A stretch of DNA of 64,000 nucleotides. It comes from Cephalotus follicularis (lineage: Eukaryota > Streptophyta > Magnoliopsida > Oxalidales > Cephalotaceae). The position numbers and the translations under genes are program-made. Positions 1 through 64,000 of the stretch are shown here, piece after piece. Each line of letters begins with the position of its first letter. The stretch's first letter is position 1. The DNA lies in the NCBI GenBank assembly GCA_001972305.1, contig BDDD01001387.1, positions 124,001-188,000 of the forward strand. The letters are read 5' to 3'. Below the pieces are notes generated by a model that was not told the DNA's origin, did not search any database, and was given only the letters and a program-made list of their open reading frames with translations.

Positions 1-430
1 ATCAGTAATATTTAACTTATTAATAAAACAGATTTTATTCAAATAAAACCAAATATCTGAAAACGAACAAAATTCCATTTCAAAACATACGTACCTATGT
101 CCAAACATAAATCATAACAATGAAATCAGAGGAGTTCATCAAAAGGGATACATCGGTACTAAAAGCAGTTTTCATTTCAATAAAATCAGATGTCCAATAA
201 CAAAAGTATCTGTACTTAAAACAAAACTGAATTCACTTAAACAAAACCGAAGAAGAAGTCCAAAACAAGGAATTCGTATGTTATTCAAAAGTCAAACTAA
301 TTTTTTGCTCTAATAAAACCAATAGGAGGGTATCAAGGAACGAAACATCCGTACTTTACTCATAAAAACATAAAAATAAGATTTAATCTAATAAAAACGA
401 GGAATATAATCAAGAACGAGAATCCGTACC
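1..430. repeat. Degenerate tandem repeat, unit about 70-85 bp
   Basis: Units recur with the elements AAAACTGAATTCA, CAATAAAATCAG, a short variable part, CAAGAACGAA and ATCCGTAC. The same array is longer in the second copy (about 18830-19440), and one or two units lie inverted at 18470-18560. It is part of the LTR-like element and not a separate satellite locus. Confidence 0.7.
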
Positions 431-864
431 TTATACAATCACCAAAATTATCCTCAAGAGAAAATCAAGCAACCCTACGCAGCACTTTCGTTGGTACAGT
501 TATCTAAAAGATATAAAAACAACAATTCAAAATAAGAAATTAAAAAAAAAAAACCTTACAAAAGTGTCAGCGCTTTATCTAGAACAAAGCCGAAAGCGTC
601 GACTCTTTCTAGCATAAGTGTCAACGTTTATCAGGACACAGGCGACGTTTAAATATTTTAAAATTTCAAACTTTGAGGACAGAGCGTCGATGCTTTACAG
701 AAACAAAGCAAGATGGCGTCGACGCTTTACAGAACAGCGGGATTATGCACATTTGAGGAAAGGCGTCGACTCTTTGACGTAAGTTTAAGTGTGCTTACAG
801 TGCTACACGTAAACTGAAGAAAGTGAGGATTAAAACAAGACCACTCTTAACACAGCACCCATTA

Positions 865-1350
865 ACATGGCATGCACAACACACACAGCACACCTACACA
901 TACTACATGCAAAACACACACACTGCACGCACCGCACACACATACATACTCTGCCTACACAACACACATACACTGTCTACACTTAACTCACACACACAGC
1001 ACCCTTGCTTACTTCCTTCACAACACACACGGCTCATTCACTGTACACACACCACATGCAAACTCTCACACAAAGGTTGCACACAACCACACTGCACACA
1101 CAAAAATAACATTTACTCTGCCTTCACCACATACACGCACACGTACGCAACACACAACATGCAAAACACACCCAACACGCACACAACACATGCATATCAT
1201 ATACTCTGTTTTCACAGCACATACACACAACCAACACACACGCACATGCACACTGCCTCCCTTACACAACACATACACTCTCACGCTAAACACACTTACA
1301 CAGCCTTCCCACATCCAACACACACACATGCGCATGAGGGACAACGCACA
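865..1350. repeat. CA-rich low-complexity tract
   Basis: Irregular runs of CACA interspersed with CATGCAAAACACAC and ACTCTGCCTACAC phrases. A shorter version occurs at 19960-20275 in the homologous copy. The open frames here translate to Thr/His-rich low-complexity sequence, so no gene is called. Confidence 0.75.
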
Positions 1351-1819
1351 ACCATGAGGATTCAATCATTGAGCATGAACCAAAGTGACATTTTAAGGGT
1401 AACAGTGGCGTTTACAAAGCCAGTAAAACCGACCCGATGAAACTATTTCATAGAGAGAGCCCGAATGCTGTAAGGAATACAGACAAACAAATACAAAAAC
1501 AAAGAAAGACATGAAGGCTTTGCTTATGGAGGGTGACGGGGTCAAATTCTTGCTTATTTGGTGTTCCATAATGAAACAAAGAAAGAAAACAAACCTGAAG
1601 GAAGCCAAACCGTGGGAGAAACGCAAGGAAAATTCCGAGGCTTGCAGTGGTTGGTTGGCTCCAGAGAGAGAGACAGAGAAGGAATGACAAGCTGGGTAAT
1701 ATGCATATGAGGTTTAGTTGATATTACTACCAAACGATTTCTTAAACCAAAACATGAAGAATCAAACCTGAAACAATGAGGAAGCTGTGGGAACAAACGC
1801 CAGGAATTTCTGAGCTCAG

Positions 1820-1854
1820 CAACAATGGCGTCCAGGAGCGAGAGAGAGAGTCCA

Positions 1855-1898
<44 letters not shown>

Positions 1899-2110
1899 TA
1901 AGTGGGAGAGATAAGGTGGCTGTTGTGTTTAAAAGAAAATGAATATGGAGAGATAAGGCAGGTGAGAATTATACGGGAGAGGGAGAGACGTGCATGGGAG
2001 AGAGAGTTAGTGAGAGATGGGAGAGAGAGTTGTTGCGGGAGAGAGTGAGTGAGAGATGGAAGAGAGAAGAAGAATGGGAGGAAAAAGAAAGAAAAATAAG
2101 AAAAAGTAGA
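1820..2110. repeat. Purine-rich tract with (GA)n
   Basis: A GA dinucleotide run of about 36 bases near 1857-1893 is followed by GAGAGA-rich sequence. The homologous copy has it at 20550-20600 and 20830-21050, and the inverted arm has the complementary CT tract at 17220-17345. Confidence 0.8.
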
Positions 2111-2310
2111 ATTTGATTTTAAAGAAAAAGGTTTTATAAATAGTATTTACATACCCATTAACAAATACCTAATGACACGAGGTTAAAATCAATTTAGCCC
2201 GGCCAAGAGTAAAACAAAATTGGTAATTCACATACCAAAATAAATAAGCAACCCACAAAAATTTAATTTAAAAGGTCCAAAAATTTTATACGGAAAAACG
2301 GGATATTACA

Positions 2311-2417
2311 AGGAAGATGAATAAGAAGAGGAGGATTCTGACACGGATGAAGAGGACGAAGTGATGGATTATGATTCCAATAATCAAGACGATATGGATA
2401 TTGATAACATAGATTAA
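2311..2417 (+). pseudogene. Possible C-terminal tail of CACTA TNP2 transposase
   Basis: A short frame rich in Asp and Glu ends at TAA 2415-2417 (residues like DTDEEDEVMDYDSNNQ). It lies immediately upstream of the second CACTA gene, where the transposase C-terminus would be. It is truncated at the LTR junction and has an in-frame stop near its start. The assignment rests on position and acidic composition only. Confidence 0.3.
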
Positions 2418-2569
2418 ACTGTAAATTAATAGTATAGTATATGTATAAAGGATATTTGCAATAGTATTCTTAATCTTTTAATTTTGCATGACATTATAAT
2501 TTGATAATATATAGTAGAACAACTGTATAGAATTTGTATTGATTTTAAATACGGTGAGTTCTTGCAGAG

Positions 2570-4270
2570 ATGCCACGTAAGTTGACACGTTCCTCTATTG
2601 CTGGAGCTTCCACTACAGCTTCTAGTTCTCAGCTTCCCGAGTTGGATGACATGGAGTTAGACACACGGAAGCAGGATACCGATGTTCACAGTGCTAGTAA
2701 GGAAATTTATTATATCATAATTTATTATTAAATTGTTTTTCATACTGTCGAAGCCATTTTGTTATATTTATTTATACATATTTACAGTCAAACATAAACA
2801 TGTTTTTGAATCAGGCTCTCATCAGCAACAGATGAGGGGAGTTAGTAGGGGCGAACTTGCCCCAGCAGGGGACGGAGGATTATAGGCTTCTTCGTCATAT
2901 TAGTGCCAGTGGGTAAGTAACAAGTAATTTTAGTACATATTTTTTTAAACTAAACTATCATGTTGGTGCTAATATTTGTTTTATTGCAGCGGTTTTGAGG
3001 ACATGGATGTCAAAAACACAATAACAGTCCTCACCAAAGCCAGAATACTACACACTTAGACCACGTGGAGCCAATGGCCTAATTCAGAAAAGGAACTTTT
3101 GTGGGAGAAGCTACTGGTGAGTAAAACTGTTTCAGTTAACTGTTAATATAATTCAAGTTATTTTTATTTTCGTTATTGCTTGACATTGATATTTGGTAGA
3201 ACTACTTTCGCTTTCAGCCATCTGATGCACACAGTAAAACCGCATTCTATAGTTACGTACAAGAGAATTATCTAAAATGGATGCGTAAATTTAGAAATAA
3301 GTCGATGACCAATACTGGTGTGCATCAGATGAGTCCTGAGTGCAAGCGACATGGCCCAACAGAGACACCGGGCCCAATGTGGGAGCAGATTGTGAACATC
3401 TGGATATCAGAGGATTTTCAGAAGAAGGCAATAACAAATGCCACCAATAGGGCAAGCGAATCTCACACCACCTATACTGGCGGTAGCTACACGATGGAGA
3501 GGCAACTTAAGATTGGGGTAAGTAATAAACTTAATTTATAATTATGGTGATTAATGTTTATTTGTTATTATTGATCTACACTTTTTGTGTTTCAAACTTA
3601 TTTGAAATAGCATTTGACTTACTGGAGGCTAAGGGGAAAAGGATTGGAGCTGTATACTTCGGTACTCATCGGAGGGTGAAGGAGCACACTCTTCCACCTC
3701 ATGTTGTAATGGACAAGGTAGTGAATCAAACTATAATGAATATGTCAATTACCATTTATATATCAATTACTTAATTGATTAAACTTGTATTTTTTATAGT
3801 AGAAGCACAAGGTTGCTAGTGGGTCAGATACTATGGAGGGGTCCGATGGTACTAGTAGGCCGGTTCCCTTCAACGTCGTGACATGGATGGAGGCGGCTGA
3901 ATGTACGCAGAAGGGCAAGATCCGTTGCCTGGGTAACTACATACTTCCACGAAGATGCTATCACAAGCACTTTGTACTCCATCAACAATGGGCAGTCAGA
4001 GTCACCCCTTCACTTCACAGCCACCATATGTTGGCCCTGGGATAGACGCAGGCTATCGCAATGAGGTCACAAAGCTTCGACAGCAGATGTCTCAGATGCA
4101 AACAACGTTGGAGGCTTAGATGGCTCAAATGACTCAACTGACTCAGATGATGGCCGCTCAGATGTGTCGCAGTCGGGATGATCTAGATCTGACCAGAGTA
4201 TGCCGCAGAACAGGTACCACCCCTCCCAGTCATCTCCGAACTCGGACCATAGCGATTCTCCGTCATAGTT
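2570..4270 (+). pseudogene. CACTA second gene, plant transposase of the Ptta/En/Spm type
   Basis: The start codon is at 2570-2572 and the first exon runs to about 2696. Further exon-like blocks are near 2811-2915, 2990-3119, 3217-3520, 3606-3718 and 3800-4270, separated by AT-rich introns with GT donors such as GTGAGT at 3119. The block at 3281-3520 carries the family signature: KWMRKFRNK, then PGPMWEQIVNIW, EDFQKKAITNATNRAS and TGGSYTMERQ. The last block has a Gln/Met-rich coiled-coil-like stretch (RQQMSQMQTTLEA). Stops inside the exon-like blocks (for example TAG near 2884 and 3057) indicate decay. In CACTA elements this protein normally binds subterminal repeats; here it is probably non-functional. 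Confidence 0.7.
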
Positions 4271-4509
4271 AGGTTGATTTTGTTGATTTTGAAACAATTT
4301 ATAACTTTTTATTTGTAAACTTGTTACACTTTTTATAAGTATAATATAAAGTTTAGTTTTATTGTTTTGCTACTAAGATGTGAAATACAAGTTTGATTGA
4401 CCATTTATGGATTGAGTCCATAGGACAATTGAAATATGAACTATCATTGTGGCTGCTGAAAAATAAATTGCAAGTTTTGCTTGGATAAGGAATGGATTCT
4501 ACTGATGAA

Positions 4510-4839
4510 ACCATCATTAGAATCCTGTAGAATGGCGATGGCACCTCCCCTCGTCGTACCCTTGCAATATTACAGAACTTTTTTTCACGGCGAAGGGACA
4601 TGACCTCATCGTGGCTGGCCACGAGCAGGTTTCTACGAGAGTGTGCACCCTCGCCACACCCTCACAGGAGGAGAGGTCACTCTACGGCAAGGGTACGCAA
4701 TACCCTCGTCGCATTGATGGCGAGGAAGGCAACAGCGAGGGTTATTTCCCCTTGCTATACCCCCGCGATTGGGTCAACGACGAGGGCTTGGCAAGGGGAG
4801 GTGCCCTCGCCGTAGCCTTTTTTTTTTTTTTTTGTAGTG
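4510..4839 (+). repeat. CACTA subterminal repeats and terminus
   Basis: Repeated GGCGAGGG / CCCTCGTCG words in both orientations fill 4540-4815, followed by a T run and the GTAGTG terminus. These are the usual binding sites for the element's own DNA-binding protein. ORFs here are by-products. Confidence 0.75.
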
Positions 4840-5527
4840 TACCTCATAAATAGATTAGATGCACAATCCTAAACTACAGTGTAATAAAAAGAATTTGCCC
4901 TATACTATACTTCTTGTTTGAAACCAAGAGAATGTACCGAATAAAACTTGTTTAAAACCAAGAGAATCTACCGAATAAATAGAAAAAAAGATACACAAGC
5001 CTAAATTACAGTGTAATCAAATCCAAAACAATAATTCTATGAATCATAATTGACTTGACATCACAAAAGATCACAGATGAGTTGTTAAAGAATAATACTA
5101 TGGGCAACAAGTAAAAAAAAGAACTGACAGCAACTGCTGAGTTTATGGCACATCACACATTTTAATCTATCTCAATGATGGTCTCCATTTCTTTTTTTTA
5201 ATCAAACTTAATGATATTATGACACATAATTACCGTGGTTTTTTGTTGCTGTCCATAGCTTTACCCGTTGTCAAAATATTATTGCTGATATTTTTATTAA
5301 AAGTTAAAATATCATTAATAATGTTTAAAAAAATACCAATTATATTTTGACACATATCACTTATGATGCCCTTATAATATCAACATTATAGTGTAAACTT
5401 GACTCTCCCATAAAAAAAAATTTCTCAAAATTTCGTGTGTGCAATTGAACAGCCACTGCGGGAATGTATAAGAGTAACTGCACCAGCACCAAGAGAAACT
5501 AAAGTATCCTCCCTCAAAAGAGGAAAA

Positions 5528-5570
<43 letters not shown>

Positions 5571-5621
5571 GGCACAAATAACTTTTGCACACCACAGTAA
5601 CAAACCAGCAGTTAAAGAACC
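4840..5621 (+). promoter_or_regulatory. Promoter and 5' UTR of the first QRT3-like gene
   Basis: A candidate TATA box (TATAAG, 5467-5472) lies 155 bp before the start codon. A (CT)n run at 5533-5560 followed by (CA)n at 5561-5570 lies in the presumed 5' UTR. From 5111 on, the sequence aligns with the promoter of the second gene, including TATA box and CT run. The part 4840-5110 is unique to this copy because the other copy is cut by a CACTA end. The TATA and CT assignments are positional inference. Confidence 0.55.
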
Positions 5622-8600
5622 ATGAAACCGATTTTAGCATTGTTGCTCCTTATAATAGTCCTAGTACAAGAAACAACTTTTACTCTCAAGGTAAGACAGT
5701 ATCAAGCAACACTTGAACAGATTGCAGCTACTTCAGCTTTGACTTCTACACCAGCTTCAAACCCCCAAAAGGTTAGATACATGTAATCACATATAAACAT
5801 ATGTATTAAAAATCATAGGGCTTATAAAATATTCGTTTATTGGTGTTAATTAATTACGTTTGTATGCTTTATATGTGGGTGCTCTTTGAATGCTTATTAG
5901 GTTATTGGAAGAGTGTACTATCCAATTGGGTATGGAGCGGACCCAACAGGGGCACAGGAGAGCAGTGATGCCATATTGAATGCATTGAATGATGCTTTCC
6001 AAGTGCAAAGTGGACTTGAATTGGTTGCTGGTGTCAATGACTTAGGTGGTGTTATCATTGATCTGCAAGGTGGCAACTACAAGATTAGCAAACCCATTAC
6101 GTTTCCAGCTTCTGGTGGAGGCAATGTTGTGGTGAGTTGGCCCTTAATTAATTTGTTGCTTACACACGTTTTTCAACAACTATTCATTACTTTCTCTGCA
6201 CATCTCTGTTTGCTTTCTCTCCAATATACAGTTGCGGTTACTGTCTTATGACTACCAATAAGATCTATCATCTGTTCAATTATCTCAAGTTTTTGCAACT
6301 TTTCATGTGTAAATGTGGACACATGTTACCATTTTACAGAGTCTTCTCTGGTTTTAATGCATGAGAATGCATGCTTTATGTAAGTTGAAGCTTCAAAAAC
6401 AAATTTAATTGCCAACTACTATATTATTTAAACCTGTCTGTCTTATTATGGTCTCCCTCCAACAGATGTACGCAAAGTCAAAAACTAGTGCTAAAGGACA
6501 CGTATGTCACTCTTTAAGAGTTCTTTTATCTATCTGTATAATACCTTCTTTTACTATATGCAAATATAAATTACGATAGTAATATTATTCCCACTAGTTT
6601 TTTCTTTCTTTTTGATAATATATGAATAACAGTCTAATTATGAATACATTATTGATGGTTGTTTACTAAAAAATAAAAATATTATTGATAATATTTTAAA
6701 ATTATGAATAAAGTATTGATATTTAAGACTGTTGTTGTGCTGTTAATATCTTTATTCACAATATAACGACAATGATTGTTGTGTTAACTTTATAATCAAA
6801 TACAAGCAAATTTTATTAGAGGGAAACAATTAGGTTAGATAAAAAAATTCTTCTGGTTATTCAAACACATTTATAGTTTTTAATCAAATAATAATCAACC
6901 ACTCATCTCACAAAAACTATCTAAATAAGTCTTTTGTCAAAAATAACTTCTCAAAAGACTCACTATGATTTGAAATACGTGTATATACATACAACCTTTG
7001 AGTAATATCTGATTTGCGTTATATTATATATGCTTTGAATGCATTCAAAGATGTTTTAAATATGGATTGGTTGTTTTCATATTAGAGCATCAAGTAAGTT
7101 GTAGTTGACAATATTCAGTGTAATCCCTTTAATATAGGATAGTTTTAATGTAGCAAACCTAAGCCTAAAATCACTCATGTAACATCTACTTACTCCTGTA
7201 ATCATACACGTAATCAGCAAAATATATATGTGTGTGTGTGTTCATTACCCTTCAATCCATAACATCTATTATATTCATTTTCCGTGAAATTTTTTAAAAA
7301 ACGCTATCGTTATGCTTTTATGGCGCCAATTAACTCCTCGGGTCCTTCCTAAAAGTAACACCCTTTGTCATTGCTGCCCCTAGATAGACACTTAATACCA
7401 GTAGTATATATGACCACCGCTTAGTGAAAGGACCATTCTTGGTTGACGTTTCAAAAAGCCTACCAATAGTACATAACCACCAATTAAGTTCCAAAATATG
7501 TAAGAACAGATAAAAATAACGAAACTTTTATTGATTGACTTGATAAACCATATCATTAATTTATGAAAGTTCATTGTATTATTATCTTATGTGAACTTTT
7601 ATAGGTTAATAGGTAATTTTTGTCTCAAACTTGTAGCTGAAAGTTGCATCTTGAACTCTTTTTTGGTGTAATTAAGGGATTCAATTTTCAAAATCAGAGT
7701 AATTAAAAGATAGTATAACACTAACGGTGAATAAGTTCATGCTGCAACTTGCACTTTTACTACAAGTTCATGTTCAAATTACGTATTAACCCATTATTTA
7801 ATTTACAGATGTGTCCGTCATATCATCACTTAACAGTCACGTCATCCACAGTAAGTGATAAATTAACGACAGTCTTTTAATTACTCTTATTTTGAAAGTT
7901 GAATCCCTTAATTATACCTAAAATAAGTTTATGGTGTAACTTACACTTTTGCTAGAATTTTTCATTATCAATATTACCCCTTGTGTTTTATGTGTGAAGC
8001 ATGTGTTAATAGGTACATTTTCAAATGTCTTTGTAGTTTGGATTTGGATCGTTTGACTCATTATGAGTATACTACGACGTGAATTGATTCATGAGAACTC
8101 TTGGGCATACTTCAAAATTCTATAATAAATTCCTAAAGTGTTTATCCATGTATTAGTTTCTTGGCATCTAAATAAAGAAGAACTAAAGAGAAAAAAAGGT
8201 CATGAGAGTGAGTCTTATTGATTTGGATCCCCCATTTAAACGAAAGCTGATGTTAATGATTCCCAAACTCACATTTAATGCCTAAATTATGTTGGCATGA
8301 TTAATAACTTAGGTACAAGGAGGGACTTTGCGAGCATCAGACACATTTCCTAATAATAGGCATCTTATTGAACTATCGTCACCAAATTCTCAAGCACTTG
8401 TTACAAACAATGACATTAAAGCTCAAAAAGAAGCTATCTACTATGAAGACATCACCTTCCGGGACATTCTCTTCGATTCAAGCTATCGCGGAGGAGGAAT
8501 TTTCATTATTGATTCAGCTAGAACTCGGATAGATAATTGTTTCTTTCTCCACTTCCAAACAGAAGGAATTCTGGTAAAAAAAGGACATGAAACCTTCATA

Positions 8601-9371
8601 TCTAGTTGCTTCCTGGGACAACATTCAACAGTTGGTGCTGATCCAAGTGAGAGGGATTTCACTGGCACTGCCATTGATCTAGGCAGTAACGATAATGCAA
8701 TCACTGATGTTGCAATCTTCTCAGCAGCCATTGGAGTTTTACTTAGGAGTCATGCTAACATTGTCACTGGGGTACATTGTTACAACAAGGCAACATATTG
8801 GGGTGGTATAGGAATTTTGGTTAAACAAGGTGCAGCTCTAACTAGAATAGATAATTGTTACTTAGATTTCAATTCTATAGTTATGGAAGATCCGGTTCAG
8901 GTTCATGTCACTAATGGACTATTCTTCGGAGATGGTAATGCAGTGTTGAAGTCAATCCATGGCCAAATGTCGGGGTTAAATATTGTAGGAAATATGTTCA
9001 GTGGGGACCCAAAAAACATGAAACCAATAGTAACATTGGATGGGAATTTCGGTAGCATTGATCAAGTGGTGATTGACAGGAACAATGTGAGGGGCATGAG
9101 CTTGAAATCAACAGTGGGGAGATTAACGGTCACCGGACATGGAACGAAATGGGTGGCCGATTTTTCGTCGGTGCTGGTATTTCCTAATAGGATTAATCAT
9201 TTCCACTATTCATTTTATGCTCAAGGGGAACCTGCAGGGTTACCAGTACATGCAGTGACCAATGTGTCAAATAATGTGGTGGTTGTGGAGAGTGACGAAG
9301 TGGTTAATGGGGTTGTTTCTGTGGTTGTTGATCAGTATGGTATGGTTGGACAGACTACTTACGTAATCTAG
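5622..9371 (+). CDS. QRT3: QUARTET3-like polygalacturonase, copy 1 (three exons)
   Basis: Exons are 5622-5771, 5901-6131 and 8313-9371; all borders are GT-AG and phase is kept, giving about 479 codons, close to the length known for Arabidopsis QRT3. The N-terminus is a signal peptide (MKPILALLLLIIVLVQ). Exon 2 begins the pectin-lyase-fold region (GRVYYPIGYGADPTGAQESS), as in Pectate_lyase_3 domains. Exon 3 has parallel beta-helix-like repeats (ITFRDILFDS, RIDNCFFLHF, RIDNCYLDF). I do not see the four canonical GH28 motifs, which fits the divergent QRT3 class. In Arabidopsis, QRT3 is a tapetum-secreted enzyme that degrades pollen mother cell wall pectin so that microspores separate. Compared with copy 2 it has about 20 substitutions in exon 3 and lacks four residues near the start of that exon. 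The frame is intact. Family confidence is high; the exact role is inferred. Confidence 0.88.
7605..7960. repeat. Fold-back (MITE-like) repeat in intron 2 of copy 1
   Basis: The left arm (TAGGTAATTT, CTTGTAGCTGAAAGTTGCA, AATCAGAGTAATTAAAAGA) is mirrored by a right arm (TTTTAATTACTCTTATTTTG, CTTACACTTTTGCTA). The homologous copy at 35307-35680 retains the full right arm; here it is cut short at about 7957. No coding potential. Confidence 0.65.
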
Positions 9372-10680
9372 ATAGTAAATGTTGCTACAACTATTCAAAA
9401 AGTTTTGTTTTTATATGTATAACAAACAATCACTTAGTAATCGTTCAATACAGTAATGCTCGACTTAATATGTTTCAGGTAACACAGTAGTTTCATTCCC
9501 AATCTGTGCACTGAGAAGTCATTTTTTCAAATTTTATATTAGTTTTTTAATACAGATTTTTCATTATATGGTTTCTTCCACACGAATCACACAGTAATTT
9601 AACGCATTTCTCTCTTTTTTATTAACTACTAATTATTAATTTCTAATCAAATAGACCTTCATATTAGCCTTATACAAAAATATTATTCATTAATAATGCC
9701 GGTTATATTCTTTTTTTATTATTCGAACATTGTTAGGCTTGCAAACCCTATAAAGTATTTGTGACACGAATTCAGATGCAGCCGTTAAAAAAGAACTGAA
9801 GCCTGGTGTCTATGCTTTTCTCCTCGGTAAAGGGGCTCTTAATGTTCAAAGCTTCACATAGATATTAATTAATATAAATACTAATGTGATCCGTACGTTG
9901 TTGTTACGGATTGATATAATTTTTTTTTATTATAGGTGTTATTTATTTATATTTTTTAATGTATAATAGAAAATTTCAAATTTCAAATAATAAAATAGTA
10001 ATAAATTGAAGAAGATTTGAGCAAGAAAAATACTTTTTATTTTCAAATTTCAGAATATATTATCTTAATTTATCAATTCTCATTTGAATGGTAAATTAAA
10101 AAAAGTATGAGATAATATTAAAAAAAAGCAAATGATAAAATTTTGAATCACTTCCACGAAGAATAGATGGTTGTGTTTATTTTTATATTTATGGAGTTTT
10201 ATGTGATTTTTGTGTAAAAATTATTTTATGTGATTTTTAGGAATGTAGTTGAAGCGAATAAATCTATCACTCATGCATGTGTTGATGTTGTGTCAATAAA
10301 GCTAGTGAATACATATATATAATCGGAATACCACATGTTCAACTCTTGCAACTTATAGTAGGTAGTAAGTAAAAAAAAAAAATCATGTTAATATAGACAA
10401 TGTACATGACTTGGATGACATATTTGAGAATAATTGAGGTTATGAATCTTGACTGACATGTTTGAGAATTATCAAAAAAGAAATGACATGTTTGAGAATA
10501 TTTCAAAATATAATAAGATATTTGATAGTAGTTAAAAAAACAATGTTATATTTGAGAATAATTTGAAAAAATAATATTAAAATAGGCATGACAATTCAAT
10601 ATAATGGCATGTATGAGAATAGTTGAATAAATAAAGGTAAACTGACAAATAAAAAAAACTTTAGGGGTAAAGAAATACAG
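9372..10680 (+). other. 3' flank of copy 1, duplicated segment
   Basis: This aligns with 39309-40905 apart from a 316-bp insertion in the other copy. It contains no ORF with recognisable similarity. The segment 10364-10650 is a degenerate repeat of about 45 bp built around TGACATGTTTGAGAATAATTGA, present also at 40610-40860. Confidence 0.7.
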
Positions 10681-10763
10681 TAGATGCTAGTAGATGCCAT
10701 GATCTTTTACTCAAGATGTTAATTTTAGAAAAAAAATATGAGTACACAAGCTCTGATACCAAT
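10681..10763 (-). mobile_element. Primer binding site and leader stub of a Copia element
   Basis: On the minus strand, directly after the LTR end at 10764, there is TGGTATCAGAGCTT (10761-10748), complementary to the 3' end of initiator tRNA-Met. About 70 bases of leader follow and then homology to the QRT3 flank begins. The LTR at 10764-12067 therefore has a primer site on one side and coding sequence plus PPT on the other. Confidence 0.7.
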
Positions 10764-12067
10764 TGTAGGAAGTCTGGGGGGTTGAATAGACTTATAAAAA
10801 TTATACTAGCAAATAATCTAAAAACAATTAAAAAAATCACACAATTATGGAATTTAAATAGTGTAAGGTTGAGAAAATTGCAAACAAATATATAGTAGTT
10901 CGGCAAACCGCCTACGTCCACTCCCCAAGGCCTCCCCTTGAGTATTTCACTAGTATGCCCCAACCGGGCTTGAAACTCCAACTTTCACTTCAACAACTTT
11001 CGCTTCAACCAAGCGATTACAAGTTTGCTCCATCTGAGCTTGAAACTCCAACCGAGCTTCAATAGTTTTGCTCCAACCGAGCGATTACAATCTTTGCTCC
11101 AACCGAGCTATACAAGAGACAACCTCTCTTGTTTACAAGTAATTGAAAGTGTTTAGAGTTTACAAATTCACAGAGAATTTGTTTACAATTTGTCTCAATA
11201 CACACAAAGCTATAATAATATGAGTTACAAGAATAAGTGCTTTGTAATGTGTAGAATTGCTTGATTTTGATCTCTTTTGGTTTTGACAATGTTATGTATG
11301 TAGCCTGAGTTGCTGTGAAAGAATTGAGTGTTGTCTTGCTTGATCACTTGAGTAAGATACCTCACTTTTGCTTATAAAGACATGCTCCAACGGATATATT
11401 TTTGAAAGTCAGACTCATTTCAGTTGGTTGGATTTCCTTGGCAGTCAGTTGGAGCTCATAGCGCGTATTTTTTATTATAGTCGTTGGTGAGGCAGTCAGC
11501 TGGTCGATCTTAACAGTTGGCTGTTTTTCCTAAACAATCAGCTGGTGCTCTGTTCCAGTCGCCTGGTAGAATGAGACATGATCTCCAAAAAGCTACTGGT
11601 CTAATTTGAGAATTGCTGACAGTCGGCTGGTGACTATGGACAGTCGGTTGTTTTGCCTAAACAGTCGGTTGGTGCTCTGTTACAGTCAGTTGGTGGAGGT
11701 ATAGAGGATTTCCAAAAAAGCTACTGGAATAAATGGACAGTCGGTTGTTTTACCTAGACAGTCGGCTGGATCCCTGTTCCAGTCGGCTGGATGGAGTGCA
11801 ATTCCAGTTCCTGGATTTCTTGTATTTCCAGTCGGCTACTCATCCTCTGACATTCGGCTACTCAACTCAAACAGTCGGCTGTTCATCTTGGGCAGTCGGT
11901 TGTTTTTGGCCTGTACTTGTATTTTTGAGCTTTGCAACACTTTGGACATTAATTCAAGTATGTATATGAGTTTGTAAGTTAGAAAAATATGCATACATGT
12001 ATTCTATGTTTGTTAATCATCTAAATATCAATCTTTAAAACATTTAAAGGAGTGGCAAATGCCAACA
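10764..12067 (-). repeat. LTR of SIRE-like Copia element
   Basis: On the minus strand it starts TGTTGGCATTTGCCACTCC at 12067 and ends CTTCCTACA at 10764 (TG...CA, 1304 bp). It is preceded by a degenerate polypurine tract (12068-12082, AAAAATGGAAAGAT). The interior at 11430-11910 contains about ten copies of CAGTCGGCTGG-like words. It serves as the 3' LTR of the coding element at higher coordinates. No 5' LTR is recognisable past 27285. Confidence 0.8.
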
Positions 12068-12646
12068 ATCTTTCCATTTTTGATGATTGACAAAACATAA
12101 CGAATTTTGCTTAACTTTGACAAACTTATAACTTTTATTAACCAAAGTCCAATAATATCAAGTCTAGCATTTTATCAAAATGTTTGAGCTACAAAATTCA
12201 TATAGCACAAACAAACATGTGCATACTCATAGACTCTCCCCCTTTTTTTGTGATTGAAAGAGATAACTTTCATATCTCTTCGAAATTCGTATAACCCTCC
12301 CCCTTTTTGTCAAACAACAAAAAGATAATTAAGCTCCCCCTTAACCAAAACATGTGTATCAAAGCTCCCCCTTAAAAATTGCATGCTCAATTTTTATATC
12401 AATGTAGAGATCAATGAGTTAGAGAAAAGCAATTCTGAGCATATGTATGAATGAAGCATCAACAAATATATACAATGGCTTTTAAGGCAAGCTAGGAATG
12501 TGAAGAGAGATTATAGAACAAATTATAAAACAACTTCATTTCATAATCACACTAACAAGTTCATTACATAATCAAACTTCAAGTTCATTTCATACTCAAC
12601 TACAAGATCATTTCAAAATAAAAATAAACATGATATGAATGTTTGC
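12068..12646 (-). other. 3' untranslated region of the Copia element with PPT-like runs
   Basis: On the plus strand, several CTCCCCCTTTT runs (12236-12250, 12296-12310, 12332, 12366) are complements of purine tracts. Multiple PPT-like runs upstream of the 3' LTR are usual in SIRE-type Copia elements. No gene is seen. Confidence 0.55.
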
Positions 12647-13788
12647 TCAAGAGGATCTGGGAGGAGGTTGTTGTGGATAGGTGTTTTGAAGCATTTGGAT
12701 TACTGGGGCCATTTGAGCATCTTGTGAATCAAGGCGAGTCATGAGAGTGGCTTGATTATCGTAGATTTGATCCACTCTTCCTCGAATATAGTCAATATTT
12801 GCTTGCGCCACGTCCATCCTTGCTTGGAGTGAGTCCAAGGTAGGTATGCTACCTCTACTACTACTTCCTCCAGCAACATTTGGCCTCACTTCAAACTGAA
12901 GTTCCTCATCTTCTTCTTCTGCGTCATCTCCACAAATTCCAACAGACTGTTCCCTCACGGGGCTCTACCTGCTACTTGTTGCTTCACCCATAATCCGTCC
13001 TCAAATTTGATATTGCAACTTTTAAGTCCGGATTTATTTATGAGTTGCTTGGTTTTAGGTTTAACATTGTGCTCATCCGATATATCAAGATTTAAAGAGG
13101 CTAGAATCCTACTAATGAGCATAGGATATGGAATGTGGTTTGGTCTAGATAGAATGTGATTAATGATAAGATAAGGGAGGTTAACTAGAGTGCCATTTTT
13201 GATACATGCCAATAATTTGAGGTCTCGCTCGGATGGTAAAGTGTGCGAGCCTTCCCTAGGTAACAAGATGTTTGTAATAATCAGCAAGAGAATGCGAGTG
13301 GCAATAGGTAAGTGATGGTCATAAAAGGATTGAAATTGGATCGTTCTAGACAAATTTGTAAAGCATCCAATTTTTCTATTTCATTAAAATTAGTGATTCC
13401 GGAACAAGGAATTCCTAATAATTTGGCAATTGTTTCAGAAGAAATTTCAATACGGTTGCCAAGAATGAATGATTTAGCAACATAGCTACTGGTTTTCTCT
13501 AGATTGGCATAGAAAAAATTTGACTAACCTAGGGTAAATAATGTGGGATGAGCACAAGTAATCAAACCAACCCATATTTTCTAGCCAAAACTTAATAGAT
13601 GCAATATTGTTAACCAAAATGTCTCTATCTAACCACTTTTCATGTTGAAGCTTGACAGAATTTAGCACGAAGTTATACCTTTGTTCATTCTCTTTGGAGA
13701 GAAAGAGATCGTCGTCAAAATCGTTGATAGGGTTTGAGTTTCTCGCAGGCCTGGAAGTGCCAACGCTCTTACTCTTCTTGGAAGCCAT
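12647..13788 (-). pseudogene. Extra ORF downstream of Copia pol
   Basis: Three minus-strand fragments (13788-13486, 13353-12955, 12958-12647) read as one broken protein of about 380 residues. It starts MASKKSKSVGTSR at 13788 and carries FVLNSVKLQHEKWLDRD and a WFDYLCSSHIIYPRLVK segment, then LIITNILLPREGSHTLPSER, and ends in an acidic and coiled-coil tail (DSLQARMDVAQANIDYIRG). It resembles the plant proteins annotated as putative plant transposon protein (PF20167-like) and occupies the place of the env-like ORF of SIRE1. I see no signal peptide or membrane segment, so an envelope function is not supported. A stop and frameshift between the fragments make it inactive here. Confidence 0.55.
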
Positions 13789-14195
13789 AAATATCAGTAG
13801 AAATGGTTTGGGAGAGGTGTGAATCGAGTTTTGACAGTGTTTAGAGGAGTGTGTTTGAGAGAAAGAGGGAAAAATCGAGTTTTAAAAATTGATTCCCGCA
13901 TCAACGGTCTACTGGGCGTTTTGAGCCAGTCGGCTGGATATTGAGACAGTCGACTGGATAAGGACACCAGTCGGCTGGATTCTGCGGAAATTGAATATGC
14001 AGATTTTGAGCTTCCCTTTGTTCCGAAAATCCATAATCAGCTATTATTAACTAATTGTGACTTAAATACTTGAGCATTTTGATGTATTTGAGTTAAAACT
14101 CAATGTTGGATGCATGACATTAGTTTGAAAATCATTTCATACACATCAAAACACATAATTGACATTCAAAGTTCGCAAAAGCACACATAAAAGGA

Positions 14196-14913
14196 TTAAG
14201 AGGGATTTTGCATACCCAACTCCCTTCGCAAAGCGCTGAACCTTTCGTTGTCCAGTGGCTTGGTGAAAATGTCTGCAACTTGATTCATAGTGTCAATATA
14301 TTCAAGCACAATATCACCTTTTTCAACATGATATCTAAGAAAGTGATGTCGAATTTCAATATGCTTAGTCTTTGAGTGTTGGACAAGATTTTTACTTAAA
14401 TTAATGGCACTAGTATTATCACATTTAATGCACACATTATCAATGTATATGCCAAAATCATGAAATTGTTGTCTTAATCATAACACTTGTGCACAACAAC
14501 TACCCGCTGCCACATATTCGGCTTCGATGGTAGAAAGAGCAACGCTATTTTGTTTCTTTGAAAACCAAGACACTAAAGAGTTACCAAGAAATTGGTACGT
14601 GCCACTCGTGCTCTTTCTATCTATTCTACAACCATCATAATCGGCATCGGAATATGCATGCAAATTAAACCATGAATCTTTTGAATAAAATAAGCCAAGC
14701 AGTGGAGTGTATGCAAGATATCTAAAGATATGCTTAACCGCAATCAAATGAGTTTCTTTATGACAAGATTGAAATCTAGCACAGAGACATACACTAAACA
14801 TTTTGTCCGGTCTACTTGCGGTGAGATAAAGAAGAGATCCTATCATGCTTCTAAAGAGTTTTTGATATACCTCTTTACCATTCTCATCTTTGTCAAGTTT
14901 GGTCGTTGTACTC
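14196..14913 (-). pseudogene. Copia RT C-terminal part and RNase H
   Basis: The minus-strand fragments 14913-14478 and 14435-14196 contain MIGSLLYLTASRPD (conserved after the RT domain), SKKQNSVALSTIEAEYVA (RNase H) and IKCDNTSAINLSKN with HIEIRHHFLR. These are standard Copia RNase H blocks. A stop at about 14476 separates them. The coding sequence continues across the solo LTR to 15802. Confidence 0.85.
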
Positions 14914-15796
14914 TGTAACACCCCGCGCCCGCAGGACGGACACGTGGCATTACGCTCTACCCAATATACAAAACAATGGTCGGGACTAGCAATATAAAAT
15001 GCGGAAAAACTTAAAACTTTGCAATATATATATCAGTTGCGGAAGAAACAATACACTGATCCATACATACGATACAATTTCCTTTACAATACAAGTCTTT
15101 TCAAAACATTAACAATCTTTCAATACAATACACTCCAATCTCTCACAACTAACTCCTCGGTGTCCAAGCAGTCAAGCGATCAACGGTCCTCAGTCTTTCT
15201 GTCCACTGCTACCTGCTGCCCTACCTATGCAGCACACAAAGGTACAACACAGCCCCACCCCGAAGGATGGGGTTAGCCACACTGACTAAGCAGAAACCCC
15301 ATGCAGCATGTATGCAAGTACAATGTGCAATATCGGTGACAATTTATACAATAACAATGTGCGGTGTACAATATCAATGCATGACATGGCAAATGTACAT
15401 GTACAATTGGCGATCAGACTATCCGTATGACAATGGCCCAACATAGCATACGGATAGGATCTATAACAATCAATAATCACTGCTCTTGTTGATGGAGATG
15501 CAATTCCAGCTGCAATAGAGGAAGGTGGAGGCTGCCAGCAAGAGGGAGAGAGAGAGAAGATAGAGAGAGGAGAGGAAATGAGAATCATGAGAGAAAAGAG
15601 AGAAAATTGACTTAAATAGTCAATTCGATCAACTCTCCAAAACTCGGCCCAAAATCCTGACTATACATGCATATAACCAATACAATATCAATAGGTATAA
15701 GAATACCTCAATACAATACGGTTCAGTACGGTCCAATATGGTACAGTACGGTACGATGTATGCATGAACAGTATCAAAGGGAATTCGGTCGTCACA
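14914..15796 (+). mobile_element. Solo LTR (Gypsy-type), 883 bp, target duplication TACTC
   Basis: It begins TGTAACACCCCGCGCC at 14914 and ends GGTCGTCACA at 15796, with the same 5-bp direct repeat TACTC at 14909-14913 and 15797-15801. No coding sequence lies inside. It interrupts the minus-strand Copia pol between the RT core and the RT tail, so it is younger than that element. Such termini are typical of chromovirus-like Gypsy LTRs. Confidence 0.9.
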
Positions 15797-16451
15797 TACT
15801 CATTGGAGTCTTGCAAGGTCTAGAGTTCCCATTCCAAATCGTTTGAGTAGATCTTTAATGTATTTGGATTAGTTGATGAATGTGCCTTCATTTCCTTGAG
15901 AATTTTGAAACCCTAGGAAGAACTTGAGTTCACCCATCATACTCATTTCGAATTCACCTTGCATAATGTTAGAAAACTCAACGCAAAGAGAATCATTAGT
16001 AGAACCGAAAATAATGTCGTCAACATATATTTGCACAATTAAAATATCATTATGCTTGTTTTTCACAAAGAGAGTTTTATCAACTAAACCTCTTTTAAAA
16101 TCATAAACCAAGAGAAATTTTGAAAGTCTTTCATACCAAGCTCTTGGTTTTTTTAAAACCATAAAGAGCTTTTGACAATTTAAAGACATGATTAGGATAA
16201 TGCATGTTTTCAAAACCCGGAGGTTGTTCAACATAAACTTCCTCATTTATAAGGCCATTCAAAAATAAACTTTTGACATCCATTTGATGCAATTTAAAAC
16301 CTTTAAAACATGCAAAGGCCATCAATAGTCTAATTGCTTCTAATCTAGCAACGAGAGCAAAGGTCTCATCGTAGTCAATGCCTTCTTCTTGACTATAACC
16401 TTGTGCAACTAATCTAGCTTTATTTCGAATAACTAACCCATTTTCATTCAT
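15797..16451 (-). pseudogene. Copia reverse transcriptase core
   Basis: The minus-strand frames 16451-16131 and 16246-15869 carry KARLVAQGYSQEEGIDYDET, FKLHQMDVKSLFLNG, VYVEQPPGFE, then IVQIYVDDIIFGST with the YVDD catalytic box and GELKFFLGFQ. A frameshift near 16140 (KALYGFKK...) splits the two. The first catalytic aspartate (in MDVK) and the YVDD pair are present, but the gene is broken. Confidence 0.88.
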
Positions 16452-16944
16452 TTTATTTCAAAAAATCCATTTTTTTCCAATGGTGGATTGAGTTTTAGGC
16501 CTAGGAACTAAGGACCAAACATTACTCTTTTCAAATTGGTTTAGTTCTTCTTGCATGGCCACAATCCAACAATCATCTTTTACAGCATCGAAAATATTTT
16601 TGGGTTTGATATTGGAAATAAAAGCTACATTATCGCAATACTCCCTATGAGAGAAACAAGTTCTTATCCCTTCGGTAGGATTACCTATTACTTTGTTGTT
16701 TTTTACTTACTCTCTTTCTCTTCTTGCTATGGGCTCCTTAGTGACTTGAGTTGGTTGAATTTCTTCTTCGTGTACAACTTCTTCTTCAACTTTGTCTACT
16801 TCATCATCATCCTTGGAGATGTCCAAGCCTTCCAATTGGTCTATGATACCTACACCATCAACAACATTTTCCTTTCTCGGATCACTATTAGACTCTTCAA
16901 ATAAGACATGAATAGACTCTTCAATAATGAAAGTTCTCTTATTG
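16452..16944 (-). pseudogene. Copia integrase-RT linker region
   Basis: The minus strand reads an acidic linker (FIIEESIHVLFEESNSD, DDDEVDKVEEEVVHEEEI) typical between integrase and RT in SIRE-like elements. The 5' end is cut at 16945 by the inverted LTR insertion. Confidence 0.65.
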
Positions 16945-19900
16945 TGTAATACCCTGCTTGTTCGTATATGTGTTTTACGGACTTTTATCTGTTTGTGTTT
17001 GGGCTTTTTAAATCATTTTGTTATAAGTCCGTTTGCCATGTGTTTTGGGCCTATGTGTTTTGGGCTGACTGATACCAGCCCGGACTTTTGGTTATGTTAG
17101 TATGTAGGAATGTTTATGTATGGAATATGTTTATTATAATTCTTTTATTTAAAACTTAAATTAATTATTAAAACAAAATCCTTATTTTATTACTTTTAAA
17201 ATTCTATTTCCTTTATTTCTTTATTTTTTTTCTTTTTCTTTCCCTCTTTTCTCTTCCTCTCCCGTAACACTCTCTCTTCCTCTTTTATCTCACACGATTT
17301 CAATCTTATTTCCATTCTTATCTCCTGAAAATCCTCTCTTCTACCTTGTCAATCAAATTTGGTCTCCTATTTTCGTTTAAAGAGCGACATTGCCATTGTT
17401 ATATGTTATCTCTTTCCTCTCTGCAAAGCCACTGCCAATTTTGCATTCTGGGAATTCGTTTTGGTTTCTGTGTATTTGCTTCATCGTCATATCAGGTTTG
17501 TTATTCTAGTTTTGGATTAAGGGATTGTGTTGTTAGTTATGCATAACAAAGATAGTTTTTGAATCCGTATGTTTCTCCCTCTTGTTTTCCTTTTGTACAG
17601 CCATTATATACCTATGTTTTGGTGTCTCTGCGACTGTGTTTTGGCATCCATCAGGTTGGTTTCCTTTGTGTTTATGTCATGGTATTTAATCTTGGGTTGT
17701 ATGTTATCCGATTCTTGTATATAGGCTGCTAAAGTTCTGCTGGTTTTGGTTCCTGCATTTATAGGTTCTGTCATTGTGTTCCTGAGTCTGTTAGCAAGCC
17801 TGTTAGCATCATGAAAGGGGTTGTAATTTGGTCTTAGGAACTGAGAGTGGTTGTTGACAGTAAAATTGAACTAATATGAATGCATGTGATTAGAGTTCAC
17901 TTTGTTCTTCCTTGAATATAGCCACTGGTCATAGGATCATGTAAATTCTGTGTTTTTCTACTGTCTAAGTGCCATATAATGTCATATGTATATGTGTATA
18001 AGCCTCTGGTATAATGTTATACATGCTTGGATAGTTTATGCATTGAAATTTCTAAGTTTCTGCTGTTCTGTCGTCCAGAACGGTCGGCTGTTCTTATTGA
18101 CAGTCGGCTGTTTAGCATTGTGTAGTCGGCTGTTTGTATGAATCATTCGACTGCCTTGCTTTGTACAGTCGGCTAGACCTCTGTCACAGTCGACTGCCTG
18201 CAGTTTGTTTTGAGTAGTCTACCGGTCCTGTTGATTAGTCGACTGTGCTCTGTGACAGTCGGCTGTTTTGTCCAGAAAATTTCATGTTTTCAAATGTTTT
18301 GATCCGTTTGTTCTTCGAATGAATCTGGGTTTGTTCTAAACGTTGTAATGAATCTGTTTCATGTCTCTAATGATTCTCGGGCCCTTATATGAATGGTTTT
18401 GTGTCTTTTAAATTGTTGTGCTTCAAAGGGGAGTTTGATTTAACAATCTTTTCGTAAGTACTTTTATGAACGCATAAGGTACGGATGTTTCATTCCTTGA
18501 TACCCTCCTATTGGTTTTATTATAGTAAAAATATAGTTTTACTTTATGAATAATGTACGGATTTCTATCGCTCTTTGGCCATCTGGTTTTATCGAACGAA
18601 CATCAGTATTTCAAAAATAATGATTTATCAACAATCATTTCAAAACATATATCCTAACATATCCAAAATCATAATCATATCCAAGTTCGAAAATTTACAT
18701 ACTTCCAAAGATGAACGTCATGCTCATTTAATCAAAATCAGTATACTTTCAATGGTGAAAGTCATACCCGTTTAACATACTTTCAATAGTGAAAGTCATG
18801 CTCAAATTATAAAATAAGTAATATTTAACTTATTAATAAAACAGATTTTATTCAAATAAATCCAAATATCTGAAAACGAAAAATTCCATTTCAACACCAT
18901 TAGAAGATAACAAGTAACATTCGTACATTTATCATAAAAGTGAAACTAAATTGTTTCAATAAAATCAGATTAAGATAGTCAAAGAACGATAGTATCCGTA
19001 CCACATTCGTAAAAGTAAAACTGAATTCATTTCAATAAAATCAGTAGGAAGATGTCAAGGACGAAAATCCATACATCTCATTAAAACAAAATAGATTCAA
19101 TTCAAATAAAACCGAATGATAACCAAAACGAAGAATTCGTATTTTATTCGCAAAATAAAACTGAATTTATACTCTAACAAAATCGATAAGAGTGTATCAA
19201 GAAACGAAGATTCGTACTCATTAATAAAAAGTAAGACTGAATTTATTTCAATAAAATCGAAAAAGATATCCAAGAACGAAAAATCCGTGCATATCCATTA
19301 GGCAATAAAACAGGTTTTATTCAATCAAAAACTGATCGATGATAACCAAGAAAGAAGATCCATACCAAATACAGAATCTGAAATTATCTCAAATAAAATC
19401 AGAAAGATAGCCAAGAAAGAAGGACATCCGTACCTTACGTAAACACCAAAATTATCCTCAAGAGAAAATCAAGCAACCCTATGCAGCACTTCCGTTGGTA
19501 CAGTTATCTAAAAGATATAAAAACAACAATTCAAAATAAGAAATTAAAAAAAAATCCTTGCAAAAGCGTCAGCGCTTTATCTAGAACAAAGCCGAAAGCG
19601 TCGGCTCTTTCTAGCATAAGCGTCAACGTTTATCAGGACACAGACAACGTTTAAACATTTTAAAAACTCAAACTTTGAGGGCATAGCGTTGACGTTTTAC
19701 CGAAATAAAGCAGGATGGCGTCAACGCTTTACATAAACAAAACAGGATTATGCACAATTGAGGGAAGGCGTCGACACTTTGATGAAACAAAGGGGTAAGG
19801 TGTCGACGGTTTACAGAAATGAAAGAGAAAAGGCATCGATGCTTGCATGTATTTTGAGGAAGAAGTGTGGTTTATCAACCCATAACACAATGCTGTGTTT

Positions 19901-20551
19901 ATACTTGCATAAAACTAAATCATAACAGAGTTCACTAACCCTGTCTAACCCATGACATTGTACACACACCAATCACACAGACTCGTATAACACTGCACCC
20001 TGTACACACACACACACTTACTGCATGCAAAACACTTGGGCTTCACACAACACATGCACACACTGCCTACACTTAACTCACACACACAGCACACATAAAC
20101 AACACATACCCTACTCACAATACATACCTGCACGCCCACACAACACACATACTTAACACAGCGCATTCACTGCACACACACCACATGCAAAACTTCTCAC
20201 ACTCATACCCGACTGCACACACAACACATACATGACACATACTCTGCCTATACACACCCGACACACACGCACATGCAGGGGGATTCTAGTGCTGAGCATG
20301 AACCAAGGTGATAGATTTATGGCAACAAAGGAGTCTACAAAGCCAGTTAAACCAGCCCTTACATGATACCGATGGAAACAATAAGAAATGCAGAGAAACA
20401 GGGAAAGAAAAAAATATGCAGGCTAAGCTTTAAGGAAGGTGATGGTTCTATGTTCCATATCAAAATAGGAAAAAAACGAACCTGGATGAAGCCAAACCGA
20501 AGGAGAATCGCCAAGGATTCCGAGACTTGCAGTGACTGGTGGGCTCCAAGC

Positions 20552-20602
<51 letters not shown>

Positions 20603-21217
20603 GAAACAGGGGAGACAAAGAGAGATTAAACACTTGCATAATTATACAGTTTATATCACCGCATAACAAAATCTTAAACCAAAGCACAGTGAAGCAAACC
20701 TTGGTGATGAAGGAGCCGAGAGAGAAAGCGCAAGAATTTTTTACTCAACAATGGCGTCCCGAGCGTGATAGGTGAAGAAGAAGAGAAAGGAGAAAGAGGA
20801 AGATGGCCACTGTTTTAAAATGAAATAATGAGAGAGAGGGAGACGTGTGAGACAAAATGGGAGAGATAAGGAGAATAGGTGAGAGATACACGGGAGAGAA
20901 ATCTTTTAGGGAGAGAGAGATAGAAAAGAGAGAAAAGAAGAGAAAAAGAGAAAGAAAGGCAAAAAAAGAAGGAAAGAAAAAGAGAACTAAAATAAAAAGT
21001 AAAATAAATTATAAAAAAAAGGTTTTAAAATTTCCTTTCTTCACATACTAACAATTATTCAACGGTTTAAGGCTTGAATTAACTCAGCCCAGCCAAGAAC
21101 AAAACTAAAAAAAATGGATAACTCACATACCCAAAATAAATATACAATTCACACGAAAAAAAGCTTAAAAATGCCCAAATTTTTTTTATATATATACGGA
21201 AAAAACGGGATATTACA
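16945..21217. mobile_element. Inverted pair of long LTR-like arms
   Basis: The outer ends are inverted copies (TGTAATACCC at 16945, GGGATATTACA ending 21217). Moving inward, both arms show pyrimidine/purine tracts (17220-17345; 20830-21050), a word cluster (GTCGGCTG at 18060-18270; GCGTCGAC at 19560-19850) and tandem GTACGGAT units (18470-18560; 18830-19440). The arms meet near 18560-18800. Flanks (TATTG, TATGT) do not form a clean duplication, and the Copia coding sequence on either side lacks roughly 70-80 residues expected between them. The right arm matches 1-2310. Confidence 0.65.
18830..19440. repeat. Degenerate tandem repeat in right LTR arm
   Basis: About eight units of 70-85 bp, each with AAACTGAATT, TTTCAATAAAATC, an AAGA/GTCAAG segment and ATCCGTAC. 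Same repeat as 1-430. Confidence 0.7.
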
Positions 21218-22192
21218 TATGTGGTTTTCTTTAAATTAGAACGAATCATCACTCTATTTATTATATAGCATGAAATATTCACAGCTTTGGCCCAAAGGTA
21301 TATTGGTAAATTATTTTCACAAAGCATGGTTTTTCCCATTTTTTCTAGAGTTCTATTCCTCCTTTCAACAACACCATTTTGTTGAGGAGTTCTAGGAGCC
21401 GAGAAGTTATGGTAAATACCAAGTTCATCACAAAAATTTTCAAAACTAAGATTTTCAAATTCTTTTCCGTGATCACTACGAATGCTTATAATATATAGAC
21501 TCTTTTCATTTTGAATTTGTCTACCAAATTTAATGAATGAATCTAAAGCATCACTCTTTAAAGTAAAAAATATAACTCAAGTATATCTAGAGTAATCATC
21601 TACAATAACAATGTCATATTATTTACCACATATGCTTAAGGCTCTTGTTGGTCCAAACAAGTCAATGTGCAAGAGTTGTAAAACTTTTGTAGCTGAAACA
21701 ACATTTTTAGCTTTAAAATAAGTTATTGTTTGTTTGTCTTGTGCATAAGCATCACAAAGTTTGTCATTTTCAAATTTCATTTCTGGCAAACCAATGACTA
21801 AATCTGTTCTTGAAAGTTTTGCAAGAGCATCCATGCTAGCATGACCCAAACGTCTATACCAAATTTAATGAAGGAATCTAAAGCATCACTCTTTAAAGTC
21901 AAAAATATAAACCAAGTATATCTAGAGTAATCATCTACAATAACAATGCCATATTGTTTACCACCTATGCTTAAGGTTCTTGTTGGTCCAAACAAGTCAA
22001 TGTGCAAGAGTTGTAAAATTTTTGTAGCTGAAACAACATTTTTAGCTTTAAAAGAAGTTATTGTTTGTTTGTCTTGTGCATAAGCATCACAAAGTTTGTC
22101 ATTTTCAAATTTTATTTTTGGCAAACCAATGACTAAATTTGTTCTTGAAGGTTTTGCAAGAACATCCATGCTAGCATGACCCAAACGTCTAT
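21218..22192 (-). pseudogene. Copia integrase with internal 335-bp tandem duplication
   Basis: Minus-strand pieces show GAG-pre-integrase and integrase text (LGHASMDVLAK, LQLLHIDLFGPTR with the first catalytic Asp, YSRYTWFIFLTLKSDALDSF) and, at 21339-21219, YLWAKAVNISCYIINRV. The block 21523-21857 is repeated almost exactly at 21858-22192, so the first part of integrase is duplicated. Stops and shifts make it inactive. Confidence 0.8.
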
Positions 22193-22370
22193 ACCAAAGC
22201 TATTTGTCATTTACATTTGCATTAAAATAAACATTTTTGAAAGACATTTCTTTTAAATACACAACATAAACATTTCCTTGCCTATGACCAACAAACTTTA
22301 TATCATTAGTGCTAGTGTCAATAATGTGACAAAAAGAGGATTCAAATTTGACTTTATATCCTTTATCACA

Positions 22371-22680
22371 CTATTGGCTAACACTAAGCAAGTTATGCTT
22401 AAGGCCTACCACATAATACACATTTTCAATCAATTTATTTGATTTGTTACCTATTGTGCCAATACCAACAATCTTGGCTTTGTTGTTGTCTCCAAATGTG
22501 ACATTTCCTCCATCAATTTCGTTAAGTTCAAGGAAGAGACTTTTGTCATCTGTCATGTGTTTTGAGCAACCACTATCCACATACCATGGTTCTTCCACCT
22601 TGTAGTTTGCTTGCAAACATCTTTCCATGTCACACCCGTTCCCTACAATAACCAATAACCTACCGAGAACGGATATGACG
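22371..22680 (-). pseudogene. Copia aspartic protease region
   Basis: The minus strand reads EEPWYVDSGCSKHMTDDKSL, the Copia protease active-site context (DSG), followed by VTFGDNNKAKIVGIGTI and VYYVVGLKHNLLSVSQ. It is joined on the gag side to the insertion ending at 22686. Confidence 0.85.
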
Positions 22681-22685
22681 TTCCA

Positions 22686-25600
22686 CATGACAACTTCCTT
22701 TCGGAAGTCACCACATGGTTTCTATAAAACTCACTTTAAACTTCGAAATCAAAAAGTTAAACGTTTCCAGAACTTTGAAAATTTTTCTAACTCTTGAAAT
22801 TTTACGAAAATCGGGCATGTAGTATCCGTTTATAGGACTATGCCCCCTGTAAAGAAAAACACATTTTATATACACACTCCCGAAGGAGGAATCAACAGTT
22901 TATAATCGGGCTCAGCCCTCAGCAAGCCACAATTTAAAGCAGTAAATATAGGTTGGGCTCAGCCTCAACCATTTTAACTAGCAATAAAAGTAAATCTATA
23001 GGGCTCGACCCTTTTAAAAGCAAAACTATAAAGGAAAACATTATATGAAAACATTAATATAAAACATGAGAAATGCGTAATTTAATTGTTGATGTAGTAT
23101 GCTATGCATGTGTTAAAAATCTTGGTAGCATGCCCTGCCTCCGTGGTCAATCATCAACAGCAACAGACTAGTAATCACTTACCATCTTGCCTTTATCTGG
23201 AAGGGAAAGAAAAGAGAGGGGGTTAGTCCAAATGACTAAGTGAGTAGAAACAAAATACATCTCCCATAACTATGTATCAAATAATATGAGAAATAATATA
23301 AGCTCAAAGTAAAGTACAAAGTAAATCTACCATAAGAATGAAATCAAGAATCACAAAGGAAATAAAGATCCAAAGGGATAGTCAATATCCACTGAAGATG
23401 TCAAGATCCATAAGATTTCATGATCCACAAAAGGATATCGAGATCACAAAGAAATATCGAGATCCTAGAAGAATATCAAGTTCCACAAACGTTAACTCAC
23501 AAAAAGGAATCAAGATACGCAAGTATAAACGAAATCCGAGAAGGAAGTCTCGATACTCAACAATTAGCTCCACAATATAAACATAAGTCAATAAATAATA
23601 ACATGATCCACAAAAGAAATCAAGATCATCTCAAGCTCAAGACTCACGAGTACAATAAAATCAGGGTACATAAAGTATCAAGAATCAAGGATATGATCAG
23701 GAGTGGAAACTCATACTAGGTAGAATCAATAAATGAAAGAAATGAATGACCATCATGGCTCCATAAAAGGACGCTCAAACTCATCAAATGCAATAACGTA
23801 AGAATCCATGAAACAATCACAATGATCAAGTCAGTACTCTACAATATGATGGACTCACAATGAATTAACCAAGGACTCAACAAGGAAGTCCACTGAACAA
23901 ATATCATAATGAAGGCAATAATCAAATATATGAATCACAATAATATAAAATATCTGGATATCAAAGCTTAATGATATGATCATAACTCAAATGACAGTAT
24001 CAATATCAAAAATGTAATGTGCCCAAGGAGTCATAAACATATAAGAGGATGCCGGTACCAATCATATCACTGTCTCATATCCCCGCCAAATCACATGGCG
24101 TCATATTATACCCCTGCCAAATCACATGGCGTAACATCATAACTGCTGCAGCAATAATACTAGGTAAGGCTACAGGATGTGATCATCATCCATCATACAC
24201 CGGTGTAGAGTGTCTACCTCTGCCTCGAACGAGGGGCTGGCATGATCAGTGCACGGACCCACCCATCGTCCGAAAAACCCGCACGCACACTCAACCTCAT
24301 CCGAGGGACCACGTGCAATATATATATATATATCAGCAATCAAATACAGTCCAATAGGAGGGTAATGGAGCAGCTCTGCTGCACTCACACTCGGCATACC
24401 ATCATTGACAATAGTATGCCGCAGATCCGGATATGGAATCCGGGGGCAGTTTCCACATAACACCCCATCATAGACCAATGGGTCTGCTAAGTAGAGTTGA
24501 GCGTCGAACATATTCCACTCCTTGGACCGGTAATACATATCCATAATCCCGGTACCCAGCATCAGAATATAAATAGTATAACCATATAACAAGTCACAAA
24601 GTCACAAGTGTGAGAAGGTGACCGAGTCACCCAGAGCATCGAGCATATAACCGCTCGGAATCGCATCACAATCATGAATACGTTAACAGAAGACAACCGG
24701 GATACAAATCCCAACCAATATCACATATCACAAGAAACCAGGCACATATGAAAACAACATGACTCAAATAAAGAATTGCTCAACGACATCAACAGCAGAG
24801 CTCAAATATAAGAATGCGGAGACCAATCAAACTCAACAAATCCGGCCCTCAATAGCCTTTTCATAATAGAACCACAAAAGAGCACATAGCTAACAACACA
24901 ACTCCAACATGACAATACAAGCTGGAATGAATATAGCAATAGCAATAGCAATAGAACAAAATAGATCTTTGTTGAAGTCCAACAGATATAACAACAACAA
25001 CAGAAATAATATATGTCCGCAGGAGCCAATGCGGATACGATGTCACAAAGTGAAATGAATATATGATCACAAGGTCTCATATCAAGTAGAAGTTCAAACG
25101 AGAATACTCAAAGGATTCCCGAATAACAAACGTGTCATATCAATATGAACATTCAATCGGAATATCAATAGAGGGCTCAACGCAAGGGATTAGGGAATCG
25201 ATTTCAATAAAGGGTTCAAAGCAAGCGATTATAGACTCAATTACACAACGGACAATTAACAAGTCCTATCAGAGTTCAATCGAGAATGTAAATAAAGGAT
25301 TCCAAGAAACCATTATGGAATCATATAACAAGTCACATCGTATGATAAAATCAAGCAACGAAGGCCATTAACAAGTATGGGAATCAATTCCAAATCAAAT
25401 CATCAACATATCAAATGATAGTTAAGAATCGTAATAAAGCACACAACAATCATCAACGAATTTCAAACTCAAATAAGATAAAGGAAGGAGATGTTCTACT
25501 CACAATATCACAGCCGATACTTCCACGGACTAACCCCGTTAAACTTTGAACAGGTCATCGATTCTCGTCATCATTTCGAAACTCTACCATCCTTCACGCT

Positions 25601-26605
25601 GCATAAACATAGCACGTATCGTTACGACGTATTCACAGGAAACATAATCTATCGTAATCGGAACTCCGGCCAACCTGCCGAAATTCTGACGACACCTAAA
25701 ACAACCCCTAAAATAATTGGTCAACTCACATTATTGATCGAAACTCACGGTGGCTCGCCCGGAAACGGACAGCCACCACCGGCAGTGAGTTGACTCACTG
25801 AGTCAACTCACCGGTCAACCAACAATTTAGGCCGCTTCACAAATAAGTCATAAAACAACCAGGCCTACACATCTCCGCCCGTAACTCGCCGAGAATCGAC
25901 TGCTGCCGCCGCGCCAGAGCTCCGGCCGAGACGCCATTGCTCCGGTCTCACCACCCCTGGCCTCCACAAGGTCCGGTCTACGCGTTGGTGACCGAGACTC
26001 GCCGAGAACCGGCGCCAAAAGCGGCGGCAGAGGCGGCAGTGAGTCAACTCGCTCAGTTGACTCAACCGCAAAAATCCGGCCGTTTCCGGCCGAATCACAC
26101 CGCAACAGCCGTCGAAATGGGAAGAGGTGATCTTCTAGGCCATGACCGCACCCATCCGCGACGCCAAAAGTGGCGGAGGAGCAACGGCAGTGGCCGTTTG
26201 GCGCGGAAGAGAAGAAAAATAAGAGAGAGAAAGAGAAAGGAGGAAGAGAGGGATACCTGGCAGCGATGGTGACGTCGTCCGCCGTCTTCCCCGGCCTCCA
26301 GCGCCTCGCCCGACATTTCTCTCCCGGTCTCTGCATCTCTCTCTCGCCATCTCTCGCCTCTCTCTGTCTCATCTATCCTCTCTCTCTGTTTCAACAATGG
26401 CGCCCGTGCCTTTGTTTTATTTTTTGTATTTGGGCTCGGGCGTTTCCAGAAAACGCCCGACCCTTACCTTTTTTTTTTTATAGTATATATATATATATAT
26501 ATAATAGTAATAACAATAATAGTATAAATGAAAATGGTAATAACAACATTTATATGGTTCCGTCTTAATCCCGTCAACCATGTGAAAGTGACACGGGGTG
26601 TCACA
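22686..26605 (-). mobile_element. Long LTR-like insertion (3.9 kb) in Copia gag-pol
   Basis: The minus strand starts TGTGACACCCCGTG at 26605 and ends near 22686. Direct repeats TTCCA lie at 22681-22685 and 26606-26610. It interrupts the Copia between zinc knuckle and protease. It has no pol genes: there is a GC-rich 5' part (25490-26450), degenerate tandem text around AATCAAGATCCACAAAGGA (23330-25450) and a 3' part with TTTAGGGCTCG-like phrases (22860-23030). It is best read as a solo long LTR or a non-autonomous element. The terminal CATG on one side is imperfect. Confidence 0.65.
23330..25450. repeat. Degenerate short tandem text (CAAGATCCACAA type)
   Basis: Phrases such as AATCAAGATC, CACAAAGGAA, ATATCAAG and AGGGATTC recur every 20-45 bases without a strict period. 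ORFs here are Lys/Ser/Ile-rich low complexity and are not called genes. Confidence 0.5.
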
Positions 26606-27285
26606 TTCCACCTACAAAAATGTCAAACGATTTTGATCGTGGTACCCATTGTTTATTGGGTCCAATAATGTTACATTTTTGTTTCATAGTTCCTTTAGGA
26701 ACCCACACTTGTCTTAATATAGTAGCGATGTGATGTGGAGAAGGTCTAGCAAGAGAATGGACATGGGATTGAGAATGAGCAATCCTTTTAAAACATTTAC
26801 TAACAACATGTCCTATCTTGTGACAATATGTGCAAGTAGGTCTCGTTTTAACATTCTTCAATTTTATTTTAACTTCTAAAGGAACATAACCTATACCGGT
26901 TTTATCAAGGTAAGGTCTTTAAATAGCAAGCACTTCTTCTAATTTCATAGTACCTAATGTGAATTTACTAAAGGATTTCTCTAGGTTCACATTCTTTTCT
27001 TTAAGATTTTCTACTTCCTTTTCTAGTTCTATATTTTCACAAGAAGTAGGGTTTTCTACACATACATCCTTTTTCGCAACTTCACTTTTCAAAATGCTAA
27101 TATCAATTTTCAATTGCTCATTTTCAATAACTAGCAAATCCTTCTCATTTTTAATGCTAGCTATATTTTTCTTTATTGAAGAGTATTGAGAACATTTCTT
27201 TTTAAATTCAATTAGTAATTCATCAAATGCAAATTATAATTCATCAAAAGTATAAGAATCATCTACCTCATTGTTATTATTTTAT
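26606..27285 (-). pseudogene. Copia gag C-terminal part with zinc knuckle
   Basis: The minus strand reads a coiled coil (IENEQLKIDISILKSEV, LEKEVENLKEKNVNLEKSF) and then a CCHC zinc knuckle in CTYCHKIGHVVSKC at about 26820. The N-terminal half of gag is missing at the junction with the Gypsy fragment near 27285. Confidence 0.8.
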
Positions 27286-30005
27286 CATCTACCTCGATGG
27301 AAGAGACTATGGACTTGCATGAACTTCTTTACGAGATTCCATGATCATATCCAGTAAACCTGACCCCATTGTTATTATTTTATTGTATTGCTTCATATTT
27401 CTTATTGCTCATTCATGAATATTTTCATTTTTCTTTATTGCATTGAGGACAATGCAAGAATTTAAGTATGGGGGGGTTTAGTACCGTTGTTCATTTTAAT
27501 TTTGAAAGTAGGAATAAATGTTGATATGCTTAGAAATAATAGAAACCCCATAGGAGAAATAATAAAATTTTCGTTTTTAAGGAAAAGAAAAAGAATGCAT
27601 ATCAAGGTAGGAGTTTTGTGCGAAAATAAATGATTAAAGAAAAAGATAAAAACGTCGTCTTGTATGTTTTTGAAGTTTCATAAATATTAGTAAGGAGAAA
27701 GACAAGGAATTAATATTCTTGCATATAAAAAAAGGAAAAAAAAAAAGAAAAATAATGTTTATTTTACCTCGTTGAATTCAGTCTTGGTTTGTAGCCTATT
27801 TGATTCGAGTAATTAAGCCTTATGGGTGTTTTACACCTAGTTCCTTAAAGCCAACTGGTTTGAGAGTAACTAGTCGAAAGCTCGCTACATGGGTCCTATA
27901 GAAAGCTTAAGAGATCAAGACTTTGCACGAATTTAAGTTAGTAAAATTTTTATTGATCTCATGTGCGAATAGAAAATTCTTAAGCTACTTAGTACTTTAA
28001 GTGTCTGGTTATTGCTCTATCCATGACATTTCAGATGGAAAAGGGTGGAGGAATGAGTTCAATGAAAAGAGAAAAAGAAAAGCAAAAGAAAAGATGATGT
28101 GTGTATGTGCTAAAGTTCTTTGTCCGAATCTAAAGTAGGATTTTATATTACTAAGAATGCATATCTTGATTGGTAGGTAAATGTGTGAAAAACAGAAATT
28201 TTTTTATTAAGCTCCTTAATTGAGATGTGTTTTGATTCTAGAACTTGGAACGAGATAATAAAATTCCAAGTATGGGAGTGTTCTATGAATTTTTAAGTAG
28301 AGATACTTTTTGCCTATTGTCAAAATTTTGATGAACTGAATTTTGTGTGTTTATTCGATAGAAAACACTCACGAGACAAAACTCGTCCACTAGAGCCACC
28401 TAGGGGTTTAAAGGCTTGTTGCATATGCTAAATGCAATCATGATTCCTACGAATGTGAATTAGGTTTATGTTTGTGTTTTTGTTTTTGTGTTTGTTATCT
28501 TGTTTAAGCTTTCCATATTTTGTTTGTTTTAGGACAAGCAAAGTTCAAGTATGGGGGTATTTGATAAGCATAAATATGTATTTTTTTAATGAGTTAATTA
28601 TTGTATTTTTATGCTTGGAACATATTACTTTGGTAGTGTTTGATTGACTTTTAGGTAAGAAGCCAAAGTGATCAAAATGCAGAAACATGAGTCAAATTGA
28701 CGAAAATAGAGAGCAAGAAGATCAAAGTATGAAGAATAGAAAAAAGTCTGCAGAAAACAGAGGAAGATGTCAACGCCTATCCTTAAGCATTGACGCCTAT
28801 CTCTTAAGTGCTGACGGTATCAACTTAAGCGTCGACGCTTTGCATTTGATGAAGAACAAATCTGCAAAATTATGATTTTCGTCAACACCAATCCAATTGG
28901 CGTCAATGTGCTGGGAATTCACTATTTAGGCGTCAACGCCATTAGCAACACGTCAACGCCATAATTGCACAAATCGGACAGTAGCTTTACGCGTTAACGC
29001 GCAAAGATGAAGATGTCAACGTCATCCCACTACACAACTTAAGCATCGACGCCTTATTTAAGCGTTGACGCTTAACATTCCATTATGCCCTATAACGCAA
29101 GAATCACGTCGACGCCCAAGACTTAAGCGTCGACACTTACGGCGTATCAGGCGCCAAATTTGGAAAGTTTTTACAATTTTAGTCAGATTGTAATAGTTAG
29201 TTTTTTTTTCGTTTTTCTGCATTAGGTTAGAGTATAAAAAGGAAACAATAAGTCAGTCATAGGGAGGCTGCCAACGTAACACAACAAAGAAAGCAACTGC
29301 TAGATGGTGAAGGAGGAATTGAAGAAATTTGCAGGTGCTACCTTCGCCATGACAAGCTAAGTTTCTTAATCCTTGGATGTAGATGAACCCATGTTTTATA
29401 TATACATTAAGTTCGAGTTTTCTGCTTTAATAGCATGTTTGTAAGACAATATTTTATTGTTAATGTATGTGAAACATTGATGAGAAGGAATTTTAATGAT
29501 ATAAAATCTGTTTTGATGTTTTAGTGCTTGTAGCTCTAATTCATTTACATCATGCGATAATTATTAATTTGTTTATGTGATTGCACCAAGACATCCTTTA
29601 ACCAATCATCCTTTCGAGAGTATCAAGGTTTGATAGGATAGGCTGTACCTAGGTTAATTCGTTATTTTCTGTGATATCTGTGATATTACCTTAAACCAGA
29701 ATTTATGCCATGAATTTAAAAATATATATATACATGCTGGGATTCTCACATCTAAGGATTGTTTTCTCATATTTCTCATATCACTTTTATATTTATTTTG
29801 TCACATTGGGTTAGATATTTAATTTGAATTATTTAATTTATCTTTGCCATAGTTTAATTCAAATCAATTCTCTTTTAAAATTATTTCATTTAGTGTTCGT
29901 TATTTTTATTTAGTTGCATACTAAGTTCATTTTTGTCATCATAGCTCTTCGTGGGAACGATCCCTACTTTCCATTATATTAATTGTTATATTAGGGTAAT
30001 TTTGA
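27286..30005 (+). mobile_element. Gypsy-type 3' region and LTR fragment
   Basis: 27440-27480 contains GAGGACAATGCAAGAATTTAA followed by ATGGGGGGG, the phrase that follows pol in Tat/Athila-like plant Gypsy elements. A second PPT-like run (AAGTATGGGGGTA, 28546-28558) precedes an LTR start TGATAAGCATAAATATG at 28562. The LTR holds a TATA-like TATAAAAA at 29233 and a GCGTC(G/A)ACGC word cluster at 28770-29150. The end phrase TTCGTGGGAACGATCC lies at 29948-29963, and the CACTA transposase begins at about 30005. No pol remains. The exact LTR end is uncertain. Confidence 0.65.
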
Positions 30006-31534
30006 TTCTGTTCAGCGACACGAACATCTTCCCCTGATAACCTCTCCACACCTACCTCGGTCACCCGTCGACCCTTCAAGAATTTTTTATTGTCTCTTCT
30101 AAACTGGTGGTCTGTGGGCAACAATTGACGATGACAGTCAAACCATGAACATTTCCGACAATGCTTCAATCTAAAACCCTTGGTCTCACCCATACGGTAG
30201 GGGCATGCCAAATGACCATGAGTACTTCAGCTTGACAGCATTCCATAGGCAGGAAAGTCACTAATCGTCCACATTAAAGCTGCCCTCATCTGAAAGTTCT
30301 TCTTGCCTGATGCATCATACGTTTCAACTCTAGTTTCCCACAACATCTTCAACTCGTCAACAAGTTGACAAAGAAACACATCAATATCTTTCCCTGGGCT
30401 TTTTGGTCCAGGTATAATCAAGGACAAGAACATGAATGGCTTCGTCATACACAACCAATGTGGAAGATAGCATGGGAAAACAAAAACAGGCCAACAAGAG
30501 TAAACATTACTACTAACCCCAAAAGGACAAAACCCATCCATTGCTATTCCTATTCTAACATTGCCAACCTCTACAGTAAAAGATAGAAAAGTAATATCAA
30601 AGTGCTTCCAAGCTTCACCGTCAACCGGGTGTACCATTCCCACTTCATCACTGTCGTTATCCTTCCTCTTCTTACTATGCCACCTCATATCAGCAAATGT
30701 TTTATCTGATTGAAACAACCTCTGAAGTCTTGGTGCCACTGGAAAGTGACGCAAAACCTTGTAAGGTATATGTTTCTTTCTCTTTCCGCCACCGCTAGGT
30801 TTGAATCTAGGATGATTACATGTTGGACACTCTGTAGCGCACTTGTGCTGATCCCCGTAATACAACATACAATCATTGACACATGCATCTATCTTTTTGT
30901 AGCCTAATCCCAATGTCTTCATAATTTGTTTCAGCTTGTAATAAGACTCCGACAACTTCTCATCCTCAGGCGTTCCGCTCTTAATGATCTGAAGAATTTC
31001 CTCGGCTACTTCGTTAGGAATCCAATACTTGGACTTGACATTCATGAGTCGCGTCATCATAGACAGCTTGGTGTGTTTTTTACAGCCATTCCACAACGGT
31101 TCATCCGCATCCTTAAGCAGGTCATAGAACTTTTTGGCATTGGGATTCGGAAGTTCATCGGTCATCTCGTCATGTTCACGAGTATCAAACTCAAACCCTC
31201 CAGCATCCATTACGAGATCAACAAAAGGATTGCTCGGACCTGATGGGTCTGGCTGCTCTACTACAACCCGACAGCGTTCCCTCATCTCCCCATGTTGATC
31301 CCACAACGTGTAATGGAGAGTGAAACTGTTCTTCAACAAATGTAAACGCACTTCAGATCTAGTTCCAAATGCCCTTAACTTGCAACGTTTACAAGGACAC
31401 TTTATCATATTATTCCAGACAAACTCTTCGTTTGTGAATGCAAAATCTAGGAAAGTGAGCACACCCCTGTTAAATTCCTCCGTTAGTAACCCCCGGACAA
31501 CTCGCCTACTCATCCAACTCCTGTCCACAGACAT
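30005..31534 (-). pseudogene. CACTA TNP2-type transposase, truncated and frameshifted
   Basis: The main minus-strand frame starts at 31534 (MSVDRSWMSRRVVRGLLTEE) and runs to 30227. Residues 1-75 form the transposase-associated domain with MIKCPCKRCKLRAFGTRSEV. After an acidic spacer comes a zinc-finger-like CATECPTCNHPRFKPSGGGK, then the TNP2 domain (VLRHFPVAPRLQRLFQSDKT, MRWHSKKRKDNDSDE, VHPVDGEAWKHFD, RIGIAMDGFCPFGV, IPGPKSPGKDIDVFLCQLVD). A frameshift between 30227 and 30211 shifts the continuation (GFRLKHCRKCSWFDCHRQLL) to another frame, and the C-terminal half is missing beyond about 30005. TNP2 cuts CACTA termini; this copy cannot be active. Confidence 0.88.
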
Positions 31535-32139
31535 TTTTTTTACAAGTAGGGTAGAAGATTGTTAGGTTCAAGTATTCTTTTCTCAAAATGTATTGACTGA
31601 AGTGTATCTCACCACCTAACTCTAAATGGTATGGCCCTATCCCATTCCCGACGATGTACCTCCACTAATATCTTTATCCCACGTGCATAGTTCACTCCGA
31701 GAAAATTTCGGCAACATCTCCCCACGATTCCTCAAATACATGAATTAAACTGAATTAATCGATTTAATTATGTATCCAAGGAACATGTTTAAGGAGTGTA
31801 ACCAAAACTTTCTTGAAGAAAATTATATACATAAAATAACGATATATCCTAGAGTGGACATACGTATGTGAGAACTGTCTGAACTGGACAATTCATGATT
31901 CACTCCTATTAAACGAATCATGAACGGGAATCTAAGGTTTCTCTTAACTTTAATCATAGTAGGTAACCGAATTCTATATACAATACATATAATATATTAT
32001 ATATTTATGTACACAATATATATTATATGTTTATATACACAATAATACATACATAATATATCTACAATAATACAATAATACATACGTAATATACACCGTT
32101 TATATATTTGTATATATTATAAAACAGTAATTTACAAAC

Positions 32140-32182
<43 letters not shown>

Positions 32183-32645
32183 TGTAAATATTTATATATC
32201 TATACAAAAACAATATATATAACAAAAAATGGAGGTTAGATCTAGAAATCAATACCTATAATCGAATATTAGAGGTTGGATCCGGAGCTTGGAGTGTGAG
32301 AGCTTGCGATCTGGTGCGATTGTGCTTGGATGCGATCTGGTATTAGAGAGAGATCGGCGGGGAGGAGAGAGAGCAAGCAGAGAGACAGAGCGGCGGTGAG
32401 GGAGAGAGAAAAGAGTGAGTGAGAAGAAAAAAAAGAAAGTGCCGGTTTGATGTAGGTGTAGGATATATACGGCGAGGGTAATAAGTGCCCTCGTCGTGTA
32501 TTTCTAACATGGCGAGGGCATGGCAAGGGTAAGAGTGCCCTCGTCATGCCTCTTTTAAAAATAAAAATAAAAAAACTGCTCAACGGCGAAAGGATTCAAT
32601 TATCCTCGCCATAAGCCATTGTCGTTGACTGTTTTTCCTGTAGTG
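31535..32645 (-). other. CACTA 5' untranslated region with simple repeats
   Basis: AT-rich sequence with ATATAT/ACATA runs (31980-32130), a (TG)n run at about 32149-32180, a purine-rich part (32340-32440) and GGCGAGGG subterminal repeats to the terminus. No gene is seen. Confidence 0.7.
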
Positions 32646-33048
32646 TAAAAAAAAACTGACAGTAATTATTGAGATTATGACATATCACACTTTTTGATCT
32701 AACTCAATGATGGTCTCTACACACTTTTTAATTCAATTCAATGATATTATGACACATTAACAATTATTGTAGTTGCTATACTTTTTTTGTTACTGTCAAA
32801 ATATCATTGGTGATTCTTTTATTAAAAATCAAAATATCATTAATAATGTTTAAAAAAAATAAATTATATTTTGACACAACATTTGTTATGCCTTTATAAT
32901 ATCATCATTATAGTGTAAGATTGAATTTCTCATAAAAAAAATATCTCAAAATTTCGTGTGTGCAATTGAACGGCTACTGCGGGAATGTATAAGAGTAACT
33001 GCACCAGCACGAAGAGAAACTAAAGTATCCTCCCTCAAAAAAGGAAAA

Positions 33049-33087
<39 letters not shown>

Positions 33088-33144
33088 CACACAGGCAAAA
33101 TTAACTGTTGCACACCACAGTAACAAACCAGCAGTTAAAGAACC
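32646..33144 (+). promoter_or_regulatory. Promoter and 5' UTR of the second QRT3-like gene
   Basis: This aligns with 5111-5621. The TATAAG candidate (32988-32993) and a (CT)n run (33054-33084) are conserved. Only about 500 bp of the ancestral promoter remains because a CACTA terminus adjoins at 32645. Confidence 0.55.
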
Positions 33145-34829
33145 ATGAAACCGACTTTAGCATTGTTGCTCCTTATATTAGTCCTAGTACAAGAAACAAC
33201 TTCTACTCTCAAGGTAAGACAGTATCAAACAAAGCTTAAACAGATTGAAGCTACTTCAGCTTTGACTTCTACATCAGCTTCAAACCCCCAAAAGGTTAGA
33301 TACATGTCATCACATATAAACATATGTATTAAAAATCATAGGGCTTACAAAAAATTTGTTTTTTGGTGTTAATTAATTACGTTTGTATGTTTTATATATG
33401 GGTGCTCTTTGAATGTTTATTAGGTTATTGGAAGGGTGTACTATCCGATTGGGTATGGAGCGGACCCAACAGGGGCACAGGAGAGCAGTGATGCCATATT
33501 GAATGCATTGAATGATGCTTTCCAAGTGCAAAGTGGACTTGAATTGGTTGCTGGTGTCAATGACTTGGGTGGTGTTGTCATTGATCTGCAAGGTGGCAAC
33601 TACAAGATTAGCAAACCCATTACGTTTCCAGCTTCTGGTGGAGGCAATTGTGTGGTGAGTTGGCCCTTAATTAATTTGTTGCTTACACACGTTTTTCAAC
33701 AACTATTCATTACTTTCTCTGCACATCTCTGTTTGCTTTCTCTCCAATATACAGTTGCAGTTACTGTCTTATGACTGCCAATAAGATCTGTCATCTGTTC
33801 AATTATTTCAAGTTTTTGCAACTTTTCATGTGTAAATGTGAACACATGCTACCATTTTACAGAGTCTTCTCTTGTTTTAATGCATGAGAATGCATTAAAC
33901 ACGATTGCTTTATGTAAGTTGAAGCTTCCAAAACAAATTTAATTGCCAACTACTATATTATTCAAACCTGTCTGTCTTATTATCGTCTCCCTCCAAAAGA
34001 TGTACGCAAAGTCAAAAACTAGTGCTAAAAGACACATGTCACTCTTTAAGCGTTCTATTGTCTATCTTGATAATACCTTCTTTTACTATATACAAATATA
34101 AATTATAATAGTAATGTTATTCATAATAGTTTTCTTTTTTTTCTTTTTTTTTGGGGGGGTCCAATTATCAATACATTATTAATGATTATTTAATAAAAAA
34201 TAAAAATATTATTAAGCATATTTTAAAATCACGAATTAGGTATTGATATTTTAGACTCTTTATTCACAATATAACGACATTGATTGTTGTGTCAAACTTT
34301 ATAATCAAATACAAGCAAAATGTTAGTGGAAGGAAAATATTAGTTTAGATAAACAATTCTTCTGGTCATTCAAACACATTTATATTTTTTAATCAAGTAA
34401 TAATCAATCACCCATCTCACAAAAACTATCTAAATAACTCTTTTGCCAAAAATAACTTCCCATAAGACTCACTATGATTTGAAATACGCGATAAGAAACG
34501 AGAGACCTTTCTTCTTTTTGGCTAAATAAACATGCTTTTAGTGTCTTGGTGAAAAAAATTGGGACGTTTAGTTTATATAGTACCAATGCAATGATAATAC
34601 TACGAATGATGGTGTATATACCACCTTTGAGTAATATCTGATTTGCGTTATATTATATATGATTTGAATGCATTCAAAGATGTTTTAAATATGGATTGGT
34701 TGTTTTCATATTAGAGCATCAAGTAAATTGTAGTTGACAATATTCAGTGTAATCCCTTTAATATAGGATAGTTTTAATGTAGCAATCATAAGCCTAAAAT
34801 CACTCATGTAACATCTACTAACTCATCGG

Positions 34830-34887
<58 letters not shown>

Positions 34888-37800
34888 CATGGTAATGACC
34901 CAGGAATTGTGATCTCTTCCAATTTTCCTTCTCTGTTCATTACCCTTCAATCCATAACATCTTTTATATTCATTTTCCGTGAACATTTTGAAAAAAAAGC
35001 TATCGTTATGCTTTTATGGTGTCAATTAACTCCTCGGGTCCTTCCTAAAAGTAACACCCTTAGTCATTGCTGCCCCTAGATAGACACTCAATACCAGTAG
35101 TATATATAACCACCACTTAGTGAATGGACCATTCTTGGTTGACGTTTCAAAAAGCCTACCAATAGTATATAACCACCACTTAAGTTCCAAAATATGTAAA
35201 AACAAATAAAAATAACAAAACTTTTATTGAATGACGTGAAAAACCATATCATTAATTTATGAAAGTTCATTGTATTATTATCTTATGTGAACTTTTTATA
35301 GGTTTATAGGTAATTTGTCTTAAACTTGTAGCTAAAAGTTGCATCTTGAACTCATTTTCGGTACAATTAAGAGACCCAATCTTCAAAATCAGAGTAATTA
35401 AAAGACAGTATATCATTAACGGCGGATGAGTTCAAGGTGCAAGTTGCATTTTTACTATAAGTTCAGGGTCCAAATTACTTATTAATTATTTAATTTACAG
35501 ATGTGTCCGTTATGTCATCACCTAACAGCTACATTATCCGCTGTAAGTGATAAACTAACGGCGATCCTTTAATTACTCTGATTTTGAAAATTGAATCACT
35601 TGATTGTACCTAAAATAAGTTGATGGTGCAATTTACACTTTTGCTACAAGTTCGAGATACAATTTACCTATTAACCAAACTTTTATTATTGATTGTCTTT
35701 ACATATGTGTAGGTCCACTAAGGCCCCATTTGTTTGCACTTATTGAAATGTTGATGCTGAATGGATAAGTAAAAGATATAATAAGTGCATTTGTTTGAGT
35801 TTTAAAATAAGCACTGAATATCACTTATTACTTCTTATTTAAAAAAACATTATTTACATCACTTATTAGATAAGAGGAAGTGATGATTGACTATTTGGAC
35901 AAAAATATCTTCATAATAACCAACAATTATACTTTACTCTAATCTTTATAAAATAATATATTCTTTAATATATAGTTGAAAAGGTCAAAACGAAAAATTA
36001 TACATATTCAGATCTTTTAATCAGCACAGTTATCAAACAGTTTTATCCATTCACTATTCAGTATTCAGTTACTATTTTTTAACTATTTAGCATCAACTAC
36101 ATGTTCATTCAACATTCAGCACTTAACACTTAATGTAAACAAATAGCCCCTAAGAGTGAATAGGTTAATTATATGCGAAAATTTAATCTTTTTCAATTTA
36201 ATAGTCAACAGGATGAGTAAGCAATCAATTTACACAGAATATAGAAATGAATTGCGATTAAGTAAAAGAGTAAGGGAAGAGAAATTTCAAACGATTTATA
36301 GTGGTTTTGACCAAATATGCCTACGTCCACTCTCTCAAGCTTTATTTGAGATTCCACTAGATTCGTAACCCCTTTATTATAGTCATTCTTGTGTTTTTGA
36401 CTTGGTGTTCACTCACCTAGGATTTTGTAGCTAAATCCTAACTTTAATTTTTGCAAGCTTAATCCAAACTTTAATTAGGTATTATCAACCTAGTGATACA
36501 AAAATGAATTTGAGGTGGTTTTTGTGTTTTTAATAACCTCTAAGAAGGTTTGATAAAGCACAGGTTTTCACTCTTTAAAGAAAATGAAAATACAAGAGTT
36601 GAGTGAACTGGATATTGATTTTTGATTTCTTGAAAGCTTGATGATTGTTAGAAGATTGTAGATTTGCCTCTGTTTTTCGTTCTACTCTTCTTTGATCCAA
36701 TCCTCCTATTTATAGAGTTCTGTTGGAGATAGCCGTTGGAGTAGTCACAGAGCCGTTGGAGACATTTGTGCACAGTTTCCTATTTAATTCGTCGCTATAA
36801 ATCTGGACCAGATTTCAATCCTCTGTTAAAAGCGTCAACGGTGTTAATCAAAGCGTCGCCGCTTAGATGTTACCGTTATGATGTTTTAACTATTTTTCCG
36901 TAAAGCGCTGCCGCTTAACATAAAGTGTTGTCGGTTTGTCTTTTAAGCGTCGACTGTTTGCTTTAAGCGTCGCCGCTTAACACGTAACTTTGAGGTCTGG
37001 CATTTCATCTTTCTCTGCCGCTTTATCAATTCAGTCTTCTTTGCTGCATTAATCATTCTCAAACTTTAACTGTTGATGTTTCAGTCTTCTCTGCCACTTA
37101 GTGTATTTGCTTTGATGTAATTTTCTCTTTACTCAAGTATGCTCTAAAGCAATCAACATAATTCTCCTCTTCAACAACTGGTCTGCTTTGAAGCTGCAAT
37201 AACTGGTCTGCTCTAAAGCAATATGTGGTCTGCTAGCAAGTTATCTCAGGTTTGCACAACCATCTCAAGTCTGCTCTTCAGTTATTCTCTGCAACCCTAA
37301 ACACAAGTCTGCTCATCTGCTCTGCAAGCTTATCCAAGGTCTGCCTTTAGCGTCTGAGGTCCTTGACTTGTCCATGGTCTGCCTTCGCTTGCTTGTTCGT
37401 GGTCTGCCTTTGCTTTTCTGCCAAACCTTTTCTGCCTTATGCCTTCTTTTCTTCTTTGCCTTCTCTGCCATGAGTTGCGAACTCTACCTTTGATCGTCTG
37501 ATGTCTGCTTCTTAAGCGTTGACTGTGTTCATCAAAGCGTCGCCACTTATCTTGTTTGACTTGTACAAAGCGCTAGTTTGCTTCTTTAACAGTTGGCGCT
37601 TTAATACTTATACTTAAGTGCTGACGATTTGAACATAAGCGTCGCCGTTTTATGTAGTTTGACTTCTCTTCTCTACCTTCTCTACTCATCATTATAAATT
37701 GTCTATTCAAGTTAAATCAAGTCTGCTGCTTAAAGTTCAATTTTGTCATCTTGCACATAAACTAAAAATGCTTAGATGCAATTTACACTTTTGCTACAAG

Positions 37801-39308
37801 TTCGAGATACAAATTACTTATTAACCCAACTTATATTATTGATTGCCTCTACATATGTTTTGTCCACTCAAGAATTTTTCATTATCAATATTACCTTTTG
37901 TGTTTTACGCGTGAAGCATGTGTTAATAGGTACATTTGCAAATGTCTTTGTAGTTTGGATTTGGATCGTTGACTCATTATGAGTATGCTATGATGTGAAT
38001 TGATTCATGAGAACTCTTGGGCATACTTCAAAATTCTATAATAAATTTCTATAGTGTTTATCTATATATTTTAGCAAGTAGTTTCTTGGCATCTAAATAA
38101 AGAACTAAAGAGAAAAAAGGGTCATGAGAGTGATGAGTCTTATTGATTTGGATCCCCCATTTAAACGAAAGCTGATGTTGATGATTCCCAAACTCACATT
38201 TAATGTCTAAATTATGTTAGCATGATTAATAACTTAGGTAAAGGGAGGGACTTTGCGAGCATCAGACACATTTCCTAATAATAGGCATCTCATCGAACTA
38301 TCGTCGCCAAATTCTCAAGCACTTGTTACAACAAACTCCACCTACAATGACATTAAAGCCCAAAACGAAGCAATCTACTATGAAGACATCACCTTCCGAG
38401 ACATTCTCTTCGATTCAAGCTATCACGGAGGAGGAATTTTCATTATTGATTCAGCTAGAACTCGGATAGATAATTGTTTCTTTCTCCACTTCCAAACAGA
38501 AGGAATTCTGGTCGAAAAAGGACATGAAACCTTCGTATCTAGTTGCTTCCTGGGACAACATGCAACAGTTGGTGGTGATCCAAGTGAGAGGGATTTCACT
38601 GGCACTGCCATTGATCTAGGCAGTAACGATAATGCAATCACTGATGTTGCAATCTTCTCAGCAGGCATTGGAGTTTTACTCAGGGGTCAAGCTAACATTG
38701 TCACTGGGGTACATTGTTACAACAAGGCAACATATTGGGGTGGTATAGGAATTTTGGTTAAACAAGGTGCAGCTCTAACTAGAATAGATAATTGTTACTT
38801 AGATTTCAATTCTATAGTTATGGAAGATCCAGTTCAGGTTCATGTCACTAATGGACTATTCTTAGGAGATGGTAATGCAGTGTTGAAGTCAGTCCATGGC
38901 CAAATTTCGGGGTTAAATATTGTAGACAATATGTTCAGTGGGGACCCAAAAAACATGAAACCAATAGTAACATTGGATGGAAATTTCGGTAGCATTGATC
39001 AAGTGGTGATTGACAGGAACAATGTGGGGGGCATGAGCTTGAAATCAACGGTGGGGAGATTAACGGTGACCGGAAATGGAACTAAATGGGTGGCTGATTT
39101 TTCGTCCGTGCTGGTATTTCCTAATAGGATTAATCATTTCCACTATTCATTTTATGCTCAAGGGGTGCCTGGAGGGTTACCAGTACATGCAGTGACCAAT
39201 GTGTCAAATAATGTCGTGGTTGTGGAGAGTGACAAAGTGGTTAATGGGGTTGTTTCTGTGGTTGTTGATCAGTATGGTATGGTTGGACAGACTACTTTTG
39301 TAATCTAG
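33145..39308 (+). CDS. QRT3: QUARTET3-like polygalacturonase, copy 2 (three exons)
   Basis: Exons are 33145-33294, 33424-33654 and 38238-39308, with GT-AG borders in the same positions and phases as copy 1, giving about 483 codons. It has a signal peptide (MKPTLALLLLILVLVQ), then GRVYYPIGYGADPTGAQESS and the beta-helix-like repeats of exon 3. Relative to copy 1 it keeps four extra residues (in TTNSTYNDIKA) and has a Cys in GGGNCVV where copy 1 has Val. All three exons are open and differences are scattered, so both copies look functional. Intron 2 is 4.58 kb against 2.18 kb in copy 1, swollen by a TA run, a hAT-like MITE and a Copia LTR. The predicted product is a secreted pectin-degrading enzyme of pollen wall separation; paralogue specialisation cannot be judged here. 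Confidence 0.88.
34832..34885. repeat. (TA)n microsatellite in intron 2 of copy 2
   Basis: About 27 TA units. The homologous site in copy 1 (7217-7240) has only a short ATATATATGTGTGTGTG run, so this expanded or contracted after duplication. Confidence 0.95.
35307..35680. repeat. Fold-back repeat in intron 2 of copy 2
   Basis: The left arm (35307-35415) and right arm (about 35560-35680) are inverted copies: CTTGTAGCTAAAAGTTGCA and AATCAGAGTAATTAAAAGA at left, TTTAATTACTCTGATTTTGA and CTTTTGCTACAAG at right. It is a complete version of 7605-7960. Confidence 0.7.
35627..35715. repeat. 89-bp segment duplicated at 37777-37868
   Basis: The text TGCAATTTACACTTTTGCTA through TTGATTGCCTCTACATATG recurs on both sides of the 35716-37776 insertion block. 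It is far longer than a target duplication and points to local rearrangement during or after insertion. Confidence 0.75.
35719..36152. mobile_element. MITE-like element with GGCCCC termini
   Basis: Inverted ends: left AGGCCCCATTTGTTTGCACTT, right complement AGGGGCTATTTGTTTACATT, followed by TGCTGAATG in both. The interior is AT-rich and non-coding. The ends resemble hAT-type MITEs; the target duplication is unclear because the right side abuts an LTR. Confidence 0.6.
36156..37776 (-). mobile_element. Copia (SIRE-like) LTR fragment in intron 2 of copy 2
   Basis: 36320-36360 reads GCCTACGTCCACTCTCTCAAG, closely matching CCGCCTACGTCCACTCCCCAA at 10910-10930 of the Copia LTR, and TGAATAGGTTAATTATA matches its end region. 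The interior (36830-37650) carries GCGTCGCCGCTT-type words where the other LTR has CAGTCGGCTGG. No coding sequence. Present only in copy 2, so inserted after the duplication or lost from copy 1. Confidence 0.6.
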
Positions 39309-40905
39309 ACAGTAAATGTTGCTACAACTATTCAATAAGTTTGTTTTTACATATATAACATACAACCACTTAGTAATCGTTCAATAAAGTAATGCTTGAC
39401 TTAATATTGTTCAGGTCTCTTCTGCCTTAACACAGAAGTTTCATTCCCAATCTCTGCTGAGAAGTCATTTTTTAAGTTTTATATTAGTTTTTTAATACAG
39501 ATTTTTCGTTATGCGGTTTCTTCGACAAGAAATCGGACAATAATTTAGCATATTTCTCTTTTTTTTATTCAAACATTGTTAGGCTTACGGTCCAAACCCT
39601 ATAAAGTATTTGTGACACGAATTCAAATGCAGCCGTTAACAAAGAATTGAAGCTTAAATTAAAGTTGGTGTCTATGCTTTTCTCCTCGATAAAGTGGCAA
39701 TGTCTTTGTAAGGGTTAAACTTAATGTTCAAAGCTTCACATAGATATTAATTAATATAAATACTAATGTGAACCGTACGTTGTGTTGCGTATTGATATAA
39801 TTTTCTCTTATGATTGGTGTTATTTATTTATATTTTTGAATATGTAATAAAAAATTTCAAATAAAAGATGATAAAATAGTAATAGATTGAAGAAGATTTG
39901 AGCGAAAAAAAATTATTTTTTATTTTAAAATTTCAGAATATGTTGTCTTAATTTATCAATTGTTATTTGAAGGACAACTTAAAAAGAGTACGAGATAATT
40001 GTACCATCGCACAGAACAGAAAATAACGATAAAGTAAAAGATACAGAATTATCCAGATTCATCTCAATTCAGGACTACGTCCTGCACATGAAAATTTTAC
40101 TATAGATTCAATAGTCTCTTCACACCACTCTCTGTTACAATAGAGAATAAGAAATCTCATAGTTTATATAAGTAATACTAGAAAACTCTAGTATTCAAAT
40201 AGCTATTCATAGGTTTGCCCAAACTACTAATAATTAATATAAAATCAGGCATGCATCCGAGCGATAAGGTCATAGTCGTATTATTGATATGTCGAAGTAG
40301 ATACCAACTCCAACAATAATATTAAAAAAAGTAAGGGATAAAATTTTGAATCACTAGCATGAAGATTTGAATGAAAAATATATTGATTGTGTTTATTTTT
40401 ATATTTGTGGAGTTTTATGTGGTTTTGTGTAAAAATTATTTTATGTGATTTTTAGGAATGCATTTGATGTGAATAAATCTATCACTCCTACAAGTATTGA
40501 TGTTGTGTCAATAAAGTTAGTGAATACAGATATATAATTGGAATACGACATGTTCAACTCTTGATATAGCTTATAGTAGGTAGTAAGTAAAAAAAAAAAA
40601 TCAAGTTAATATAGACAATAGCATGATTTGAATGATATATTTTGAGAATAATTGATGTCATGAATCTTGAATGACATACTTGAGAATTATTGAAAAAAAA
40701 ATGATATGTCTGAGAATAATTCAAGATATAATAACATATTTGATAGTAGTTAAAAAAGTAATGTTATGTATGAGAATAATTGAAAAAATAATGATAAAAT
40801 AGGTATGACAATTCAATATAATGGCGTATATGAGAATAGTTGAATAAATAAAGAGAAAACTGACAAATATATAAATAAATAAAACTTTAGGGGTAAAGAA
40901 GTATA
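39309..40905 (+). other. 3' flank of copy 2, duplicated segment
   Basis: Aligned with 9372-10680, interrupted by the 316-bp element at 40000-40315. It includes the degenerate ATTTGAGAATAATTGA repeat (40610-40860). No gene is seen. Confidence 0.7.
40000..40315 (-). mobile_element. Small solo LTR, 316 bp, target duplication ATAAT
   Basis: Termini are TG...CA; on the minus strand it starts TGTTGGAGTTGGTATC and ends GCGATGGTACA. Direct repeats ATAAT lie at 39995-39999 and 40316-40320. A TATA-like TTATATAAAC lies within on the minus strand. The empty site exists in copy 1 (around 10110), confirming a later insertion. Confidence 0.88.
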
Positions 40906-40950
40906 TTTACTATGAGAAGTGAATATACTTCTCTTTTAATATATAGGGAG

Positions 40951-41296
40951 AAGTATCAAATTGTGTACCAAATTTTGGTCAAATGTACTAATTGCTTATT
41001 TAACAAAAAATTGGCTCAATTAAGATATTGAACTTTTACAATTAGTTTGAATAGAGTACTCCGTCAAATTTTCATCAATTGTCGTTAACCTTGCTTACGT
41101 GGCATCCGATATGGCGCCGACATGACGATGACATCAACGTCACGTAAGATATCATGTCAGCAAGGTTGTCGAGAAATTTGATGGAGTAATTTATTTGAAC
41201 TAATTGTAAGCGTTCAGTATCTTAATTAAGCTAATTTTTTTGTTCAGTGTGCAATTGGTACCTTAGACCAAAATTTGGTACGCAATTTAATACTTA
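40951..41296. repeat. Fold-back MITE, about 346 bp
   Basis: Long arms: AAATTGTGTACCAAATTTTGG at left pairs with CCAAAATTTGGTACGCAATTT at right, and pairing continues inward through ATTAAGATATTGAAC and AGTACTCCGTCAAATTT. The centre is GC-richer (GGCATCCGATATGGCGCCGA). No ORF. Confidence 0.75.
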
Positions 41297-41489
41297 TGTC
41301 GAATTTGATTCGATTAAAATCCATTCAAACTTAAAATCTTAATAATAATAATTAATGATTGATATACACACACATAGATACATGCACATACACTTTAATA
41401 AACATAAATTATATAATTAATTTTTTTTTATAAAATACATAACTAATATGTTAATCTATATAGAAAGATAATTGTTATTGTAAATTGGG

Positions 41490-42267
41490 TTAACATTATT
41501 TTGCCCTTTAACTTTTTCGTTGACCATCACAAAACCCTCTAACGTTTCAAATTAATCATGACTACTCCTAACGTTAGATTCCATAATCAACTAAACCCGA
41601 AGTCTAATGACGTCATCAAATCGGTGTTAACAAAAATCCGATGTGGAGCCTATGTGGATATTATTTTTTTATTTTTATTGTTTTTTTATCCCAACCGATT
41701 TCTCACCTAATGAGAAGATGCCATGTGTCTAATCTATGTCAAACATGACTCGGCCCATGATTCCAACTCACCATTGACCTAAATACACCCCAAAACCCCC
41801 TCAAATCAAACAATTCCCAGTGGAGGGAGGGAACCTCCATAGAGTAACCACAACAATCACATAGCGGAGGAGAGCCAAAAACCTCCACCATCCACGCCAC
41901 CACACCCAAACTCATCAACAACAAACCACATTCACAAAGCCTCACAAAATTCGTAACAACAATATACGTATTCTATACACAACATTCAAATACATACAAA
42001 GCAAAAATTAACTACATAGACAACACATCAAAAACCCACATCATCACATTTCCATCACCCAACACAACCCCACATAAACCCGTAGCCGACACCACTGATG
42101 CGCCACCTAAACAACTAGCTGTAATCCAGCCGAGGGAAAATGAGGCAAGAGGAAGCAGAGTGGAGGGTTGACTTGCTACCGCCGCTATTGACCCACAGAG
42201 AGCCACCACCGATGAGCCCAAAGACAGGGAAAGGCGATTGAGAGATAGATTAAGATTGTGAGAGTGT
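41490..42267. other. Unclassified repeat-like sequence
   Basis: Begins with text about AACGTTAG and GACGTCATCAAAT. The part 41740-42240 is C-rich on the plus strand, giving spurious minus-strand ORFs with no recognisable domain. I see no gene here. Confidence 0.4.
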
Positions 42268-43070
42268 TATCAGACCCAAATGATTTAATATTTAGCCTCG
42301 TGACTATCTTTCGTCAGTCTTAAATAATATTAGAGGTGCTCCTCTAATATTCTACCTATAATATCACACTCTTGATATCATGGCTAGCCTGGCCAGGCAC
42401 TAATTTGCTAACGAAAATTATTCTGAGCATAATCTTCTTTTACTAAAAGCAATGGATTCATTATTGCACGTTCACATGCCTCCATACATAAGAGTACTAT
42501 ATCCAACTAATGTCTGTATACACTTCATTGAATACGTATTTAAGCACAATCAAAACACAGCACCCTATGCACAATACATCCAGTGACGGCTCATGTCAAT
42601 GGACCACATGCACTGTTGTAAAACTAGAATTCTGTCTGACATTTAAGTAAAACTCCATACAAATATTCTATCAACAGTCACCTTCAGTGAACTCATTAAT
42701 TAATGAGCACCCAAGTAGTTGTCATAGCATCATACATGCGAGTGAGTGTGAGATCAGTCACCCTCTGCTTACCTATTTGACAGTACATGCTAGTCTATCC
42801 AGATTGATCATGCCCTGAGTGTCAATCCTATAACTAGGAATATTCGAAATAAAGTATACCGAGATGTCAACTCTCACATCATGATCTCATCATGATCTGG
42901 ATTCTCTAACTTCATTTCAGGACATTCATTTAGTATTAATCATGTATTAAAGGAAATGAACTCATAACCATCGATAAAACATAAACATCTTTATTGAATT
43001 TATAAATCATTTTATACAAGATAGAGTAAATACAAGCTTAACACTGGCTTGCAAGACTTTATATCTAACA
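42268..43070 (-). repeat. Inverted, truncated LTR of the Copia family at 43280
   Basis: The minus strand starts TGTTAGATATAAAGTC at 43070, matching TGTTAGAGATAAAGTCCTGC at 43280, and runs collinear to about position 820 of that LTR before being cut. Together with the direct LTR it forms a large inverted repeat with a spacer of about 200 bp. Confidence 0.85.
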
Positions 43071-43279
43071 AGAAGTACGCTAGAGAACGAATCAAGTCAT
43101 AAATCCCCCTATTAAGAAATTAAAAATGGGAGGTGCAATCACATTCACCGATGAGGATCTAATCGAGTACGCTAGAGAACGAATCAAGTCATAAATCCCC
43201 TTATTAAGAAATAAAAAATGGGAGGTGCAATCACATTCACCAACGAGGATCTAATCAGGGTTCATATCCCCCACGATGA

Positions 43280-45059
43280 TGTTAGAGATAAAGTCCTGCA
43301 AGCCAGTGTCGAGATTGTATTTACTCTATCTTGTATATAACGATTTTTATTCAATAAAGATGTTTATATTTTATCATTGGCTATGAGTTCATTATATTAA
43401 TACATGCTTAATTTATAATAAATGAATGTCCTGGAATAAAGCTAGATAATCAAATTCATGGTGAGATCATGATGTGAGAGTTGGAATATCGGCATACTTT
43501 ATTTCGAATCTTCCTGGTTATAGGATTGACACTCAGGGCATGATCAATCCGGATAAACCAGCACGCACTATCAAATCGGTCAACAAAGGGTGACTGATCT
43601 CACACTCACTCGCATGGTTGATGCTATGACAATTATGTGGGTGCTCGTTAATTAATTAATGAGTTCAATGAAGGTGACTGGAAAATAGAATATCTATATA
43701 TATGGAGTTTTACTTACATGTCAGACAAAATTCTAGTTTTACAGCAGTGCAAGTGGTCCTTTGACACGAGCCGTCACTGGATGTCTTGTGCATAGGGTGA
43801 TGTGTTTTGATGGTGCTTAAATACATATTCAATGAAATGTATACAGGCATTAATTGGACATAGTGCGCTTATGTATGGAGACATGTGAACGTGCAATAAT
43901 GAATCCATTACTTCTAGTAAAAGAAGATTATGCTCAGGATGATTTTCGTTAGTGATTTAGTGCCTAGCCAAGCTAACCACAATATCAAGTGTCTGATATC
44001 ATTGGTATAATATTAGAGGGGCACCTCTAATATTATTTAAGGCCGATGAAAGATAATCACGAAGATAAAGATTAAGTTATTGGGGTCTGACATAATCCGT
44101 ACATTAAATTTAATCAGAGCATTGTCAGTGGAAGGACTATACGTGCATGTACCCATAAATCATGGTTCGTAGATAATTTATATTACCTGGGGGTCGTTAT
44201 GCATTGCTAGATGTCAATGTCGACCTGTAGGATGCCCGAGATTAAATTGATAATTAATCTTGGAAGAGAAGAATTAAAAGAGTTTTAATTTGAAAAATCC
44301 GAGAGGGTGTTTTCTTTTTATGTGATAATAAATGCCTAATCAGATAATTGTGAGTGTCATGATTTAATCCTACGGCTAGCGTAATAGTGAACCCGTCACG
44401 CTCAATACAGGCTAATATTTTCAACACCGTACGAGAGAAAAATACTTAGGATAATTATTTCCTAATTACATTTAGTGGGATTAAATGTCCTTAATATGAT
44501 TAAGGAAAATGAGACATATATGGAAAGAATGGCTATTTATTTTAAGTAGGATACTTGAGTAAAATAGGAGATTGAGACTTAAGTTTTACACGTTTTGCTA
44601 GCACAAAAACAGCAGAACATATCTCTCTCTCAATTCAGCCATTTCTCCTCCCTCTCAATAGAAAACACGTTTTCATCTAGTTCTCTCAAGAACAAGAAAT
44701 ACAAATAGCCTACAATCAAGAGTTGAAGGCTTGAGAAGCCTGGTGTTGGAGATTGAAGCTTGGTGAATACCTTGGAGGCCTGCTATTCTTGGAGGCTAGA
44801 ACTCGTGCCGATTACACAAGGAGATCATCCCACCTTGGAAGCCATAACCCGCACAAACAAGGAAGGAGTCACTCCGTATTGTGAGTTATTTCCTCATTCT
44901 CCTTCTTGTTTATTATCTATATTTCTGACTGTATATATATGCTCAATAGATCTTGGATTGAATCTTGTGGCTTGTTGATCTTGAGATGACAATGGATTAT
45001 ATTAGGGTTACATGCATCTAGATTTTAATGGCTTGCTTAATCGTCATAAGGTTCCAACA
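43280..45059 (+). repeat. Copia 5' LTR
   Basis: Starts TGTTAGAGATAAAGTCCTGC and ends AAGGTTCCAACA. It is followed by AAA and the primer binding site. The part after about 44580 (CACAAAAACAGCAG, CTCTCTCTC) probably includes the R/U5 region. Confidence 0.93.
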
Positions 45060-45062
45060 AAA

Positions 45063-45073
45063 TGGTATCAGAG
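45063..45073 (+). promoter_or_regulatory. tRNA-Met primer binding site
   Basis: TGGTATCAGAG, the standard plant Copia primer site, three bases after the LTR end. Confidence 0.9.
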
Positions 45074-46800
45074 AGGATTTGATGCATATATGCAGTTAGA
45101 ATTTTGTTGTTGATGATAGGCTTGAATTGTTTAGGTTAAACCGTGAGACGGAAGCATGAGATGTAATTGCAGAATTTCCTGCGCCTATCAAACTGTCGAA
45201 AGTTTTGTGTAAACCGTCGACGGTTAGACGTAGTACTACGTTTTTAAATCGCGCATGGTCGTAATAAGCGCTGACAGTTTTGAGAAAATTGTCAACGCTT
45301 ATACACCAAGCGCTGACGGTTTGAGACAACCGTCAACGCTTAAGCTTTAAGCGCTAACATTTTGAGAAAACTGTCAATGCTTAAGGCTCAACTTGATGAT
45401 CTGTACTAAAGCGCAGATGATAACGCAAAGCGTCGACAAAAGCGTCGACGCTTAACTTACAATCGTCAACGCTTAACTTACAACCGTCGACGCTTAAGAT
45501 AAAGCGTTGACTGTTTAACAGTAAATCGGAAAAATAGTTTTTCTTATATTACCCAAATTAATTGTCTATATTTATAGAAGCATATCTATCAAAATTATTA
45601 GGTAATTCAATGAGATTGAATTATATTTTTTTTGCATGATGGTAAGGTTAAGGACTTGACCTAGTTTTGTCTTATTTAATTCAATTGTTGAATATATGTT
45701 TTATATTCATAATTTTCAAGTTGTAATAATTTTTGGAGACTTGCATGTCTCTCTTCTCTCTCTTGATTTGTATCTTCAATTCTTCTTAACCTCCTTGTAA
45801 CTCCCCTTGATTTAATTCAAGGTTTCTTTAGTTTATAGTTGGTTTATGTAATTGAAGAGCGAGTGTCGCAACGGAAGCAAGTTTGAGAAGAGCAAAGATA
45901 TTACAAGACCCACGCATGTATGGGAGTTAATGTATGATTGTAATAACATACCTAGGAATGAGACCAGCAGCTTGTTTGAGAGTCAAACAAGTTGCAGTAG
46001 TAAAGTCCATAACCTACCATTAGTTTTTAGTATGTATGTGATGCATGTCTAAATTATGTACCAGAGGTTTCAACGGCCTCTCCATAATATGCCATCTACC
46101 TGTAATTTGATTAATAATGGGTTGGCTAGTAATGAATACATTCTTATTCATCATTTATCCCATGATATCAAGTTAAAGCGAAACGGGCACAAGATAGTGC
46201 TCGGGTTTTGCCTTCTACCATTGCAACTGAGATAGATGCTCTTAGAGATTGTGATTGTTTTGGCGCCCGTCAAGACTTGCCTTCTCTGGGTACATCTGTG
46301 TAAGTTGAACATGAGATTGTGCATGCAGATGAATTATGGATATGAATGTTTTCGCCCCTGTAAATATTTACATTCATTGATTCATCGTGTGTTTAATGGT
46401 GGGTTAAACTTGACTAGGATACATATGGCGTTTTGACCCCCGTTAAGGTCATATGTACACCAGAGGCAAAAGCAATGGTCGGGAATCATACTATTGTATG
46501 GTTGGCAAGAGTTTTGCCTAACTGCAAGTTTCACTATAATGTTTTGGCCCCCGTCAAGGTTATACTGAATATGTTGCAGGACATCGATCCCCACTCGGAA
46601 ACGAGATCCATGAGACTTGGATTGTTGTTTCTCATCTCCCATATTTATGAGGATTATGGGATTCGTGAAAAACAGTGGGAGCCTGAGAGGCAAACATACC
46701 TTAAAGATTAAAGACCAAATCTTTATAGTTTTAAACATTGAAATTGAATTTATCTGATTTAATTATTGTTGTTTTCGTTTTATATCTGCAGACATCGTAA
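45074..46800 (+). other. Copia leader with word cluster and degenerate repeats
   Basis: 45180-45530 holds about fifteen copies of GCGTCGACGCTTAA-like words in both perfect and decayed form (GCGTTGACTG, GTCAACGCTT, GCGCTGACGG). 46250-46570 contains four phrases like TTTTGGCCCCCGTCAAGG (near 46257, 46349, 46430, 46540), suggesting an old repeat of about 95 bp. No gene product is recognised. Confidence 0.65.
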
Positions 46801-47710
46801 TGACAAACTCACTAGCTATCATTCTTGAGAAGAATCAGCTAACAGGTCCAAATTATGTGGACTGACTACGAAATGTCAAAATCATTTTAAATTCCGAGAC
46901 ATAGATTATGTCCTAGAGACCCCTATGCCAGCACTGCCTGCTGAAGATGCCTCAACCGAGGATCATGCCATCTATAAGAAATGGGTGGCAGATGAAAAGA
47001 AAGTCAGAAGCTACCTAATGGCATCGATTAGAAATGCCCTACAAGTCCAGCATGAATCGATGTGAGACTCTAGGGCTATTCTCCTACATCTCCGCGAGTT
47101 ATGCGGAGAGAATAGTAGGAACGCTTGGTTCCAGCTCACTGCTGAGCTATATGGCACAAAAATGGCTGAAGTATCTTCATTTAATGATCATGTGCTCAAG
47201 ATGATCAATGCGATTAAACGTCTTGCAGCTCTAGGCATCATTCAGGATGCTGAACTAAGCACATATCTGATCCTTCATTCGCTTCCACCTTCTTTCTCTA
47301 GTTTCATCACCAATTTTAACATGAATAGGATAATAGCTACTATGGCTGACCTCCTAAACATGCTGAGGGAAGCGAAAGTGAACATGTATAAGGGCAAGTC
47401 ACCCGTTATGATGGTAGGGCAGTCCCGTAGGCCCAAGAGGAAGGGCAAGTCAGCCTCTGCAAATGGGATGTTGCCACCACAACCGGCAACTTTCAAACCA
47501 GGGGTAGCAAGACCACCAAGTCAGACAAAGCAGCAAGCTGTTGCTGCACCAGATGTTGTTGCAAGAGTTGTACCTACTGAGGAGTCTACCTCAGAACCTC
47601 CTGCTAAGGGACCATGCTTCTACTATGAGAAGTCAGGATATTGGAAAAGGAATTGTGTGACATTCCTTAAATTAATTGGCAAATGTATGCCTTATTTGTC
47701 ATATATATAG
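46801..47710 (+). pseudogene. Copia gag (UBN2-type)
   Basis: The frame from 46801 starts MTNSLAIILEKNQLTGPNY and is broken by stops and shifts. From 47162 it is open (SSFNDHVLKMINAIKRLAAL, LILHSLPPSFSSFITNF), ending in a basic region and a degenerate zinc knuckle (CFYYEKSGYWKRNC, second Cys and the His both replaced by Tyr). Confidence 0.8.
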
Positions 47711-50700
47711 GTGAATATGTATATTCCTGATTCATCTTTCTGGATTTTAGACAGTGGATGTGGTGCTCACATATGTTCTAATTTATAGGCCCTCACAGAC
47801 AGAAGAAACCTTGAGAAGGGTGAGGGAGATCTTCGGCTTGCGGATGGCTCGGTTGTTGAAGCCATGGCTGTAGGATTAGTTAGTATTTTGTTGCCTTCGG
47901 GCCAGAGCTTTGTACTCAAACAATGCATTTATTCACCTCACATTTTGCATAATATCATTTCTATTCTGGCACTAGATGCCGAAGGTTTTCATATTATTTT
48001 TAAGGACAAGTGTTGTACCGTTTTAATGAATAATGTGATATATGCAAAATGTTTCATTCATGATGGATTATATGTATTGAATAAACATGAGATTGTTTCT
48101 AATATGCAAAAAGACAATAAAAGAAAGAGAGATGAAAGTAATCAATCTTACCTATGGCACTGTAGACTTGGTCATATTAGTGAGAAAAGAGTTTGCTGGT
48201 TGATCTCGGATGGATATTTTGATTTTTCAAAATATCAACTGTTTCCAACTAGTGAGCCATGTATTAAAGGAAAAATGACAAAATCTCCCTTCACATGGAA
48301 AGGGGAAAGGTCCCCAGAACTGTTCGGTCTAGTGCACACTGATGTGTGTGGATCGATAACAGTGGATGCTAGAGGTGGATATTCATACTTCATAACCTTT
48401 ACCGATAATCATTCACGGTTTGGTTATTTATACCTAATGTAGTACAAATCTCAAGCCTTTAATAAATTTAAAGAATTTAGACAAGAAGTAGAAAAACAGA
48501 CTGGAAAAAGTCTGAAAACTCTTTGATCAGATCGAGGTAGTGAGTATAGCTCCACTGAGTTTTTAACTTATCTCAGAGATAATGGGATTATCTCTTAGTG
48601 GACGCCTCCTGGAACATCACAGCATAATGTTGTGTCTGAAGGGAGGAATCGCACATTGTTTGACATTGTGCGGAGCATGATGAGTGATGCTCAACTTCAA
48701 CTGTCTTTCTGGGGTTATGCCTTGGAGACTGCTGTTCTCATATTAAACAGGACTCCAACAAAATCTGCTCCCAAGACTCCATATGAGATATGGAATGGGA
48801 AGAAACCCAATCTTAGTTATCTAAGAATATAGGGCTGCCTTGTATATGTCAAGCAGGCAGCAGCAGATAAATTGGACTATAGGTCCATAAAATGTAAACT
48901 TGTGGGATATCCTAAAGAAACAAGATGATATTATTTCTATTACCTACCTGACAACAAAGTGTTTGTGGCCAGGCAAGGTACTTTTCTTGAGAAGGATTTC
49001 CTGTTGGAAGACAGTAGTGGGAGTATGATAGAGTTGGATGAGCAATCCACAGCATCACGAGTTGAGGACCTATTTGCTCCTTTTCAAATTAATGAGCCTG
49101 GAAAATCAACAACTACAGACACACAACCTCTGCGTAGAACTACCCGATTACCTAGGGAACCCGAGAGATACTATGATAGGTTTCTCATTGAAATAACCCA
49201 AGAGACAAACCTCATGAATGATGATCCGATTAGTTACAAAGAGGCCATATCAGATATGGACTCGGAGAAGTGGCTTAAAGCCATGAATTCTAAAATGGAA
49301 TTCATGTACTCCAATCAAGTTTGGAATCTAGTGGATGCACCTGAAGGAGTTAAACCCATAGGTTGCAAATGGATTTTCAAAAGAAAGTTTGGAGACGATG
49401 GGAAGGTGAAGACCTTCAAAGTTAGGCTCGTAGACAAAGACTATAATCAACGGGAATGGATTGATTATGAGGAAACTTTATCCCCCGTAGCCATGCTTAA
49501 ATCCATTCGGATTTTACTTTCTATAGCTGCATATCTTGACTATGAGATATGACAAATAGATGTGAAAACTGCCTTCTTTAATGGAAACATTGATGAAGAC
49601 ATATATATATGACCCAACCTGAGGGTTTCATATCCACTGGTGAGGACCAGAAAGTGTGCAAACTAAGAAAGTCCATTTATGGACTAAAGCAAGTTTCGAG
49701 AAGCTGAAACATCCGATTCGATGAAACAATCAAAGAGTTTGGTTTCATAAAGAATCAAGATGAACCATGTGTGTACAAAAAGCTTAGTGGGAGCTCAGTG
49801 ACTTTTGTTGTTATGTACGTTGACGACATACTCCTTATCATAAATGATGTGATCATGTTGTCCAACGTAAAGGCCTGGTTATCCATAGTTTTCTCCATTA
49901 AAGAATTGGGAGAAGCTATCCTAGGTATAAAGGTCTATCGGGATAGATCAAAAAGGATGATAGAGTTATCCCAGTCTTTGTATATTGATAGAGTGCTTAA
50001 GCGTTATAGCATGGAAAATTCCAAGACAGGTTACCTGCCTCTCTGTTATGGGATTTCACTTTGTAAACAAATGTCTCTTATGACACCTGAAGAAAGACAA
50101 ATGATGATGCATATTCCTTATGCTTCGGCAATTGGAAGTATCATGTATGCTATGCTTTGCACTAGACCAGATATCGCCTACGTTGTACGTGTTACGAGCA
50201 GATATCAGTCAGATCCAGGTGAGTAACACTGGAAAGCTATCAAGGATATTCTCAAGTACCTTAACAGGACTAAAGATTTATTCCTAATATATGGAGGAAA
50301 AGGTTTGAAAATTGAGGGTTATACTAACTCTAATTTTCAAACAGACGTGGATGATTCAAAATCAACATCGGGGTTTGTATTCACCTTGAATGGAAAAGTA
50401 GTGACCTGGAAGAGTTCCAAACAACCTACCACTGCGGATTCAGTCACAGAAGCTGAATACATTGAGACATCATAAGCTTCCAAGGAATGTGTATGGATGA
50501 AGAAGTTCATCAATGATTTGGGTGTAGTTCCTGGCATTGATGATCTGGTATCTTTATACTATGACAACAATGGAGCGATAGCGCAGGCCAAGGAACCAAG
50601 ACCACACTCAAAATCTAAACACATTCTCAGGCGTTTTTCACCTTATACGTGATATCGTTGATCGTGGAGATATAAAAGTGGAGAGTGTACCAGGGGAAGA

Positions 50701-50800
50701 CAACACTTCAAACCCGCTTACTAAAGCATTACCAAAGGCGGTCTTTGACCGACACCTAGATGCTATGGGTATGAGACACTACGACAATTGGCTTTAGTCC
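47711..50800 (+). pseudogene. Copia pol (protease, integrase, RT, RNase H)
   Basis: Protease FWILDSGCGAHICSN (47735-47785), then GAG-pre-integrase (YLWHCRLGHISEKRV, 48150), integrase (LVHTDVCGSITVDARGGYSY; SQHNVVSEGRNRTL, with Val-Ser at the position of the usual Ala-Glu pair), RT (WLKAMNSKMEFMYSNQVWNL, VMYVDDILLI at 49810-49840) and RNase H (SDSVTEAEYIE-like, LYYDNNGAIAQAKEP, 50400-50600). At least ten in-frame stops (for example 48440, 48525, 48830, 49550, 50224) show decay. Confidence 0.9.
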
Positions 50801-51489
50801 TTAGTTAGAGATTGTTAGAGATAAAGTCCTGCAAGCCAGTGTCGAGCTTGCATTTACTCTATCTTGTATATAACGATTTATATTCAATAGAGATGTTTAT
50901 ATTTTATCATTTGCTATGAGTTCATTATATTAATACATGCTTAATTAATAATAAATGAATGTCCTAGAATAAAGTTAGATAACCAATTTATGATGGGATC
51001 ATGATGTGAGAGTTGGAATCTCGACATACTTTATTTCAAATCTTCCTGGTTATAGGATTGACACTCAGGGCATGATCAATCCAGATAAACCAATACGTAC
51101 TATCAGATCGTTAAGCAAAGGGTGACTGATCTCACACTCGCTCGCATGGTTGATGTTATGATAACTACGTGGGTGCTCATTAATTAATTAATGAGTTCAC
51201 TGAATGTGACTGGAAAATAGAATATCTGTATGGAGTTTTACTTACATGTCAGACAAAATTCTAGTTTTACAACAGTGCAAGTGGTCCTTGGACATGAGCC
51301 GTTACTGAATGTCTTGTGCATAGGGTGTTATGGTTTGATGGTGCTTAAATACATATTCAATGAAATGTATATAGGCATTAGTTGGACATAGTGCGCTTAT
51401 GTATGGAGACATGTGAACGTGCAATAATGAATCCATTGCTTCTAGTAAAAGAAGATTATACTTAGGATCACTACAAAAAAACAGGGCTT

Positions 51490-51700
51490 TTGAAACGCCC
51501 CCTTTTGAAACGGAACATGCGGCCGTTTCAAAAGGATATGCTTTTGAAACGGCCGCTTGTTCCGTTTCAAAAAGCCAGCCTTTTGAAACGGATTTACTTA
51601 ACCGTTTCAAAAGGTCATGCCTTTTGAAACGGTTATGCTGTGTCCGTTTCAAAAGGCCCAATCCTTTTGAAACGGTGTAGATTCACCGTTTCAAAAGGAC
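51490..51700. repeat. Left subterminal hairpin array
   Basis: About five consecutive inverted repeats with stem CCTTTTGAAACGG and variable loops. The first two also pair with each other through CGGAACATGCGGCCG and its near complement. Confidence 0.88.
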
Positions 51701-52810
51701 AACATCTCTTTTTCTTCATTTTACTTACACAACCACTCACATCTTCTCTCTTTCTCTAACACACAGTCGCTCTCATATTTTCTCTTTCTCTAACACACAG
51801 CCCCTCACCCAGACCACCGACGGTTTTGCCTGCAAAATAGGCCGGTGAAACCGCCGGATACCCCTCTTCTCTCCCTCTCCTTCTTCTTATACGTATTTTC
51901 CTTTTCAAAGATCTAAAACAAAAAAACCTAACAGTCAAAATCAGAACAAAAACTCAAGAGGTAGCTTAGAGATTTGTGAATCCAGGCCTTGGGAAGGTAG
52001 ATCTGCATTTTAATGATATTTTGGAGGTTTTTGGAGCTCGGTATGGTGCTGGTTGTGTCACCATTTTGGGGTTTTGAAATATGGCCAGTTTGGGTGGTTT
52101 GGGTGTTTGAAGGTTATGGGGAGGCTTCGGCTTCGGTTTAGGTTTTGTGGTTTTTGGAGGCTTGACAGTTGTGGGTTTTTTACAATGGCTCGATGACGTG
52201 ATTTTTTCGTGTCCGATATGAGGCATGAAGGTGGCTGTTTTATTTTTTTGGGTGTGGAGGTTGAGGTCGTCGTGGAGATGGAGTTGTGAATCAGTTGTTG
52301 GTTATGGTGTTGAGGTGGAGGTGGTTGCTTCAGGTTGGATTGGGGCTGCTTGATATGGTGGTGACGACAGTTTTGAATGGGATCAATGGATGATGGAGGC
52401 AGCGGATTGAAGGGTGGTTTGGTCGTGGGTATTGTAATGGTGGTGGATGGTGAAGTTGAATGGTGGTGTTTCGGTGGCTTTGGTGTGTTGAAGGTAAGGG
52501 CAGTGGCTGTGGTTGGTGATCATGGGATGCGCACTGTAACCGACGACCGACGACAAGCAATGGTGATTTTTTTTGCTTACTGTTTCAATCCATTTCCCTA
52601 TATTTTCTTTTGTTTTCGGTTTGGTATGTATATATATATATTGTGAAATGTGGTGAATGTGTTTCCCTATATTCTTAAGCATTTATGATGATCTGCTCCT
52701 GGTTTGCTGATATGTGGGTTGCTGGTTTGGAGTGGAGCTCATTTGCCAAGTGGAGATGGCCCTGATATGATTTTTTGTGATGCTATGACTGTGGTGCTGG
52801 TTGTTTGCAG

Positions 52811-53842
52811 CTGCTGGCTGGTAGACTGCGTCATGTTCTGCCTGCTGTCCATGGCCAGGTATTTGTAGTGACAAACAAGATTGCTTGCGAAGCTTAATAT
52901 TCTATTTGAATGACTGCACTTTAAGGTTTTAATTATTGAATTTTCATCCTGAGGCTGTGGGTTAATATATCTGCTTGGGATTCTGTCATGCACACACACG
53001 CATTTAGATCTCGCTCTTTTGTGTGTTTGATTTTTTCCTGTTACATGTTGGGATGGTTGTTACCGGTACATACAGCAGTGTGAATTTGTCAGATACATTA
53101 GTCTGCCAAATTTTGTTCTCACTCTGATCCGGTTGAAATGCTTTTTTAGGCAATTGAGAGAATTGGCAGATCTGCTTTGAAGGATGAGAACATCCTGAAT
53201 GATTTGTTGATTCTATCATGTGAAGAAGATTATGCAATCTGTATACCTTTGCTTGAAAAAGGTATTAAATGGTCAAAAATTGATTATTAGTGTTAGCAAT
53301 AGGCAATTTACAGACTTCCATAAGAATTTTCTCAATGACTGTATGCTTGCAGGTGAAGCAGTTTACAGTTCAGAGCTGCTATTGAATGGGATAGTTACTC
53401 AGAAGTTGGAGTATGAAAGGTTGGTTTTATCAGTATAAAAAATGTTATAGCTTTCTCGACAAGATATGGAATCATCTCTGCAGAAATGAATGTGCTTTTA
53501 TAAGTTGGGGTTACTGTTTCCTCATTAGTCTAATAAATCGGTACGACTTCTGTAAATAGTAACCTGCATTCCATGAGGAATTCTTTTCTAGATTGTTAAG
53601 TGTTGCAAGAAGGCAATGCACTAAATTAAATAGATGGTCTTTCATTATTATATAATATGGTTATACATGCCTGGCCAATATCGAGTTTGTTTGGTACATG
53701 GTCTACAGCTTGTGTGTATTAAATCATCTGAGTTTCTGGTGACAGGCACCGTCTATTCCCGGATCACGTCAAGAGAACCCGTTCTACAATCTGGCTAAGA
53801 AAAAAAGGCAATGAGTTCTGTCCAGTCTCAAAGCAGAAATAA
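52811..53842 (+). pseudogene. Captured host gene fragment, four spliceable exons, unidentified
   Basis: Exons 52811-52858, 53150-53261, 53353-53419 and 53746-53842 are bounded by AG and GT and keep a single open frame across every junction, ending in TAA at 53840-53842. Together they encode about 107 residues, with segments LLAGRLRHVLPAVHGQ, AIERIGRSALKDENILNDLL, EAVYSSELLLNGIVTQKLEY and RHRLFPDHVKRTRSTIWL. I do not recognise the family. The sequence upstream (51720-52800) looks like UTR or intron: pyrimidine-rich, then G/T-rich with no convincing exon. Phase conservation over three introns argues for a real gene 3' end carried by the transposon. It could be expressed from within the element or be inert. 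Confidence 0.6.
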
Positions 53843-54109
53843 GTTTATTCTCTTTTTTATTGTTCATTTTCCTTTTTGTTTTTTGCCATCTGGTAAATAT
53901 TTTGCTCTTTTTTATTTTCTTCATGCAATTTTTTGTTAGGCACACAGCCTTATGTACATAGAAGTTTTTATGTTTTTCTTGTATGAGCAGATAAAGCCTT
54001 CAAAAATTATTTGGTATAGTTTTTTCCTCTTTTGCGCGCATAAATATATGACAAATTCATTTATAATACAATAATATATATATATATATTTATTATATTT
54101 TTTTTGAAA

Positions 54110-54540
54110 AAAAGACCCCTTTTGAAACGGATTTTCCGTTTCAAAAGGGGTATTTATTTATTTTTTTTTGAAAAAGCACCCTTTTGAAACGGAATATCCG
54201 TTTCAAAAGGTATATTTTTTTTTAAAAAAACACCCTTTTGAAACGGATAGTCCGTTTCAAAAGGTGGGCCTTTTGAAACGGAAAATGTATCCGTTTCAAA
54301 AAGGTCACCTTTTGAAACGGAAAACCCCATCCGTTTCAAAAGGCCACCTTTTGAAACGGATGAATTCTTCCGTTTCAAAAGGTCACCTTTTGAAACGGAT
54401 ATTCCGTTTCAAAAGGCTATTGATACGCCACTTTTTTGAAATTCCATTTTCCCGTTTCAAAACCGTTTCAATTGACCTTTTGAAACGGAAAATTTGACCT
54501 TTTGAAACGGAATCCATCCGTTTCAAAAGGCCTGTTTTTT
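54110..54540. repeat. Right subterminal hairpin array
   Basis: About eight near-perfect palindromes with stem CCTTTTGAAACGG and loops of 4-14 bases (near 54116, 54179, 54233, 54267, 54308, 54346, 54386 and 54475). ORFs on both strands here are products of the repeat. Confidence 0.92.
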
Positions 54541-55852
54541 TGTAGTGGATGATTTTCGTTAGCTATTTAGTGCATAGTCAGGCTAGCCACGATATCAAGT
54601 ATTTGATATCATTGGTAAAATATTAGAGGGGCACCTTTAATATTAATTAAGGCTGACGAAAGATAATTACGTAGCTAAAGATTAAGTTATCGGGGTCTGA
54701 CATAATCTGTACCATATATTTAATCAGAGCATTGTCAGTGGAGGGACTATACGTGCATGTACCTGTAAATCGTGGTTCGCAGATAATTCATATTACATGG
54801 GGGTCGTTATGCATTGCTAGATGTCGATGTCGACCTATAGGATGCCTGAGATTAAATTGATAATTAATCTTGGAAGAAAATAATTAAAATAGTTTAATTC
54901 AAAAAATCCGAGAGGGTGTTTTCTTTTTATATGATAATAAATACCTAATCAGATAATTGTGAGTGTCACGATTTAATCATACAGTCAGCGTAATAGTGAA
55001 CTCATAGGGTCACACATAATATAGGCTGATATTTCTGACACCGTATGAGAGAAAAATACTTAAGATAATTATTTCCTAATTACATTTAATGGGATTAAAT
55101 GTCCTTAATATGATTAAGGAAAATGAGACATATGTGGAAAGAATGACTATTTATGTTAAGTAGGATACTTGACTAAAATAGGAGATTGAGACTTAAGTTT
55201 TACACGTTTTTGCTAGCACAAAAACAACATAACACATCTCTCCCTCAATTCAACCGTTTCTCCTCACTCTCAATAGAAAACACGTTTTCTTCTAGTTCTC
55301 TCAAGAACAAGAAAAACAAAAAGCATGCAATCAAGAGTTGAAGGCTTGAGAAGTCTAGTGTTGGAGATTGAAGCTTGGTGTGGATACCTTGGAGGCCTGC
55401 TATTCTTGGAGGCTGGAACTCGTGCCGATTACACAAGGAGATCATCCCACCTTGGAAGCCATAACCCACACAAACAAGGAAGGAGCCGCTCCGTATTGTG
55501 AGTTATTTCCGCCTTCTCCTTCTTGTTTATTATCTATATTTCTGATTGTTTATATATGCTCAATAGATCCTGGATTGAATCTTGTGGCTTGTTGATCATG
55601 AGATGACAATGGATTATATTAGGGTTACATGCATCTAGATTTTAATTGCTTGCTTAATAGCCATAAGGTTCAACGGATGATCCTCTAGTCGTTACTCTTT
55701 GTATCACCACTTTTAGGAGACACATAATTTTGGTTGATAATGGTAGTTCCACAGCCATTCTCTTTGGTGACACTTTTCAAAGGACGAAGACATCTAGGGA
55801 ACAAATCAAACCAGTGAAATGTCCCTTGGTGGGATTCACGGGGAATTGGTAC

Positions 55853-58388
55853 TGTAATAACCGTAATTTCAATTCATGTATTTTGTAACCATCGATGAAT
55901 AAAATATACTTTTGAGATGTTGTGTTGTTGCCTTTTTAATCGAATGAAGTTGGAATAAAATTCTGAAATGGAAAAAAACTAAAGAAATAATTTCTGGTGC
56001 CAAACCGCCGACGCCGAGATTCATACCGTCGACGCTTTAAGCCCTGACACGTACACAGAACGCGCAGCTGAAGGCTAAGATAAGGCGCCAACCGTCGACC
56101 TTTAAACGCCCAGCATCGACTCTTAAAGGCGCATAAGCGTCGACGCCCACGAAGTAACCGGCGATGCTTTAGACGTGTTCTGGCGAAAAATATGTGTCAG
56201 TTGGAATGAAATGGCAGAGTTGGAATGATGAGAACATGGGCATGTGTCCATAGACGTGTTGGCCATGCAAGAGAGGCCTTGCCAGCTGTTGTTAGTGCCA
56301 GACCAAGGAGTCTTGCATGTCCCTCTTCACCTGCAACCTGCCAGAAAACATGAAAGAAACAAAAGGAAGAGTGCATGCATGAGGGAGAGAGATATGTGCA
56401 TTGAAGGATGGAGAATCTGGCGAAATGAAGGACACACTGATGACCTTTTATACCAGTTGTGAGAGGTTGGATGAGAGGGTTAGAAAACACTGAGAGATTG
56501 AGAGACAACCTGGATAATTGTTGGGAGATTGCTAGAGGTTGAAGGAGCTTGAAGTTCAAAGGGGGGAAAACTTGGAGCACCACCTGGAATTGGTAAGTAA
56601 TCCAAAATTTCTTGATGTTGTTAAGGTCGTTAGTGATATAATACCCTGATGTTAGCATCACACTGCCACTGTTAACATGATTATGAAGGATAAAGCATGG
56701 AAGAGAAGATTGAATGTTGTATTAGCTAAGAATTAGAAAGTTGAACTTAGGAATTAATTATTAAACTTCTGATTCAATTCTTGGATGTTGTCATGGTTAT
56801 ATAACTAGCTTAATGTACTGGATTCGTATCTAAGACCTATTAACATGAAATTATGTAGATTAATTCTGCAATTTTGGAAGATTGAAGGAAAGTGAAGAAC
56901 TTTGGACTTAAAGAGAGAAATCAATTCCAAATTGATTTTTGGATAGCAATTGAGGCAGGGGATTTTGACATGTTTTTGAACATATAACATGTATAATATG
57001 TTGTGATGGTTCGTACTTGATTGCATGTAGAATTGAACTGAATTTGTGTTGATTGTATGTATCCCCTGTTTTGAAACTGCTCCTGGAATTCGTATGAACG
57101 CCAGAAGCGTCGACGCTTACACAAAAACTGTCGACGCTTTGGTACGAAAATGGCATATTAAGGCTTAGAATGTCGACGCTTAAGTTGTGTAGTGTCGACG
57201 CCTAGTCATTAACCGTCGACACTTACATAGTAACTATCGACGCTTTAGAATAGTAGGTGTAGAAATGTGTAAACTGATCGATTGATTTAATTGTGGTTGT
57301 AATGACCCTTGATTTGCTATATTGTAACTATTATTACTGTTATTCAATGAATTTATACTGTTATGGATACATATCCAAGGATTTTACCAACCAAATGCTT
57401 TAAGCATAAGTAATGATTTTCACGGTTTTCTATGTAAAATCTTAATGACATACAAACTGCTATTTTCCCTCATTAGAGGCACTGCTACTGTTTAGTTCTC
57501 ACAAGAGAACCAATGACTGAACTGTTATGTTTTCTACAAACGAAAACTACTATAGTATTGCATATTGTAGATATGTGTAATATTGTTACTGAATTGAATG
57601 AATTGATTGTCTATGTTATTGCCGATTAGTCGAGTGATGGCAGATGTCACTGGCTAACGGAGGTGGTCCTATGTGCCAGGAGTTGGCTAGAGTACACACC
57701 AAAACTGCCTGCAATGCAGAGCTTGATTGTAAATTGCCCGCTAATGCCGGTAGTAAATGTTACCTTATCTATCATCTTCGGAGTGTAGGGTGATAGATAG
57801 GTGGTGCACAGTTGGTGCTAGGAGTTAGCGACATGTGACACCCAAACCACTGTACTGATTGATTGTACCCTTGTGCGGTATTCTTGCATTGTACTGTCTA
57901 TGGCCACTTGGCATGATTGTGTATATATTGGAATACTATATATATATGTCATTCATTTAAACTGTCATGCATATTTACATTTATAGATTCAATTACATGC
58001 ATTATCTTCCTACTTAGCCAAGTGAGGACAACGGCTAACCCCTACAATTTCAGATTAAGCGAACACATTGGAGGGTACTGCTGAAGCTTTTGGAGAATTG
58101 TTGTTTCTATCTTAAGGTTGTTATTTTATGATGATGTACTGCAATTGAAATGAACGGTTCATACCCCGTACTTGTTGTACTTTCCTTATGTATAAGGATA
58201 TTGTTGGATTGTACCTGCACGTAGTATGGGCTGCGTGCGGATGACTTGTATTTTATATTCCGGCTTATCGAATGCTTCCGCTTATATATGAATTGTTGAC
58301 TGGAATGCTGGAATATTATGTTTTATTTAATTCTGATATCACCATATATGCTTGTCTTTATATGGAAATGGTAAGGCGGGGTATGACA
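55853..58388 (+). mobile_element. Solo LTR, 2.54 kb, target duplication GGTAC
   Basis: Starts TGTAATAACCGTAATTTC and ends GGGGTATGACA, with GGTAC at 55848-55852 and 58389-58393. The Gypsy protease frame resumes exactly after it. The interior has GCGTCGACGC words (55995-56175, 57105-57250). The 57600-58020 part has phrases such as GCCAGGAGTTGGC and GTGCTAGGAGTTAGC, and CTAACCCCTAC near 58035, like other TGTAA-type Gypsy LTRs. No coding sequence. Confidence 0.88.
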
Positions 58389-59083
58389 GGTACAACCCAA
58401 AGGAATGATCTCCTTACCATTAACGGTAGGAGAAGAGCCATATCTGAGGAATGTTATGATAAGCCCTTACAACAGTATCATCGGTCGTCCCAGACAGAAG
58501 GCTATTATAGCAATCACATCCATTCCTCTACTCTTCCTACATTTCCCAACAGCTATTGGGGTATAAATACTAAAGGGTGACCAAAGTCAAGCATGTCAAT
58601 GTTATTTTACTTCTGTGAGACTAATGAAAACAGTAATGCCGATTATAAACTCGTTGAAGGCAAAAACTGACCTATGGAAGAGTTGGATGAAATCAAGTTG
58701 TTCAAAGAATATCCGGAGAGGTCAGATCGGATTGGATCCTTGATAAAAGGAAACGTGAGGTCAAAGCCCGTTAAATTTCTCATAAAGAACAGATGAACTT
58801 TCGCGTGGGCAATGGAGGATATAGAAGTTGTCAATCCAAATTTCATTGAACATAAACTCATCGTGGAACCTAACCACAATCCAGTGAAACAAAAGAAGCA
58901 AGTTTTTTTTTCTCTAGAATGTCAGAATGCCATATCGGAGGAGATCACAAAATTCCTAAAGGCTTCATTAAGAAATTTGACTATCTATTATGGATTGCCA
59001 GCCCTGTGCTGGTTAAAAAAACTAATGAAAGTTGGAGAATATGTATCGACTTTACCGACCTCGATAATGCCTATGCCCCTTAG

Positions 59084-60233
59084 CTCGATTTGACCGAGGT
59101 GAGAGCCTACTCTCTTCACCTCGGTTCGATCAAGGTGATGGCCTGCGCCCCTCACCTCAGTTGAACCAAGGTAAGGGCCACCTCCCCTCACCTTAGAAGA
59201 CCCAAATTAAGAGTCCTCTATCTAAATATCTTGGTTAATCCGAGGTACAACAGGCCTTGGGTACCTTAGAAATTCTAAGATAACTCATAACTCTAAATAC
59301 CTTGGTGAATCTGAGGTAAAAACGGGCCTTAGGTACCTCAAAAATTTTGAGATAACTCATAGTTCTAAATACCTTGGTTAATCCAAGGTACAAACAAGCC
59401 TTAGGTATCTCATTAATTCCAAGATAATTCATAGCTCCAAATACCTCAGTTAATCTGAGGTAAAAACGAGCCTTAGGTACCTCTGTAATTTCAAGATAAC
59501 TCATAACTCTAAATACCTCAAAAACTTTTCGAAATAACTCATAGCTCTAGATACCTCGATTAATCCGAGGTACAAACAGGTCTTGGGTACCTTGAAAATT
59601 TCAAGATAACTCATAGTTCGGCCAATCCAAGGAAAAAATGGGCCTACCTCGAAAATTTTGAGATAACTCATAAGCTATGATTACTTTGGTTGGTCATGAT
59701 TGCTAACGACTTTTGTCACCTTGTTAAAAATCAAGGCACATACAAAAGAAAGTTAAGCAAAACCGGGGGAGCACTGAAACTTTATTTCACGCTTTCTACA
59801 ATGGAACATCGTTTTGACAAAAGAAATATTCTTAGCCTAACCATGTGAACAAAACAAAATGGCCAACGATGGAACGTCAACCCCGAGAAATCCCAGGAGC
59901 TGTAGGGATGATGAGAATTTGAGCCACTGGTCTTTGCTTCGTTAGGCAAGAATTCAGCATAGAAATTCTCAGGGTCAAGATTGTTGCTGATCTTTCCAAG
60001 CTTCTTCTTCATCTTGGTATTGTGACTCCAAGAGCCCACCCATGGGTGGAGACACTTAAGGGGTTGGAACCTTTGGTCATTGTTTGAGTTTTGATCTTTT
60101 CCAGTTCTTACTCCCGATGCTCATTAAGAGCATTCACGACCCTCTAGAAGTGAGCATCTCCAATTCAAGCTGATCTTTTGCAACCTTTTGATCAAATTCA
60201 CGCACCTATTCGACAGTAGTAAATCAAGATCGC
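59084..60233. other. Repeat-rich stretch after the Gypsy RT fragment
   Basis: 59084-59210 has GACCGAGGTGAGAGCC-type phrases; 59215-59690 is a tandem array (listed separately); 59700-60233 has no recognised feature. A minus-strand ORF at 60039-59782 has no identifiable domain and is not called. Confidence 0.5.
59215..59690. repeat. Tandem repeat, about 70-bp unit with internal hairpin
   Basis: Roughly seven units, each with GATAACTCATAACTCTAAAT, ACCTTGGTTAATCCGAGGTA (an inverted repeat), a CGGGCCTTAGGTACCT segment and AAAATTTTGA. One unit near 59500 is shortened. Confidence 0.88.
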
Positions 60234-60241
60234 AACAACAC

Positions 60242-60877
60242 TAGAGTTGCAAGTGGGCTGGTTCAAACCGTGAAACCGGCCCCAACCGACCCTTGTGGTC
60301 CTTGAACCGGCCCGGACCTTGCGCCACGTGGCAGAACCATGGTTAAACCGGCCTTTAAGAGTGGTCCGGGCCGGTTCAGGGTGTTAGGAACAGTTGAACC
60401 GGACCGGACCGGCCCGTACCTAGACGTCAACATCATATTTAGACGTCAACGTAAAAGGATACTCAAATCTCAAATTGAAATGGACGTTAACGCACAAAGA
60501 AAATGAAGTCAACTCAAATGACATTAGCGTCAACGTCATACATACGCGTCAACGTGAATAAAGCAAAAATCGAACAGAAGCTTATGATGTCAACGCAAAG
60601 AACCAAACGTGTCAACGCATAAAGAGATAGACGTCAACGCCAAAGACAACCAGACACAAAATCTACAATAACTAAAGGTGCTGACGGTTAGCAATATGAA
60701 CCAAACCGGCCCGGACCGGCCCGTCTTGCTTACGATTAAGGTTTAAAGGCCAGTTCGGTTATCACTCTTTAGCTCCATGAATCGGACCGGTCCGAACCGT
60801 GAGAATCGGCCCGCCTTTTGACGGTCTCGAACTGTCCAGGCCACGGTTCGGACCGGCCCGGTCCGCTTGCAACTCTA
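60242..60877. mobile_element. hAT-type MITE, 636 bp, target duplication AACAACAC
   Basis: Termini TAGAGTTGCAAGTGGGC and, inverted, GCTTGCAACTCTA. The perfect 8-bp duplication AACAACAC lies at 60234-60241 and 60878-60885, the hAT signature. The interior is rich in AACCGGCCCGGACC words and contains an ACGTCAACG cluster (60420-60680). No transposase. Confidence 0.92.
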
Positions 60878-60885
60878 AACAACAC

Positions 60886-61659
60886 TATTTCTCTGTCTTT
60901 GATTCCTAGCCTAGATTCGACCTTTCAATTTCTTTTTTCAATCAAAAACCTCTATGTTAACACAACGATATGAATTTATGAAGTTGGACAGTTTAAGAAC
61001 GAGACATCTCTAAAAGGAAAATTTTGCTGAGTAAGCATTTTTTTTTTTAAAGCTAAAATATTGATTTAACGAAAACATTAACTAACATGATAGAAAATTT
61101 AAGGTAAGTATTTAATTAAATATATTTGTTGAGTTTAGATACTTGATTTATTTAAATAAGAAATTGAATGCCGAATTGAATATTATGTTAAATTTCAAAT
61201 ATCCTTTTATTAATTAATTTTACGGTTTATCAAAATATTTTTGAGTAAAATATAAAAATACACTAACTTTTGGATTCGTCAATACATTAAATTATTTATT
61301 TTTAAATATTATAAAATCTTTTTTTTAAGTTTGAATCTGATTAAAAATTAATATAAATTATAATTCAATGAAACATATGTTATATTTAAAAATATAATGG
61401 TTAATTATTGAAGTTTTTAAATGTGAGTCCATTATTTTTTAAAAAAATTGTTATTTAAGGATGCCCAAAGTAATCTTCACCAAAGTCTCTCTCTAATATT
61501 CCCTGCATTTGAGATTTTGGATCTCATAATTACAGCTTCAGATCTCTTCACCAAATTGAAAATTCACTTTCTCTTTCTCCTCTCCACGGATCCACATCTC
61601 CAAAGATTTAAGTCGCAGTAAAAGAAATTTAAAAATTCGCCGATACGAAATTGCATCAA
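60886..61659 (+). promoter_or_regulatory. Upstream region and 5' UTR of ARPC1
   Basis: AT-rich sequence ending in a CT-rich leader (61485-61600, CTTTCTCTTTCTCCTCTCC) before the start codon. No clear TATA box can be assigned. A hAT MITE ends about 780 bp upstream of the start codon. Confidence 0.45.
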
Positions 61660-63044
61660 ATGGCAGCGGTCGCCGTTCACCAGTTCGCTCAGTGCATCAC
61701 TTGCCACGCTTGGAGTCCTGATCATTCGAGTAACTATTTCTTCCTCATTTTTTTATTTCTTTTTATTTGTGTTTGGTTTCCGAGAAAATGAAGCAAAAGA
61801 AATAAAGTAAGGGAGTCTTGAATTATTTGTTTTTTCTGTTTCTTGAGACTTTAGAATCTCAACTCAATTAAATTAGGTCTTATTACGTTCATTTTGTAAG
61901 TAATTTTCTAGTTTATATTTTAATTTAATTGGATAATTTTTTATTCGTTTTGGATTTGACTTATACTTGGTAACCAAAACAGAGCTCGATTTCAAAATGC
62001 AGTATAGCAAATAGAGACTATTTGGTCACATTTTTGTGCTAAATTGATACCAAACTTATATTATGTCCGTAACGATAACTTGACTGATTGAAGTACACAA
62101 AAAAAAAGGCATGGGATTTTGTTTAATTATATAGCTTGATTTATTTTTATGAGAAATTGTTTCTACTATATCGGCGTTTTATGTTGTAGTGGTTGCATTT
62201 TGTCCAAATAACAATGAAGTTCACATCTATAAGATGATCCAGGACAAGTGGGAGAAGCTGCATGTTCTTCAAAAGGTATGTTTTCATTATAGGGTTATCT
62301 ACTTGCAGAGGGTGGTATTTACTTTGTCTTAGAAAGATCGCGGGTAATAAGAGAATTTTTATACTATGTTTGAGTAGAATAGGTACTCCCTCAGGAGATC
62401 ATTGATTGTATTGAATCGTGTTGAATCTCGATAATCTTGGATGCTTTGGAGATAAATACTTCTCACAGCTATCTGAAATTTAGAAATAGATGTTTTAATG
62501 TGCGTCATATATATGGTATACGTTTTGGATATTCTTGGACATGGATCAGATCCCTTAGCATGCCCTTCATTCAGTAAGCTATTGGAATGTGTGTGTAAGG
62601 AAAAATATAAGAATGTTTTTTTTTTCATGCGACTGGTGACATTGTTTGTCTCTTTTATTTAACACATGTTGTCAAATTGAACTTGGTGAGCTGACACTTT
62701 TTGCCTTTCCTTTTTGTCACAGCATGACCAAATTGTTTCTGGGATAGACTGGAGTGCAAGGTCAAACAGGATTGTCACTGTATCTCATGATCGAAATTCG
62801 TAAGTGCTGATGCTCACTTACACAGAGACATAGACACTTGCATACACAAGAACACACTTACAGTGTCTTGCTACAATCCTTCTAATCCTTTCTGCTGTGA
62901 TTTTTGTTTTCATTCATTTTCTCTACTACATTTTTCGTTTTCTCTTAAGATATGTCTGGAATCAAGAAGGACCAGACTGGCTGCCAACCCTTGTTATCCT
63001 TAGGCTAAATCGTGCTGCACTTTGCGTTCAGTGGAGTCCGAAAG
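61660..63044 (+). CDS. ARPC1: Arp2/3 complex subunit 1 (ARPC1/p41), first four exons
   Basis: Exons are 61660-61729, 62190-62275, 62723-62799 and 62950-63044, all GT-AG and in phase, giving the first 109 codons. The protein starts [20 protein letters not shown] and continues with [36 protein letters not shown] and [12 protein letters not shown], which are WD40 blades as in plant ARPC1 (about 377 residues). ARPC1 is part of the seven-subunit Arp2/3 complex that nucleates branched actin filaments, which shapes trichomes and pavement cells in Arabidopsis. The next exon should begin with codons after WSPK; it is not present before 64000, so the gene continues outside the window. The large intron 4 contains a hAT MITE. 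Confidence 0.92.
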
Positions 63045-63443
63045 GTAGTGAACGCTATTTCTTCTTTGGTTATTTTTATGTCCCTTGTCTTTCCAAAAGA
63101 TGCCTTATCATTTTACAGATCCAATAGTTTTATATACTGTCCGTTTAGCAACTTTCTTGAGCTATCACGTCTACTGCATTCCAACACATTGATTTTCCTT
63201 AATTAGTTCTCCTAAGAAACCCATGTTAAATCCAGTGGCAAGGTTTTTCTCCTGGACCTGCGATGTTGTGTTCTGCAGTAAAAATTATAAAATTGTATGT
63301 CAACAATATGAAATTATCATATTTCTTCCCTCCTCCCTCCTCTTCATGCCCAAAATCTATATATCTTGTATGATCTCATCAACACACACAGCAGAAAACG
63401 AAAATATGTAGCCCTGTCCCTGGTAACATCTCCAAGTCCTGAG

Positions 63444-63873
63444 TAGGGATGGCAACGGAGCGGGGTGGTGAGGATTTTGCAATCTTTGTCCCCGCCCCGC
63501 TCTACATACGGGGATAATTCTCATCCTCACAATTGCTTTGCGGGAGAAAAATCTACCTCAAATTTGCCCTGCGGGGGTCAACGGGGCTATGCGGGGAGTC
63601 AACGAGATTCAAATATACCACAATTGCTCCACCCCACATAGAATATTACATGTAGTGCGAGGCTATGCGGGGAGTCAACAGGGCCATGCGGGGGTCAACT
63701 GGGGATGGTGCGGGGCAAAGCAATGGAAAGATTTTTCCTCGCCCCATCCCCGCAAACGGGGCAATTTTTTAGCCCCAACCCCGCCCCAAACAAAAATTTT
63801 TACCGGGAATCCCCGCCCTGTTCAATGCGGGACAGAGCGCGGGATGCGGGGCGTGAAAAAAATGCCATCCCTA
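63444..63873. mobile_element. hAT-type MITE in ARPC1 intron, 430 bp, target duplication GTCCTGAG
   Basis: Termini TAGGGATGGCAACGG and, inverted, TGCCATCCCTA. The perfect 8-bp duplication GTCCTGAG lies at 63436-63443 and 63874-63881. The interior has GGGGCGGGG-like words that give spurious ORFs. The empty site reads CCAAGTCCTGAGGTTGG. Confidence 0.93.
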
Positions 63874-64000
63874 GTCCTGAGGTTGGGAGGTTATTGAAAC
63901 TTTTAATGGTTTTGACATACGCACATGGACAAATATATTACATGATACATAAATGCTAACTCTCTCTTATGATTTTGTATGTGGAATTGTTAACCATTCT

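Follow-up and report, generated by a model that had tools for sequence, protein, structure and literature searches.

Clusters of the palindromic word GCGTCGACGC and its close variants occur in several unrelated families of transposable elements of Cephalotus follicularis, and words of this kind lie upstream of each of the 26 examined copies of a gene, here termed T32 (Pfam PF20167, "putative plant transposon protein"), that follows pol in the Sirevirus elements of this plant. The presence of words upstream of 26/26 T32 copies, the agreement of word type with T32 clade, and a match of the modeled T32 fold to the anti-silencing protein VANC21 favor a factor that is encoded by the elements themselves. 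Whether the word is the target of such a VANC-like anti-silencing protein, common to unrelated families, is judged to be evenly balanced.

Enrichment and forms of the word

The window, the whole stretch of 64,000 nucleotides that was analyzed, contains 5 exact copies of GCGTCGACGC, 20 sites when one mismatch is allowed and 47 when two are, against means of 0.01, 0.15 and 3.57 (maxima 1, 3 and 10) in 200 dinucleotide-preserving shuffles carried out in 1-kb blocks. The clusters of this word and its near variants described in the initial annotation are present where it had placed them, and the excess over shuffled controls that it had proposed to look for is evident in the window. All nine CGTCGACG 8-mers of the window fall within these same clusters. 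There are 160 ten-base palindromes in which eight bases are G/C, and of these GCGTCGACGC ranks first at up to one mismatch (20 sites; next 8; mean 0.6), and some A/T-only palindromes outnumber it in the window. Genome-wide (1.577 Gb) there are 73,186 exact copies vs 121 of the reversed word. A sample was also made up of the window and 20 stretches of contig C1, each of ten kb, 15 of them picked for holding the word. Of the 10-mers that reach 8 copies in 6 chunks of this sample, GCGTCGACGC is the most over-represented; setting aside its overlapping forms, second place goes to CAGTCGACTG, a sister word that has the core in common with it, followed closely by CAGTCGGCTG. The core common to the arrays is approximately A(A)GCGTCGACGC(T)T, outside of which the bases vary by lineage. 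A second word, CAGTCGRCTG (the CAG word, as distinct from the GCG words of the GCGTCGACGC type), forms arrays of its own at 11493-11902, 13927-13977 and 18081-18265. Among the titles examined of literature that prints the word, none had a transposon topic.

The commonest gap between successive words, taken at up to three mismatches, is 21 bp in every carrier group: 14 such pairs in Sirevirus, 24 in Athila-type, 16 in Tekay-type and 3 in Copia leader arrays, 10 in other arrays of the window and 37 for the CAG word. Pair distances between CAG words have a period near 10.25 bp; for GCG words a period near 10.25 bp appears at two mismatches, where it is almost tied with 24 bp, and is not seen at one mismatch.

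Carrier elements in the window

GCG-word arrays at 544-790 (4 words at up to two mismatches; 88% identical to 19389-19782) and 19546-19850 (8 words) belong to two copies of one repeat, of 88% identity. The array at 28760-29150 (9 words), previously called part of a Gypsy LTR from 28770 on, does group with Athila-type Gypsy sequence, both by the prefix discussed below (score 32; null maximum 24) and by alignment at ≥80% identity to locus L024. Arrays at 36825-37660 lie in an insertion, inferred to be intronic, within the second of two QRT3-like genes and absent from the sister gene copy. The QRT3-like polygalacturonase gene is duplicated in tandem (5115-10677 and 32647-40903), the second copy having an insertion of ~2.2 kb with 93-bp direct repeats at its ends; the host gene at 38238-39305 has 93% identity to a protein of Cephalotus follicularis, other matches reaching at most 77% among the best 120 of 865. 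Between 30230 and 31561 there is a fragment of a CACTA tnp2 transposase (PF02992, E 2e-54).

The array at 45180-45530 (9 words at up to three mismatches, most commonly 21 bp apart) had been assigned to a Copia leader, and this label agrees with its position after a 1.8-kb LTR and 3' of a primer-binding site at 45063. The element, a non-Sirevirus Copia at 43280-55671 with gag and RT domains, has its 5' LTR at 43280-45054 (forward strand) and a 3' LTR, 91-92% identical, in two parts (50813-51468 and 54548-55671); its polymerase has 30-32% identity to the Sirevirus polymerase. The interruption is a CACTA element (51469-54547) that is flanked by a 3-bp duplication, GAT, and has its own palindromic subterminal word, CCTTTTGAAACGG. 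Further GCG-word arrays are found at 55995-56180 and 57100-57250. A 72-bp tandem array at 59221-59518 contains another palindromic word like CCTTGGTTAATCCAAGG and perhaps represents the subterminal repeats of another element. At 60242-60877 the description as a hAT MITE is borne out by terminal repeats TAGAGTTGCAAG and a perfect 8-bp target duplication, AACAACAC. Its words are of the GTYAAC type (5 such 8-mers vs 0 of CGTCGACG), and it is a relative of the T32-bearing hAT elements described below, sharing with T32 upstream stretches blocks of 68-100% identity, some of which reach the MITE end.

The CAG words of the window surround a T32 gene. Broken pieces of this gene (12650-13881, reverse strand; HMM E values 1.6e-40, 8.3e-14, 1.7e-12 and 1.7e-05) that match the T32 genes of L005 and L011 by tblastn lie downstream of Sirevirus-type pol fragments (14211-16961, reverse strand; 53-68% to the L022 pol by tblastn). 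Immediately upstream of the gene is the array at 13927-13977, three words with spacings of 20 and 21 bp; downstream of it is that at 11493-11902, 12 words at up to one mismatch, many of them 21 bp apart, and the third array, at 18081-18265, has 8 words.

Carrier families outside the window

Word arrays occur in the LTRs of Sirevirus (Copia), Athila-type and Tekay-type (Gypsy) elements, as well as in the other Copia leader and the hAT MITE; the lineages were assigned by their characteristic features, and the superfamily is backed by Pfam. Sirevirus-type carriers are found at L022 and L023, and at L005 with CAG words, all three having palindromic high-copy boxes in the LTR and before the ENV-like gene. 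A Tekay-type Gypsy at L016/L017 has two 2.4-kb LTRs, 87% identical and both with arrays, with pol in between and a primer site at L017 1893. Athila-type array-bearing sequence precedes a TGGCGCCGTTGCCGGGG primer site in L018, and related sequence, likewise with arrays, follows pol in L020. The Tat label of the arrays in L012/L013/L021 was withdrawn because a Tat-type 5' LTR end with its primer site had no cluster in nine kb more. The earlier statement that the elements are alike in little else is consistent with all of this.

CAG words also occur in or near Tekay-type LTRs (L021 5087-6124, L007 2231-2343), so that the second word too may be common to several families. Another palindrome, similar to AAGGTTCCTACCTTAA, is repeated between the words of Tekay-type arrays, as judged by eye (L011 5207-6413, L015 5405-5707, L016 5955-6228).

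The T32 gene and its upstream words

In the window, L022 and L023, T32 comes after the Sirevirus pol. Six copies were found when L005-L024 and the window were scanned with an HMM, and words lie directly upstream in 6/6: GCG words in L022 and both L023 copies, CAG words in L005, L011 and the window, the two never being together upstream of any of the six. Of 13,073 first-look candidates in a profile search of the genome, 150 were scored, every one of them a PF20167 match that exceeded the family cut-off, and about every seventh was sampled blind to the words. The resulting 20 copies are all of one clade, and 20/20 have GCG-type words (at up to two mismatches) within 600 bp upstream of the gene, 2 to 9 each, together 121 vs 3.1 in shuffles; no CAG word was found in these same 600 bp. 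On a tree built on pieces of ~58 residues the sampled copies form a third group, clade C, with a support of 0.80 for the parting branch and 0.998 for the CAG clade. All 113 T32 relatives of a first search, and the best 120 of 145 in a second, are from Cephalotus. Two stretches are possibly reduced elements that have retained T32: at L011 7624-9998 a CAG-word LTR is followed within 900 bp by T32 without gag or pol, and at L005 4376-10000 there are gag and T32 with no pol match in between.

Across the 26 copies and three clades the type of word tracks the T32 clade. CAGTCGRCTG is exclusive to one clade, a sharp contrast, whereas GTCGAC and GTYAAC differ between clades in predominance only, because 14/20 clade-C copies also have one CGTCGACG upstream. 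The ruling core of clade C is CGTCAACG/CGTTAACG, with 105 exact 8-mers vs 14 of CGTCGACG in the 20 copies; the three clade-A copies, among them L022 without any exact 8-mer, have 4 CGTCGACG and 0 GTYAAC forms. Many variants had been read as what deamination of a methylated CpG in GTCGAC would give. The GTCAAC and GTTAAC forms are not just relics of that kind, and deamination by itself accounts for little: GTYAAC is the main form before the genes of one T32 clade, and also in the hAT MITE.

T32 is not confined to retrotransposons. In 14/20 sampled clade-C copies a terminus like TAGRGTTGCAAG (at most two mismatches) lies ~550 bp before the T32 start, and in the other 6/20 none was found within the fetched stretch. 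One complete element, at C835, is 5,866 bp long with both termini, an 8-bp duplication (CTGTCAGC) and T32 inside; its words lie ahead of T32, mid-element and at the far end. The term hAT rests here on termini and duplication, because the opposite-strand ORFs of this copy gave no Pfam match and no recognized transposase domain.

When a model of T32 was compared with PDB structures, the top match, at a borderline score, was a DNA complex of VANC21 (9LNJ), the anti-silencing protein of Arabidopsis VANDAL elements. A first AlphaFold model, from 38 sequences, was set aside (pLDDT 50.6). With respect to homology to the VANC fold and sequence (DUF1985/DUF287), searches of T32 against solved structures gave weak matches only (dihydroorotase, E 0.0078; 6b protein, 0.25; UFD1-type, E 0.031), one search being empty. 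A literature search found no link between VANC and PF20167 or a Sirevirus gene, which does not prove its absence.

Proposed mechanism and competing explanations

The word would be the DNA component of an anti-silencing system of the VANC type. T32, the third gene of Sireviruses that is also situated near one end of hAT transposons, would bind, probably oligomerized along one face of the helix, to its own word in arrays phased at 21 bp, these targets being the arrays in LTRs, in terminal regions and in front of the T32 gene itself. Motif density and helical periodicity are reportedly stressed in a 2022 paper. Once at the arrays T32 may remove or block silencing marks; related T32 clades would have come to use diverged words, and families without T32 (Athila-type, Tekay-type, another Copia, MITEs) would carry the word and profit in trans. 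A broader and more tentative proposal, with the balance somewhat against it, is an anti-silencing commons: one DNA-binding family would serve Sireviruses and hAT elements, unrelated families would have evolved the word so that thousands of elements depend on the protection of others, and the Sirevirus "envelope-like" gene would be an epigenetic counter-defense here and perhaps more widely.

The VANC-like reading is weakened by there being only two word-clade contrasts, one of them soft, by the borderline fold score and the lack of sequence homology, and by a test of CpG retention whose strong outcome with strict words turns weak with looser ones. In 72 directed alignments CpGs were retained at 448/558 sites within words vs 348/583 outside, and in five copy pairs with strict words at 50/62 vs 90/181. 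With looser words the values are 62/93 and 71/111 vs 68/130 (P 0.039 and 0.089), a setting in which conservation of the other word bases falls below that of the flanks. As the difference fades with looser definitions of the word, hypomethylation or selection is not firmly claimed from it.

Boxes for host transcription factors, enhancers upon which several families have converged and of which the array before T32 would be that gene's promoter, are an unlikely alternative that has precedent: LTR and leader are promoter places, and the Sirevirus boxes were suggested by Bousios et al. to be sites for stress factors or an internal promoter of ENV, according to the available part of their paper (PMC2829016). 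Such boxes do not predict that word type should track the T32 clade; moreover the hAT arrays lie also in mid-element and at the far end, though opposite-strand genes could use those, and the fold match of T32 is to a TE-encoded anti-silencer. Transfer of a single array module from family to family, through recombination or template switching, followed by its decay, is decidedly improbable. In its favor a prefix of ~15 bp near TTCTGCAGAAAACAG is common to Athila-type and Sirevirus arrays, which score at least 24 in 6/6 and at least 20 in 5/6 on the better side (null: 95% 18, 99.5% 22, maximum 24), a partly circular result because the probe was picked by eye from these arrays; the L011 CAG array (26) and the 28760-29150 array (32) also score high. 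Exchange of a module between Athila-type and Sirevirus arrays is on this sequence resemblance possible, but the prefix is absent from the 11 Tekay-type arrays tested (at most 16) and from the Copia leader (16), the bases outside the 14-bp core differ by lineage with the 21-bp spacing constant, and the matching of words to clades is left unexplained.

CACTA subterminal repeats, which are often palindromic, might have been inserted in or captured by other elements, and the tnp2 gene at 30230-31561 together with CACTAC (29028) and GTAGTG (57194) inside clusters could be taken as their traces. This is scarcely credible, since neither of the two has a visible partner terminus or duplication and the only complete CACTA found carries a different word; words beside paired CACTA/TAGTG termini were sought in the window and rejected as an origin. 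A protein-free origin, in which the word spread as a target of methylation or small RNAs or CpG-rich repeats simply drifted, fits the CpG-rich palindromic nature of the words and the CpG islands that Sirevirus boxes are described as forming in the accessible text of PMC2829016. The preferred 21-bp spacing, the clade-linked words and the predominance of GTYAAC in one clade are unexpected if there were no protein, an account that appears more improbable still than the passed module. The initial annotation had offered a host-factor binding site, a template-switch sequence or a methylation target; the notion of a binding site fits, and the T32 association, the clade match and VANC21 point to an element-encoded factor instead of a host one.

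If the VANC-like anti-silencing reading is true, it would explain the purpose of the Sirevirus palindromic boxes and the role of an "envelope-like" gene in walled plant cells, and sequence-specific anti-silencing would not be limited to Mutator-like DNA transposons but include retrotransposons and hAT elements. Protection could then be common to, or stolen between, unrelated families, an ecology among transposable elements that is testable from motif counts.

Comparison with known systems

The repeated motif boxes of Sireviruses are palindromic and CpG-rich and are situated in LTRs and upstream of the envelope-like gene, with up to 32 per element; the present words resemble them in both locations (PMC2829016, in part). 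A CGG-CCG core is reported there for 12/13 boxes; unlike these, the words here have GTCGAC, GTYAAC or CAGTCGRCTG cores and no CGG-CCG. The Vitis box CGGTCGACCG does contain GTCGAC. Bousios et al. (2010), in the portion of the text at hand, found the boxes in Sireviruses and not in classic Copia, a comparison that covered Ty1/copia only, and give no known binder (PMC2829016). In contrast to that Sirevirus specificity, the words here are also in the leader of the non-Sirevirus Copia at 43280-55671, in Gypsy and in hAT elements.

In coming after pol, T32 resembles the envelope-like and additional ORFs of plant LTR retrotransposons, whose ENV-like function has been called controversial (PMC7264820, in part). 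In sunflower, PF20167 has been reported from an ORF of an Athila element and linked with Athila ORF1 (PMC11728184), and a 2026 sunflower paper sets VANC beside additional LTR-retrotransposon ORFs and leaves a methylation role open (PMC12844716). In the parts of these three sources that were available, neither a Sirevirus gene nor a PF20167 gene is connected with VANC, in contrast to what is proposed here.

Noncoding parts of VANDAL elements contain tandem repeats with short motifs to which VANC proteins bind, and these proteins cause methylation to be lost; the motifs differ among related VANCs, and that of VANC6 is also present in the unrelated AT9TSD1, as far as the available text of the two sources goes (PMC5735166, PMC10398659). 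The likeness to these Arabidopsis Mutator-like elements extends to a protein encoded within the transposon (after the Sirevirus pol, and in hAT elements), arrays of a short motif in noncoding parts of that transposon, a motif that differs between related proteins (here exclusively for CAG and by predominance for GTCGAC/GTYAAC) and motifs in unrelated elements, as with AT9TSD1 (PMC5735166, in part). Unlike the VANDAL case, the gene here is a PF20167 member of putative anti-silencing activity in Copia retrotransposons and hAT elements, and its words are GC-rich palindromes or near-palindromes common to five kinds of element.
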